From Bryum argenteum (lineage: Eukaryota; Streptophyta; Bryopsida; Bryales; Bryaceae): DNA of 64,000 nt. The position numbers and the translations under genes are program-made. The notes under the pieces are model-generated. The model ran no database searches. It was not told the DNA's origin and saw nothing but the letters and a program-made list of their open reading frames with translations. Below, piece by piece: positions 1 through 64,000 of the stretch. Where the stretch lies: positions 7,262,345-7,326,344 of the forward strand of contig CM073326.1 of NCBI GenBank assembly GCA_037043015.1, given 5' to 3'. Numbering within the stretch: the stretch's first letter is position 1; each line of letters begins with the position of its first letter.

Positions 1-48
1 CGACCTGCCCTTGATGATATGCCCACAGGACATAACAATAGTGGTATA

Positions 49-292
49 GGACTACTAACCCCTCTCAGGGTGGACACTACATGAACCCGAGGTCATCACA
101 CCCAATGACGGGATTACTAACCCCCCTCGGGGTGAACAATATGCTAGTTCCTACCTAGCCATTAGTGCCTTAGAGATACTGGACATGGTATCCCCCCCCC
201 CCCCCGAAGAGCTTTGAGGTACCTATACAACAAGGTCTAAGGAGCCTCCATCATAGTTTGGTGGACTACGGTGGTGAGCACCATGATACATG
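49..292 (-). mobile_element. SINE fragment lacking its tRNA-like head
   Basis: This stretch matches the body of the two SINE copies at 23461-24034: the blocks reading gggtggacacta, agtgccttagagatact, gctttgaggtacc and acaacaaggtc occur in the same order. The match stops after gtggtgagcacca, so the tRNA-derived promoter end is missing. A run of about 15 C lies at 191-206. The copy is diverged and cannot be transcribed by its own A and B boxes. Strand is given by analogy with the complete copies. Confidence 0.6.
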
Positions 293-339
293 AACCTCAA
301 GCTCAACTGAACTACGACTCATAGTAGAGTTGTTTAACA

Positions 340-2085
340 TGGAGCAAGTCCAAATTGAAGCTATAGTAATCTTCACTCATAGGTACATAATAGCGACAAT
401 ACCATGTACTCACTGCAAACATGATAGGGTGTCACTAGCTTAGAAACACCTATATTTCCAACTTCAAAAATTCATAACTCATAGTAAAAAAGTTAAAAAA
501 TAAGTATTCCACTTGCTCTATCTTTCTACTACTTTCCCCAAGCACGAAAATAGCTTACACCCCCATAAAGCCATAATTGAGCCAACTAACTATACCATCA
601 CAATGAGTAAAGCTCCACTCTAAAAAATCATAGAAAACGTGCACGAGGATGAACTCAGCTTGCGTCATCTAAATTTTGTGATCTCCGAACCAGGCATAAG
701 AAAAGCACTCAATCATTGCATACAAAAAAAAAATTTAAAAAAAAAAGAAAAAAAAAGAAAAAAAAAAGAAAAAAAACTAAAATACTCTGCATTTTATGAG
801 AAATAAATTTTTTGTATGCATAATTTCATTTTGTGTAGAAATGTCGACATGTATGGTAGCAGTGCCGAAAATGGAGCCCTAGTAATCTTGAGTCAGAGGT
901 ACATAATGGATTCCTCATGCAATAGTATCATGTACTCACGGCAGACATTATAGGCAATCTTTTTAGGGCACCATTTTAGGAACACCTATATTTTCAACTT
1001 CAAAAATTCATAACTCATTGTAGAAGAGTCCAAAAATGATGATTCCACTTGCTCTATTCTTCTACTAATTTTCCCCATGCACGAAAATTCCTTGTACTGG
1101 TGACATCCTTGTAGATTTCTCGTGCTGAAAATTGAGCCATTATAGGGCACCATACCATATGACCCTGTGGGCATGTGTTCTAGAATTGCAGGAGCATCTT
1201 TTGGGTATGGAGAAAATAATAGAATAATGTGCATATGCATCCGTTAGCTTGCAGAAAGGTAGTAGGAAATTTCCTAACTTGGATTTGCAGTATCTTGAAC
1301 TGAGTCACCATAGGAACTGAATGGTACTTTTGATGTTGGATAAAGTATTGCAAGAATAAGTGACAGATTCTCAGGCTGGAGACTTGGACCTGCATATCTT
1401 GATGATGTTCTAGAAGGTTTAGTAAGGTGCTCCATTTTCGGCACCGGAAATCTTAATTAGGGATGTTACCAGTGCAAGCAATTGGGGTGATTAGTAGAGA
1501 GAGCGCGCAAGTGAAATCATCATTTTTGGACTCATCTACAATAAAGAAATCTGTTAAGTAGTCCCTAGTTTGGACCCGAGTCAAATCCCCAATCCGTCGT
1601 TTCGTGCCCTGTTTTGCTAATCAGAATGGATTGAGGACCAAATGCATCAAAGTGGGGACGAGATGTAAACTACGAACCTTCACACCCAAATGAACAACAA
1701 TCGTGCTCCTTCGGTCTTCCGTGCATCGCGTTGAATGCGGACTGGGCACCAAGTTGAAGTTGGAACCAAACCATCAAAATTATGTACTTTTGACTTTAGT
1801 CCCCAGTTTGATCTTAGAGTAAAAATTTGGTGCCCAGTCCGACTTTTGGTCCCCAATCCGACCAAAACTGGGTGTTTTGGTCCCTAATCTGTCGTAATTA
1901 GCGGCGTTCTCTAATGAGTTGTGAATTTTTGGAGTTAGATATGCGGCTGTTTCTAAAATGGTGCCCTGAAGTGACACCATATAGTGTATGTGGAGTGAGT
2001 ACTATTGTATAGGGAAAACTATTATGTACCTCTTAGCAAAGATTACTAGAGCTTCATCATGGGACGTGCTCCATTTCATACCACT
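340..2085. repeat. Dispersed repeat forming a large inverted repeat, with an inserted block
   Basis: One repeat unit begins atggagccctagtaatctt, passes through ggcaccattttaggaacacc and ends near cccatgcacgaaaatt. It occurs at about 340-600 (diverged), about 865-1180, and in reverse orientation across about 1400-2085. The reverse copy is split by a block at about 1550-1905 that repeatedly reads ggtccccaatcc or ggtccctaatc and looks like a separate insertion. Further copies lie at about 18600-18900 and, in part, 41340-41500. An A-rich tract fills 727-777. No credible coding sequence is present. The family was not recognised. Confidence 0.6.
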
Positions 2086-2712
2086 CAAGGGTTCGGGGAA
2101 TTTTTTGACTTTTACTGACTAATAACCGGCATTTCCCACACCTAATCGATTTTTCACAGATTTCTTCCAGCAATTTTCTTATTTTATTTTGAGAATAGAA
2201 ATTTATTTGTAATTTTCATCGGTTTTTAGCCGGTGGTTTCAAAAATGGACCGGCCAGTGAGCTAAATCCATTGGCTGATAATACACTAGCCGTCGGTTTT
2301 TCCCGATCATTATACCACTCTATGCTTGGGCTGGTTTTTCAGCATCTTATCACGGTATTGAGGTGAGTTTATAAGGGGAAAATATACGTTGTTCATTCAG
2401 CTTGCTACAGTTGAGTTATGCAATTTTTTTCATTTATTTTTAAAAACTGTTAATGTACTAATCAATTTGAGGTATATTTTTTGGTGGTAGTCATGCATGG
2501 TAACGGCGTGCTCCGCCTTTATGGAGATTTTTAATATTGAATTTTAGAATGATTCTCAAATTCAATGATCATTGTTGTTCATATTTGATTCCAAACATCA
2601 GTTTTTTCAACTCTGATGTGCGAATCGTCAAACTTACATTGATTGCTCACTATAAATATGTTATCCGAAGGAACATTTGCAAGAAACATCATAATGAGAT
2701 TGTAATGATTAA
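2086..2712. other. AT-rich spacer, nothing recognised
   Basis: AT-rich sequence with no convincing exon, RNA gene or repeat boundary. A 77-codon open frame at 2537-2770 has no recognisable domain and runs into a transposable element, so it is treated as chance. Confidence 0.5.
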
Positions 2713-4300
2713 ACCCTATTCGTCCATGACGTCTCAAATGGGTTTTTGCAATTTTGGGCAGCCTAGATGAGGGTGTTAATTTTTCTTTTTTTTTTCTTTT
2801 TTTATTTTTTAAATTTTTTTTCTAATATTTTTATTGTGCATTTCTCTTATACTGCAAAGTGTATGTGGTAAAATTTACAAAGCGGGATACCAATTATTGA
2901 ATCTTCTAGGGTGATTCTCGGGGTGAGAGCTGAGATCAAGCAATTTAAATTTAGGTTCTTTTTGAATTATTATTTTAGGAAATATGTTCGTAACCAGAGT
3001 ACTACTTAACCCCTAATCGTTTTGATACATTTTGGATGAAGGGCAAAACTTTTCGAGAGGAGTTCTTCATCTGAATCTGTTTTTGACGAAATCACTTGGG
3101 TTGGGTCTCAAATCAAGTATAGTTTGTGTGGTAGAAATTTCATACTTATAAAATATAGTATTAATTAATGGCATGCACTTTGGTGACAACAGCTATTAGT
3201 TTTGAGATTTCAAACATTGGGTATGTTTTAACATTGGAAGCCAATTATGAGAAATCCACAAAGTTTTTCTTAATTTTATTTACATAAGTATGATATTAAG
3301 ATAGTTCCTAACAACTTTCTAATTAGAAGCTTTTTGATCCAATTAAGTTTAGCATAGGATTTGCCATGATGTTTCCTCAATGAAAATAGTGAAAACATGG
3401 ATGAAGTTTGAGGATCTATATCTCCTCCATCCACCGTTACATTTCAACTTTTTTCCTTTTTTCTTTTTTCTTTTTTTTTTGGGGGGGGGGATGGATTCCA
3501 ATTAGAGTTTACTTTTAGTGATAGAAATCTTGACCGAAGCAAAGATGTTTTGTATATAAGGCGTTGCTTTGGGTGCAAGAGGTGTAGTTTTTGACTACTT
3601 TTCATTTGTATAGTTTTGGCAGTTTCCACCGTTGCAAGGCTACCACGGGAGTCAATATATTTTTTCGATGTTTTTTTGTGGTCCAAGTCTGTTATTTAGA
3701 TGAGGGGAGATAACTTTCTAGTTGGTGACTTTTTAATTGCAATTTGTTGGTTAGTAGATTTTCCACTCTAAAGTTAAAACGATGAAATGTCATTGTTTTG
3801 TTTTTGTACTAATAGGATATGAACTCCCAATCTATGAGGGGTTCATGACTTAAAATTTGGTCCACATGATCTACATAAATTCTACTATAATTTTGCACGG
3901 TTGAGATTTGAATACAGTACCTTTATTTTTGTTTATGACACTTTTTTTGGAAATGTGTTTTTTGGCCATAGGGAGGACCATTTAGGGGTTAAGTTCCAAA
4001 GGGTCCTTGGTCAAAAAGTTTACCAAATTCACAAGTGCAGCCTCCTAAAGTGTTCAAAACAATCTTGATGTCCAAAAATAGCTGAATGACAAACTTTGGA
4101 TGTTATGATCTCACAAATGGTAAACATCCAACGATTCATTTTTGGAACAATAACTAAAAATAGTATTATGTAGAAGATCTTATGGTTGAAATTATTGAAA
4201 AAGAAAAAATACTTTGGTTCACACCCCAAGAATGCATAGAGGTAGAAAATCAAAGTTTTGAGGTTTTAAGCTTTTAAAAACACACACACACGGCTAGGTG
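2713..4300. mobile_element. TTAA-flanked non-autonomous element (family PB3), split by a PB1 insertion
   Basis: The left end follows TTAA at 2709-2712 and the right end precedes TTAA at 4301-4304. Inner sequence matches the copy at 51185-52118: tttttgcaatttt near the left, gaatcttctagggtgattct at about 2900, and atgatctcacaaatg and gaatgcatagaggt near the right. The match is interrupted exactly at TTAA 3006-3009, where a second element of 979 bp sits. Removing that insert restores a sequence like the uninterrupted copy (about 600 bp remain). No transposase is seen. TTAA targets and short CCC-type ends suggest the piggyBac superfamily, by inference. Confidence 0.6.
3010..3988. mobile_element. 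TTAA-flanked non-autonomous element (family PB1), nested in PB3
   Basis: Begins CCCCTAATCG and ends in a block whose reverse complement is CCCCTAAATGGTCC. TTAA lies directly outside both ends (3006-3009 and 3989-3992). It aligns along its whole length with the 973-bp copy at 48322-49294, sharing for example gacgaaatcacttgggttgg and ccgttacatttcaac. It carries no long open frame and so would depend on a transposase encoded elsewhere. A poly-T/poly-G tract lies near 3470-3490. Confidence 0.75.
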
Positions 4301-4417
4301 TTAAAAAGGGTTGAAATTTTTTAAACCTATTTTAGCAGTTGGATTTTTTAGTCTTTTGTGCTAGCGCAATAAAAGACTATTACAATCGCCTTGGGTGTGA
4401 CATTTTTTCTTGAGACA

Positions 4418-4575
4418 TGATTGATTGACCTTCGAGGGATTGTGATTAGTCGACCGTTTAAAGATTGTGATTGGTCAACCTTTGAAGGGTTGTCATTGGT
4501 CAACCTTTGAAGGGTTGTCATTGGTCAACCTTTGAAGGGTTGTCATTGGTCAACCTCTCAAAGAGCGTGATTGCC
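4418..4575. repeat. Minisatellite, about 25-26 bp unit, roughly six copies
   Basis: Successive copies read attggtcaacctttgaaggg followed by ttgtc. The three central copies are almost identical and the outer ones are diverged (gattagtcgaccgtttaaag at the left, cattggtcaacctctcaaag at the right). No coding role is apparent. Confidence 0.85.
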
Positions 4576-6430
4576 TAAAAATCTCTCAAAAGTTAAAAAT
4601 TTCCACCATGCAATGACAGAGGGCAATTATGAGGCTTTTTGGCATCTTTAAGGCCAAGAGTATTAGGGATCAACTTGATGTTGTTATGGTTAGATTTTTA
4701 GAATAAGTGTGTAGGTTGAGGTTTCTAAGGCATGAAGATTCAACTATTTTCACTTCAGAGGTTGTGCTAATTACAATAATACTATGAAAGTCTCAAAAAT
4801 CTCCACTTATTGTGCTCTCTATATCAAATTTAGTCCTTGTATAAAAATTCCCAACATACATGCTAAATTTCTTAAATATTCGGTAATAGGTGCCTCTATT
4901 GGACCCCTCAGTTATAGGTGTTCCATAAGTGACGGTTAAAGCATCATGTTCTCGGGACAGACGGCGGTTGCCCATGACCGCGAGCTTCATCAAACAAAAT
5001 GGGACGCCATCTAACAAGCGTTTCATGGCCACTGCATTCAGGCCTCCGCTGGACGGCTATGCAGAGTTCTTGCTGATTCCTGAAGCTGAGGACCGAGTTC
5101 GAGTCTGAAATTAAGCCTGTCACTCCATTCACCGCATCCTCTAACGAATGCGCTATTTTTGACCTAAAAATTATCGAAATTGAACCACATTTCGTACTTT
5201 TATTCATTTTATACTTTCTGTGACCTAAGTCTGTGCCCGAGAATGGAACAGCGCGTTACTGAAGATCGTAGTATTGTTCGGGATAATTTTGTGCGTAATT
5301 TGTACATTGTAATTCGTTAGGTCGAAGCTTCGAATCTGAACATGTACAGTCGAATCGAAATGCTGCTGTGCTTTATGAAGCTCCGGATGATGCACAATCG
5401 TCCAGGGCAAGGGACATTGGCAGAGCTGCAGGTTGTACCACTAGAGAATCGAGCATTTTCGTTCTCACAAATTTTCAATAGCGCGATGGATCGACTGCTG
5501 TAAATATAATGATAGGAAAACGTGGAAGAACGTCCTTATGTTTACTGATTCGATTGCCGGAGATTCCGATTCGTATGTTTGCATGAAAGAACCTTTGTAG
5601 CTCATCCTCCCTGGTGGCAACAGGTATCTCCTTGATGTTGTAGGATCTGCCCCGCCTCACAAGCAAGTTCTATGTCACTTGAAGTCATGAAGGTTGCAAT
5701 AAGAAGCAAGAGTTTGAACAGTAGAGAGGGATTTCAGCTGTGTCAGGGAATTGACTTGAGGGAGGCCAAAAGTAATGCATACAGGACTCCCAGGTAGACA
5801 TGAAATTGATCAGCCCTAATTCTAGGGCGTCACGGCCGGCAAGAACAAGAAGCTGGTGATAATAGCGCAATACTCAGTGTGAAAGAGCAAGATTCTGGAT
5901 CATTGAAGTGCACAATGGATTTGAATTCCGGATGATTTTGACGTTCATGTCATGGACGGTTTTCTGCGAAGACATGTTTTATTGACCTATTGTCAGGGGA
6001 GTGAAGATTTGGTTAGTGGATCTAGAAGGAAACCAAGACAATCGTGCCGATGGGAAAGCTCCATGCTGAGCAGTGCCGACAAGTGAATAAGTGGAGAGTG
6101 TGTGACCTATGCACTAGCCAAATGTTCACAGCTTGATGCTGCGGTTGTACTGAGATGGTCAGAGAGTGAAGGATTCTTTGGATAATAGGATTTTATCACA
6201 ATGTTGAAGAACTTAAGAGACATACTTCGGTATGTGTCACCTGAAGAGAATATAGGTACTTTTCCTGTCACTAATGCTTTGCCTCTCTGCTTTAAATTGC
6301 ATCGTGCATAAGATTGTAAATCTCGACAAGGATATCCTACCTCAAATGATTATGTATCATATGCCGTAGAGAGGCTTAGATGGTTTGAGGATTAGAAATC
6401 GCTCCGGTGTAGTATCTTGAGAGAGTAATT
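4576..6430. other. Upstream region of the LRRC9-like gene, unexplained
   Basis: About 1.85 kb without a gene I can support. From about 4950 the base composition is less AT-rich than the repeats to the left, and several minus-strand open frames of 60-87 codons lie end to end (4793-5870). None shows a domain or joins to another through an obvious splice site. The last part presumably holds the promoter and 5' UTR of the gene starting at 6431. It could also hold a fast-evolving minus-strand gene or a long non-coding transcript. Confidence 0.35.
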
Positions 6431-9400
6431 ATGTGCTCGTCAGCAGAACCACCCAACCCAAACTCGGAAAACGAGGATCCCATTCGGAAGACTCGGCGGT
6501 GGCCTATCAGCAGACGCTACATGGAAGCAGGTTTACAATCTTATGCACGTTAGGTCTATGTCATGTATTCTTCCAGTTTGATCTTAAGTGACTGCTTCAC
6601 TCGGAGGGTAATGAATATTGTTTCGTGGTACTCCCAAGTCATGAGCATATGACTGTGTTTCGCCAGTTCCAGACACCTAAGTTGTTTTGATTGTATGAGT
6701 CTTAGGAGCGAGCGTGGAGTAAGGGGTTTGTTTGGGAAACAGCCTTGCAGGATATTTGCGAGTACAATGACATCAGTGAGGAGCAGCTGATTTCTGCTCC
6801 CGAAACTATTACGTCCATTGAGATGTTTCTGTACAACTTTCCGCACATCTGCTGCATGTCCTTCTTTCCCAATCTCGTCTCTCTTTCGCTAGTCCAGCAG
6901 AATCTTCTCTCCATCGAAGGGCTCCATTACTGTCCACATCTTGAATTGCTTCGTCTCAGCGAAAACAGCATACAGAGGTAATAAATGTTCTGCTTCTGCG
7001 CAACAAACCTTGATATCTTTAGATGGATGAATTTCTGATCTGCTAGAGGAGGATGCTTCAAGTGACATTGTGCTGCTTGATTAAGTGACAGACGATGAAT
7101 GTGCATTTGAATCTCAGCAGCTATGGGCTCACAGAATTACTGCTCCCCCTTCAGTATATGAGGTTTTTTTATACTTATTGTTATCCATCCCAAAGTGCAG
7201 GATTGAAGGTCTGGGAAATTGCATGAAATTGAAGGAGCTCTTTCTGCACAGCAACCACATTAATCGCATCACTGGAATATCACACCTCACGAACCTCGAC
7301 GTGCTGTGGTTGTCTAATAATGAGATTCGTAATGTGGACGGTCTCGGCGACCTGCGTCTCAAAGAGCTTAGCCTTGCTCGAAATCCCATCAGTCAGCTGG
7401 GTGAGGTACTTAATATGAAGGAACTGGAGTTTCTGAATGTCGCTGCCACCAACATCGGCTCGTTCAAGGTAATTCTGCTTATTTTACAGAATCCCCTTCC
7501 CTTTGGTTCAGCCGTGATACTTCCACCACCATGAGCTCCTACTTCGATCTCAGCAGCTTTCCTCTCTCGACATCAGGATGAGAAAGTGCTCGAGAACATA
7601 GTCATGTTGCGCGTTCACTGTCAACCCATGTCCACGTCCGAGGGTTTATTTAGCCTCAACCAACAGGAAGTGTGTATCATTCAGGGGTACTGATATTTCT
7701 GACTGTTTGGAGATTTTTCAAGAGCATACGATGCTCTTTGAATTTCACAATGCAGTACGAGTTTTATGATTAATCAGCCATTTAGAATCCTGCTCATTAG
7801 TTCCCTCCTTCCGGTTATCAAAATTATAATCATAGTGCACGCACATGCAAAATTTTGAAACTTCGTTCTAACGACTGGTTTTTGATTCTAGTTACCTGTG
7901 CCTAAGCAGAAATACTTGTGGCTATTGCGGTGGTTTTCAGGAGATAGGAAATTTGACAAGGTTAAAGAACTTGAAAGACCTGCGATTCTCAGATCCACAG
8001 TGGGGCGAAAGCCCTCTTGCACTTCTCCACAACTACCAGGTATTGTTTTCAATGCATGTTCATGAAATGCGGTGTGAGCATCGTCTTCCCAAACTGTCAA
8101 AAGTAAGACTAGCTACAGCATATTAAAGACGAGTTGTTGAATACTGTAACTGATTCTGACTTTCTGTATAAGACTAATGTGCATTTGAGCAAGCAATGAC
8201 ATATAAGTCCAATAACTTGGTTTCCCTTTTGAGGAAATCCAGTGACCCCTCATCTCTCGTTTTTGGTTTAGGAAATCTGTATAGCAAACTGTAGGTTATA
8301 TTGCTTCCGTGGGGTATTAATTTTACACGATATAGAGAGGGTGTGCAGACATACATCTTATTCCGCCTCCGCCAATTACAGTCAGTGGACACAGTGGATT
8401 TGACAGAAGAAGCGAAACAAGCTGCAAGGGCGATGTATACGAGGAAGCGGGTCTACTACAACATGTGTATCAAGGCACTCCAGCAAAATCGCGGCAACAG
8501 TACGAATCCCTGTTTGAAAGCTGACATCCAAAGAATCAAATGTTTACAAAAGTAACTCTTCGCCTTTATTTGCTCTTACACTCCCATGGAGCAATGAGCA
8601 GGTCGTTGGATCCATAACTTAGGTGGATGATTCTTGAACGTAGATTCCAGGTTGAGTCTAATGGCGATGCTCGGGATTGTATACAGGAATCTTTTAAAGC
8701 TCATGAAGACGCGCAAGGACATGGAAAAGGAGATGTGCGAAGAACCAGAAGTTGAAATTGCAAGGACAGGGAATGATAAGAGTGATACGCGGAAGAGTGC
8801 AGAGTGGTGGGTACAAATAAAGGCCAAAACCTCTGTGGTCGATCAGCAGATTTCGGAACTAGTAAAGCACCTCGATAACCTACGGACTCAACTTCAACTA
8901 GGAAAGGCTAAGGATCAGGCTGCTGTGGATTTGAATATTCACTGGCTTATGGTTGAGCTTGATACCGGTAACAGCCGTATTTGTTTAGCAACCAGTCTAT
9001 GCCAATCCTCTATCTTGAACACTCAGCCATAATCGAATAAGCAGGCTTCTAGGCAGGACGGTCTGATTCATGATTATGCTTACCATTTCATGTTGAGATA
9101 GGAATACTCATTCTCCGATCCCATACCCAACTTACCTTGTCCTTCGTAGATTATGTCGTTTATGTTCCTTAGATGCCACGAATTTCACTTCATCGACAGC
9201 ATGGCTATTGATATCAGGCATGTCGTTATGCAGGGGGCAACATTCGGATGGAGGTTGGGAACTCGAACGACGTTTGGTTCAAGAGCTGCATGGATCTTGT
9301 TATGTCGCGATTTTTTGCAGTGGATTTCATTCCTTTTTCTATCACTGGAATGCAGGTGCTGAAGGTCACACGTATCCACAACCGATTTCTTCAGGACCGT

Positions 9401-12400
9401 TTTGAGCGGACTCTCGAAGGTCATGTGAGTTACTAGCTAGCTTCAAGAAAAATAGTTAAGCTTGACCTGTTATAGAAGAGCGCATCTGCGAGTAAAGCTC
9501 ATTTCCGAAGTGTCGTCTGAACCAGTTATTTATTTTTGAGAATGAAACATCTTTTGTCGCCGCAGATACAGAAGGGCAACAAAAAACATGTTGAGTATTT
9601 GCTTTATGGAGAGACATTGCTAGCTCCTGATGAGCTACAGTGGATCATTGAAGAAGGATTTCCATTTACTGTGAATGACCATAGTCCGAATATGTCTACA
9701 GAAGCTGTCGTTCTTTCGAATTCTATTGGCCTAGCCGACATGCGCCGTTTACAGGTACTATTTCCCAGAGATATCGTTCATACCCCTCGCATCAAAATTA
9801 AGCAAATGCGAGGACTCTCTGGTTATGCAGCCATTACTGCCCTAAAGATTTCGAGTTGGCCTTATTCTGCATCATATGAGTTGCCCTTTTATGAAGTGCT
9901 CTTAGCAGGCCATTGCAGAGCAGACAAATGATGGAAGCTGCAGAGGCAAAGCAACGGGTTGGCTATTGGTCGTGAAGACATGTTTAGGTTCCTCAGTTCG
10001 AGATATCACCCATGCTTATACAAGAAACCCTCGGGCTGCCGTCGTGATAAATGGAGTCCTTCAGACAGGTGAACTCCATCTTCATCCTCGATGTGGCATC
10101 TCGGTCAATTCGGCAAGTACTTAGGTACTTTCAAGCTCAATTTCTAATCTTAAAAAGTTAAAATTTTCCAAAAGCAACTGCCAAAACTTGAAGTGTCCAA
10201 CACTAGCTCAAGGGTACAAAAAATTGGACAGGTCTCGTTCAGGACCCTTCATTATCCTGATCAGACCAGTGCGCCGTTCGGCCTGTTCGGTCCATCGTTT
10301 AGATCCTTAAAAATTCGCAGCTTTATATTTGCTGACGAAATCCTATCATAATGCTTTTAGTAATCACCTGAATGCGTTTAACTTGCCTGCAGAGGGAGAA
10401 AACTTTGCTCCTGCAAAGAAAACATCATATCCACATGCCGATTCTGTATACAGATCACACCCTATGGATCCTACGCAGCGCTCGTGGTCAGTGTTTGACT
10501 CAGCTACAGTAGTTCCAGAGTATTTAGTGGAATATGAGTACAGCTTCAAGGATTCTGATACTAGCAAGCTGGACCCTGTCGCTGCCATCCAGAAGACTGC
10601 GAAGCTTGGAAGGGGGACACCCTTGACCAACGGACACACTGAAGATGTGCATTTTACTGCATCTGGAGGGAAAGGAAATGGCCAGCTTGCAAGAGCGGAA
10701 AACGAACTCCCAAGTGCTTATGATCTGGTTTGTTCCTCAAGACCACACTCAGGAAAAGGTGTAGCTCTCTCCGTTGAGTATCTTCAAGGAAGGAACGGTT
10801 TAGAGGGCAGTTTTTTGCACTTGTCCTATCTCAACCTGCACAACTGTAACATTACAGGAGTTGACTTACTGCGCGGTCTTCCTAGTCTCAAGGTTCTTGT
10901 GTTATCATTTAACAAGATATCTCAAATAACCGGGTTGCAAGATTTGTGTGTCCTGGAAAAATTGGACATAAGTTACAACTTGTTGAAAAGGATTGACGGT
11001 CTAAGCGGTCTTAGTAACTTGCTCACATTGGACCTGGCTGGAAATGATATATGGTGTTCGGATGATCTCGGTCTTCTGCAGTTGCAAGTATGCAGATCTT
11101 TCCATTCTTGCTTACTCTGCTTATGTCTTTATATTCTTACGGATCCAGCTTATCTGTGACACATTGAAGTGTTGAGATCTCGGCTAATTGTATGCAGGTA
11201 CCTGGGCTACTGCATTTGAATTTGCGAAGCAATCCAATTGTTGAAGAGTTAAGCTATCAATCTCTAGTTCTACGCTCTTTACCCTCTCTTGCAGAGCTTG
11301 ATTGCAGGACAATCACCACAGGTTAGTAAGCTCAATTTTTCATTGCACTAGGAATCATTTTCTCTGCTGCCTACACTGTAATGTTCATCCAAAATATAGC
11401 TGATCGTCTTCCTACTTTGCTGTATACTCTGACCAGAAGACCGCGTGGCAGCTGTTGGCAAGTACTCTCCACCGCCCATTATCTTACCAAGCACTGCAGG
11501 GAGACCTGAGGTACAGCCAGCAACAACTGGCATATCATTATCCTTCAATGAGCATGATCTGGAGAATGCCATCACGTTCCATCGGCCTAAAGCGGTTCCC
11601 GAAGGTGCGAGTGGAAAGGTGGGAACAAAACCAGCTGAACGACCAGCTGAGAAGGTGACGCGCACTGTAACACCGAAGCGGAGTGGACAAAAACAGCTTG
11701 CAGATCCGTTTAGATTGAGTCCCTACAGGCTGAACCAGTTCACAAAATTTCACAGGATAGATACATCATCGAAGAGAAAGTCTTTGCACTCGGCGAAAGA
11801 AGGCCCAGCTTGCTATGAAGGAGTTGAGGAGGTTCATTTAGAGCACCGGAAACTCAAGATCATGTACTGCTTTGACAGGTTGCCGAATCTACGGCGGCTG
11901 TTTCTATCTGGAAATGAAATATCGGTCATAGCAGGTCTTGAAAATTGTACAATGCTGGAAGAGCTTATTCTTGATGATAACTTAATCAAGCAGGTAATGC
12001 AGAATTGACAGATGCAGCTTTCTCTATCGTGACCACGACTGTTGCAGTCATTTGAAATATCACTAATATGCACAATATCAATATTCACCGCTTCTCTAAT
12101 GCGTGTCCACAAAATCTCCTTTCAGAAAGTATGCACATTCAGTGCTTCGATCTTGTAGCCATATATGCTGGTTTCACGTTACTGCGGTCCGACTTTATTG
12201 AGATACCTTTCTGAAGTTGAATTCTTAAATGGTCACAGGTTTCTGGGATCAGCAAATTGCAATCGTTATGGAGATTGGACCTGGGCTGCAATCATCTGAC
12301 CTCATGCATCGATGTTGGCGCTTTCACCACCATTGAGCAGCTGTCAATTGATAATAATCAAATATCATCTCTTAAGGTTCATCCCTTTGCAGATCTTGTA

Positions 12401-15400
12401 ATACGTCAAAAGTGAGCGACATCTTTGAGCATTGATTCGTTTATAAGCGGAGCAGGGGCGACAGGAGCATTGAAAGGATCTAAATGCGAAGCTGTTGATT
12501 GACTGATTGCATTCTTCATGTAGGGCATAGAGGGTCTGGTATCTTTGATGGAACTATATGCTCAGAACAACCAGCTTACGAAAATGGTGGAGATCAATTT
12601 TATCCGGGATCTACCCAAACTTATGGTTGTGAACTTCTGTGGCAATGGCATTTGTGAAGATCGTGAATATCGATTGTACACAGTCTACTCACTTCGCAAA
12701 CTAAAAGTAACTCCTTACGTACCTTGATCACCATCATCTTCATCAACTTTGCGAATCCTCTGGTCTGTGAAACCCAACAATACCTTGTGTCTGGTTTGCA
12801 GGTTCTGGACAGTGTTAACGTGAACAGTACTGAACTAGCAGATGCACGAAACAAGTACACGGGGCGCCTCCAGAAAGAGGTTGTGGAAGAGTGCGTTGGC
12901 CACAAACATCTCGAAACTTTACAGGTAATTGTTTCTTCTGAAGATGCTGGAATCATTCTATTAATGTTTTTAATTTCCTCTCTCTGGTTCTTAAGAACGA
13001 TATGCTGTTCGACCTTATTGTCCTTAGAAAGCCTTTTAAATCAACCTAGATGCCAACCTCATCTTGAAAGGTACGAGGAGAAAACCCTGCACTAATGAAC
13101 CAACTAAAAAGCTCAGGTCTAATGGAGAAATTGGGCTTTGGATCAGGTATTGGATTTATCAGAGCAGAAAATACGGCATTGTGGAGATGTTTTTGAGTCA
13201 CCAGAGTTTCAGAACTTGAGAGAGCTCAATCTCAATAACAACATGATATCATCATTACACCCCCTTAGGTGATGTGCCCCATTGTAATTGATTATTTCTC
13301 TTGCAACTGCCAATTAGAACCGAGCATTAATATTTCTATTGGGCATTTTCAAACTCTGTGCCTGAGGAGTAGCAAATTCGAAGGAGGCTTTTATTCTGAT
13401 TGAACATATGACGAGTACATGGAAGTCTTGCTGTTTGATCTACTGATAACGATACCTCTTGAAGTTGGACCTTCCAGACATTTGACTTAAATACATGAGT
13501 CACAAACCAACACAAGTGAGCCGTTGTGATGCAGGTACTTATCAAAACTGCTGGTATTGAGGTTAGAGAACAATAGTATCGAGAATGGGCCATTGCTTCG
13601 AACCCCAAGTCCCCCACCAAGCCCAGAAGCTGATAAGAGTGAGAGCGAGGGCGAAAGGCAGGGGAAGACGGTCAACTCAGTTACGAGCACGTCTAGGCAT
13701 ACTTTGCAATCACTTGAGGTTCGTAGAGAATCAACCCGAGGAACTTTGTCTGTTTTCTGCTTCATTGTAAAGTCGAAGTTGCAAACAATGTTGTTTATAT
13801 GCCTCGGGCTCAGGAAAGAAATGACAATCTCACTTGTTTAGAGCTACTGGATTAGTGTTCGTGCTTTTGTCTGTAAACTGTCTAGTGTGAGTTTTATCAA
13901 AGTTCATAATCCTTTATAGGTCTCTCTTTACAGCCGACCTCCATGAGCGGTTTCAGTGGAAACATCATAGTCTGATGTTCTTACAAACACACCGTAATAT
14001 TTCTCGTCACTTCACTATTGTACTGTTGAGTCTTTTTGGCCTTGCTAATAATGTCCATACTGTGTTGTTGATGGAATGACAGGTGCTAGAGCTGAGTGGG
14101 AATAACATTATTAGTATCAATTCCTTGCGGCTATCTAGTTTTCCAAATATCAAGCACCTCTCGTTGCAAGACAACAAGATCATCAAGGTAACCTTTCCGA
14201 AAGGCCATCGATAACAGCTCACATATAAAGTTCATACGCGTCTCTTGTTACTCATTACGCATCTCTGCCTTTAACATATACTCTTCCACTCATATAAAAG
14301 TAGAAACTGCTATCCACCTTCGATCTCAAATATATCTTTCAGTAAAGACAAGCTCCATGTGTCAAATGATTGATCGACGTCGCTCTGAGGAAAGCATCTT
14401 CTGAAAATGTCCCCCATGCATTATACCTTATCTCCATCAACTAACATGCACATGTCTTCATCATGAAGGTTGATGGCTTGGAAAATTTGAAGCAACTCGA
14501 ACATTTGTACTTAAATCACAACAGCATCAAAGAGTTGGATCCAGGATCATTTGCTTGCATGCCAAATCTACGAGTTTTGCACCTTGGCGACAACTCTCTC
14601 AAGACGTTGGTGAACATTGGAGGGCTGGAATCCTTGGAGAGCTTGGACCTGACATCGAACCTTCTTACACCCAATCGACTTGGAGGTTTCGCAAGCATCG
14701 ATTACTTGTCTCCATTACCCAAGCTGAAATTGCTTTGGTTGAATAACAACCCGGTAAGTGCGCCACATTTTATGAATCTCCATGAAATGGGAACTCGAAA
14801 AGATTGGGATACAGCAGTTGATTTAAACTCTAGAATATGCTAGACATGACAGAATGAATAAAATATTTAAACCAGGTTTCTTATGAGTTATTGATCATGT
14901 AAACGCTTGTAAGTTCCGCTTTATAACCCCTAAACGGCTGGATGGGCACTAACAGATGAGCAGGCAGAACCAATATCGGAATTCTGTCATCAGCAGGTTG
15001 GAACATCTGCAGCAACTTGATGGACGACCCATATCTCAGGTCCTTAATCTTACTCTCTACATTCAGTTTCACCGATATTCGGTTCAAAAAACAATGAGGT
15101 GGATTCAAAAACTGATCTCATGCAGCGCTCCATCCATCAATTTCAAGGAACACGACTTCCCCAAAGTCCTCTCCAAAGCACTTCTCGATTGATCTTTCAA
15201 GTATTTAGACAGAGAATGCAGGCCACTTCACCTCTACATTCCTTGCACCGAGAGGATACTTAGGCTAGAATAGGAATGACGCTTAATTTCAGCAGGATCT
15301 GATTAATTCCTGCAGCACTTAGCTCAAGTTGCTCAAGGGTGTATGCTGATAAGTGGACTACATGTATATGTGCAGGAGGAGAGGCAAGAAGCAGAAGCAT

Positions 15401-15768
15401 ATGTATCCGGAAAGGAGCCCAGCATACTTGCATTGGATCCGAACATATTACTGGAGAATACGCCGAACTCGCTGTCCATGGGTGGCCAAATCAAAGTCCC
15501 GCTCAAAGTCACATCCTTGAATTTTGACGCACCCCAGCCAATGGTGTGCGGGATGCGTGGGTATGGAATGAATCAGGTCAGCACCCAAAACAACAATGCC
15601 CATATGAACACACAATACAACTCGCAGAAGCAGTGGGAGCAGTTCGAAACCAAACAAGCTGGCTCTTTGGTGCGGAAAGGAGGTAGCAGATTTGAGAACA
15701 AGCTCTTCATGTTGCCGTTTCAGACTTTTCTGAAGAATATCAGCCCTGGAAAGGAAAGAATCCCTTAA
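6431..15768 (+). CDS. LRRC9: LRRC9-like leucine-rich repeat protein (motile-cilium associated), 21 coding exons
   Basis: Large intracellular leucine-rich repeat protein matching LRRC9 of ciliated organisms, probably acting in the sperm flagellum (inference). Proposed exons: 6431-6530, 6743-6977, 7201-7468, 7941-8039, 8349-8499, 8644-8967, 9234-9424, 9566-9754, 9921-10068, 10393-11087, 11198-11321, 11437-11993, 12239-12376, 12524-12706, 12802-12924, 13147-13268, 13535-13718, 14083-14187, 14469-14753, 14956-15039, 15376-15768. They total 4698 nt, or 1565 residues, in frame at all 20 junctions. LRR blocks lie at about residues 50-225, 700-800, 965-1215 and 1217-1435. Between the first two blocks is a non-LRR region with VYYNMCIKAL, DVWFKSCMDLVMSRF and GWLLVVKTCLG, which follows the order of vertebrate LRRC9 as I recall it (about 1450 residues). 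The last exon encodes a poorly conserved tail. Exon 1 is the least certain: its ATG was chosen because it joins in phase to exon 2. Ordinary LRR kinases are excluded, since there is no signal peptide, membrane helix or kinase. Confidence 0.85.
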
Positions 15769-17025
15769 CTCTGTGCCATAAATCAACTCGAATTGCTTAG
15801 ATTGATGTATGTAAGAAGCCAATACTGCACCTGTGTGAGGTAGGTACTTGAGCAGCTGACCTGCACTGTTGTAAATTTTTCTCTCCCTTGCAGCCACAGC
15901 ACCCAAGTGTACAGTGACTACTATCTAGGTATGCCCCACATCCCTGAACTCGGAACTTTTGAAGACACTTATTTGAACTCTTGGAATGTACGAAACGCCT
16001 GCAGAGTATAAAAAGTTGCAGTGCTCCAACACATTGTAACAGAATCCACAGTGTTCTTTTCTGATCAATGCAAGTGGCAACGCTCACAATAGAAACATGT
16101 GCGTAATATTTGACATTCATGTTACGTAGGTAGGTCAAACGAGTGACGTGACGTAGACACCTGTTTGTGTGTGAGATGAGGACCAAATTGCCCAAGCTTT
16201 TACTCTACGGTTGGAATTGAGACCAACTTGAAAGAAAGCATACACTTCTATTGGTCGTCACGGTTGGGTTCCAGTTCAGCTTATCAATGTGGTCCCCAAA
16301 TTGGTGTGTATGGTCCCAACCGAGATTCGTTATCCAAATTATCCAATTCAGCATTGAGTAAGAGACTACGTACCGTATTTAAGGTCCATATTGGATGAAG
16401 AATATTCTAAGCATACTCAACTATAATCTAAGAGACCATGGAAACTTTATCCACTATGGAAACTTTAGCATACTTTGAGTACCTCGAAGTTAATGGTCAT
16501 TCTTCTTTTTTTAGGTGGTTTAAAGCCAAATAGAATTTCACTCTCCAATCACACATTGTAGAATTCCTTAGTAAGGGCTCTTGGTCCATAATGTAAAGCA
16601 ACCATAAAAGCATGATTTTTCTTTAAAAATTCTTCCTTGATTTATTTGAGCAATTTCAAAAAATAAAAAATAAAAAAAATAAAAAATCCTAAGGACTAGT
16701 GGAGAAAGCTACTGCTCGGTCACCCATTTAAATTCAATCCTTAAATGCTATTTCTAGTTGATATTTGGGGGTTTTTTTGCGTATTTTCATGTCTTCCAAT
16801 CTGCACCTGGGATTCTACTCCAAAAGAAAGTTTGTATTTAAATAAATAGCTTTCTATTCATACATTGCTCGTCCCATTTTGAGACATACCTTGTGATTTG
16901 CAAAGATTTTAGTGTGGAATTAAACACGACGTATGGGAATACGTTTGAGAAGCTAGACCCAAATTACAATTAATTCACTAAGAGATTCCCTCCACATTTT
17001 TTTCTTGGCATGCACATCATAAATA
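15769..17025. other. 3' flank of the LRRC9-like gene and AT-rich spacer
   Basis: The first few hundred bases probably contain the 3' UTR. Beyond about 16200 the sequence is AT-rich with A/T homopolymer tracts (near 16660-16690) and no recognisable gene or element. Minus-strand open frames at 15448-15906 and 15797-16195 overlap the last exon and flank and lack domains. Confidence 0.45.
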
Positions 17026-18275
17026 CACCGTTGGGATTGAATCGTGGTGTCACTAGTAACATTTTTACTAATAGCATGCACTTTATGCAAACTCATTGTC
17101 TTGTGGTTTCTTTTCATGCAATGTCATAAAACCCTTGGGATTAATCACCCCCTAAAAAATCCTTTAGACATTGTGCACATAAATTGTCACATCCATATAC
17201 AATTGAATTCCCAAAACATGCCATTAAATATCATACTAAATTTGAAGAGCAAAACCAACGCCCACTCTACAATCACTAATCAACAACCTCCCATGGGACC
17301 TTCAAGGGTTAAACCAATCGCATTTAAAAGAGTTCCACTTTCAACCTATCACATTCCTTAATTCTTCACCCATGGACTTTTTTCACCGTAGTGTAAACTG
17401 ATAGTAACCAAAAACGTGTTTGATAGAAAACGAGGCGCTCTAACTTGTCAAGGGAATGGATTGTTTTCACAGCAGGGGCCATGCTGTCGAGAGAGGGGAA
17501 AAGAAGGAAGTTGTTGTGGTTGAAAATATCGTGGAGGATAAAATCGTGTGGAGCGTAGTGCCTTAAAAGGTGGCACCGTTAGAATTGTATCATAGTGTCA
17601 TCGGTTTTTTTCTTAAAATGCCAAGAGCATGCATTTGATGTAAACTCACTCTCTTGTGGTTTTTTTTCATGCAACCTCACTAAAACCCTAAGATTGATCA
17701 CTCCCCAAAAAAGTCTCTAAACATAGTGCACATAGATTGTCACAACCATACGGTCTTCAAAACATGCCTTCAAATATCCTTCTAAATTTGAAGAGCAAAT
17801 CATATCGCCTATGCTACAGTCACTAATCTACGTCTCCCGTAAGACCTTCAAGGTTTAAATTAACCGCATTAAAAAAGAGTCTCACTTTCAACCAATGGCA
17901 TTCGAAAAGAGTCCCACTTTCAATCAATGGCATTTAAAAAGAGTCTCACTTTCAACGAATGACATTTAAAGATAGTCCTACTTTCAACCAATCACATTAA
18001 AAAAAATTCCTCTATTTCTCCACCGTAGTGTAAATCAGCCAATCACATTAAAAAAAATTCCACTATCTCTCCACTGTAGTGTAAATCAGCTCTAGTAGTA
18101 ACCAAAAACGTGTTTTGATGAAAAACGAGGCGCTATGGCTTGTCAGGGGAATAAATTGTTTTTACAGCAGGGGCCATGGGCCATGCAGTCGTGAGAGGGG
18201 AAAAGGAGGAAGTTGAGGTGGGTGAAAAAATCGTGGAGGATAAAATCGTGTGGAGCGTAGTGCCTAAAAAGGTGG
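17026..18275. repeat. Tandem duplication (548 and 702 bp) containing two internal minisatellites
   Basis: Unit 1 (17026-17573) and unit 2 (17574-18275) both start caccgtt and end near gtggagcgtagtgcc plus aaggtgg. They share many blocks in order, such as tttgaagagcaaa, aaccaaaaacgtgttt and aaacgaggcgct. Unit 2 is longer because it holds about four copies of a 32-bp repeat (about 17866-18000, core gagtctcactttcaaccaat) and two copies of a roughly 51-bp repeat ending ccgtagtgtaaatcagc (about 17985-18090). No coding potential or transposon ends were identified. Confidence 0.75.
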
Positions 18276-18600
18276 TGGATGGCAAATTAAAGTTGATGGG
18301 ACTTGGAAATGGCCGGTCCCCCCTCCCCCAGGAAAGTGAGGAGGGTGGGTCCCTGGTGGTGCTACTGTAGTGGCAGAGCTGCAGCATTTGCTTGCGCCAC
18401 ATGGCGCCATGCCATCTCTACCAACACCGAATCCCCTGCCTCATCACACGCACATGGCCTCACTACACTGCAACTCCCCTTCTGCCCGGATCCTGCTCTG
18501 CCCGGCTGCCCCCCCCGCCCAAAACCAAATCCCCATGATCACACCCACATTGAAAATCTTGTAACCGCACACAAGGGAGAGTGCTCAAATGGGAGCCGGG
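18276..18600. other. GC-rich patch rich in CTGCCCGG-type motifs
   Basis: A GC-rich stretch in AT-rich surroundings, with repeated TGCCCGG/GCCCGGCTG words and a C run. Open frames of 60-138 codons run through it in several frames, which is expected of GC-rich DNA, and none resembles a known protein. Similar patches occur near 20060-20130, 22990-23080, 26620-26660 and 40870. Confidence 0.4.
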
Positions 18601-18900
18601 GTACCAATAATGGAGCTCTAGGAATCTTAGCCTTGAGCTATATTATATCATCACTGTTTTTTTGTAAATATGTACTCATTTTAGGCAGTATAGGGTGTCG
18701 GGTTAGAGCACCACTTTAGGAACACTTATCGATTCACCTTAAAAAATTATCGCTAATTGTAGAAGAGTCCAAAAATCATGAACCCACTTTGACTTTCATT
18801 CCACTTACTTTCGTCATGCATGATAGTTACTTCCATTGTTTTCTTCATTACAGATTGGACAAAATCTAAAATTTGAGTCATTTTTTTAGCACTCTCCCTT
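18600..18900. repeat. Diverged copy of the 340-2085 repeat family
   Basis: Reads aatggagctctaggaatctt, then agcaccactttaggaacac, then agaagagtccaaaaatcatg, in the same order as the unit at 865-1180. It ends within about 300 bp. No coding content. Confidence 0.6.
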
Positions 18901-20216
18901 TGCCTCTAGAAGCTCTTTGGATGTCAAAAGGGGATGCCGTAGCCTCTACCACATTTCGCTTGTGTGAAATTGAAATAATTATTACTTTTCACATATAGAT
19001 TTTATCACCATATTTTGTGAGCTTTTTTTATTTTTCCACTTTTTTGAACAAAAAAAATATAAGAATTCAAAGCTAAGAAAGGTGAAGCTTTCACAGACGA
19101 TGGAAATTTAATCACTTGTAATTTTTAAAGATTTACATTCTTATTTATTGGAGATTTGAAGATATTTGGTTATTTTAAATGATTATCTATTTCCTAATGA
19201 ATTTGGTCAAGGCTATCGTATTCATGATATTAGTCTTCATCACACTCCACTCCAATAGCAATTCGTATCAATATAAAATCCACAATGCATGAGATGTAGA
19301 AGGGACGTAAAGGAGAGGCGGTGATTCCAAGGAGATTTTTATAGCATCTGCCTCAACGTGGTTGCAATCGCAATTCAACAAGACTATAAAGCCAACATGA
19401 AAAGAAGGAGAGCGTTGTGGATGAATATAGGTCAATGAGGTGAAACTATTACAAATATGTTGCTTTACGACTATCATGAGCAAATAGCTTTCTTGCATAT
19501 GCACCCGTTTCGGCATAAGATAGAGCGATATACCAAGCTTGCTAGTCCTAATGGGATCTTTCTACAACGTGTACAAGAAAACTTTATTTGTTGGGCATGT
19601 CTATAGTACATGTAAGAGATACTCCAGGCACTTTGATACAATGATGCACCTCAAACACGTCTTAATGCTCTTCATATGATGTAGTGAGGGACTAGTCTAG
19701 AGTAATATACATAACATAGTGTATGATAATAATGTAATTTTTTTCAAAGGCATTTCTTAAGATTGTTTTCAATATTTTGAATTTGTCGTGAAAAATATCC
19801 ATAGATGGAAATGATGTATGCGGACGGAAGCGCTCACAAAAAAACTTACTCTTCAAACTCTCTACATGGAGGGGCAATGGTTCGTGGTAGCACCCTAGAA
19901 TCCGTGGAGACCCTACAAGGCAATGTTTGATGATTTTGAATTCATAAATGGGATTAGCAGCCCCAAACTCCTCTCATTGTCAATTTAAACCAATAGATTG
20001 AATACTAGGGGGCTCCTTCATCCCTCCCCCATTCTCCTTGGTACCGTAGCTGCTTACTCTACATGCAGAGTCCAACAACTGCCCCCTGCCCGGAGATCAC
20101 TGCCCGAACCAAGCTGCCCGTGGAGGCGCCTACGATGACTGACTGACCACGTCCGAGTCAACCAAAGCAGGAAGGCAAAAAGGAGGGAGGGAGAGAGGGT
20201 CTCTTTATTTCTCCCC
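18901..20216. other. Spacer, nothing recognised apart from a GC-rich end
   Basis: AT-rich sequence to about 19990 with no exon or repeat I can support. From about 20000 it turns GC-rich, with CTGCCC words like those near 18470. Confidence 0.4.
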
Positions 20217-20454
20217 TACGAGCGTGGCTCGGATGCCAGGCTCGGTGGGGATCAATTTTCTGGCCCTTCCCGTTTCCCCCATTTGGGGCCATTTTTTGAA
20301 TTTTTTTTTGCAAAATTTGGGGCCTGGGGCCCCAAATTACCCTAGGAAGCCCCCTCTGTGTTCAAATGGGGCCTAAACAAATTTAAAAATAGGGGCAGAT
20401 TTTACCCCACCCTCCCCACCCCCACCCGAGCCTGGCATCCAAGCCACGCTCGTA
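20217..20454. mobile_element. Foldback element with 34-bp inverted ends
   Basis: The left arm starts tacgagcgtggctcggatgc and the right arm is its reverse complement with one or two changes, ending gcatccaagccacgctcgta. The arms are about 34 bp, and the loop (about 170 bp) alternates G-rich and C-rich runs such as ggggcctggggcccc. The structure is that of a small foldback or MITE-like element. No target duplication could be assigned, so the superfamily is open. Confidence 0.6.
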
Positions 20455-20596
20455 GAGGATATTTAGACACTCCCAGGGAGAGAGGGAGAGACTCACTGGT
20501 CCCCACAGGAGTACAGGACTGTTCCTTGAAAGCAGGGCACCTGTAGCTAAGTTCACTTCCAGTAACACGTCTACAGTTGGCAGCTGTTGAGCACTA

Positions 20597-20813
20597 CACT
20601 AAATAGGTAGATTAGTGTTAGATACACTAATTTATATAAACATGTTATAAATTTTTACTGTTGGTCAATATTTTTACCCTCTACATCTGTCAAGATGTGG
20701 ATCCTTCCAAAGTATTGGAGTCAATACTCTTGGTAATTTTTTTGTACCATAAGTAAAAACTTATAGCATTTTCAAATCTTATAAAATTCTAACACTAATC
20801 TACCTATTTAGTG
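20597..20813. mobile_element. TA-flanked MITE with perfect long inverted ends
   Basis: Starts CACTAAATAGGTAGATTAGT and ends with the exact reverse complement. The perfect inverted repeat is at least 26 bp and is flanked by TA on both sides. A near-identical copy lies at 33941-34157. TA target sites point to Tc1/mariner-type mobilisation. The CACTA start would fit the CACTA superfamily, but no 3-bp target duplication is seen at either copy. Confidence 0.8.
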
Positions 20814-20816
20814 TAC

Positions 20817-21229
20817 CATCACCCCCACAAGTGGATCCTCGCTTGCGTCGCTTTTGCATTGCTTTTTGGTGGATCACTTCCATGAGTATATTTTTAATCG
20901 CCCACTTGTAGCTTCCAAGGTCACTTTGCATGTGGCCATGGGGCGGGCCCCAACCACCTCATCCTCCCTTGTTTCAATCGATCTGTGGGCTCGCATGTCC
21001 AAATATTCAATTTTTCTTTCATCACGTTCTTTTCATTTTCAACCTTTGGATTTGTGGTGGATTGGGGGGAGTTGGTCACACTCCGCTTGATTGAATGTGT
21101 TGCTTTTCAATGTACGTGGAGACGCTCATTTGAAGATTTGAAATGCAGTATTGTTTACTCATGTACTCATCTACTGAATCGTATTGTTTGAAAACGCGCT
21201 TCCTGAGTGGGGCTGGCTGGTGGGTGAGA
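20817..21229. other. Spacer, nothing recognised
   Basis: Mixed-composition sequence with no supported exon, RNA gene or repeat end. Confidence 0.4.
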
Positions 21230-22190
21230 GGATTGACTTTGAAGATTATTGGATTCAACAATATTTTTTTCATGAATATTTTTATACATACTCTTGATCT
21301 CAAGATAAAATCTAAGTAGTTTGAAGATTTTTTATCCAAGTACTTTTAGTATAGATGTTTTGATCTTGAATAAAGTGGAAAGATAAATAATTTGTGAGGA
21401 GTTATACCTCTAACTTTTTCATCCATTGTTGAATATTGACTTTATTTTGGATGGGTTCCAATTTGTGTGGTAGAAACCTTAACCTCTAAATTTCCTTGTT
21501 GCAAAACGGTCTAAGTCACAAAATTTGACCTTCCTTTAGATTAAGCTCAAAAAATCTCAATCTAAGCACTATTTGAAGGATTCAACGGTAAGATCTCAAA
21601 TTTCACTTGACATTCTTCTCACATACCAAATTTGAACCGTTCATTCTTCCTCATTTGTGAGATTATAATGGTCAAAGTTGGTTGAGTTTCTCTCCTGCTG
21701 GAACCTCCAAAACCCGTTTCAGGTTTTAAGGAAAGTTAGGGGTTAACCTCAACGAAGGTGTTTTGAAAATTTGAGTGCAAGGGTCATAGATTTTTTTCAT
21801 GTGTAGAATTTTTGGCAGTTTTCACCATTGCACGGCTACTAATTAGCCAAGATTTATTATTACTTTTCATTTATTTTTTTATTTTTTTAATTGATGAATC
21901 TACTTTTTAGGAGGGTGCCGTTGAGATGAGGTTGAAGAACTTCAGGGTTGGAAAATCTCTTATTGCAACATGTTTATTAGTAGTATCATCACTTCAAAGT
22001 GAAATTGATTTCTTTTTGAGTACGATCCACGGGCCCTCGTGACTCCAAATTTGGTCCGGATGACCTTGAACAAGTTTACTACAAGATTAAACGACTGAGA
22101 TCTTGATAGCTCACATTCATTCTCATCTATGAAAATATCAAAGAACTTGTGTTTCTAGGCTCTAGACCCCCCCCCCCCCTAGGGCTTTCA
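21230..22190. mobile_element. Decayed PB1 copy interrupted by a PB2 element
   Basis: Blocks such as ggatgggttccaatttg, gtggtagaaacctt, tttttggcagttttcaccat, tgcaacatgtttattagtag and acgactgagatcttgatagc match the PB1 copies at 3010-3988 and 48322-49294 in order. The left end is missing or too diverged to place. A 260-bp PB2 element sits at a TTAA inside it. A run of about 13 C is near 22168. Confidence 0.6.
21483..21742 (-). mobile_element. PB2 element, 260 bp, TTAA-flanked, nested in PB1
   Basis: Starts CCTCTAAATTTCCTT and ends with the reverse complement of CCCCTAACTTTCCTT, with TTAA immediately outside both ends (21479-21482 and 21743-21746). It is in reverse orientation to the copies at 24622 and 25225 and exactly the same length (260 bp). 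The host sequence on either side is a PB1 copy, so PB2 moved later than that PB1 insertion. Non-coding. Confidence 0.8.
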
Positions 22191-22194
22191 AGCA

Positions 22195-22500
22195 TTAAGA
22201 TGAATCATAAAAAGTTTGTGTTCAGATTATTTTTTATCCAAATGAAATGATGATTTCATATCAAATCGTTTTAAAAGATACAATGTTATTGAGGAGTTCT
22301 GTTTCCTTCCTCCACCGTTAGATTTCAAATTTCGTTTTTGGATTGTACTTCAAGAGGAGTCTACCTTTTGATATTAGAAATTGCAACTCAATCCTTGGTG
22401 TTTTGAAGACCTAGGTATTAGGGCAAAAGGTCTACTTTTAATATCTTATTTGAGTACTGATACGTTATGAACTAAAAATCCATGTCAATGAAATTGAATC
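22195..22500. mobile_element. Truncated PB1 fragment
   Basis: Contains tcctccaccgttagatttca, gatattagaaattgcaac and ttgaagacctaggtattaggg, matching the middle of PB1. Both ends are missing. Confidence 0.45.
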
Positions 22501-23300
22501 TACGTACAGGTAGCCTCCTCACTCACTCAACTCACTCCGATTATGGAAAAAAAAAAAAAAAAAAAAAAAAAAAAACAACCACTTAGCTATAAACAAGTGA
22601 AACATTTCAAACGCCCTTTTGTAATTTTTGTGAATATGAGACGTCCTACATTACAACAACGTGAATTTCAATTTCTCTAGTAAAAAAAAAAAAACCTTCA
22701 GAAATAGAATGCCTTTCAAAATCTCAAAATTGATTGGAATCCAGGAACACGGTTGGAGTCAAAGAAACTCCTCATGCACCGTTCATTACTCAACCAAAAT
22801 GAATACATCCAAAAAGTGGAACACGTAATGACTAATGAAAGAGAATTAGTGTGACGTAAAATTAGACACATTAAAAATAAAAATAAAACGTCTACGTGGC
22901 CCATTAAAGGCGGACCCACAAGTGAGTGCACTTTTCGGTGCAGCACAGCCATTCTGCTTTTTGCCTGCGAGAGGGGGGAGTTTAGGATTGCATGATTCGC
23001 TGGTCCCCACATCATATCCAGGGCAGAATCCGGGCAGGGCAGGGAAGGACGGGCAGGACTGGGCAGGGGTAATAATCATGGCCATCTGCACTTCCCAATG
23101 CGTAACGGTGTCGGTCTGGTATTGGGTCCACTCCAACTATCCTGAGCGTTCCCTTGCCAGAATAATAGGGGCCCCCTTATTTTGCATTGGAGTTCTAAAA
23201 TGGGGAAACTCCAAAGATGAATCCCAATTGAGAGCATGTGAAGCTTCCTCGAAAGTGTTTCTCCTTTAAACTTTTATCTCCACAGATAGATAAAAGATAG
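22501..23300. other. Spacer with poly-A tract and a GGGCAG-rich patch
   Basis: A run of about 30 A lies at 22545-22575. At about 22920-23080 the sequence is GC-rich with repeated GGGCAGG words. Open frames there (for example 22922-23269) have low-complexity, GC-driven translations and no domain. No gene is supported. Confidence 0.4.
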
Positions 23301-23353
23301 GTAGAAACTCCAGTCGAAGGGGCCGGCGTGAATGAAGTGTCCGTCCGTAATGC

Positions 23354-23405
<52 letters not shown>

Positions 23406-23462
23406 AACTCCGGTCCCTTTCTAAGGGGGCCGGAGTGAATGAAGTGTCCGTTCGTAGTGCTA
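23301..23462. repeat. (GATA)n microsatellite between two direct repeats
   Basis: About 13 GATA units occupy 23354-23405. They are flanked by two copies of a 55-60 bp sequence starting tagaaactcc and ending with a gaatgaagtgtccgt block followed by ccgtaatgcta or tcgtagtgcta (23301-23355 and 23402-23462). The right-hand copy runs into the SINE pair. Confidence 0.8.
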
Positions 23463-23752
23463 ATATCCCGATGGCCACCGGACAAGGGGAAATTGGAACA
23501 ATACTACTTCCCCCTCTCGAGGGTGGACACTATAACTACGCTAGTTTCTAGCCTAGTTACTAGTGCCTTGAAGATACTTGACATAGTATCCCCCCAAAGG
23601 GCTTTGAGGTACCCATACAACAAGGTCCAAGGACCCCCCACAATAGTTGGGTGGACTATAGTGGTGAGCACCACGCCGGCATGGGGAATAGAACCCACGA
23701 CCTCCTCATTGGGGGCCTAAGCCCTAACCACCAAGCCAAGGCTTGTGGTGCC
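23461..23752 (-). mobile_element. tRNA-derived SINE, copy 1 of a tandem pair
   Basis: Read on the minus strand, the element begins with a tRNA-like head. The A-box-like sequence TGGCTTGGTGG is at 23738-23728 and the B-box-like sequence GGTTCTATTCC at 23695-23685, about 32 bp apart as expected for an internal RNA polymerase III promoter. Each box has about one mismatch to consensus. A unique body of about 200 bp follows. It is fused tail-to-head to a second copy. Short open frames inside SINEs like this often get mis-annotated as proteins. Confidence 0.75.
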
Positions 23753-23762
23753 TTCCGTAATG

Positions 23763-24034
23763 CTAATATCCCGATGGCCACCGCACAAGGGTTAATTGGA
23801 ACAATACTACCTCCAAGTATTAGTTTCTAGCCTAGTTACCAAGCTTAGTTGCCTTGAAGATACTTGACATATTATCCCCTCAAAGGGCTTTGGGTACCCA
23901 TACAACAAGGTTTAAAGACCCCCCACAATAATTGGGTGGACTATAGTGTGCATCACGCCGGCATGGGGAATAGAACCCACAACCTCCTCATTGGTGGCCT
24001 AAGCCCTAACCACCAAGCCAAGGCTTGTGGTGCC
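23763..24034 (-). mobile_element. tRNA-derived SINE, copy 2 of a tandem pair
   Basis: Same order of blocks as copy 1, including ccaccaagccaaggcttgtg and ggaatagaacccac, with scattered substitutions and a short internal deletion near 23820. Both copies share the tail block taatatcccgatggccacc, so the pair arose either by insertion at the tail of an older copy or by local duplication. Confidence 0.75.
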
Positions 24035-24621
24035 TTTCATCCCCACACCTCCATGACTTCATGCTATTATTGCATCTAATTTGATGTTGTTGGTATACGT
24101 GGACACTTTTGTTTTAGTGTCATGGTTAAATTAATTCAATCAATCTTCTGTGGATTGAGGTAAGTTATATGGACTTCAACTTTGGAAAATTCTATGACAA
24201 ATTCATTGCAGTCATCTCAAACTCTTGAGGTTCACAGATTGTAAGATTGAAACACACCGAAACAAACCAAAAATAAAATTAAATATCTTGTCATTTTCTT
24301 TGAACTAAAAATGCTACTAAGAAACTTGATGGATTAATAATTCTCCAACTAGGAAGTTGTTCACCTTCATTGATTATTTGAATTGATTCTATTACCGGAA
24401 AAAATCATGAAGAAGTATTTTGCCTTATAAGTAGACTTTCTATGACGGTGAAAACTGTCCCAATATTTACAAAGAAAAAGGAATCTAAAATCCAACCTAT
24501 TGCACTGATTTAAATGCCATATATACATAATGTCTTCATTTAAGCTAAAATCTCTACCAAAAAATAGACTTAAGTCAAATCAAGATTTGAACTAGTGTAT
24601 GAAGTTATTAATTGCTTACAA
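24035..24621. other. AT-rich spacer, nothing recognised
   Basis: No supported gene, RNA or repeat boundary. Confidence 0.4.
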
Positions 24622-24881
24622 CCCCTAACATTTCTTAAAACCCAAAATGGGTTTTGAAGGTTCCTGCAGGAGAAAAACTTAGCCAACTTTGACCATTATA
24701 ATCTTACAAATGAGGAAGAATGAACAGTTCAAATTTAGTATGTGAGAAGAATGTCAAGTGAACTTTGAGATCTTACAGTTGAATCTTTTAAATAATGCTT
24801 GGATTCAGATATTTTAAGCTTAATCTAAAAGATGGTCAAATTTTGTGACTTAGACCGTTTTGCAACAAGGAAATTTAGCGG
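24622..24881 (+). mobile_element. PB2 element, 260 bp
   Basis: Starts CCCCTAACATTTCTT and ends ...AAGGAAATTTAGCGG followed by TTAA (24882-24885). The left flank reads acaa instead of TTAA, a likely later mutation. Same length and near-identical interior to the copy at 25225 (for example caaatgaggaagaatgaac). Non-coding. Confidence 0.75.
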
Positions 24882-25224
24882 TTAATGAAGATACAACTTC
24901 ACAAGAAATTTTTGCAGATCCGATAGCATGGTCTTTTCTAGTCAAGGTTCTTTCATCTAGGAAGCAATTAGACTTCATCTTACTATCTATTATTTAAGGT
25001 ATGTAGTTTGTTTTGTTTAAGAGGATATGATCTTCAGAACGGCTAGTCAGATAGGGGTGCATGAGGTGTCCTTGAACCCAAATTTTTATGTAGGAGTGCG
25101 AGCAACATTTGGATCGCACTTCAGGTCGAGGGGTCCCAAGATATTGGATTTGAAACTGTTGGCTGTATAAATATTGGAAATTGTTTCAATGAGCGTGGCA
25201 CCGCCGCGCGGGCTTATTAGTTAA

Positions 25225-25484
25225 CCCCTAACTTTCCTTAAAACCCGATTTGGGTTTTGGAGGTTCCCACCGGAGAAAAACTCAGCCAACTTTGACCATT
25301 ATAATCTCACAAATGAGGAAGAATGAACGGTTCAAATTTGGTATGTGAGAAAAATGTCAAGTGAACTTTGAGATCTTACGGTTGAATCTCTTAAATAATG
25401 CTTAGATTGAGATTTATTGAGCTTAATCTGAAGGAAGGTCAAATTCCGTGACGTAGATTGTTTTGCAACAAGAAAATTTAGGGG
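25225..25484 (+). mobile_element. PB2 element, 260 bp, intact ends
   Basis: Starts CCCCTAACTTTCCTT and ends with the reverse complement of CCCCTAAATTTTCTT, with TTAA at 25221-25224 and 25485-25488. It lies about 340 bp from another PB2 copy in the same orientation. Non-coding. Confidence 0.8.
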
Positions 25485-25488
25485 TTAA

Positions 25489-26421
25489 ACTTTAACTTAT
25501 GAAAAAATAATCTCGGTTTTATTAATTGATTTAAAGTGGTAGAACATGCTCTTTGTTTCAAAATCATGACATAAGATATGCATCCACAAAATATATGCCG
25601 TGAGTTCATGACATCTTAGTTTGATTCCGCAACTTTTACGATGAAAACTTGACTTGATTTGGGCCAACAGAATTTGTCAAAAACTTGATTTCAAATGAAG
25701 AAATTGTAGCTCTTCAAAGTCTCGACTTGTGATTCAAAATATTATGTTCCAACATTCTGCACGTTTGGGGTTAGGGCACAATCTAGTTTGTGGATGCAAC
25801 AAGATTGTGAAAAAAATTGAAATTGGTATGACTAAAAACCCTTCAGAGTTTTTAATCCTTATCAAACAGTGCTTGTTGCAATCATGGAATCCCAACCCTA
25901 ACCAAGATTGCTATCTGGCACTGCTTCCAAGCTTCACCCACTTGTACGCCCAATGCAGTGGAAACTGCAGAAATTGCTAAATTCGACTGTAGGATGTGTC
26001 TCTATATTTTATTTTACTTTCCCATTCTCCTTTTTCATTCATTGCCGAATTGACACGACACACTCGTTTTTTGTGGGGGGCAGATACCAGAATCTCAATA
26101 TGATAATTTATTGCTTTCTCCATCACAATCCTCACATGATTCTTTGCATTAAAGAATACTCACATCACCGGCAAACATTCCATTTTAGCTCAGTACTGTA
26201 GCATGAATAAAAAATTGGGAATTTTGATGTAAGTTTTGATGCAAGGTGAATATTTTCCAAGTTGCATGGATTCTCAAACATGTAATCCCCGGATCTAGAA
26301 ATAAAAATGACTCAAACTTGTACTGGAACGTAAGATGGATTGATGTTACACAATTTCAAACTCCTCACTGAGTAGTTCTCTCCTCGGGTCGTGCATGTAT
26401 TTTTTGCTCAATCGATTAATA
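25489..26421. other. AT-rich spacer, nothing recognised
   Basis: Short open frames at 25729-26201 lack any recognisable domain. No other structure was seen. Confidence 0.4.
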
Positions 26422-26520
26422 CTCCCTCAGTCCCATTTATATTGTAAAGGTTCTCTCAAATCTACATTGGGAGGTAGATTTGGGAGAACCTACTGGACAA
26501 TATAAATGGGACAGAGGGAG
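26422..26520. mobile_element. Stowaway-like MITE, 99 bp
   Basis: Starts CTCCCTCAGTCCCATTTATA and ends with the near-exact reverse complement, with TA on both sides. The whole element folds into one hairpin. CTCCCTC-GTCCCA ends with TA targets are the standard Stowaway (Tc1/mariner) signature. Confidence 0.9.
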
Positions 26521-26522
26521 TA

Positions 26523-27707
26523 AATTACTTGGTAAAAATAAAGCAAAAGAATAAAGAGAATGATGTTGATGGTCAAAATGTGGCCGGGGGAAGAACGACG
26601 CGTAACAATGTCGGGGGCAGCTTTAGGGGAACGGGCAGCCCGAGCAGGGGGGACCGGGCAGAGGCGCTGTCAGAAATGTAGGCTTCCGCCTCATGACAGG
26701 GACCCACTTGCAAGCAGCGCACCATTCCAATGCAAAGCGAAAGGCGAACCAGATGATGATGGCCATGGCCCATGGACCCATGGGCCCATGATCCATGGCA
26801 GGCATAGGCGATGCATCCGGTGGTAATGCGCCGGTGTCAGCCCCAACGCAGGTATCGCAGCCGTCTCTCCCTCCCTGGCTCCCTCCCCAACCTAAGCAAT
26901 CTAGGCTATGACTTGCACCTTGTTTTCCTCCACCTCTCCAAGCCATCATCCCGGCCAAGCCACTTTGTAGAATTCCTGAGCCTAGCTACGGGCCGGGGAG
27001 TACCAGAAAGATAGATGTAGTCGTGTCCATCGTTCAGGCCTTTCTGTCCTCAGTCTTTGTGCGTGTGTGACCCAACCGCATCTCTCTCCTGCACCCTTTG
27101 CTTTTTCCCTCACCCTCCTGGGGATAGCCACATCGTCCCCCTCTGCTCCTTTTCTCATCTGTCTGGGTCCTCCCTCTTCCTCCTCGGGTAGCTAGCTTGT
27201 AATGGGTTTGTAACGAGGATAGGACAGGACAGGACAGGGCTTTGGTGCGTGGAGAAGAATTTTGACATGGCCGCTCTCTCCTTACTCAATTGCTGGTGAG
27301 TATCCTTTCCCCTCTTCTTAGTGATCTAGATTTGAACGATAACGTGCTCTGCCCATTGCGAGATCTGTTGCAATTAGCTTCCTGGAATGTGGAGCGGAGT
27401 GATTGGTACTAGAATCGAGCTTTGCGTACGAGGGTCGCTTGATTCCAGGATGTCTGGTCGGAGATTCCGTTCGATGGCGTGGTTTTCAGAATCTGTTAGA
27501 TTGAGAATTTGGATGTGGAAGTGCCATTGGAGAGGGTGACTGGATTAATGGCTGGCACATTTCGATATGACCTAAGAGTAAATTTGCATGGTTAGGTTTG
27601 TGGATATGGATTCATTAGGTTTGATGTGGTTGCAGATACAAGTGGCGGAAGGGGTGGAGACCTAGAAGTGGGGAAGCGGGGGGAGTTGGAGAAGGGGTGG
27701 CTCAGCC
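26523..27707. promoter_or_regulatory. Upstream and 5' UTR region of the NINJA-family gene
   Basis: GC-rich from 26575. A likely 5' UTR intron runs from a strong donor (gtgagtat) at about 27296 to an acceptor (ttgcag) at 27636, giving a spliced leader before the ATG at 27708. Pyrimidine-rich CTCCCTC/CTCTCC tracts at 26865-27180 suit a plant core-promoter or leader region. No TATA box can be assigned with confidence. Open frames here are GC-driven and were discarded. Confidence 0.45.
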
Positions 27708-30518
27708 ATGGCCGGCAATACGGAGAGTCAATATGGAGCTGCAGGGACGGAGGGAAGCTCAGCAGCGGCGGGAGGGACGTACGCGCCGCCGATCATGCAC
27801 AGTTGGTGCCTGCAACCGGATGGGCCACGCGAGCAAGTCTCGATGGCGAACGATGCGGATGACGACTGTGGGTTTGATTTGAACCTGGGTCTGTCGTTGG
27901 GAGGAGCGCCCAAGAGTAGCAGCAAGCCAAAGAGCAAGGAGAAGGAGGTCGTGTTGGACCGGGACGCGTTTCGGGAGAAGGAGAAGGAGGTCGCGGCGGA
28001 GGAGCCTGCAGCAGCAGCGCCGTCTCAAGGTGGCGGGGTGATGTTCAAACCACTGAAGTCGGAGCAAGGAGGAGGAGGCAACAATTCCCGCGTGCAGGCG
28101 TTCTGGCAGGATTTGGATCGATCTGGCGGGAATGAGAAGCCGCAGCAAGCAGTGGAGGTAGCGAGCAGCAATTGGGCGGGCGTGAATTCGGTGGCGGAGG
28201 ATTCGAAGATGTTCGCGCAGCACATGTGGCAGGCGCTTCAGGGGAAAGCAGCGCAAGCGGAGCATCAGCGTGTGCCCTTGAGTGCGCGGGACGAAGCGAG
28301 CTTGATCAAGGAGCTGCAGGGTCTTCCTCCTCAGGCCGTGGCGACCGCGGCCGCGTGGGCACGCGTGGTGGCCCAAGATGGATTCCCCGTGCAACTCCTG
28401 GAGGCTATCAAGGACGGAGTGGAGTCCCAAGGCTCCTTGCAGCGATCGAAATCTGTCGCTTCCGAGCCTGCATTGTCAGCAGGAGGCCCCAGCAACAACA
28501 ACGACCTGGAGAGGAGTGACTCCGATGCGAGCAAGAACATGCAGCATGCAGCGATCATTCAGCAGCAAGAGCTTGTCGAGCAGCAGCGGAAACGCGAGCT
28601 TCAGACTCAGAAGCGGCAGGAGGCGCGCAGGAAGAGGAAAGCGTTGCTGGAGGGGCAGAAGTCGAAGAAAACCTCGAAGAAGGAAGAATCCGGCAGTGTG
28701 GATACCAATCCCAATCAGTTGCGTAGAACGTCCTCCCTGCAGCCGCAGGCGAGCAAGGAGAATTCCTTGACTGCAGCATCGTCTCCACCGGACAGCCAAG
28801 ACGCTTCGAGCATGTCCGCGTTTCGGAGACCCACCGGAAGTAGTGCATGGTTGCACAACTGGGAGGGCTCCAAAGGTGGCGACCCGGAGAAGCAGCAGGA
28901 TTCCGTTGACATTCGGCGCACTCTGGAACGAGCAAGGGCCAAGGATGGCGGTGACAGTAACAACGCACAGGTGGATTCCAGCAGCGAGAGCCGCAAGGTT
29001 GGATCACCGGAAGTCGGGCAGCTGCAGAGAATGGACCTTGATCGGATCAGGACCGAGGGTGGTCCTCCCATGGCGGCTCAGATCGACCCCTCATGGATCC
29101 AACGAATCATGGAGGTTCAGAGAAATAGCCATCAGGTGACGGCAACGATGGAGAATCACGCAGCGAAAACCAACTTTCCAGGGAGGACTGAGAAGCAGCC
29201 GCTCCCGAAAGCCGAGAAAGTGGCTAAGCGAGGTCGTGGCGCTAGTGAGTCGAGCTCTGGGGGAACTGAGAGCTCCGGTGGTGGCCAGGATGAGAGGAGT
29301 GGCAGGGATGGCGAGGCGCTTTCAAGCCCCGCGAGCAGCGCCGTGGCCACGCCCGAAAACGCGCGTCCTAATAGCAGTGCAGCCATGCCGGCAGTCGCCA
29401 TGGCGAACATGACATTCCCTCCAGGCCCGGGTGGCTTTCCTATGATGCCAGGCCACCCGTTTCCATTTCCTCTTCCCATGCCACCCGGCGGGGGCGCGCC
29501 ATTCAACATGCCATTCCCATTTCCCTACGTGATGCAGTTCGCGCCCGGCCCCGTGGGAGATGGCAACAACAACAACCCGGATCAGCAGCAGCAGCAGCGC
29601 CCGTTCCAAATCGCTCTACCTCCCGGTTTCAATCCCCAGTTCCAGATCCAAACTCCAGAAGGCGCGCCTGCTTGGGCTTCCGCCGTAGTACGTCCCCATG
29701 CCGCCACACCTCCACACTCACCACCCCGAAACGGCGCTGCAGCCAAGGATGAGAAACGAGGTAGGCGCCCAACAATTTCCATTCCTCCACCATCGCTTGC
29801 CAAGGATTGAGTACTAACCCACTCTTCACTTGCAGGTGTGAAGACCACCCGGAACGCACCCGAACCATCGTCACAATCACTAGTGAAAGCGAATTCAATG
29901 GGTAGCGGCGCGTTCAACAGGCTACGATCCGCATCAGTAGCGCCAGCGAACGGGTCACCGCTCGCGCCCCAGTTCGGAATCTCGCGCTCGAAATCCGACG
30001 CAGTGGCACTGAGAAGAGAAGGCTCAGTGGGCAGCGCGTTCGCAGCGCTCGGTGTGGAGCCTTCCTTTCCCGCACCTAAAACCTCAGCCCCAGCAGCAGC
30101 CCCAGTGGCGGAGGATCGGGAGCAAAACGCGAATACTCCAGCCAGTGAGGAGACAAGCCGGAGACAGAGCCAGCAGCCGACGGGGGTATGGAGGCAGGGA
30201 TCAGTGCCAAGCTTCGAGGGCATAGGAGGCCACGAAGCGTCCAGTTTGCGACCCGGAGTGGCTCCCGGCGTCCAATTCGGCGGCACAGGCTCCCCACCGG
30301 ACCTCCCCTGGGTCACCTGCAATGGGACGATCTCCGGGGTGCTCTACAGAGTGGAGAAAGGGCAAGTGCGAATTGTGTGTGCTTGCCATGGCCGCCATAT
30401 GACGCCGGCTGAATTCGTGCAGCACGCTGGGTGCGGCGAGATTCCCAACCCGGAGAAGGCCATTGTCGTTGGGCCTTTTGCTGTCCTGCCTCAGCAACCA
30501 GCCTCCGCACAGGCTTAG
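27708..30518 (+). CDS. NINJA: NINJA-family transcriptional co-repressor (JAZ/TOPLESS adaptor)
   Basis: Nuclear adaptor that in angiosperms links JAZ repressors to the TOPLESS co-repressor in jasmonate signalling. Coding exons 27708-29760 and 29836-30518 join in phase and give 911 residues. Residues 57-66 carry the EAR motif DLNLGLSL. A Lys/Arg-rich segment at about 292-325 (RRKRKALLEG...) is a likely nuclear signal. A Pro/Gly/Phe-rich region follows at about 570-660. The C-terminal domain at about 839-900 holds WVTCNGTISGVLYRVEKG and CACHGRHMTPAEFVQHAGC, diagnostic of the NINJA/AFP family. The protein is about twice the length of Arabidopsis NINJA (425 residues); the extra is low-complexity Ser/Gln/Gly. 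Long open frames on the minus strand (27759-28430, 29582-30322) are GC-rich shadows. Whether it is NINJA proper or the ABI5-binding AFP branch needs a tree; the EAR type and the full C domain favour NINJA. Confidence 0.88.
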
Positions 30519-31300
30519 TAGTTCGAGTACTCCCATTTCTCTCTGCCCTAACCCCACATTTTTTTTTTAATCCAGTAGATCCTTCTGTATAGCTCCCCAT
30601 ATCCAGAGGATCTCTGTGTTGTTTGTAAGGCCTGCTTAGTATTGATTTCGTAAGCGCTTGTTCTTATTGACAGCCAGAGATCCATGGTTGGTGAACTGTA
30701 ATATATCGCTTATATCCGCCAAGTCTTTGGCTTGTTTTTCATTCTTCCCTCCTCCTCCCTTGTCTCTCATGTTCTCATTTTCTTCCTTATTTTTGTATAC
30801 TCCCATTGCCTGCCTTTTATTCGATTCTCCTATTGCCTGCCTTTTATTCGATTCTCCTATTGCCTGCTTCGGTTTTTAGTCTGCCATTTCCTGCTTTGTT
30901 TTACTCGGGGTCTGTTCACACAGAGAGATATGAGAGGTGGTAGCAGAAGTGCCGTCAATGAATCTAAACTAAAACACAATTTTAGGCTGGTGTCAATGCT
31001 ACCAAACCTTAACTGCCGTTTCCAGGCTCGTTTGCTGAACTTTCATTACCCTGTTTTTTAATACTACCATTCTCTGCCTTTGGCTTTTTTACTTCCATTT
31101 CCTGCCTTGGTTTCATTTCTCCCATTTCCAGCCTTGGGTTTGGGTTTTTAGACGGCTATATCCTGCGTTGGTTTTCAAATTGCCCTTTCTTGCCTTGGTT
31201 TTCAAATTGCCCTTTCCTGCTTTGCATCTCTTACTGCTATGCCTAGCCTTGTGTTGCCATTGCTTGCCTTTGTGTGCGTGTGTGTATGCTTGTAATGTGC
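30519..31300. repeat. 3' flank of NINJA gene with degenerate pyrimidine-rich minisatellite
   Basis: The 3' UTR probably lies in the first few hundred bases. At 30804-30870 a 27-bp unit (cctattgcctgccttttatt plus cgattct) repeats two to three times. A looser array continues to about 31260 with variants of ccatttcctgccttggtttt. All units share the core TGCCTT or CTGC on a T-rich background. No coding sequence is supported. Confidence 0.65.
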
Positions 31301-32401
31301 TCATGTGAGGGTGGAATTGGGTGCAAAATCGGTGCTCACCTGTCCAACGCGAGGTGTACCGCAGGAAGGAAGGTACGAGGCTCGTTTCTCGTGGGCCGAA
31401 AAGTCTCCACATACATCTACCATCTATTTCTGTTGAAGATCTTTTGAGGTTCTACTATTGTGGGAGATGCTTTCAAGCATTGATGCAACTAGGGTTTCAA
31501 CAGTCAAAGATGCTGGAGGTATTGCACCAGATACAGTACAGTACAGTAATGTCGTTCCAACGGTAGTCTGAGCCTAGATTCTGACCTAGAGTGCATGATA
31601 CCTTGTTTTAGAATGTTCATCTGTAAACTAAATGCGAAGTTCTTATTATGGAATGTGTGTGATTTTGCTGTGTGTGATTTTTACAGAAGTTTGTTCTAGT
31701 ATTAACAAAGGGTCCATGCGCACACCTTTGTAATGTTGAACATGATATGCCATGTGTGGTGGAGATCATATTAGCCTTTGGAAGGCTAATATGTTATCAT
31801 TTATAATTATTTTTTAGATTAGTAATGGAATCATTTATGATCATTTTTTAGATTAGTGATCCTAGCTCAGAAATTACGGAGGTGACGAATGGTGATGAAT
31901 GCATGAAGTCAAATATGCCCTGCAACCATTTAGCACCACTTTAAGTTTAGATGCCAATAATCAAATTTATTCACCTCTGGTAACAATCAAATATTGGTGT
32001 CCGAAACTTTTTTGATCATTCAGCTCTTCTTAAATGCATCTCAACGAGGAGATTTTTGGAAAGCAATTTTATTTCTTGGAACTCTTTAAGTAGGGATGGC
32101 AATTACCAAAATGAATTATTCCTATGGGAACCTAGAGTTCCGCCAACAGGTTCATTTATATTTAGAGACTGTGCATGGGATAGTAAGGTCTTCAAATCTC
32201 CAAATCTCCAAGCAATTTCACCCAAAATGTGGCAAATTCAAAGAAGAGTTGTTAAGGGAGCAATTAGAGTTCTTGTTAGAAGACAGAGTGGAAAAAGGAA
32301 GCCGCTAAAGCTGGGGATGACCAACACTTGTTTTAATAAATAAAAGCACAATTGTTCTAATAAATAAAAGCACAACTCACCGCATGGGACCAATACAAGT
32401 A
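31301..32401. other. Spacer with short duplications
   Basis: AT-rich from about 31560. A short duplication (atcatttataat/atcatttatgatca plus ttttttagattagt) lies at 31797-31858, and aataaataaaagcacaa is repeated at 32333-32375. Open frames at 32056-32343 have no recognisable domain. Confidence 0.4.
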
Positions 32402-33921
32402 CACTAAATAGGTAGATGAGTGTAAGATCCAATAGTTACCTAAACCACTATTTGTCAACTAAATCTACAAATAGTGTTGGATAGGGTTTTGCAATAGGAT
32501 TAGCAGAGGCTCTCCAAGTTGACCTTTTTCAAAGTGGAAGCTTACTCTGACACACATCAATTGCACTCATCTTTGAAGGTCATCAATCTTGCCGCAGTTC
32601 AAAGTTCGAGCATCTGACTTTACATGTCTCGTAGGAGTTAGTCTTATGTTTGGTTGTCCTGTCAAAGTTCTTAAATTTAAATTAAAGTTCTCAAATTTGG
32701 CATTGTCAAACTTAACCCTTTCATGACCAATCAACCAAATATGGTCGCTGAAGTATGGTTATTCCATGATTGAGTAGAATCTGTGTAGAAAGAGCAAAAT
32801 GTTAGAGAACAACGCCGGAAGAGGAGTGTGTACTGGATCTACTACACAAAACAACGATGCATTTGGAATTGTACTCCGCCTGGTAGAGTTGTTTATAAAT
32901 GGTGATGAGTATGCGATACGGTAGCTGGTCTAGAAAGAAGTGAGAAAAATTCAGGAAATACGGCTATCGAAGACACATGACACCAATTCTAAGGGTCCCT
33001 TGGGAACATGGGAACATGGGGGTACTACTCAGCCGGCTCCATCGACAAAAGAAGAGTTGATTTCTTTTGGCAACCCAACATCGTCTATCAAAGCGTATAC
33101 GTTTGTACAATCTGAAATCCTCCCCAAAAAGAATCAACCACATGTTGTTCGCACACTGATTCTACGTCAAAACTCGGCGTCTGATGAATGTCACCATGTC
33201 TGATTTTTCAATCTGATCATATTTGCTACGATATCCCATGTATTTCTTGTACGCTATTGTATACAAGGAACTGGGTTCTTGGTCTCTTTTCACAATTTAA
33301 GTTTCATAAATGCTCAAAATGCAACGCTCATGGTGTTGTTGGATAGCTCTTCAAACTCTCTACAATATTGACCACATGTGTTTTGCCCAAATCTGGATAT
33401 TTTGGTCTCTAATTCTAGTAAAAAGCTTCAAGGTCATGTATACGCTATGTACTACACTTGACTCGGAACATCATAATACTCTAGTTCATACGGTAGATTT
33501 GACCCATGTTTCGCCACTAGCATGTATATGAAGTTCACTACACATTTATACGATCGGATCTTAATTTTGACCCTTCATTTGTTCGATACATTCCAAAATA
33601 CATCCAGACACCTCAAAAAAACCTCGACTTCCAAAACAGGAGTGGTCATGAAAGGGTTAAATAAGTTCATTTGTCCAAATTTCACAATACTAAAATTCAA
33701 GTAAATTATTTCTTTCATGAAGTTCTCATATTTTCTCTCCTTCAATTCCTCATTCTAAGTTTCACAAATATCATTTGTCATTACTTGTGCACATGTTAAT
33801 ATTTGTGCAAATAGTGTGAGAGTTGACAGTTAGTGTTCTAACACTACAAAGACAATTGACATTAAGCGTTTCCATTTCCATCAGCCAGTATTGTTTCCAA
33901 CACCAACCTACCTATTTAGTG
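32402..33921. mobile_element. TA-flanked element with CACTAAATAGG ends, enclosing a TTAA element
   Basis: Starts CACTAAATAGGTAGATGAGT and ends with the reverse complement of CACTAAATAGGTAGGTTGGT, with TA outside both ends. These are variants of the ends at 20597 and 33941. Inside it, a 941-bp TTAA-flanked element occupies 32716-33656, leaving about 580 bp of its own sequence. No transposase frame is recognised. It lies only about 20 bp from the MITE at 33941. Confidence 0.6.
32716..33656. mobile_element. TTAA-flanked element with 14-bp perfect ends (family PB5)
   Basis: Starts CCCTTTCATGACCA and ends with its exact reverse complement, with TTAA at 32712-32715 and 33657-33660. The CCCTTT start next to TTAA closely resembles the ends of piggyBac-derived elements known in animals. 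Open frames of 60-87 codons inside (32940-33203, 33310-33531) show no DDD-transposase motif that I recognise, so it appears non-autonomous or strongly decayed. Confidence 0.75.
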
Positions 33922-33940
33922 TAGTTGCTCCACCAAGGTA

Positions 33941-34157
33941 CACTAAATAGGTAGATTAGTGTTAGATGCACTAATTCATATAAACATGTTATAAGTTTTT
34001 ACTATTGGTCAAAAAAATTACCCTCTACATTCCTAAAGATGGGGATCCTTCCATGGTATTGGAATCAATACTCTTGGTAATTTTATTTTATCAAAAGTAA
34101 AAACTTATAGCATTTTCAAATCTTATAAAAATCTAACACTAATCTACCTATTTAGTG
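33941..34157. mobile_element. TA-flanked MITE, second copy with perfect inverted ends
   Basis: 217 bp, the same length as the copy at 20597-20813. It starts CACTAAATAGGTAGATTAGT and ends in the exact reverse complement, with TA on both sides (33939-33940 and 34158-34159). The interiors differ by a small number of substitutions and compensating small indels, indicating recent activity. Confidence 0.85.
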
Positions 34158-34159
34158 TA

Positions 34160-34970
34160 GTTGAATTGTGGGTTGGGGAGGTCGCTATACCGCATTTAGA
34201 GCTAAGCCTCACCTCCGCACATACCACATGGATACAATCAGCTTCCAAACGATTGACATCTTTCACAACCTCACCCATGTAGGTGAATAATATATCTGCA
34301 TTTCATAATTAGTGCAAGTACTGTCTCATTGAACTTCATTTGACACTTTAAAAAAGAACGTCAAACATATGAAATGATGATGCAATATATGTTTTCATAC
34401 CATTCACAATTTTGGGTACAATCACCTTACTTTTGAAGTTACTTCCAGATCATCATAGCTGCAAAAACAAGATAAAAATGATAGAAAGATGCTCTACTAC
34501 AAGTTAACCTTGCTAAGGTCCAATATTTTCCATTCATGGTGAAAGTTGGTACAGAACTACCACAGAACTCCAAGGACATCACCAACACATCACGAAACTT
34601 CTCCAAAATCTACTCTCCTCGTCTACATAATGACAATTGATCTTTATGATTCTATGGAAAGATAACAGCATTCAAGAAAGGCACATTCTTGGTTGTGATC
34701 ACCTCGTTTCTTAAGTACCGCAACTTCCAGACGATCATGACTGAAAAAACAAGATAGAAAGGATAAAAGAAAGGTATAAAAGTACCTACGCTGAAGTCCA
34801 ATCCCTTCCGTTCAATGTGAAAACTGGTACAGGACTCCTACAAGACTCCAAGAAATGACATTATATCACAAAGAACTTCTACAAAGTCACTACTCTCTGC
34901 ACTTCCGCACCTCCACTTCCCGAAACTTCATTCAAGGAGTTTCTGAGCGGCAGCTTGGGGCGGGCGATAT
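34160..34970. repeat. Direct duplication of about 200 bp downstream of the DUF2921 gene
   Basis: About 34425-34625 and 34712-34912 share, in order, acttccagatcatcat or acttccagacgatcat, aaaacaagata, ggtccaat or agtccaat, and gaactccaagg or gactccaag. They are diverged by roughly a quarter. The second copy abuts the 3' end of the minus-strand gene. Function unknown. Confidence 0.6.
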
Positions 34971-37770
34971 TTAAGATCCAATGACGACGGGGACTTTCTC
35001 GTACTCAAATCGGGAGCGCCACCGGCGGGGCAGCACGCAGCGGCCACCCCAGCGCTGCTGCATGTACACAAGCATGGCAAGCAACAGGATAACAACAGGA
35101 ATAAGAATATCAGAAGTGATATTGTAGAAGTCCCACTCCGGATTCGCATACAAATACATGTCAGTGAATGCCGGGATGAAGCGAAACTTGCGGCAGAGAT
35201 CATAGATATGCGGCAACGAGCGCACAAGCGCCATGCCGAGGTAAAACACCTTCGAAAGAGGCGCTTGCTCTTTGGACCCCCACAGCACATTCCCCACCAC
35301 CTGCGGAAAGAGATGAAAATCCAACAGCAGCCCCCCATAAGCCTTGATATCCCACCAGAGCCCACCCGTGTTGGATCTCCACAGAAACTGCCCCTCGTAA
35401 GGCTTGAAACCAAGCAACGCGTGGAAGAGGACTGCCAACACCCCGCCCAGGACATAAAGCGGCACGATCGTGAGCAGCACGCGCCGCTCTTGGACTGCAG
35501 AGTGTTCACCGGATGCCCGGGACTTGACCCGGGACTTCCACACGAGTTGTAGTAACCGAAGCTGCAGTAGCATCGCAGCCATGGTTGTGAGCCTGACCAC
35601 GACCTCGTTCACCTCTGGCCACCCTGCTATCACCCTCGGGTCACTTCTCTTCTTCTGAAAAAGCGCCTCGAAGTTGAGCACGAGAGGAATCATGTGCGCT
35701 AAGCTCAGCAGCAGCAACATGGACGTGGAAATGTATGGTAGAGTTTCCGGATATTTCTTGCTGTACACGAGCTGCGCGAGGATGAAGACCACGGTGAGTG
35801 ACAACATGATCACGCTGATGACAATCTCCAGGTCTACTCGCCACACTGCCGCTGCGGTTTGCATGTGCACAGCGCCGGAGAATTTTTCAGCCTTGAACCA
35901 GAGCGGGTCGGACGGGACGCGCAGGGACTTTACTGTGCCTTTGAGAACCTCCTGGGAGTTTACGGCCGGGAGCTGCACGGTGAAGGAGATTTGGCAATCC
36001 TTCTGGCTCTCGCCTTCCAGCTGCAGTGGCGTCGTCGTCGTCTTTTTGGCTAGATCTGGAGTTCGGCACGCGATCAAGCAGAGCTTTCCAGTTTTGGGGT
36101 TGTAGATCCCCTCGCCGGCCATGTTCGTGTCGGGAGCGAGGTTCTGTCCGATGGCGTAGAACATGGAGTAGCTCACGTTTATGATTTCCTGCTCGGCTAA
36201 CCCCGTCACGTTCGCGGCGGAGACGACGTGCAGCTGACCGTATGTTCGGAACTGCTCACCGAATGTGAAGAGGTTCAAATTCACGAAGCTGTTGATGCCG
36301 TTCGCTGGTTTCTGACCGTCTTTGACGCCGTGAAACTCAAGGTCGCGCCAATCCACACCCGTCGGGTACGTGCGACCTGATGGTTTCGTTTTCTCCAACG
36401 CGCAGAGTGACGTCGCGGTCTCCACTTTTGTGTATACGTACTCCGGCTGGTTCGTCGGGCCCGTAAACCTCGTCACTTGCAAGCCTGTTGAGAGCTGCCG
36501 GAAAGTGATCGGCTTGAAGTAGGCAGCGTCCGTTTCTTTCCGAAGACTCGTGATGTGGCCTACTACTAACGACCTCTGCGTGATCGTGAACGTCAATGGA
36601 AACTGCATCGTGACAGCAATCTCACAATCTTCCTTCCCTGGGATAAGTCCGATTAACCACCGTCAGTGGGAAAAATAGAGAGTAGTGAGCAGGAGAAAGT
36701 GGGATGAGTGGTTACTGACCGTAGGAGTGGCAGGCGATCATGCACATTTTGCCAGTGGTGGAGTCCCAAGTGCCTTCGGCGATGAGCATTCCATCGGTAG
36801 CAGTCGGATCCGCGAATCGGTCTACCGCCTGCGGCGAATTTGTGACCATGAGCAGCCCTTGAATGCGAGTTCCGTCGCACCGGATTCTGTCGAATCGCAA
36901 GGAGCCCGCCTTCCCGTCCCCAGACTTTCCAACGTTCACAAACGGGCTGCAATTGGCGCCGGTGCATTCAGAATTCCACACCACGTCGAAGTTCTGCGTG
37001 GACCAGATCTGGTGCGAAGACGCCCATCCTTGGCTACACACTTTCTCCTCTCGCCAGAGCTTCCCCGCAGCAATATCCGCGCCCATCTTCGGACACTCAG
37101 TGGCGAGCGTAGCATTCATGGTGTACTGAAACGTCCCATCGATGATCGAGTGAAGGGAGACCGGATCGAAGAACGAGGAGTCCGTGGGGTCGACGACGGA
37201 CGAGAGGTTGCCTACCGCGGAGACGCGGTGGATGGTCCTGGGCGCGGGGTAGAGGAGATTGATTTTGTACTTGCAAACCGAGCCAATGCAGCCGAGGGCG
37301 CAAAGCTGACCTGTTTGGGTATTGAACAAGCCGTCCGCGTTGATGTTCACGTCTTGCGAGGCACCCCCTTGCGGAACGCGCCCTCTGCCTCCCCCTCGTA
37401 ACCCTACTGGCGAGTATTTGGGCCAAAACCCTAAGGTGAGCATCACACTCACCGCGTAAACCTCACGAGAATCTGAGGGGGAGGCTTTCATGACCACGAG
37501 GCGGACGCCTTGCACCTCGTCCTGGCTGAGCGGCGTGGCGGGATCCTGCTTGGTAAGTAATGGCCTGTTCCCTTGCTGGAATGTTCCCGCCAGCACTCGC
37601 AATCTGCGCATCACCTGCACTTGCACGGCAGTCGCTTGCTCGTCGCTCACACTGCCCTTCCATGACGGATCCGGGGGGTACGACGGACACCCGATATCGG
37701 CGCCCCACACGGGCACAATCATCAACAACAGCACGAGCACACAACAATGCCCCCGGCGCCGCTGCGCCAT
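34971..37770 (-). CDS. DUF2921 family membrane protein
   Basis: Plant-specific membrane protein of unknown biochemical function. Exons on the minus strand are 37770-36720 and 36637-34971, joined in phase across an 82-bp GT-AG intron, giving 905 residues, typical for the family. The ATG at 37770 opens a hydrophobic signal peptide (CCVLVLLLMIVPVWG). The N-terminal two-thirds is Cys-containing and presumably lumenal or extracellular, built of two related segments, each with a TGxLCxxxC or TGKxCxIAC motif. Several hydrophobic helices start near residue 620 (IVISVIMLSLTVVFILAQ, ISTSMLLLLSLAHMIPLVL, and more), and the last is near residue 860. The tail has the family signature QRWGGRCVLPRRWR and ends EKVPVV. 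No frame damage was seen. It has no obvious functional link to its neighbours. Confidence 0.9.
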
Positions 37771-38146
37771 TGTTGCAATCGGCAAAACCTTCAAACAACC
37801 CTCATGACAAATTCAGAATCCTCAGAAGCCGGATCCCTCGACGACGACTTGGTGGGATCTAAGCTAAAGCTTGCCAATCGGCCTGACGATCTAGTGCTAA
37901 GGAGATGGTTCCTGGATGTCTCACGTTGCGGCGAGTCCAATTGTGCTCACGAAGCGAGCGACCATGAGTAGGATCTCGAGATATCGTCGTCGTCGAATTT
38001 GCCTATTTTGCAATTTTTGTGAAGGAGCTGGTGGGGCTTCCTCAAAATTGCCAAGGCGAACCGGTATATCCGGGCGAGGCTTCTTGACTTTGTATTTGTA
38101 TATGATTCATGATATTACGATCTTAAAGTTGGTATCCGTGTACAAG
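37771..38146. promoter_or_regulatory. Upstream region of the DUF2921 gene
   Basis: About 375 bp separate the start codon from the next transposable element. The 5' UTR and promoter are expected here, but no specific element can be assigned. Confidence 0.3.
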
Positions 38147-38150
38147 TTAA

Positions 38151-38480
38151 CCCTTAAACGTCTGAGCGGCCCCGAGGGGGCCGTTTCCAACAGAATCTCC
38201 TCTCTAGCTCTCAATCTACTCATTTTTTCACTCATATTTTGATGTCAAACTGGTCACCTTCTTCGGATGCATTCAGAAAGTGAAATTTTAGAATTCAAAT
38301 CACAATTTGTATGAGTCATTTTGTGCTTTGAAAGGAATGTGGTAGGTAGGTTGGGGTTGTACAATACTTGTAGGAGGTTGCAAGCTCATTATTGATTGGA
38401 TCATTCATGATGCCCAAGTGCAAAAGATGTTGTGATCCAATATTGGGCTGCCCAAATCCGTATAGCTAGGCGTTTAAGGG
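38151..38480. mobile_element. TTAA-flanked element, 330 bp (family PB4)
   Basis: Starts CCCTTAAACGTCTGAGC and ends with the reverse complement of CCCTTAAACGCCTAGC. TTAA lies at 38147-38150 and 38481-38484. The ends resemble those of PB1 (CCCCTAAACGTCC), so one transposase may have served both. The GC-rich block gcggccccgagggggccg just inside the left end could form a small hairpin. Non-coding. It lies close to the 5' side of the DUF2921 gene. Confidence 0.75.
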
Positions 38481-38484
38481 TTAA

Positions 38485-41400
38485 GTACTAGATCTTAGGG
38501 TAACATTCTGTAAATTACATTCTGTATGTATTTCGTAAAACTCATCAAACTATATTCAAAGTGTTTGACTTCTAAAGTTGACTAATGCCTCGTTGATTAT
38601 GATTTGGTCAGCCAGACTCTGGATTTCTAAGTTTAGCTACCTTTCTCAAATTGAAACCACTACCCTTTTGAAGTTGAAACCTTTTGCAAGTTGTAGATTT
38701 TTCCCTTACCATCCCAAAAAGTCCTTTAGTGCTTCTTAATTCCTCATACTTTAGGAGATTCACAATCATAGTTTGAAAACACTATTTTGGAATTTGTCCA
38801 AACTCTGATATATGCTTATTTATTCTCAAAGTTTGACCAAAACCAATTAAGACACATAAACTTCAAAAAATCACCTTTTTTGTTTTTGTACATGTGAATG
38901 AGATTTTAAGATAAAATCTCACCGTTCATATTTTCAATCCCGTAACATATTATTCTTCACATCCCGTTTTTATTGTCAAAAATTGACATACCTCTATGTG
39001 AATAATCAAGCATTTCTATGGTTTTTATAAGTCATACGAGGGTAAAAAAAATTTCTTAACTCATCTGGGAACAAGACTTCAAAAAGCTTGATATCAAAAT
39101 ATATTTTTTGGCCATTTAAAAACTTGTTACCTTGTTTACAACAAGGAAAAATAATTGTTTCTCCAACTTTGAACATTATGATCTCACAATTGATAAGGAT
39201 TAAATTATGAGATTTTATATGCATAAACGCATATAATTCACGTCCTAGTTTACGTAAGTAAGAGTAAGTCAAAATCTAACAATTCTCACCTCACATAAAA
39301 AGAGGATACTTTTTGACAACTTTCAAACTTTCTGGCATTTCTGAGACTAGTTGACTTTAGGGGTTGATGGGTTGAGGTTGTTTAAAATGTTGTTGATAAT
39401 GATATGAAACCTTCCACTAATTAATGCAACCCCACGCCATGAACACTTTATACTAAATTGTACACACAAACACATACTTTTCACAACAAGAGAGGCATAT
39501 GAAAACTTCTGCATACGATAGTCTTGGCTCTTACTTGGAGGAACTTTTCCTCAGCACTCTAGTTTGAAGAGTAAAAGGAGGAATAGGGAGAGCCTTGAGC
39601 ATTTAGCATTCATGTATGGCAAGAGTCAAGGATTTGGCAAGTTTTAGTAATCTTATAATAGACTCCTTATTCACTAAACTCAATTTAAGATGAATGAATT
39701 ATGAACCAATTTTACATGAATGGAATATATGCTAAAAGGAGACTTGTACTATAACCTAAGGTGACTTTGTCCAATTAACCAAATGGCTTTTATGGAACTT
39801 TTAGACATTCTTCTTAGTGACTTTTTTAATTCTATTTAGCAAAGCAACAAATAGAATATCAAGATCATGAGACTAACTTTAATTATGGAGCTCTAACACA
39901 ACATTTGAAGAAAAATAGTGAATGCTAAGATCAAGTTTAATTTTTATGTTTTGTATGTTCACATACTATAGTGCAGTCATCATAAGTATGCTCCATATGT
40001 AATTTGTGCCCATATGTTCCACACAATCCTCCAACTTATCTTATTTACTTAGATCACACAATTTTCCAACATGTCTTGTTTACTCACATTGTACAATCTT
40101 CCAACATGTTTAATTTCTGTACATCATATGATCTTCCAATAGGTCTTATCCACTCAAGTCATTTTCAAAAGCATGGTAGCACTTAAAACAATCTACTCAA
40201 GTCATTTCTAAAAGCATGTTGCCACTTTTGAAAGCACAGTGCCAGTATGCCACTTGGATTAATCTACTCGTGTCACTTTCAAAAGCATTGGTGGTACTTG
40301 AAACAATATGCATGATAGTCTTCTAACGTGTCACATTTACTCAAGTCACATTGTCTTCCAACGTGTCTTATCTACTCATGTCACTTTGAAAAACATAATA
40401 GCACATGAAACAGTTTACAAGAAGGCCATTATTAAGGTTAGGTATGATAAATCTCTTCAAAGTTGCTACTAGAGTCTAAACTTAAATTAGATGCTATTAT
40501 TTAGGAAATCAAGAAGTTGAGTATATATTGAGTTATTAAAAGAGAAGGGATAGCACAATACCATAGTACGAAGTTGTTGCGTTTTTTCTCTTATTTTCAT
40601 AAAAAATAATAAAAAAATCACAGACATGAACATGAGATGGTGAGGAACCACATCATCAAGCTATGTAGGTCAATTCCATAACTCTTAGGGATTTTACGGT
40701 AAGGTCATCCAAAATGGCCTAGTTCCTATGATGGAGCTTTATACTTTCTTACCCAGTTCCTATAATCTAGCTTTAGGCTTCTTCATACCCATGACTCTTA
40801 AGGATTTTACAGTAAGGTTGTCCAAAATTACAGATTTGGCAGGACATCCCCACGGTGGTACTTTTCAGCGTGCTTGCCTTCCTGCCCTACAACCTTGCCC
40901 GGCCAAATAAAAATTTGGGGGTAAATTTGCCCCCTATATTTGAATGGTAGATGTCACCCATCATGCCACGAAGGGGTGCCATGAGGGTAAAAAGGGGTCT
41001 TACATCCCATTTCCAAATTCAGAATTACAAACAAAGTGGTTGGAGGCCTCAAAAAATGAAAAAAATAATACTTGTCATTTCTTGGCCAAGCTGCCACGAT
41101 GGTAAGTACGAGCGTGGAGATGTCTTGTTCACGCCCAAAATGGCCTAGTTTCTATAGTAAAGCTTTAGGCATCATCACCCAACTTCTATAATGTAACTCT
41201 AGACTTCTTCAAGATTAAGGCATCTTCACCTAGTTTCTACAATGTAGCTCTAGGCTTTTTGAGTTGGTTCCTATGATAGAACTCTAGGCTTCTTAACCAT
41301 GAGGCTTATAATGGAACTCGTACGCTTCTTTACCATGAGGTATATAATAGGTTCAGAATCCATTTTTCCACGTACTCTCCGGAAGTTGTGCCGTTTCAGA

Positions 41401-41993
41401 AACACTTATAACTTTCTCTTCAACAATTCATAACCAACTCTAGAAAGGTCCAAAAATGATGATTTCAGTACACTGAAATTGAAGGAATTATTGAGCACCT
41501 TACCTTACACCACCCTCCTCTCATGGTCTCTCCTAGTTCAAGGCTGTTTCGACCACAAGAACTCAAAAAATTATACATATTTGCATAGTTAGTGTAAGGA
41601 TGCCCCGCCGTCTAATCTACTTAAAGCAAGTTCCAAGCATGCGCCGAGTCCCAGTACACCATGCTTTCAACACCTCTCGAAAAGTTCACAGCCAGCAATC
41701 CGAACTCTCACTGCAACCTACTATACAATGAGATCTCATTGTACTCCTTCATGCAAGTAGAAATGGCACAACTTCCGGGGAAAACAACAAAATTGTGTAA
41801 CCTTAAATCCCGACTCACTTCAGAATTTGCATTCCCTTTGCAGCTAGCTAACTGATCCCAATGATTTTTGAGACGAATGTTACTAAATGTGCAGGCCTAC
41901 AAGTTGATGAACCTCAAGATTGACGGCCTGGTATGACTATAATACAATAGAAAGGGCGGGCAGACTAGTAAACCACCCTAACTAGGCATTCGA
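38485..41993. repeat. AT-rich spacer with an element end and degenerate tandem blocks
   Basis: About 38820-39363 resembles the right part of PB3 (ccaactttgaacattatgat) and ends ctttagggg followed by ttga, a decayed TTAA. About 40020-40420 holds degenerate repeats built on cttccaacatgtcttatcta and ctcaagtcactttcaaaagc. About 40722-40800 and 41141-41350 share a roughly 45-bp unit, ctagttcctataatgtagct plus ctaggcttcttca. About 41340-41500 is a fragment of the 340-2085 family. A GC-richer patch is near 40830-41000. No gene is supported. Confidence 0.5.
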
Positions 41994-44900
41994 CTAAGTT
42001 AATGAATGGAAGGAAGGAGTCTTAGATTTACGCGTCAGGCACAAACGCGTTGCTTCATCGTAATCCCAAAGCCCAGCGGCCACCTGACGCTGCAGCTTCC
42101 TCTCCCTGCCTGCAATCCAATTGTTGTGCAAAATTCGACACCCCTGCTGCTCACACGACGCCCTCACGTTGCTCACGTTCTCCCAGTGGGCCCCGGCTGC
42201 GCCGTTGGGGTACAGTCTCCTATCCAAGAAAATGGCTGTCACGTTCGTCTCCGGCTCCACACATCGGTCGTCCCCCTGCCGGTACTGTCCGTCCACGCCA
42301 CACATTGTGTCGTAGAAGCTCGGTTGCTCTGACATGGACGAGTTCATGCCATGCTTCACGATCTTCGCAAACGCTGCCACTGTTGACTTGTCTGGCCATA
42401 CGAAGTAAAACCCCGAATTCAAGCTTCGAGGTAAGTTGGCTGCCACTGCAAAATTGTAAAATTGAGAGAAGTTCAGAAAACAAGCGATGCTTATCTGCCC
42501 TTGAAGTAAAAATCACGCTTGAAACTTACTTGTGTCATTATATTGATCAGTTTGTGCCACTAGAGTGCCAGGTCCATACGACATCATTTCCTGAATCGGG
42601 TTCTGTTGCAGCACAAACCATCACTAACAGTTAGACACTGTTCACTCGTAAGTATACTTCATGACTAAAGATCTCAAAGTGCTTCCACAATCCTGAACTG
42701 GTCGCTTTCGTAATTAATGCATTAGGAAGGTCATACAGGATGCTGCTTGGGAGGTGAATGTAAGGTTACGGCAGCAAGGTAGTCCCCTACATGGTCGTGA
42801 GGAGGCGAGTAGGTATGCAATGATTCTAATACAAGTGCTTGCACGACCCAAAACTGGTCGCCTCTGTATCTAGAGCTGTGATGATTCCTTAGAAAGGTTA
42901 TACAGGATGCTATTTGAAAAGTGAAGGTAAGGTTACGGTAGCAAGGGGGTAGATGACAAGGTCGTGATAGTATGCTATACATACATATATATATATATAT
43001 ATATAGTTAGGAGTATAATAATTCTAGTACGAGTCTGCAAAATGTAAGATCTGGAAGCCGAAAGAAACTCAATAGAAAGCGGAAAGCGATAGAGACAGCC
43101 ATTGTAATGATCAGAAGAGAAAGGGAAACGGTAACAGTGTCGAACCTGAAACCAATAGACATCAACATCGCTGAAAAGAACCCTGAACCCTAGTTGCAAA
43201 AGGTGAAGCACTGTGCGAGACTTCACTTTCGTCACATCCTGGAAACACTTTGTTCCAAAGTGACAATCATCCCGGCTTGCCCTCAAGGTCTCTGTCGATT
43301 TCACCACTGGGACACCCTGCCATCCAAGCACATGTATCAAATTAAAGTCAAAGATAAACATACATGCTAACTTTGATAAGGAGCAAAATCGAAAACTATG
43401 CCAGGAGTATGGAAATACTATGAAAACTACTAAAAGATGAGTCCACTTCTTTTACCTGGCTGACGGCATGTTGATAAAGCTCATCATCCAGGGCATATAC
43501 AAGGTAGTTGGAGATGTTGAGACGCCGTAGACTACACACCCAACTCATGAGCAAGGCCCTATAGCTGTCTCCGACCACCGTCAAAACCACGACTTTGTCA
43601 GGGCTGGCCACTCTAGCAACCAGTGCTTCGAGGGAGAACGGGAGCCACAGTTCCGAAATTTTCACTGCTTTCTTTGTTAAACGAGGACAGCGACTATATT
43701 CATCCGTTTCCTGTCCTATAGTTTTGCAGTCCAAAGCTTGCAGTTTTCTACCAGAAGCGATGCCTCCAAACCGTTGCCCGAAGTGAAACCAGTCTGACAA
43801 AAGCAACCGCACAACTAATCGCCATCAGACCTCATCCCCCATTTCATTTTTAGATGACACAGAAAGGCTAAAAATGTAAAATCAGTAGGAGCACAATTTC
43901 ATGAGATGCCTACCAGGTTTCTTTTGCGGGTCTTCCACCTTCTGTGCCAGTCTAAGTTTCCGGTTGTGAGGTTTGCAAGCTTCCAAAGCTTCAGTTCTAT
44001 TGTAGACGCACAAACCATGCCGAAGCTTTTGTCCACACTTCACCAGCTTCATGGTGACATTCGACAGATCAGCGGGTCTGTAATAGAGAGACCCATATTG
44101 CATAGCCAGAACACTGTTTCCTGCTATATCCCATGGTCTTCCATGAGCACCATCACCTGAAATGTAGAAAACAATCAATGTGAAGAGGATACAAGGGCAT
44201 TGCGTCTTGATCAAATGCATCAAGAAGGCTCAATGACTATGCGCTTATCTATGGAAAGACACATTTTATCTCTCACGGCCAAATAATTATAAAGGTTAGC
44301 CAGGACAGAGTCGTTCAAAAGGTCAGGTCAAAGCCAGGGAGCAATGCTATACCATTGTAAAGCCGGCTTGCAACATGCAGAGGGGCAACAAGAGTGGTGA
44401 CGTCGCTCCCATCAAAGACAGTGCGAAATTTGGAAACCAGAGCTTCCGTCAGCAACCACTCGCTGTGGTGGCCACTACCATACACGAAAGGTGGAATAAC
44501 ACCTGCATGCAGAGGAGCCTCTGCTTTATTCCACGCCCACAGGCCTGGACCGTAGCAGTCACTATTAGAGCCCTTGAACTTCACGATCGTCCGCACCTGA
44601 AATAAACCATAATGGTGAACATATTACTTAAATTAAAACAAACTAAATCAAAATCCAGAAGCCGGGGTGTTCCAAACCCGAAAAATATTATAGCTTTCAT
44701 CTCTCTTTCTATAAAAAATTGCCATACAGTCCTCAGCTTGATATTCATTGATTGGAAATTCAGATATCGTAAGACACCAACTCCTGTAAGCCAAACTTAC
44801 ACAAAGAATAAAAGGTACGATACTAGTATGTAGCTTGAACGAATGTCTCGATTTGTTTACTACTAAAACTTTCTCTATTTTACTTTCTACTGCTAGTTCC

Positions 44901-46350
44901 ATCCTCTGGGAAAATACAGAAAAAATGTTCAGTAGGCTCACCTCATCATCGTCAACGTACACGCCATCACTACGCAGCCAAAAATCAGACGGGCCTTGCA
45001 AGTCAAAAGGGAATATGGATGTGCGTATAGGTTTCACAACAAGCAGCCAGTTACTCTCTGCTGCCCTCACTTTGTTAATCGCGGCAGTGAAGTCATTGAG
45101 CAGAACCAGGTTGGGATCTATAAGTACTATAATGTCTGAACTCGAAGCTTGTGCTCTTCCTACCATGCTGTGGAACATAGGATTCCCCATAAACCTGCTC
45201 CAAACCAACACCAGCTCAACTCACTATGAACTCGGATTGTAGAATGTATAGAAACAAGTTACAAATTAAATCTTGCTAAGACAATAACCTATATCAGTTC
45301 CTATTTGTACATACACATTCTTTACCGCTGCAAAGGAAGCTCCAATCGAAACTTGACGCGCATCAAGTAACAGGTACTAAGCTAACTTTGAACATCGTTT
45401 TCCTGAAACCATTCGTTTTAGTTATTCATTTAAGTAAGGTAGGAGTTGAGCTGCAATTACAATGAATCGCCACTCCAGTTTTTAAAGCTGAGTGAAAAAT
45501 GTAATGCGATAGAGTAGGCTGAAAGACACATACGTGATATCGATATCTGAGTCAACAGAAACACGAGGTTGCAAAGTCTGTGCAAAAGCTTGGAGTGAAG
45601 GGTGCCGTCCCATGAGAACCACATGAGGACGAGAGTCCAGTCGCAGCCAAGAATGGATAGCCAAAGACTGTCGCACACCTTCAGCGCCATCAAACGGAGC
45701 TGGAGCCGTGTAAAATGTTATGTTCACACTCCGCACCTCCCTCTCAGGCAACACCAGCAACGCCCGTTCTGTGAATCTCAAGAAATAAGCTCAACCGAGA
45801 AAAACAATGCACCAGATCGAATCCAAGCCCGCCTTTCAAATTCTCCAGGAATCGTATCGTAATCCAAAACCGCAATCATTCTACGAAAAGAAGATTACAC
45901 TCTCAATGAATCCGGAACGATTCATTCTACTCCAAAATTTTCTGACACTAACATTTTTAGTCAAGACTACGATAGATCCAGGAAAACGGAATTCAGGTGG
46001 CTTCTTGGATCCAGAACAATCCGCATTTCACTTCAGAGAAGATTCAGCCTAACCGATACTTAACCGATAACTAAAATGTCATAAGTGATTCGATTGAGGC
46101 TAATAGAAAATCAACGTTTTCAAGAAAAGCAAAGTTGGGAATCCACTGCTTCCCTTCCAATAACCCTAAGCCTATTAAGAAGAGGACGCCGAGATTCAGA
46201 GCTGGTTGAAGCGGTACCTGGAAGGAGCTCTGGTTCTACAGTCCTATCACTCTCTTTAGTCGCAGGTAAGAGCTGAGTAGCGCGCAGGGAGATGATGAGC
46301 AGCAGCACAGCCGCCGTGCTCATCAACGCCTGCATCACCTGCGCCTCCAT
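41994..46350 (-). CDS. RAY1: GT77-type nucleotide-diphospho-sugar transferase, RAY1-like
   Basis: Probable Golgi glycosyltransferase; Arabidopsis RAY1 is a beta-arabinofuranosyltransferase acting on arabinogalactan. Minus-strand exons: 46350-46218, 45768-45534, 45194-44942, 44596-44353, 44156-43914, 43793-43456, 43316-43146, 42602-42530, 42445-41994. They total 2142 nt, 713 residues, in frame at all eight junctions. An N-terminal hydrophobic stretch (ALMSTAAVLLLIISL, about residues 8-22) fits a type II membrane anchor. A first GT-like region follows (about 55-290, with NITFYTAPAPF, HSMVGRAQASSSDIIVLID and LPPFVYG-type sequence). The catalytic GT77-like domain covers about 375-690 with DCHFGTKCFQ, KVKSRTVLHLLQLGF and the metal-binding DxD in SDVDVYW (D532, D534). 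It is longer than Arabidopsis RAY1 (about 540 residues). Acceptor specificity cannot be read from sequence. Confidence 0.85.
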
Positions 46351-46800
46351 TCAATAGATCCAACAATTCACCAATTCCGCCGCCTCATTTGACTTCTCCC
46401 AGGCGATCGATACTGCGACCACCATCTCTCGACACAACTCGCCCTGACAACAAAATCCATCGTAGGCACACTAACTCCGCATTCGCTGCAGCCCCTCATG
46501 TAATCCAAAAACCTCCATTCTGCACCAAAACCCTTACGAATTGGATTTTCCGATGGCGCTCTGTCCCTGCAACCGGATTTTGCGCGAAAGATCGTGACCG
46601 CGGAAGCAAAAAACTGGAGAGTGAGATTGGGATGCTCCCAAGTGGGGCGAGCGAGGAAGAGGGAAGAGAGGAGCCAGCAGCAGCCTCCAAAGGTAGTGAG
46701 TCGGGATGTTACGAATAGTGACTAGTGACTCCCCAGGGGCACGACTGGTGAGTGGTAAGTGACCACCCACTAGTCGTGAGCCAATGTTCAGCGGCAATGA
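46351..46800. promoter_or_regulatory. Upstream region of the RAY1-like gene with a short hairpin
   Basis: The presumed promoter and 5' UTR. At 46740-46778 two 16-base arms (cacgactggtgagtgg and ccacccactagtcgtg) pair with three mismatches around a 7-base loop. Upstream of this the sequence becomes AT-rich. Confidence 0.35.
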
Positions 46801-48317
46801 TCGTGTTGCGTACAATATTGTAATGATAATTCAGTTGGGATGCCGGTAATCGTGGGGTTGTGGGCCCCATTACCGCTGAGGTTGGTGGGGTCTTTCTCTA
46901 TCTTTAATTCAGATTTGTTTCAAATCCCAACTTGGAACTGCTTGATTCCATCTATTTTTTAGAACTTTGACTTCATCTGAGCGCCCTTTTTTTTAAATAT
47001 CTCGGAATGTTTAAAAAGCATATGTTTGACCATGCAGGTCAATTTAGCAATGCCTTTCTTGTCATTGTAGTGTCAAGAACATGATAACTTATGTTTGGAA
47101 CTTTGACCATGCAGTTCAATTAGCAGTGCCTTTCTTGTCATTTTACTGTTAAGAAATTAGGGTATGTTTATGATATGGTAAAAAGAGTACACTCCTGAGT
47201 GAAGGGTGATTCTCATTTCTGATTAGTTGAAAGTGCAAAATCGTTGGTTGGTTGAGAATACATAAGTGATGAACTTTGGAGATGAACAATAAAAGAACAT
47301 GATTGTTTCTGTAATGGCCCATTTTGATTGAGGATGAAAACATGAAATCTCATATTTATATGGGAAGGAAGTACACTTCTGAAGAACTGATTCTTCAAAT
47401 GTCTTATATCTTTTTCAACACATTTTCCTTTGCCTTAAAATGACTATGTCGTAGTATAAAATCGTGTTCAACTAGTGACATTTTCCATCATGGTGTAGGT
47501 TGGCCCTTTATCTTTGATGATTGAAGCTCACTTTATCAACAACAAGAACATTGTGTGATAAAATAGATGAGAGTTTGAGGCGGTGGGCCTCCATGGCCTT
47601 TACAACATCCCTTTGATTGCTTGAGGGACAATGATAAGTTATATTTGACTGTAGGAAATGTAATTAATACAAGACTTAGTAGTGACACAAGTAATTTTTA
47701 TGATAAATTTTCATCCTATTCAAAGAAGTATGAAAAAAATTCATAAACAAATAACACTAGCTGGAATTCATGACATCAAGATTTTATGTATTTCCATGGA
47801 AGTGCACATCATTTTATTGTCAAACTATGATGTACATATATAATATTTGTGGTCAATGTGAGATGTTTTAAATGCGAATTGCAATCATGTTGCAATTTTG
47901 AATTGAATATTGACTCGGATGCGTTACGCATTACAAATTTTAAAAAATCATCATGTTGGAAAAACATAAAGAGTAAGTGTTGATTACCTTGGTAGGAACA
48001 TAGTAACTCTTTATTTCTTAAATAAATTTCTCTTAAGGTGTCTCTAATACTCACTATACGTATATGACATACTAGTGCCTCCATACAACGCTACCACATC
48101 TGTAGGTGCATAGATACTTCAACTATGCCTAAATTTGTCTCCGTCCCCGTCCCTACCCCTATTACCATTCTATAAAGACGGATTTCTAAGTTTGTAAGCC
48201 GACCTTTTATTTGTGATAGATAGTCTATGGCCCCAAACAACTTGGTTTCTATGTAATTGGTTTTCTACTTGATTCAAAATAAGATGATTTTTATTAATTT
48301 CCACTATTTAAATGCCA
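46801..48317. other. AT-rich spacer, nothing recognised
   Basis: A phrase near tttgaccatgcaggtcaatttagcaatgcctttcttgtcatt is repeated about 65 bp later (47025-47070 and 47101-47145), suggesting a short tandem duplication. No gene or element end was found. Confidence 0.4.
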
Positions 48318-48321
48318 TTAA

Positions 48322-49294
48322 CCCCTAAACGTCCCTAGTGTCGAAAAATGACATTTTGGATGTAGGGCAGAAACTTTGAAGAGCCATAACTTCTTCATCC
48401 AAACTCCGTTTTTGACGAAATCACTTGGGTTAGGTTACAAATCAAGTCTAGTTTATGTGGTGATAATTTCAGACTCATAAAATAAATTATGAATAAATGG
48501 CATGGATTTTAGTGAAGGCAGCTTCTGTTTTTGGGTTTTCAAACATTTGGCATGTTTTACCATTGCAAGCCAATTATGTGAAATCTAAAATAGTTTTTCA
48601 TGATTTTTTTTCATAGGTTTGATATTTAGATGCATCCCAACAACTTTGTAGTTGGAAGTTTTTTTATCTAGATAACTTTGGTATTGGCTTTGCAATGATG
48701 TTTCTACGATGAAGAAAGTGAAAAAATGGATGATTTTTGAAGAGCTAGATCTCCTTCATCCACCGTTAAATTTTGACTTTGTTTTTTGAGATGGATTCCA
48801 ATTATAGTCTGTTTTTAGTGGTAGAAACCTTGACCCAATCGAGGATATATTGAAGAAAAGGCATGGATTTGAGTGCGTGGGGTCTAGTTTTGGACTGTTT
48901 TTCCTTTGTAAAATTTTTGGCAGTTTTCACGACTACAAGGCTACTATTTGAGCCAAGTTTTTTTTTTTTATGAATTTTTTTGGTACAAGAGTGTCTTTGA
49001 GATGAAGATGAAAAACTTTCTAGTTGCTGATTTTTTTATTGCAAATTTCATGTTGGTAGTATTTTCACTTCAAAGTGGAAATGATGGTATTTTGTAGCCA
49101 GTTTTGCGCACTAATATGTTATGATCTCGCAATCTATGAGGTCCCATGAGTCAAGTTTTGGTCCACATGATCTACTGCAAGTCTATTACAAGTTTGTACG
49201 GTTGAGATCTGAATAGCTTATCTTTATTTTCATCTATATCACTTTTTTTTGAAAATGAGTTTTTGGCTAAAAAAACCCCAAGGACGTTTAGGGG
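48322..49294. mobile_element. PB1 element, 973 bp, intact ends
   Basis: Starts CCCCTAAACGTCC and ends with its exact reverse complement (13 bp), with TTAA at 48318-48321 and 49295-49298. It aligns end to end with the copy at 3010-3988. It has no long open frame. This is the best-preserved PB1 copy in the window. Confidence 0.85.
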
Positions 49295-49298
49295 TTAA

Positions 49299-51180
49299 AT
49301 TTAAAGATTGAATGTGTGGGGATTCACCAAACCTATAAGGGATATGTTTGTTGCCCCTGTCCCCATAAAAATAAGTTCCAACAACACGTGTCGCGTTTCA
49401 ATCCTTAACTATCTTGACTACTTATGCATAACTAATTTCATGACTATTTTTTCTAAGACAAATATTCCATGAAATAGTCTTGGTAAATGTATTAGATTCT
49501 TTCTTCTATAATTTGGTATCTTGCACATATTTCCTTCAAATATTGTAATAATTACTAATGATTATAGTATGATGTATAGTTTTGCTAGTAATGTATGAAC
49601 TTCTAGATTATAGAGAAGGTTTCTATTTTTACAAATTAAACAAGTAGCCCGAAAAATATTGTCTCCTAAATTTCTTAACATTTTATAAGTTCTATAAGAT
49701 TTGGGGTTATCAGTTTCTTTTAGATGTAGTTATTCACAAGTGTTGCTTTATCTATTAAAATCTACAATTGATTCTATTTACTCATTCACCTATCATTTAA
49801 ATAGAAATAAATCAAACACTATGCAATCAATACAAGTTGCAAAGGGGCTATACACATAAATAGGTGTACGGACTTACTAAGTTTTGAAAATTCATAACAT
49901 TTTCATATGGAAATGAGCTAAAATTAATTTCACAAATTCACTTTTTTTTCTTAAATAAACTATGTAGATAAACTACTCTCCTAGTTGGAGAGCAATATAT
50001 TGTAACACTCATATTTCTTGGATGAGTAGACAACCTAGTTGCAAAAGCACCTGTTGTTTTCACAATATGGAGACAATGGTGCTCGTGATACAATCCTCTT
50101 TGCTTACAATTTGAGCAGAAAAATCACCTACACTCTCTTGACCACTCCTCTTTCACAGTGTATATCATCTTCGTAATTGACGATCCAAACTTAGAATGCT
50201 TAATGTGGTTCAATTCACCACTCAGATTTTGTATTTTATTTTTTTCTTCACACTTGCTTCAAAGAAAGTGGTTTCGTTTGCTTAAACATGACTATTTTAT
50301 TCGTGCTATTGTGTTATTTTACAATGTATTTTAAACCACTGAAACTAGACTTTTAAATCATTTGTTTCAATAAATATTTGGTGCTTCTCTCTTAATATAT
50401 AATTTAACTTAAACTTGAACCAAGTTAATCAAAAAGTGGCTAATTCACTATGTATTCATACAATCATGATACTTGATGAGCATACGTGGTTGAGTTCTGA
50501 TATGCATATGTAATTGGCTCTATAAAAACAATAGCGACTGCATAAAAGATAGAGTACTTGCTTCCTGCCATAGCATAGACCCATTATTGTCCAAATTAAT
50601 AACATATACGTATCTAAACTAGTATAGAATGAGAATTTAAATAAAGTACAACTATAAACTTCAAAAAGATTTATTGTGTATTCAATCACTTAGGGTAGAT
50701 AAGCCCATTTCCAAGTGCCTTCTTGATATTATTGGACTTTAGAAATCTACCTTTTCTCATGTTGACAAATGTGACTTAATGGTCACTTGAATGATGGGTG
50801 CTATTAAGTGAGCTATCAACTATAATGCTCAACTAACTTATATAAATTTAAAACTTTTTTATTTCATTATAGTCCATCTTCTTTTTCAAATGTTGATTAT
50901 CTTATGTAGGTCTTTTTCCATGTCATTGGTGGAGGCTAGTAAATGTAGAAGATGGTAAATAATATATTAGCCGTTAACTTTTTGAATGAATGATGAAACA
51001 CCATGGCCACCTACGTAGTAAGACTTTCTAAAAGAAAAGTTTTCATGAGGTGAAATTTTGTGTTTCTGTTTTGTGTTTTGGCATTCAAAGAATAAATCAC
51101 TTAATTAGTTAATAAAATTGGTTGGCATGTGATGGCACATTACCCACTACCTTAAATAACCATGTCTTCGGCAAGATTTA
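49299..51180. other. AT-rich spacer, nothing recognised
   Basis: Nearly 1.9 kb without a supported exon or repeat boundary. The open frame at 50456-50689 has no domain. Confidence 0.45.
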
Positions 51181-51184
51181 TTAA

Positions 51185-52118
51185 CCCCTAACTATCCTTA
51201 AGAATTGGAATCGGTCTTTTGCAATTTCCGGCACCCTAGGTTTTTTTAGTTGAAGCTAATATTTTTGACTAAGATATTTGTTGGGTGTTTCTTATAGTAC
51301 AAGGTGTGTGTGCAACAAATTGCAAATGCAGATTCCAATTTTTGAATCTTTTAGGGCAATTCTTGGCATGCCATCTGGGATGGGGCAGTTTAGATTCAAT
51401 TTTTCTTAAAAATAAAATAAAATATTATTGTTTTTTTGAAGTATGTTCATAACCGAGTCACGACTCAACTTACAAAGTGACCCAAGTCTAAAAGTTAACA
51501 TGTCTTACAAGGGCAACCTCCAAAAACAATCTCCGTAGTATTTAGTAATTTTTTATTTATTTCTAACAAAATTTGTCAAAAATTGAGACTTCATAATTAA
51601 AAAATATATAAATTTGTTTCATAATCACAAATTCATAAAGACACTCAATCGCCTTTCAAATTTTTCAAATTCAAATTTCTCATTCCACAATATTTAGTTT
51701 GCCAATTTTGCACATTTTGACCTTTACGTGAGGAATAATTTTATTTTTTGCCTTAAGAACATGGGGGAACCCTAAGTTTTAGCATGCGCGTACTCAACTT
51801 AGTTCTATATGGAAAAAATATGAGCAAAATCTTTAGGGTAACAATCATCAACTTACCATTTGCACTATAAAGAACACAAATCTTGTGCAGTGTCCAAAAA
51901 AACTTCTACTACAACTTTGAACGTTATGATCTCACAAATGATTAGCATCTAATAGTCAATTTTTACAACAATACATAGAAATAGGGTTGAATACAATATC
52001 TTACTACTAGAAGTAAAAAATAGTACAAATATTTGTCACGCATCCCCAAGAGTTCATAGCGGTTGAAAATGATAATTTTGAGGTTTCAAACTCTCCAAAA
52101 CACAAGGAAATTTAGTGG
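51185..52118. mobile_element. PB3 element, about 934 bp
   Basis: Starts CCCCTAACTATCCTTAAG after TTAA (51181-51184) and ends ...CAAGGAAATTTAGTGG followed by ttta, a decayed TTAA. Its interior matches the split copy at 2713-4300 on both sides of that copy's insertion. The end sequence CCCCTAA-TTTCCTT is shared with PB2, so PB2 may be an internally deleted or cross-mobilised relative. Non-coding. Confidence 0.7.
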
Positions 52119-52267
52119 TTTAGAGTCGCACATTACCACATTACAAAAATATTTACGACATAAATGTCTCAACCCAATTGGTGACCTTCTCTATTGCAGT
52201 ACAAAACCCAACCCTAAAATATGCATATTTTTAGATAATTAATAAAATGGATGCTTTATCGTACTTA

Positions 52268-52437
52268 GGGATGCTTTACATGGGGAGTCAAACCATACAC
52301 GGGGCTAAGGAAGGCAAAAATCCCTCTCATGTGATTGGGATGGTTTCCAAACTCTAACAAATAAACCAATCACATAAGAGGGATTTTTGACCTCCATTGG
52401 CTCCAAATACAACTTGACTCCCCATATAAAGCGTCCC
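52268..52437. mobile_element. Tourist-like MITE, 170 bp, TTA target duplication
   Basis: Starts GGGATGCTTTACATGGGGAG and ends with the reverse complement of GGGACGCTTTATATGGGGAG. TTA lies on both sides (52265-52267 and 52438-52440), the 3-bp target duplication typical of PIF/Harbinger. An inner pair of arms (aaatccctctcatgtgattgg and ccaatcacataagagggattt) makes the element almost wholly palindromic. It sits about 260 bp from the Harbinger element that begins near 52697. Confidence 0.85.
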
Positions 52438-52600
52438 TTACAATACATGAATCAATACTTTGATATAAATTATTCTTCACAAGAAGAAACCAAGGGGTTT
52501 TTACAATTTTAAATCGGGATTCAAATCATGATAAATATAGTATCAATCACCACCCACAAGCTTAATTGTACAAACAAGGTACAAGTGCTCTTACAAAATG

Positions 52601-52696
52601 CTCCCTCTGTCCCATTATAATTGTCCAATAGCTTCTCTCACATCTACCTCTCAAGATAGATTTGAAAGAAATTAGTGGACATTTATAATGGGACAG
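52601..52696. mobile_element. Stowaway-like MITE with damaged right end
   Basis: Starts CTCCCTCTGTCCCATTATAA and folds with ...tttataatgggacag at its right, but the final aggggag block expected of Stowaway is missing where the Harbinger end begins. It belongs to the same family as 26422-26520. Confidence 0.7.
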
Positions 52697-53641
52697 TAAA
52701 GCTCCCTTCCCACCTGGCAATTCGTAAGATCGAGATTAGCGTCGTATGAGCGGTATTTGGGAAAATGACCTTCGTGTTCACACTGGGGGCAGGAAGGGGG
52801 TGGAATCTCCGTATTTTACTACGTATAATGGTGGCTAATACTGTATTATCGTATTCTGCATTCACACCTCGTGCGGTCTTATCAATTTCACTGAACATGT
52901 CAATATATAATGATGAAAAGTTTTGTGACCCTTCCCACCTACGCAGCTGACGTTACGTAAAGAGATCATGGGGCCCCACCAAATCGTGTCTCGCCTGTCT
53001 CCTTCTCTGGTGCTCAGTTCTGAAGTTTCCTTTCTCCTCTCCGCTTGTGTCTGCGTATTGTCTTCAGGATTGTGTGAGTGTTTTGTTGTCGCAGCGCGAG
53101 CGCTCACATTTGTTGTAGATAGGGATGTAGAGCGAGTTTAGTTCATGGCATTGGCGCTGTCATTGACGTTTTTCTGAGAGTCATTTCGTGTTGTGATTCG
53201 GGAAGTATAATAGCACAGAGGCCGTGCAGAATTCCGTGGTTATGGTCCTTTAAATTGTGTGCGCGTTGCTCAATCCGGTGTGTCGCTGACAGCGGTTTCA
53301 TCTCGCTCCTGTATCCCCCTTTTATTGTCCAATTCCCATCGTCTTCTTTCCTTCGATCTGTTTTAATCTTGTGTATTGGTTTTTCGCTTCGTCGGAGTTG
53401 CGATCGCAATTGGAAGACGTCACATATTCCGGTAAGCATTTTTCTTAACACGCTTCATTTTTGTTTCAAAGTTTTTGGTATTGTTCGGTCATCTGAAGTC
53501 GGTCTCCTCCGTTTTTTTTTTAAAAATTTGTTGGTAGGGTTTTGGACTTTTGGTGCCTCTTGATTACAATATTGAACCTGCTGTGACTAACGCTGAATTA
53601 TAAACCATGGTGCTCTTGCAGGAGGTCCTCAGACCTTTCCC

Positions 53642-55013
53642 ATGGATCCTTTTGAGTCACCCCTCCATACAGTGGCCTTTACGTCGTGGCTGTTGACGTT
53701 GATCTTGAACTTGAATGACGTCGAGCTTGTCCCACCGCTTGAACTAGAAGAAGAAGAAGAGGACCCCCTCACAGCAATTGTGTTCGGGCAGCAGGGTCAT
53801 GTAGCGGACAATCAGATCTTCCTCCGGGACACCCTCCATACCTACAGATTTTGCACTTTGAACACTTACTTTGATGAGGACGTCGGGTTCTGGGTCAAGC
53901 CTCGTTCCACAACGTGGTTTTCCCATTTCCTACTTACTCAGTATGACAACAATGATAGAGATGGGGTCACGATGTTCCGCATGACAAAGCCCTGTGTGCT
54001 GGAGTTGGCAGACCTGTTGAGGCCACATGTTGAGAAACAAAACACAAAGTATCGAATAGCGATTCCCGTCCTAGTACGTGTAGCCTGTACGCTTTTCAAA
54101 CTTACACATGGAGCTAATCTGACCATCTGTAGCGAGATGTTTGCAGTGGGCCGAAGTACAGTTTCCAAAGTGTTGAGAGAGGTTGTGCATGCGGTGAATG
54201 AGACTCTGAGGTCGGAGATCATGTGGCCGAAAGGGCAACGCATGAGGGAAACGCAAGCAAAGTTCAGAAGCTTTTGCGGTTTACCTGCCGTGGTTGGTGC
54301 GATCGACGGTACACACATCTCAATCTCCAAACCAGAGTTCGGTGCTCCTGACTATTACTATTTCAAGTCTGGTGGCTATACAATCAATTGTCAAGCGGTG
54401 GTGGACAGTGAGAAGTGCTTCATCGACCTCTATCTGGGAATGCCAGGGAGCACAAACGATAGTCGTGTTTTGAGGCGGTCATCCCTTTATACCTTGGCCA
54501 TGCACGGCAATTTATTTGATGCCCAGTATGCTGAGAGGGGCACTCACCTTACCTGATTGGGGACCTAGGGTACCCGCTTCAACCGTGGCTCATGGTTCCC
54601 CACAAGGTGGTAGGGAATTTGTCTGTATCAGAATCTTTGTTCAACAAGAAACTACGTAAAGGACGCTGCGTCGTGGAGAACGCGTTTGGTATACTTAAAC
54701 AAATCCTTCCGGAGTCATTGCGAAGTCGGATCTGCATGTGACTTTTATGCCAGATGTCATTCTATGTTGTGCCATTTTGCACAATATTCTATTACGACAA
54801 TCACATGACGAGGTGCAGGAGTTACTTCACATTCTGCGGCAGGAAGGTCTCGACGGTGAAGTCATTGACGAAGATGGACTGGACGGAGGAGGAGGACGTC
54901 TTTCGACGACGCCGGTGAAGAGAACCAGGACAACATGGCGGCGATACTTGGCTCCGACAAGAGAGGCGCGACTTGGAGTATATTTAAGTACCCAACGCGT
55001 CGACAAAGAAGCA
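53642..55013 (+). pseudogene. PIF/Harbinger DDE transposase, frame-disrupted
   Basis: Cut-and-paste transposase of the DDE_Tnp_4 type. The first 304 codons (53642-54556) hold a helix-turn-helix region with FAVGRSTVSKVLREVV (about 168-182), the first catalytic Asp in GAIDGTHIS (D222) and the second in GSTNDSRVL (D273). The family's next block, YLIGDLGYPLQPWLM, appears in another frame from about 54547, with VENAFGILK carrying the catalytic Glu at about 54677-54703. The C-terminal block CCAILHNILL (54738-55013) is in a third frame. Thus about two frame changes separate the parts. A 5' UTR intron (53432-53621) is likely. The acidic run EEEEE at residues 36-40 is unusual. Confidence 0.8.
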
Positions 55014-55249
55014 TAGGTCTTGAGGTACATTGTTCCACCTTCCTTGCATTATTCCTTTGCCCAAGAACACTTGCTTTTCCTACCGAATCCCATGTGTGCT
55101 TTACCCGTGGAAGTCCATACTACCGAATTCTCTCGACCCCCTTTGTGCTATCTTTTTTGCTTTTGCAGTAGGTCACAAAGCAGGCTCGGTAGTGGGTGGA
55201 GGGAGCCTGCTATCTTTGGGGATCCCTTTTATTTCGTGACGTAGTATTT

Positions 55250-56027
55250 ATAAAACATTGCCTTTAAAATCACAAAAATCCTTCACACAAGGCGTTATAT
55301 TGAGACGATTAGGAGTCTCATATTCGATCCGGGATAAAGAAAAACCGTTCAACATCTTCAATATTGAATCGTTTTTATAATTTGAGACTTTTATATATCA
55401 ATACACATGAATACCTCTAGTGCCCAAAGGTTGCATTCAAGTTTTATCCCCGGCCTGGGGATGATTCCAACAGACCTAAAGTGTGCTCAAAGTCTCGAAG
55501 TGCACATATAGTCTCAATGTAACAAATATGGCCATACACTTTTTATTTTCAAGTCTTGAAACATTGAGACGGAGCAGTTGCATCAACGTCAGACATTTCA
55601 CTTCATAATAACGAACAACTTAACTCAAAACCTGATGTAGAAGGCTTCTATTTTGTAAGACCGTAACGTCTATTGCTTTTTTCCAGGTGCGGCAGTTGGA
55701 GCTACTCTGTCTACTACTGAGTCTGTCACAAGTGGTGAGGTGCCTACAGATCAAGGTAGTCGTTCAGTTTAGCTCGTCCCATGTACGTCTAGATCACTTA
55801 CGTTAGCAGTGCTCGTGTTCGTAGCTGTAGTGTCTGTGGTTGCTCCATCTTTGTAAGTTGTGTCTGTACCATGCTGTTCGTCGCCCATGTGCTCGTTGTT
55901 TAGTCCTGGGGTCAGATTGTCGTTGAAGGGGGGGGTAATATGGTCCGCGTTGTGGTTCATGGGAAGTTCAGTCTGAGTGAAGCTCGCCCCCTTGTGTGGG
56001 AAACCTCAGACTCCCGGGCTTGCAAAG
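55250..56027. other. Spacer between the two transposon genes
   Basis: Internal Harbinger sequence with no recognised motif. The 3' ends of both genes converge here. A G run lies at 55928-55936. Confidence 0.4.
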
Positions 56028-57270
56028 TTACTGGATTGATGTACCGATTTTGTGAGGCCCCCCTGGCCCCATGTTATGAAAGGAATGCGTATTCTGCATT
56101 GACAATCCGTGGCCTAAAACTGTCGATAGCTGAAACAAACAAGCCACCATCTCCCCCTGCTTGATAATGGCCATCCTTGCGTTGTCGTTAGCAATGCTTG
56201 CATGCTCGTACATACGGCGATCCTTCACGCGTTGATATGCCATCCGCTCCGTGAACAACTTAAGTTGCACTTCTATTTTGGATCTCTCAAGCTCCCTGGA
56301 CGCATCAGCAATCTCTTGCATTTGCGATGCCATTACTGCCCCTGTGGCTTTAGTGGCTTCCGCAATTACAGAGTGTCCGCTTAAGTTTTTCCGCCTCACA
56401 CCCGTGTTTCCGGACGCCTATGCCCATGAAGTGTGTGTTATCGGAAGAGAGGCGAGCGGATGGGGTGTTACCCAAGTGGAACACTGTAAACGGGCGAACA
56501 CCGGCCGGGTTCTTTGGCGGTGCAGGAGTCCTCCCCCTTGTGCATTGTTGAGGAGCTCCGACGCGGTGACATTGGGCGGGAGGAGGCGTCGGTGGACTCG
56601 AAGATTTCCGCACGGGGTCATACGCCTCCTCTGGGTCTGCGTCACTGTACTCCTCCCCTTCTTGTTGATGTTGCTGCGTTTGGGGGTGGTAGTTGCCGTC
56701 ATTGGAGGCTAGAAGATCACACACATGGGGGGGTTGGATTATTGGCCGGTTGCTGTACCATTCGTGAATGGCATCATAGAACTCATTGGCAAACATCCGT
56801 GGTAAACCCTCCGCTTTCCTCTCCGCTGCTGAAAGCTCCCAATAATCTGGTATATTTCTTCCAGTCCGACAGAGGTAATCCGCTATGCGCTTGTAATCTG
56901 GAATCAATTGATTCCATTTTGCTTTGTGTGGTGGTCCATCTCTCAGACACGGTGAAAAACCCGCACGCATCATGTCCTGTGAGACCCGCATCCACTTTGT
57001 ATTGTCTGGTGTCATTAAATCACATCCGTCTACTGTGTCTAATTCTTCTAAATACATGTCACGTTTGAAACGAATGAGAAGCAGAATCTCTTGTGGTAAC
57101 CAGTTTGGACCGCGGTCCTTTCTGGCACGCTTGGCGTGGCTCGGGCCAGGAGGTGTGGACACTGGAGGCGGTCTTCCTAACCCGGCCATTCCTCCGGGAC
57201 GATGAGCCGCTCTATTCAAAGCATACGGTGGAGTGAAACTGGAACCTGCCATACCCACATGTGACTTCAT
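56028..57270 (-). CDS. Harbinger-associated Myb/SANT-like DNA-binding protein
   Basis: The accessory protein of PIF/Harbinger elements, which binds the transposase and the element ends. A 306-codon frame (57270-56350) contains a trihelix/Myb-like domain at about residues 50-165, marked by W at the start of helix 1 (NWLPQEILLLIRFKRDM), WMRVSQDMMRAGF and KWNQLIPDYKRI, then DYWELS and LPRMF. A Pro/Ser/acidic linker follows. The expected C-terminal coiled region (MASQMQEIADASRELERSKI) lies in a different frame at 56399-56028, reached either through a short intron near 56400-56460 or after a frameshift; no donor/acceptor pair I tried gave the right phase cleanly. An upstream exon near 58415 (MSVGELQQAGAY...) is possible but unproven. 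Confidence 0.7.
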
Positions 57271-58740
57271 TAGTATCGAAGTTCATGCATTACTGTACAG
57301 TGCCATGCAGAGCTCTAACTTCTAAAGTGCACAATGATATCTTCGGGAATTCATAACATGGAAAATGAAAATACGTTTTTTGTTCCTCTATATGTGTACT
57401 CATTTAGGCATCGAAGTGTTTTTTGTGTGTGTGCAGGGACAGTGCGGTGAAGAGTGAAAATGAAACATACCGTCAACAGGAATGGCAGTGGGCCGAAGAG
57501 GTGCAGAGGACTGATCGACTTCAGGTCGGTTCTCCATCACACTATCTCTTCAATTGTAGAATTCATTACGATGTAACGCAGAATCAGTTTCAATTCATAT
57601 CATGCATACTGAATTATAACGTAGCCTACTGTACAGTTGAAATGTTGTACGTACCTTGAGAGGTACCGTTGTCATATAATCTAACAATGACAAATAACAG
57701 GACTTATGAGACTGCAAGTAGTCACATTCCACCAACTTCATTTGCGGAAGAATGGTACTCAAAGGAAACACAGTCCACTGATTAACGTAACTGGACGTTA
57801 TAGACAAATTTCGGTACAAGAGGTCAGTTACGGTACACTCCTGAACCGGGACAGAGTCGAAGTAATTCTATGCTAACTTCTTTCATATGTTTAAAGAGAT
57901 GAGGTTACAATGTAGCACATTTATTCAAATTCAGCAACATTCCTGAATCGGGCTATGATGTAAAGTGCAGGAAATAAAAGCAGTGCAGCTGGGAGTAAAG
58001 AAAACTTGAAGCAGTGAAGGTGAATGAACAAAACTACACCGTACCTCTAACGAAATTCGGAAAGATTGTCCAATTGTCTCTTAGGGTAAGATTAGAATTA
58101 GCGACCTGCTGAGAGACGCGGAAAGGTTTAACCTTCTCATGCATGAAAATTCAAAACAAACTTGCGTTGTGCTTCACTTACTCTTGGCAAGAAGCAAACA
58201 CATTCGAGGTTAATTTGGATGGTACAAAAATTCAGGGGTGATGATCCAAACCTGGACACAAGATAATCCAGCCGATCTTTCAGAAAAGCAACAGAATTAC
58301 AAGGGAGGAGAGTACCTGTGCAAGGAGTGTCGAAGTTGAAACACGAAGCTCTGTTTACGGCCTCTTCGTCCCTTCTTGTGTATGCCCCCGCTTGCTGAAG
58401 CTCCCCGACACTCATGGTAGCTTTTAGAAAACCTCGGAGAGAAATCAGAAACCGCTATTACGTAAGTGGACCTCCGCAGCCAGTATAGCAATGACCCCCC
58501 ACATATCTCTCAGATCTTCATATTTTGTGGAATTTTAACAACTACTTTACCCGGACTTATCTCTTGGTGGGCCACTACAAATATCATGAACTTTCTATAC
58601 AACCGCTCATACCCCATGCCTGGACCTGTTCCACGTAGGCTCGGCAATTTCTTAGTCACGCAGGTGGGAACGGTGCACAAAATACTGGCTGCTAAAACTT
58701 GTAGTACCGGCCCCCAATTGCCAGGTGGGAACATGCTTTA

Positions 58741-59340
58741 AGGGAAGTTGGTAATAGGGGCAAGCTTGGAAATGGGCATGTATCTGAAATAGTAAAACCT
58801 AGCTCCCCCATGTCTTTAATCTATTACTTTAATTAATGAACAGATTTCAAAAATTGCTGTCAAGGTACAGTCTGATGCAGGTCCCATTCAAAAAGGGGTG
58901 AACTGAAATTCCATTCAAAAGCTTTCAATATGGGCATTATTACGCTGGCGCCACCCGCCCAATCTATAAAAGTGAGAGGTGGGGTACAATTTATGGATGA
59001 CGGTCTAAAGATCTGACTCACCTATCCAAGTACCAACACCACCTCAAACATCAATTCCAAATATACAAAAGAAATATAGGACCCTTTACTTTTGCCCAAA
59101 AAAATCAAACTCTTCAAGAATGAACCCATTATTATCTTTTGTAAAAGGAAATGCCCTATTATTTTTAAGAAATGGTGGCCCCCCAATACACTAATTGTTT
59201 AAAAGTTGACCAATAGTGTTGGTAACCACACCAATTGTCATCCAACACTAAATATAATATTTAGTGTAGTGTAACTTACACTTCTCCCAAGGCAAGTGTA
59301 AACGCAACCCCTTTTCACACGCACCGTAACTGTTGATATC
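58741..59340. other. Spacer between the Harbinger element and the zinc-knuckle gene
   Basis: No gene is supported. At about 59215-59275 the words caatagtgttgg and ccaacactaaatataatatt, followed by agtgtag, resemble the decayed end of the CACTAAATAGG element family. Confidence 0.4.
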
Positions 59341-59904
59341 TCACCTCGCCGGTGATAGGCCCCAGGGTCTTGCCCCAGCGCCCGATGACCGCGAGGGGCC
59401 CCTTACGGCCGTCCGATTGTATATCCGACGGACGTCCGTGGTTCCGTCGTTAGGTCGAGAGCGGTTCCGTTAGGTCGGCCCGTGGCCGTGGCCCTGCCCC
59501 CCCCCCTGCAACTTCTTTTTGATGACGACGATGATGCTGCTGTTGAGGTTGAAGTTGTTTAGTCTTTCGGGTTTCGTTCAGTTTGCCGGATTTCCAGCGT
59601 GATCCATTCCAGCCACCTTGTTGTCGGATCGTTTTGCATGTGAGAAAACCCCCTTTTTCCTATTGCGATTGACAGCTTTTTCTGGTTGCCGTAGCAGTTT
59701 TTGTTCTACAGAAGCTGTTGCGCACTTTAGGTCTTTTCGTTGTCTCAACATCCCCTCCTGTTTTGTGTCGGGAGAGAGAGACAGAGACAGAGGGATAATA
59801 TATATTTGGCCGTTTATTGGAGTTTCGATCTTTGAAAAAGAAAAAAAAATACTTCGGAGTGTGTGTTTGTTGATTTTTATAGCAGTTTGTATTTGCGTTG
59901 CAGG
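59341..59904. promoter_or_regulatory. GC-rich upstream and 5' UTR region of the zinc-knuckle gene
   Basis: An abrupt GC-rich block at 59340-59510 with repeated ggttccgt-cgttaggtcg words and the palindrome CGGACGTCCG (59429-59438), probably the core promoter or leader. The ATG at 59905 lies one base after a ttgcag acceptor, so a 5' UTR intron ends at 59903; its donor is not certain. Confidence 0.4.
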
Positions 59905-61865
59905 ATGAGTTACACGGAGGAGGACACCGCGGGCAGGCCCAAGCTTAGTCTTCAACCTCGTGGATCTGCTTCCGATATTTCTTCCTCTTCTCCAGCCAAG
60001 TCCAGCCGAGTGAGTTTCTTCTTTTGATCTCGAGGTTAAATTCTGGAGTGGTGGATTGTGGCATTGATTAGGGGAGGCGTGTCTCGTAGCCCTTCTTTGT
60101 ACAGGAAGGTTGAAAAAAAAAAGAGAAAGATATTTGTAGTTGAATTTAAGATCCGGTGTCGGTGTGGTTTTGTTGTTGTTTGCAGCCTAATCCGTTTGGA
60201 GCAGCGAGACCGCGTGAACAAGTGATTGCGGAAAGAACAGGGAAGAAGGAACAAGAGGTTTTGCAGGAACAAGCTGCAAAGGAATGGAAAAAGAATGTAA
60301 GCTGCGTTCTTGTTTCAGTTTTTTGGTTTAGTTATGGGATAGAAATGTTGTGTACAGCGGTACTGAATCCGTCCAGAATGTGCGCAGAGTGTGCGAGAAT
60401 GTACCCCTGCGGTACATGTGCTTTCTATTCCAGAGAAGTCGTCTCTAGCACATATACCAAAGGGATATCTTCCTGTCCTAGAATGTACACCCTGCATACT
60501 CTTGCCATATTGTATTCAGAACACTCTTTGGATGCCTGTAGTAGCAAGTTCGATCTGAATTACCGTCTCGACCTTTAGCATGAGCTCCCCACTCCGTCAT
60601 AATAACTCTCTCTTGCCTTTTCGCAGATTGTACTCACTGAACAACAGCGTGAGGAGAAGAAGGCTGCTGAAGCAGAACTTGCGTTTGCCAGAAGCGAGCT
60701 CGAGAAAGAGGTCGATCCTACGAAATCGAAGCTTTTACGAGAAGATGTTACCGTCATGGAGAAGAAACTGGATGAACTCATGGCTTCCTTTGAGGTACGG
60801 AAAACCGTCTGGAAAATACAGGTAGCTGATTGGTCTAATTACTTTTACACTAACGTCTCCACCTTACGAAATTAATGTGTACCACGTTGTGTATACTCTA
60901 CTTAGTGCAGAAAATAGCCGTTCAAACTGCTCAATCTGGTGGCTCAAGACGCCCTCGTCGTGAGGACGAGAGAGCTCCCGCTGCTGTTGCTCCTGCCTAT
61001 GGTGGTGACGCTGAAGGTTACTCAAATTTCAGCAGAGGACGTGAACGTGATGGCGGCCGAGGAAGCTCCTACGGTGATACGTGGGGCAATGTTAAAGGCG
61101 GCAGCAAGGGGCAAGAACAAGCCTGCTATAGCTGTGGAGAGGTATAACTCTACCTTGCACTGATCATTTTACTCTTCATTCCATTGCACTGATCATTCAA
61201 CTCATCACTCCATATTGTTGAATGTTTTTCTGAACCTTACACAGAAGTCTTTCTCTCTAACCTTAAGTGTTAAGAAATTTGTCTCACTTCTGTTTCACTT
61301 TGAATCACTCCTGTTCATGATGAAAGTTGCTAGTATTCTGTGGGTTGCATCTATTGAAAAGTGAAGATATCAGTAGATTCTTTGGCGATTTAGTTACTGT
61401 TTGGTGGCTAGTTCGCAGATGCTAATGACAAGTTGATGTTGTCTGGTGCAGGTTGGACATTTCTCGCGCGAGTGCCCGAACGGGAGCTCCCGCGGAGGGC
61501 AAGGAGGGTACGGAGGTAACTTCGGAGGTGGAGGCGGGCGAGGCGGGAGGGGCCAACCCTGCTTCACATGTGGCCAAGAGGGTCACTTCTCCCGGGAGTG
61601 TCCCCAGGGTGCGAGTGTAGCATCAGGCGGATACGGAGGAGGCTCCCGGCAGGGGGGCTACGGTGGTGGTGGCTATGGCGGAAGCTACGGTGGTGGAGGT
61701 GGCTATGGAGGAGGTAGCACATACGACGACAGTGCACAGTATGGTGCCACCCAAGGTGGCAGCTATGGAGCAGGCGGCGGATACGATGACCGCGGCGGCT
61801 ACTCCACGGGACCCCGCGGAGGCGGTGGTGGAGGAGGATATGGAAACTCGTCGCAGTGGTCGTAG
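59905..61865 (+). CDS. Glycine-rich protein with eIF4B-like N-terminus and two CCHC zinc knuckles
   Basis: Probable cytoplasmic RNA-binding protein. Exons 59905-60009, 60186-60296, 60627-60794, 60911-61141 and 61452-61865 join in phase to 342 residues. Residues 11-19 read RPKLSLQPR and residues 36-45 PNPFGAARPR, a pair of motifs like those in plant and animal eIF4B. Next come an alternating acidic/basic helix with coiled-coil character (about 55-128) and an Arg/Gly segment. Two CX2CX4HX4C knuckles follow: CYSCGEVGHFSREC (about 200-213, split by the last intron) and CFTCGQEGHFSREC (about 242-255). The C-terminal third is Gly/Tyr/Ser-rich and RGG-like, as in glycine-rich cold-shock and CNBP-type proteins. 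It lacks an RRM or cold-shock domain. The N-terminal likeness is from memory of motif spelling, so the eIF4B link is an inference. Confidence 0.8.
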
Positions 61866-62574
61866 TTTAGTTTCGTAGGGGAGGTCATCCATCACGCCAG
61901 CCTCTGTTTTTTGACACACTATTAGAGATGATGGGATTGTATAGTCAGTTTCTTTACTGGTTGGTGCAAACCTGTTTTCTGTTTCATTGTGTAGGAGGTC
62001 TAAGTTCCACAGGGTTGACGTTTGACAAAAGGAAAAAGAAAGAGTGTTCCATTAGTCTCCCCCCTTACCTCCCCACCTTACCTCAGTTTTAACCTCTTGG
62101 ATTTAATCTTTCACTTGTGTTACTACTTGTGTCGCTGCTGTGTTCTCCCATTTTTGAATTTTGGCTCTTTTGGCTGGTTCTGTTTTACATCTTCCACCTC
62201 GGCTGAACCTTTGTTATCATCTGGCCTCTGAGCTTTGCTGGATTGGGACACTTCCTCCTGAATCCGCCAACTACACTGGGAGCTAGCTAGAGTACAATCA
62301 TTCTTGAAGGTAGTTACTTATATGGTAGAATGTATGGAGCAATCTCCATTGGTGTATGAAATAACGAATTTGTAATCTGTGGTATTTCGAATTTGACACT
62401 GTTTCCTCTTCCATGCCTGGTAAGTATCTGGAAATGCTCTGAGCATTCACGAATTCTTGCTATGTATTAAGCACTGAAGAAAATCATGGCTAGGTTCTAA
62501 TGAGGAAGAAATCTCCATATCATCGCATTTTGGAATCACGCAAGAATGTTCATAAAACTTGACAAAATTGAAAA
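61866..62574. other. 3' UTR and flank of the zinc-knuckle gene
   Basis: T-rich and CT-rich sequence typical of a plant 3' UTR for the first 400 bp, then spacer. No further gene. Confidence 0.4.
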
Positions 62575-62935
62575 TTAATTGTAGAAAAGGCATAGGTTTG
62601 AGTGCAAAGGGGTGAGTTGTGGAAATTTTTTCGTTTGTAAAAGTTTTAATGGTTTTCACCACTGCAAGGGCATTATTTGCCCAAAGAAGTTTCGTTTTAT
62701 GGTTTCTTTTTGTTTGAGGGTGTTATTAAAATGGAGATGAACATCTTAATAGTAGTTGATGATTTTTTCATTGCAATAAGTTTATTGATAACATTTTCAA
62801 TTTGAAGTAAAACCTTTGAGGTTTTTTGATTTTTTTTGAGTAATAATACATTATGAACTCGCAATCTATGAGGCCTTTTAACTCAAAACTTGACCCAAGT
62901 GGTGTACAATATGTCTACTACAAGATTCCATCCGA
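62575..62935. mobile_element. Truncated PB1 fragment
   Basis: Contains aaggcataggtttgagtgca, ggttttcaccactgcaag and gaactcgcaatctatgagg in the order found in PB1 (48860-49140). Both ends are missing. Confidence 0.6.
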
Positions 62936-63119
62936 AGTTTTTTTTGCAACTAACTGATCCAAAATTGTCATATCTATAAATTTTATGCAGATTCCAAACT
63001 ATCATCTCTACATGCAAATCCAAAACTGTTATCTCTTCATGCATATCTACAACAACCTTTCCCATATGTTGATCAATTTTGGCATCTCTATGTACGGACT
63101 CAATTTGACATTTCTATTT

Positions 63120-64000
63120 TGTAATTTGCTTGAAAACTAAAAGAAGTAAACTAATTCTACCATCACCAGTTAACGAGACTACTTACACTTCAAGACTGTG
63201 TACAGACACAATATAAGCTCTTCTTTATTCAGAGATGCAATCGGTGCATTACCATGTTACAATTCTATAGTCATCCTTGGAGCTCAATGTGCATTGCACA
63301 ATCTTTCTCCTACTCACAGAGACTGAGACTCTCTAAATGCAACTAATGAAAGTCACTCCTACTCACAGACTATATACTTGAGATTGAAGGTACAAATGAT
63401 AGATGAAAACCCTACGTAGAATGTAGATGGATGTCATCCACCAATACTCCCACTCATTCATACACATTCTACAAAAAATGCTTATCTGCACACTCCCACT
63501 CATTCTCGTGGAATGTACGCACGCCTCCATTAGTTGCCGAAGTCGTTGAAATGTGTCTCTTGGTAAAACCTTCGTAAGTTTATCAGCAACTTGTTCTGTA
63601 GTGCGAATGTACCTGAAATCCAGCAAGTTGTCCTCGTAGTATGTCCGAATAGAGTTATACTTCATATCTACATGTTTTGTCCGCTTATGATACTCAAGAT
63701 TTTTCACTAGAGCAATAGCCGCTTGATTGTCGGAATATATCGTAACGGGAAGCTCCTAGGTACAATTAAGTGTTTGAAGAAGCCGACATAACCGGACATT
63801 CTCCTTTGTAGATTCAGCCATAGCCACTAGTTCGGCAATTGTTGTAGAGTCGGCAAAACAACCCTGCTTATGACTTCCCCAAGCAATTGCTGTGGACTCC
63901 AAAGTATAAACGAAACCAGTGCGTCTTTTCCAATCATCTAAATCCCCACCGTAATTTGCATAGGCATAACCAATTAAACGTGGAGGAGATGATTGACCAC
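63120..64000 (-). mobile_element. Ty1/copia retrotransposon fossil, 3' part, running off the window
   Basis: The minus-strand sequence from the window edge to about 63400 encodes the RNase H end of a copia-type polyprotein (recognisable pieces include IYSDNQAAI, KRTKHVDMKY and ADKLTKVLPR). About 63120-63370 would be the 3' non-coding end and possibly LTR sequence; no LTR pair can be shown because the rest lies outside the window. It is an old, broken copy with at least one visible break. Confidence 0.75.

Follow-up and report, generated by a model that had tools for sequence, protein, structure and literature searches.

The window analysed here, a stretch of 64,000 nucleotides from the moss Bryum argenteum, contains several short elements that are flanked by TTAA and have CCC-type ends. 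The question raised by this locus is what kind of transposase moves such elements in a plant genome.

Results

Short elements of the window and their copies

The window contains 14 copies of the motif TTAACCCY (4.46 ± 2.19 expected; 14 or more in 0 of 100 shuffles). Seven complete elements with CCC-type inverted ends are present, both ends of which start 5'-CC, along with two older ones (Table 1; elements are called by their first position in the text). The original prediction had named nine sites as elements, with at least one TTAA flank kept in each and both present in most. Seven of these sites hold the complete elements, six with TTAA on both sides and one (24618) on the right side only, and the 51181 site retains an intact left end, the left side of which carries TTAACCCC. 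The remaining site, 2713, had been misread as an element of its own of about 65 bp; this site is instead the left terminus of an element resembling 51181, which runs to 4304 and has the 3006 element inserted in it. When the flanks are rejoined without the 3006 element, they align with 51181–52118 at 67% across the junction (with the join point 2 bases off) and at 72% further right.

Table 1. Short TTAA elements of the window; limits include both target copies.
Element	Position	Strand	Length	Ends, targets and remarks
a	3006..3992	.	983 bp + second TTAA	TTAA both sides; transposase-less
	2709..4304	+		Older, 51181-like; split by the insertion of 3006; CTAGGTGTTAA as right end (4304)
c	21479..21746	-	264 bp	TTAA both sides; transposase-less
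e	24618..24885	+	264 bp	TTAA on the right, decayed target (ACAA) on the left
d	25221..25488	+	264 bp	TTAA both sides
f	32712..33660	.	945 bp	Inverted ends CCCTTTCATGACCA; TTAA both sides
g	38147..38484	.	334 bp	Ends CCCTTAAACGTC / CCCTTAAACGCC; TTAA both sides
h	48318..49298	.	977 bp	TTAA both sides
i	51181..52118	+		Older; intact left end TTAACCCCTAACTATCC; right end near 52,100 decayed, right limit adopted from the original prediction

By similarity the elements fall into five groups, which are 3006 and 48318 (74% alike over 945 bp); 21479, 24618 and 25221 (88–91% alike, with 24618 and 25221 at 88%); 2709 and 51181; 32712; and 38147. The 21479 element is inverted relative to 24618 and 25221, and is inserted in an h-like remnant. 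In a search of the 258.8 Mb genome, which is moss-like in its light-harvesting proteins, with four of the groups, all four proved to be dispersed repeats. Copies of 25221 are mostly 92–93% identical and near full length (40 scored of 2064 candidates), while those of 32712 and 48318, besides the elements themselves, are 94–95% (40 of 180) and 95–96% identical (40 of 7238), respectively. Exact end motifs number 814 for the 48318 type, 269 for the 32712 type and 1,403 for the 21479/25221 type, compared with 0 for each reversed pattern used as control. Of 38 copies sampled from the 25221 and 48318 families, two of them window copies, 33 have the strict end motif; 31 of the 33 have TTAA on both sides and two on one side, and the bases outside the TTAA are mixed. 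The five groups, the TTAACCCY excess and the genome-wide dispersal thus bear out the claim that there are several families of CCC-ended TTAA elements.

Transposase-bearing elements in the same genome

A profile search of the genome with PF13843 gave 775 candidates, of which 116 were scored, all above the cut-off (best E 7e-82); the same profile had matches in 0 of 14 control genomes. Many of the frames are open over 800–1200 aa. We delimited six complete transposase-bearing elements of 5195–8388 bp, representing six lineages (A–F), each of them flanked by TTAA on either side and with short inverted ends that begin with CCC. Their transposase frames are 897–1187 aa from stop to stop, and the catalytic residues D268, D346 and D447 of the Trichoplusia ni transposase are conserved in all six lineages. 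Five of the complete-element ORFs match PF13843 in Pfam with E values of 1e-78 to 1.4e-82, and for the sixth (L066, lineage F) the match was found in the genome search, at C2:7743945-7745087. Lineage A matches T. ni piggyBac (6x67, E 2e-29) and piggyBat (9c0f, E 8e-24) in the PDB. With PF13843, the DDD residues, TTAA and CCC ends all present, the long elements A–F belong, as judged from their sequences, to the piggyBac superfamily.

Three candidate elements of about 2.3 kb (L009, L010 and L013) were rejected because their inner TTAACCCC is coding sequence. L019 and L061 are a near-identical pair, and the comparison of L010 with L013 contains an indel.

Since reports of piggyBac come mostly from animals, fungi and protists (PMC12732532), one might suppose that these transposases entered the assembly by contamination, or are old fossils with no relation to the short elements of the window. 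We give this almost no credence: the listed matches lie on contigs C1 to C11, one complete transposase-bearing element is nested in an h-like element, which belongs to a repeat family of the host itself, and many of the frames are long and open. In addition, one subfamily (C2:2423500 region) has 36 copies that are identical over 1,121 bp, and therefore seems, from sequence identity, to have transposed recently. A second h-type end pair, 5.96 kb apart (C2:14853138-14859102), has a match inside to the coding region described next.

A second conserved coding region

All six complete elements have a second conserved coding region of about 100 aa (ORF1) located 5' of the transposase. ORF1 lies on the same strand, 1–3 kb upstream of the transposase domain, for at least 72 of the 116 PF13843 matches (0.4 expected), a count that omits 20 rows at places already listed. 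No convincing match to ORF1 was found in Pfam, the PDB or NCBIfam, and its presence in moss piggyBac elements is new here.

ORF1 probably codes for an accessory protein of this piggyBac branch. It might alternatively yield no separate protein and belong to the transposase gene as an extra 5' exon or an upstream reading frame, a reading that we regard as possible but the less likely of the two. Its position and strand in the 72 cases would suit this reading, as would a transposase-frame ATG that in lineages B, C, D and F is at or just past the point where the ORF1 domain ends, and a conserved intron-like GT...AG stretch just downstream in lineage B. Against it, ORF1 of L012 and L028 is closed by TAATAA immediately ahead of the transposase-frame ATG, which is ill-suited to a fused product, and in lineages C, D and F the ORF1 and transposase frames overlap in different registers.

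Empty sites

Empty sites were sought as paralogous copies, within the same genome rather than in a related species, that span the rejoined flanks of an element. Three elements whose ends are off the motif (L004, L052 and L057) were left out, and L001 and L029 were counted as window copies. Spanning matches were found for nine of 49 rejoined flanks. For complete element B, all 40 are ungapped with a single 4-bp target; for the 3006 element both are (paralogues L056 and L052, with a single CTAA or TCAA); and for the 21479 element 32 of 33 are ungapped at the junction, with a single TTGA in 30, all of these being counts of paralogous copies rather than of separate insertions. Junctions are mostly gapped at three of the nine flanks (ungapped in 0 of 3 for L031, 0 of 1 for L042 and 2 of 39 for L039). 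Most empty copies are one base off TTAA (CTAA, TTGA, CAAA). The paralogous search gave no spanning match for the other five complete transposase-bearing elements.

These sites bear on where the elements end. Because TTAA is a palindrome, intact copies alone leave the limits ambiguous, and TTAA might be part of the inverted repeat, with a true duplication of TA (Tc1/mariner-like) or of TTA/TAA (Harbinger-like). PIF/Harbinger elements make a 3-bp TWA target duplication, and a Harbinger-type (PIF/Harbinger) transposase is also located in the window, at 53.6–57.3 kb. We nevertheless consider such shorter duplications highly improbable: where empty sites are ungapped, a single 4-bp target is present, not zero or two bases or a 3-bp TWA; TTAA flanks the strict-end copies on both sides almost without exception, in mixed surroundings; and complete elements with these ends encode piggyBac transposases.

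Ends shared by short and long elements

The first 19 bp of the 48318 element are identical to those of L066 (19/19), 22 of 23 bp are shared at the right end, and the 3006 element has 21 of 23 subterminal bp in common with it. The end stretches of 38147 match L059 over 17/17 bp and L066 over 16/16 and 15/15 bp (transposase-bearing elements), and 15–17 bp of this family are common to lineages A and F. Several lineages have the core TTAACCCYTAAACG in common, so the matches of 15–19 bp are modest (E 3e-5 to 0.006).

Two sets of elements, 32712 and 21479/24618/25221/51181, have no partner assigned to them; their ends are CCCTTTCATGACC or CCCCTAAMTTTCC. No transposase-bearing partner of the latter was found among the sample of elements read. 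For 32712, none was found in the three long end pairs read of four (the fourth being 11.75 kb, on C2) among the first 100 of the 269 ends listed. All three were rejected as autonomous elements and are 32712-type copies carrying nested repeats: L065 holds a Gypsy-like retrotransposon (named from its ORF, by description only), L064 four h-like stretches, and L070 a d-type element plus other sequence.

The partnerless families might be moved by some other TTAA-targeting transposase, for example that of Kolobok, which also duplicates TTAA (PMC9587614); in favour of this, the three long 32712-type pairs hold nested repeats in place of a piggyBac transposase. We judge it unlikely. Kolobok has a different transposase and its ends are given as 5'-RR...YY-3' (PMC9587614), whereas the seven complete window elements start 5'-CC at both ends; CCCTTT, which matches the 32712 family, is among the end motifs of beetle piggyBac (PMC12732532); and at the empty site of 21479 the target is 4 bp, as it is for the piggyBac elements.

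Discussion

The window elements are very probably non-autonomous members of the piggyBac superfamily, and would be moved by the DDD transposases of the long elements, for which ORF1 would supply an accessory protein. By analogy with insect piggyBac, transposases from the long elements would bind the ends of the short ones in trans, excise the short elements at TTAA and re-insert them at a different TTAA. The piggyBac assignment of the original prediction is supported by the PF13843 matches, the six complete TTAA/DDD elements and the ends that lineage F has in common with 3006 and 48318. Its implied autonomous partner is now known in kind, since the transposase-bearing elements of this genome are of piggyBac class and empty sites hold one 4-bp target; an individual candidate, lineage F, is at hand for 3006 and 48318, and none was located for 32712 or 21479/24618/25221/51181. 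The two outcomes that it had named as refuting it were looked for in this genome, and neither check refuted it, one concerning autonomous relatives with a different transposase class and the other empty sites (here on paralogues) lacking a single TTAA.

Compared with T. ni piggyBac (IFP2), the moss elements have the same TTAA target, CCC-type ends and aligned DDD residues. The lengths are 2472 bp for the T. ni element (PMC10140906) and 594 aa for its transposase (chain length of the PDB match), whereas the moss elements are 5.2–8.4 kb, with longer stop-to-stop frames and, 5' of the transposase, a further conserved coding region. Reported beetle elements are 2.07–3.47 kb with a single ORF of 500–725 aa and CCCT/CCCTTT motifs (PMC12732532), and those of bees are about 2.2–3.5 kb, encode about 580 aa and mostly have CAC ends (PMC10140906). 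The moss elements share short inverted ends and the TTAA duplication with both, but their host is a land plant, and A–F lie outside the beetle size pattern (a single ORF of ~500–725 aa in ~2–3.5 kb). Small size is a habit of animal piggyBac members rather than a defining residue.

In plants, piggyBac was called only occasional (red algae) in 2025 (PMC12732532). For another land plant, the fern Ceratopteris richardii, 1,230 fragments named PiggyBac are reported (PMC6890710), which in the accessible text of that source is a repeat-annotation count only, with no elements or transposases described. A literature search, with subscription journals mostly outside its reach, found no paper on moss piggyBac.

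We would give roughly even chances to a broader proposal, that piggyBac in mosses forms a separate branch with two proteins, in which at least six old lineages share a previously undescribed ORF1 acting with the transposase, one or more subfamilies remain mobile in this species, and the lineages' transposases drive many short TTAA elements. The standard TTAA cut-and-paste tool, piggyBac, was taken from insects. Six deeply split lineages, intact-looking frames and the 36 identical copies would make piggyBac biology directly testable in a plant, in an experimentally tractable host group with short derivatives reaching 1,403 exact ends per type. The shared ORF1 raises the question of whether a cofactor is needed here that is absent from, or was lost in, animal piggyBac.

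Ends and targets of the window elements

Seven complete elements with CCC-type inverted ends lie in the window (named here by their left limits), where the original prediction had nine TTAA-flanked, CCC-ended sites. TTAA is present at both flanks of six and at the right flank only of 24618, and one end has decayed to CCT or CCG in 21479 and 24618. The other two sites did not hold up as complete elements: the right end of 51181 is decayed, and the site at 2713 was misread, since 2709-2713 forms the left terminus of an element resembling 51181, which reaches 4304 and is split by the insertion of 3006. The window contains 14 TTAACCCY motifs, compared with 4.46 ± 2.19 expected, and 14 or more were reached in 0 of 100 shuffles.

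A different repeat family (20595-20815 and 32391-34168) has 28-29-bp perfect inverted arms (TACACTAAATAGGTAGATTAGTGTTAGA), which sit around 20.6 kb and 33.9-34.2 kb; related arms bracket the 32712 element. The window also holds a PIF/Harbinger-type pair (53597-57282), consisting of a DDE_Tnp_4 transposase ORF (53597-54553, + strand) and a Myb/SANT-like ORF (56353-57282, - strand) that scores below the Pfam cut-off, and DUF2921, which we take to be consistent with plant DNA.

The window elements are dispersed repeats. At least 40 relatives, window copy counted, were found for each of 25221 (40 of 2064 candidates scored; mostly 92-93% identical), 48318 (40 of 7238; 95-96%), 32712 (40 of 180; 94-95%) and 38147 (40 of 1782; 86-97%, a few of them partial). 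Exact end motifs number 814 (48318 type), 269 (32712 type) and 1,403 (21479/25221 type) in the genome, and the reversed patterns of all three, used as controls, number zero. Thirty 48318-type copies, including that of the window, have a mean identity of 96.6% (435 pairs), and of 98.2% to their majority sequence. Elsewhere in the genome, light-harvesting protein genes (PF00504) form dense local clusters (see table). The host is probably moss-like, judging by three antenna proteins compared with structure entries: for two photosystem-I antenna queries the top matches are 8htu, 7xqp, 6l35 and 7ksq, all from Physcomitrium patens, and for a third, Lhcb-type query the top match is 9vfj_2, a long chain named LHCI-2, followed by 8htu and 7xqp.

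The strict end motif occurs in 33 of the 38 copies read, with TTAA on both sides in 31 and on one side in two. Four of the remaining five have TTAA at both ends by eye, and the fifth (L057) has a decayed left end. The bases beyond the TTAA flanks are mixed.

For 49 insertions, the two flanks were joined and then searched for in the window and all sequence fetched; nine gave a spanning match. Empty sites had been expected to show a single TTAA; a single 4-bp target is indeed present at most paralogous sites with matches, but gapped junctions also occur, mostly at loci L039 (2 of 39 matches ungapped), L031 (0 of 3) and L042 (0 of 1). Ungapped junctions with a single 4-mer were obtained for 3006 (2 of 2; CTAA, TCAA), 21479 (32 of 33; TTGA in 30), L035 (3 of 3; CTAA twice, TTAA once), L048 (35 of 36; CAAA in 31, TAAA in 4) and complete element B (40 of 40; CTAA in 30), the large counts being copies of one repeat family (h-like, resembling the 48318 element) and thus the same site repeated, not many insertions. 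At L043, three of four matches are ungapped, with three different 4-mers in weak alignments. In L065, a 32712-type copy lies within the TTAA of a GACGTTTAAGGGTTAA end, which is restored when the flanks are joined by eye; the joined-flank comparison gave no spanning match for this copy. At L033, L041, L044 and L062, neighbouring TTAA elements have one TTAA in common or adjoin CC-starting sequence, which may be another element.

Transposase-bearing elements

The piggyBac transposase domain (PF13843) has at least 116 matches in the genome, all above the cut-off (116 of 775 candidates scored) and spread over contigs C1-C11, and is absent from 14 control genomes. None of the 116 falls in the window, as originally predicted. 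The domains of 20 loci form five groups (35-48% identity between groups), and that of L066 represents a sixth, with 35-40% identity to the rest (BLASTP). A search for longer elements encoding such a transposase was successful: each of the six lineages (A-F; lengths in the table count one target copy) yielded a complete element with CCC ends and a TTAA at either flank. All six lineages retain D268, D346 and D447 (T. ni piggyBac numbering), and five retain the D450 position. Element B is nested within an h-like element, and the right TTAA of element C is common to it and a 369-bp g-type (38147-type) element. In L059-L063, the stop-to-stop transposase frames begin approximately 415-715 aa ahead of the PF13843 domain, and this extension matches no other Pfam family above the cut-off.

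Coordinates and lengths of the principal features
Feature	Locus	Position or length	Remark
Window		C6:7262345-7326344	genome 258.8 Mb, 25 contigs
Element A	L059	5195 bp	
Element B	L061	5754 bp	
Element C	L062	5847 bp	
Element D	L060	5282 bp	
Element E	L063	8388 bp	
Element F	L066	5787 bp	
PF13843 matches ~1.54 kb downstream of identical B-like copies		C2:2426161, C2:9109846, C2:16647211, C4:13684304, C4:13758654, C8:13523609	
PF00504 clusters		C5:14.73-14.76 Mb, C5:16.2-16.4 Mb, C6:9.32-9.37 Mb	

A conserved region upstream of the transposase

When 51 frames of at least 100 aa were compared all against all, a region 5' of the transposase proved common to all six elements (ORF1). Its ~100-aa domain has 25-41% identity to the first sequence and seven invariant columns; it has no match in Pfam at E ≤ 1 (six domains tested) or NCBIfam (two domains tested), and its PDB matches are unconvincing (E 0.7 at best). 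ORF1 is whole or partial in eight of nine lineage-B loci (L012, L014, L019, which is the L061 element itself, L020, L025, L026, where it carries a stop, L027 and L028); the sequence of the ninth, L022, starts downstream of a listed ORF1 match.

Genome searches with two ORF1 domains (150 of 368 and 150 of 409 candidates scored) listed 280 distinct places. ORF1 lies upstream, on the same strand and within 5 kb, of at least 72 of the 116 PF13843 matches, a lower bound because the 44 without a listed ORF1 include elements E and F, both of which bear it. Among the matches listed, it lies downstream on the same strand in two cases and on the opposite strand in none, and in 200 shifted controls the count averaged 0.39 and never exceeded 3. 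Seven B copies differ from one another at 393 first, 294 second and 675 third codon positions, the pattern that coding sequence should show. In B, C, D and F, a transposase-frame ATG occurs where the ORF1 domain ends or shortly past it, and in lineage B a conserved, intron-like GT...AG stretch lies shortly downstream. We infer that ORF1 is probably a separate protein. There is precedent for an additional protein, since a few piggyBac families encode one resembling part of KolX, according to PMC9587614.

A 1,121-bp piece 5' of ORF1 from one B-like copy (L071, C2:2423500-2424620), within which TTAA is absent, has at least 41 listed matches on contigs C2-C11 (40 of 451 candidates scored, source counted). 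Thirty-six are identical throughout, and the other five fall one base short and score slightly lower. For six of the identical ones, a PF13843 match is listed downstream on the same strand (see table). Judged by sequence identity, this pattern points to recent movement of a B-like subfamily.

Relation of the window families to the long elements

A candidate for the autonomous partner implied by the original prediction was located for part of the families. L066 matches the ends of 48318-type elements over 19 of 19 bp on one side and 22 of 23 on the opposite side; it also agrees with the 3006 family at 21 of 23 subterminal bp, and with the 38147 family over two stretches (16 of 16 bp and 15 of 15 bp), but no partner with matching ends was located among the elements read for 32712 or 21479/24618/25221/51181. 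A second 48318-type end pair, 5.96 kb apart, flanks an ORF1 match (among the matches listed, 100 of 814 ends). The partnerless families are a poor match for Kolobok, which has RR...YY ends according to PMC9587614, because theirs begin with CC on both sides.

The TTAA flanks, CCC ends, single 4-bp empty sites and PF13843 elements of the same genome together bear out a piggyBac-like reading, and the window elements of this moss-like plant most likely derive from piggyBac. Our literature search for moss piggyBac found no paper. The superfamily is described as occasional in plants, e.g., in red algae (PMC12732532), is stated to be found in plants (PMC10140906), is tabulated as 1,230 fragments in the fern Ceratopteris richardii (PMC6890710), and is listed among the superfamilies present in every group studied (PMC4438587). 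Beetle piggyBac elements are 2.07-3.47 kb long with a single 500-725-aa ORF (PMC12732532), whereas A-F span 5195-8388 bp and carry ORF1 in addition. The superfamily is already known; what is new is the host, the diversity, the element size and the conserved ORF1.
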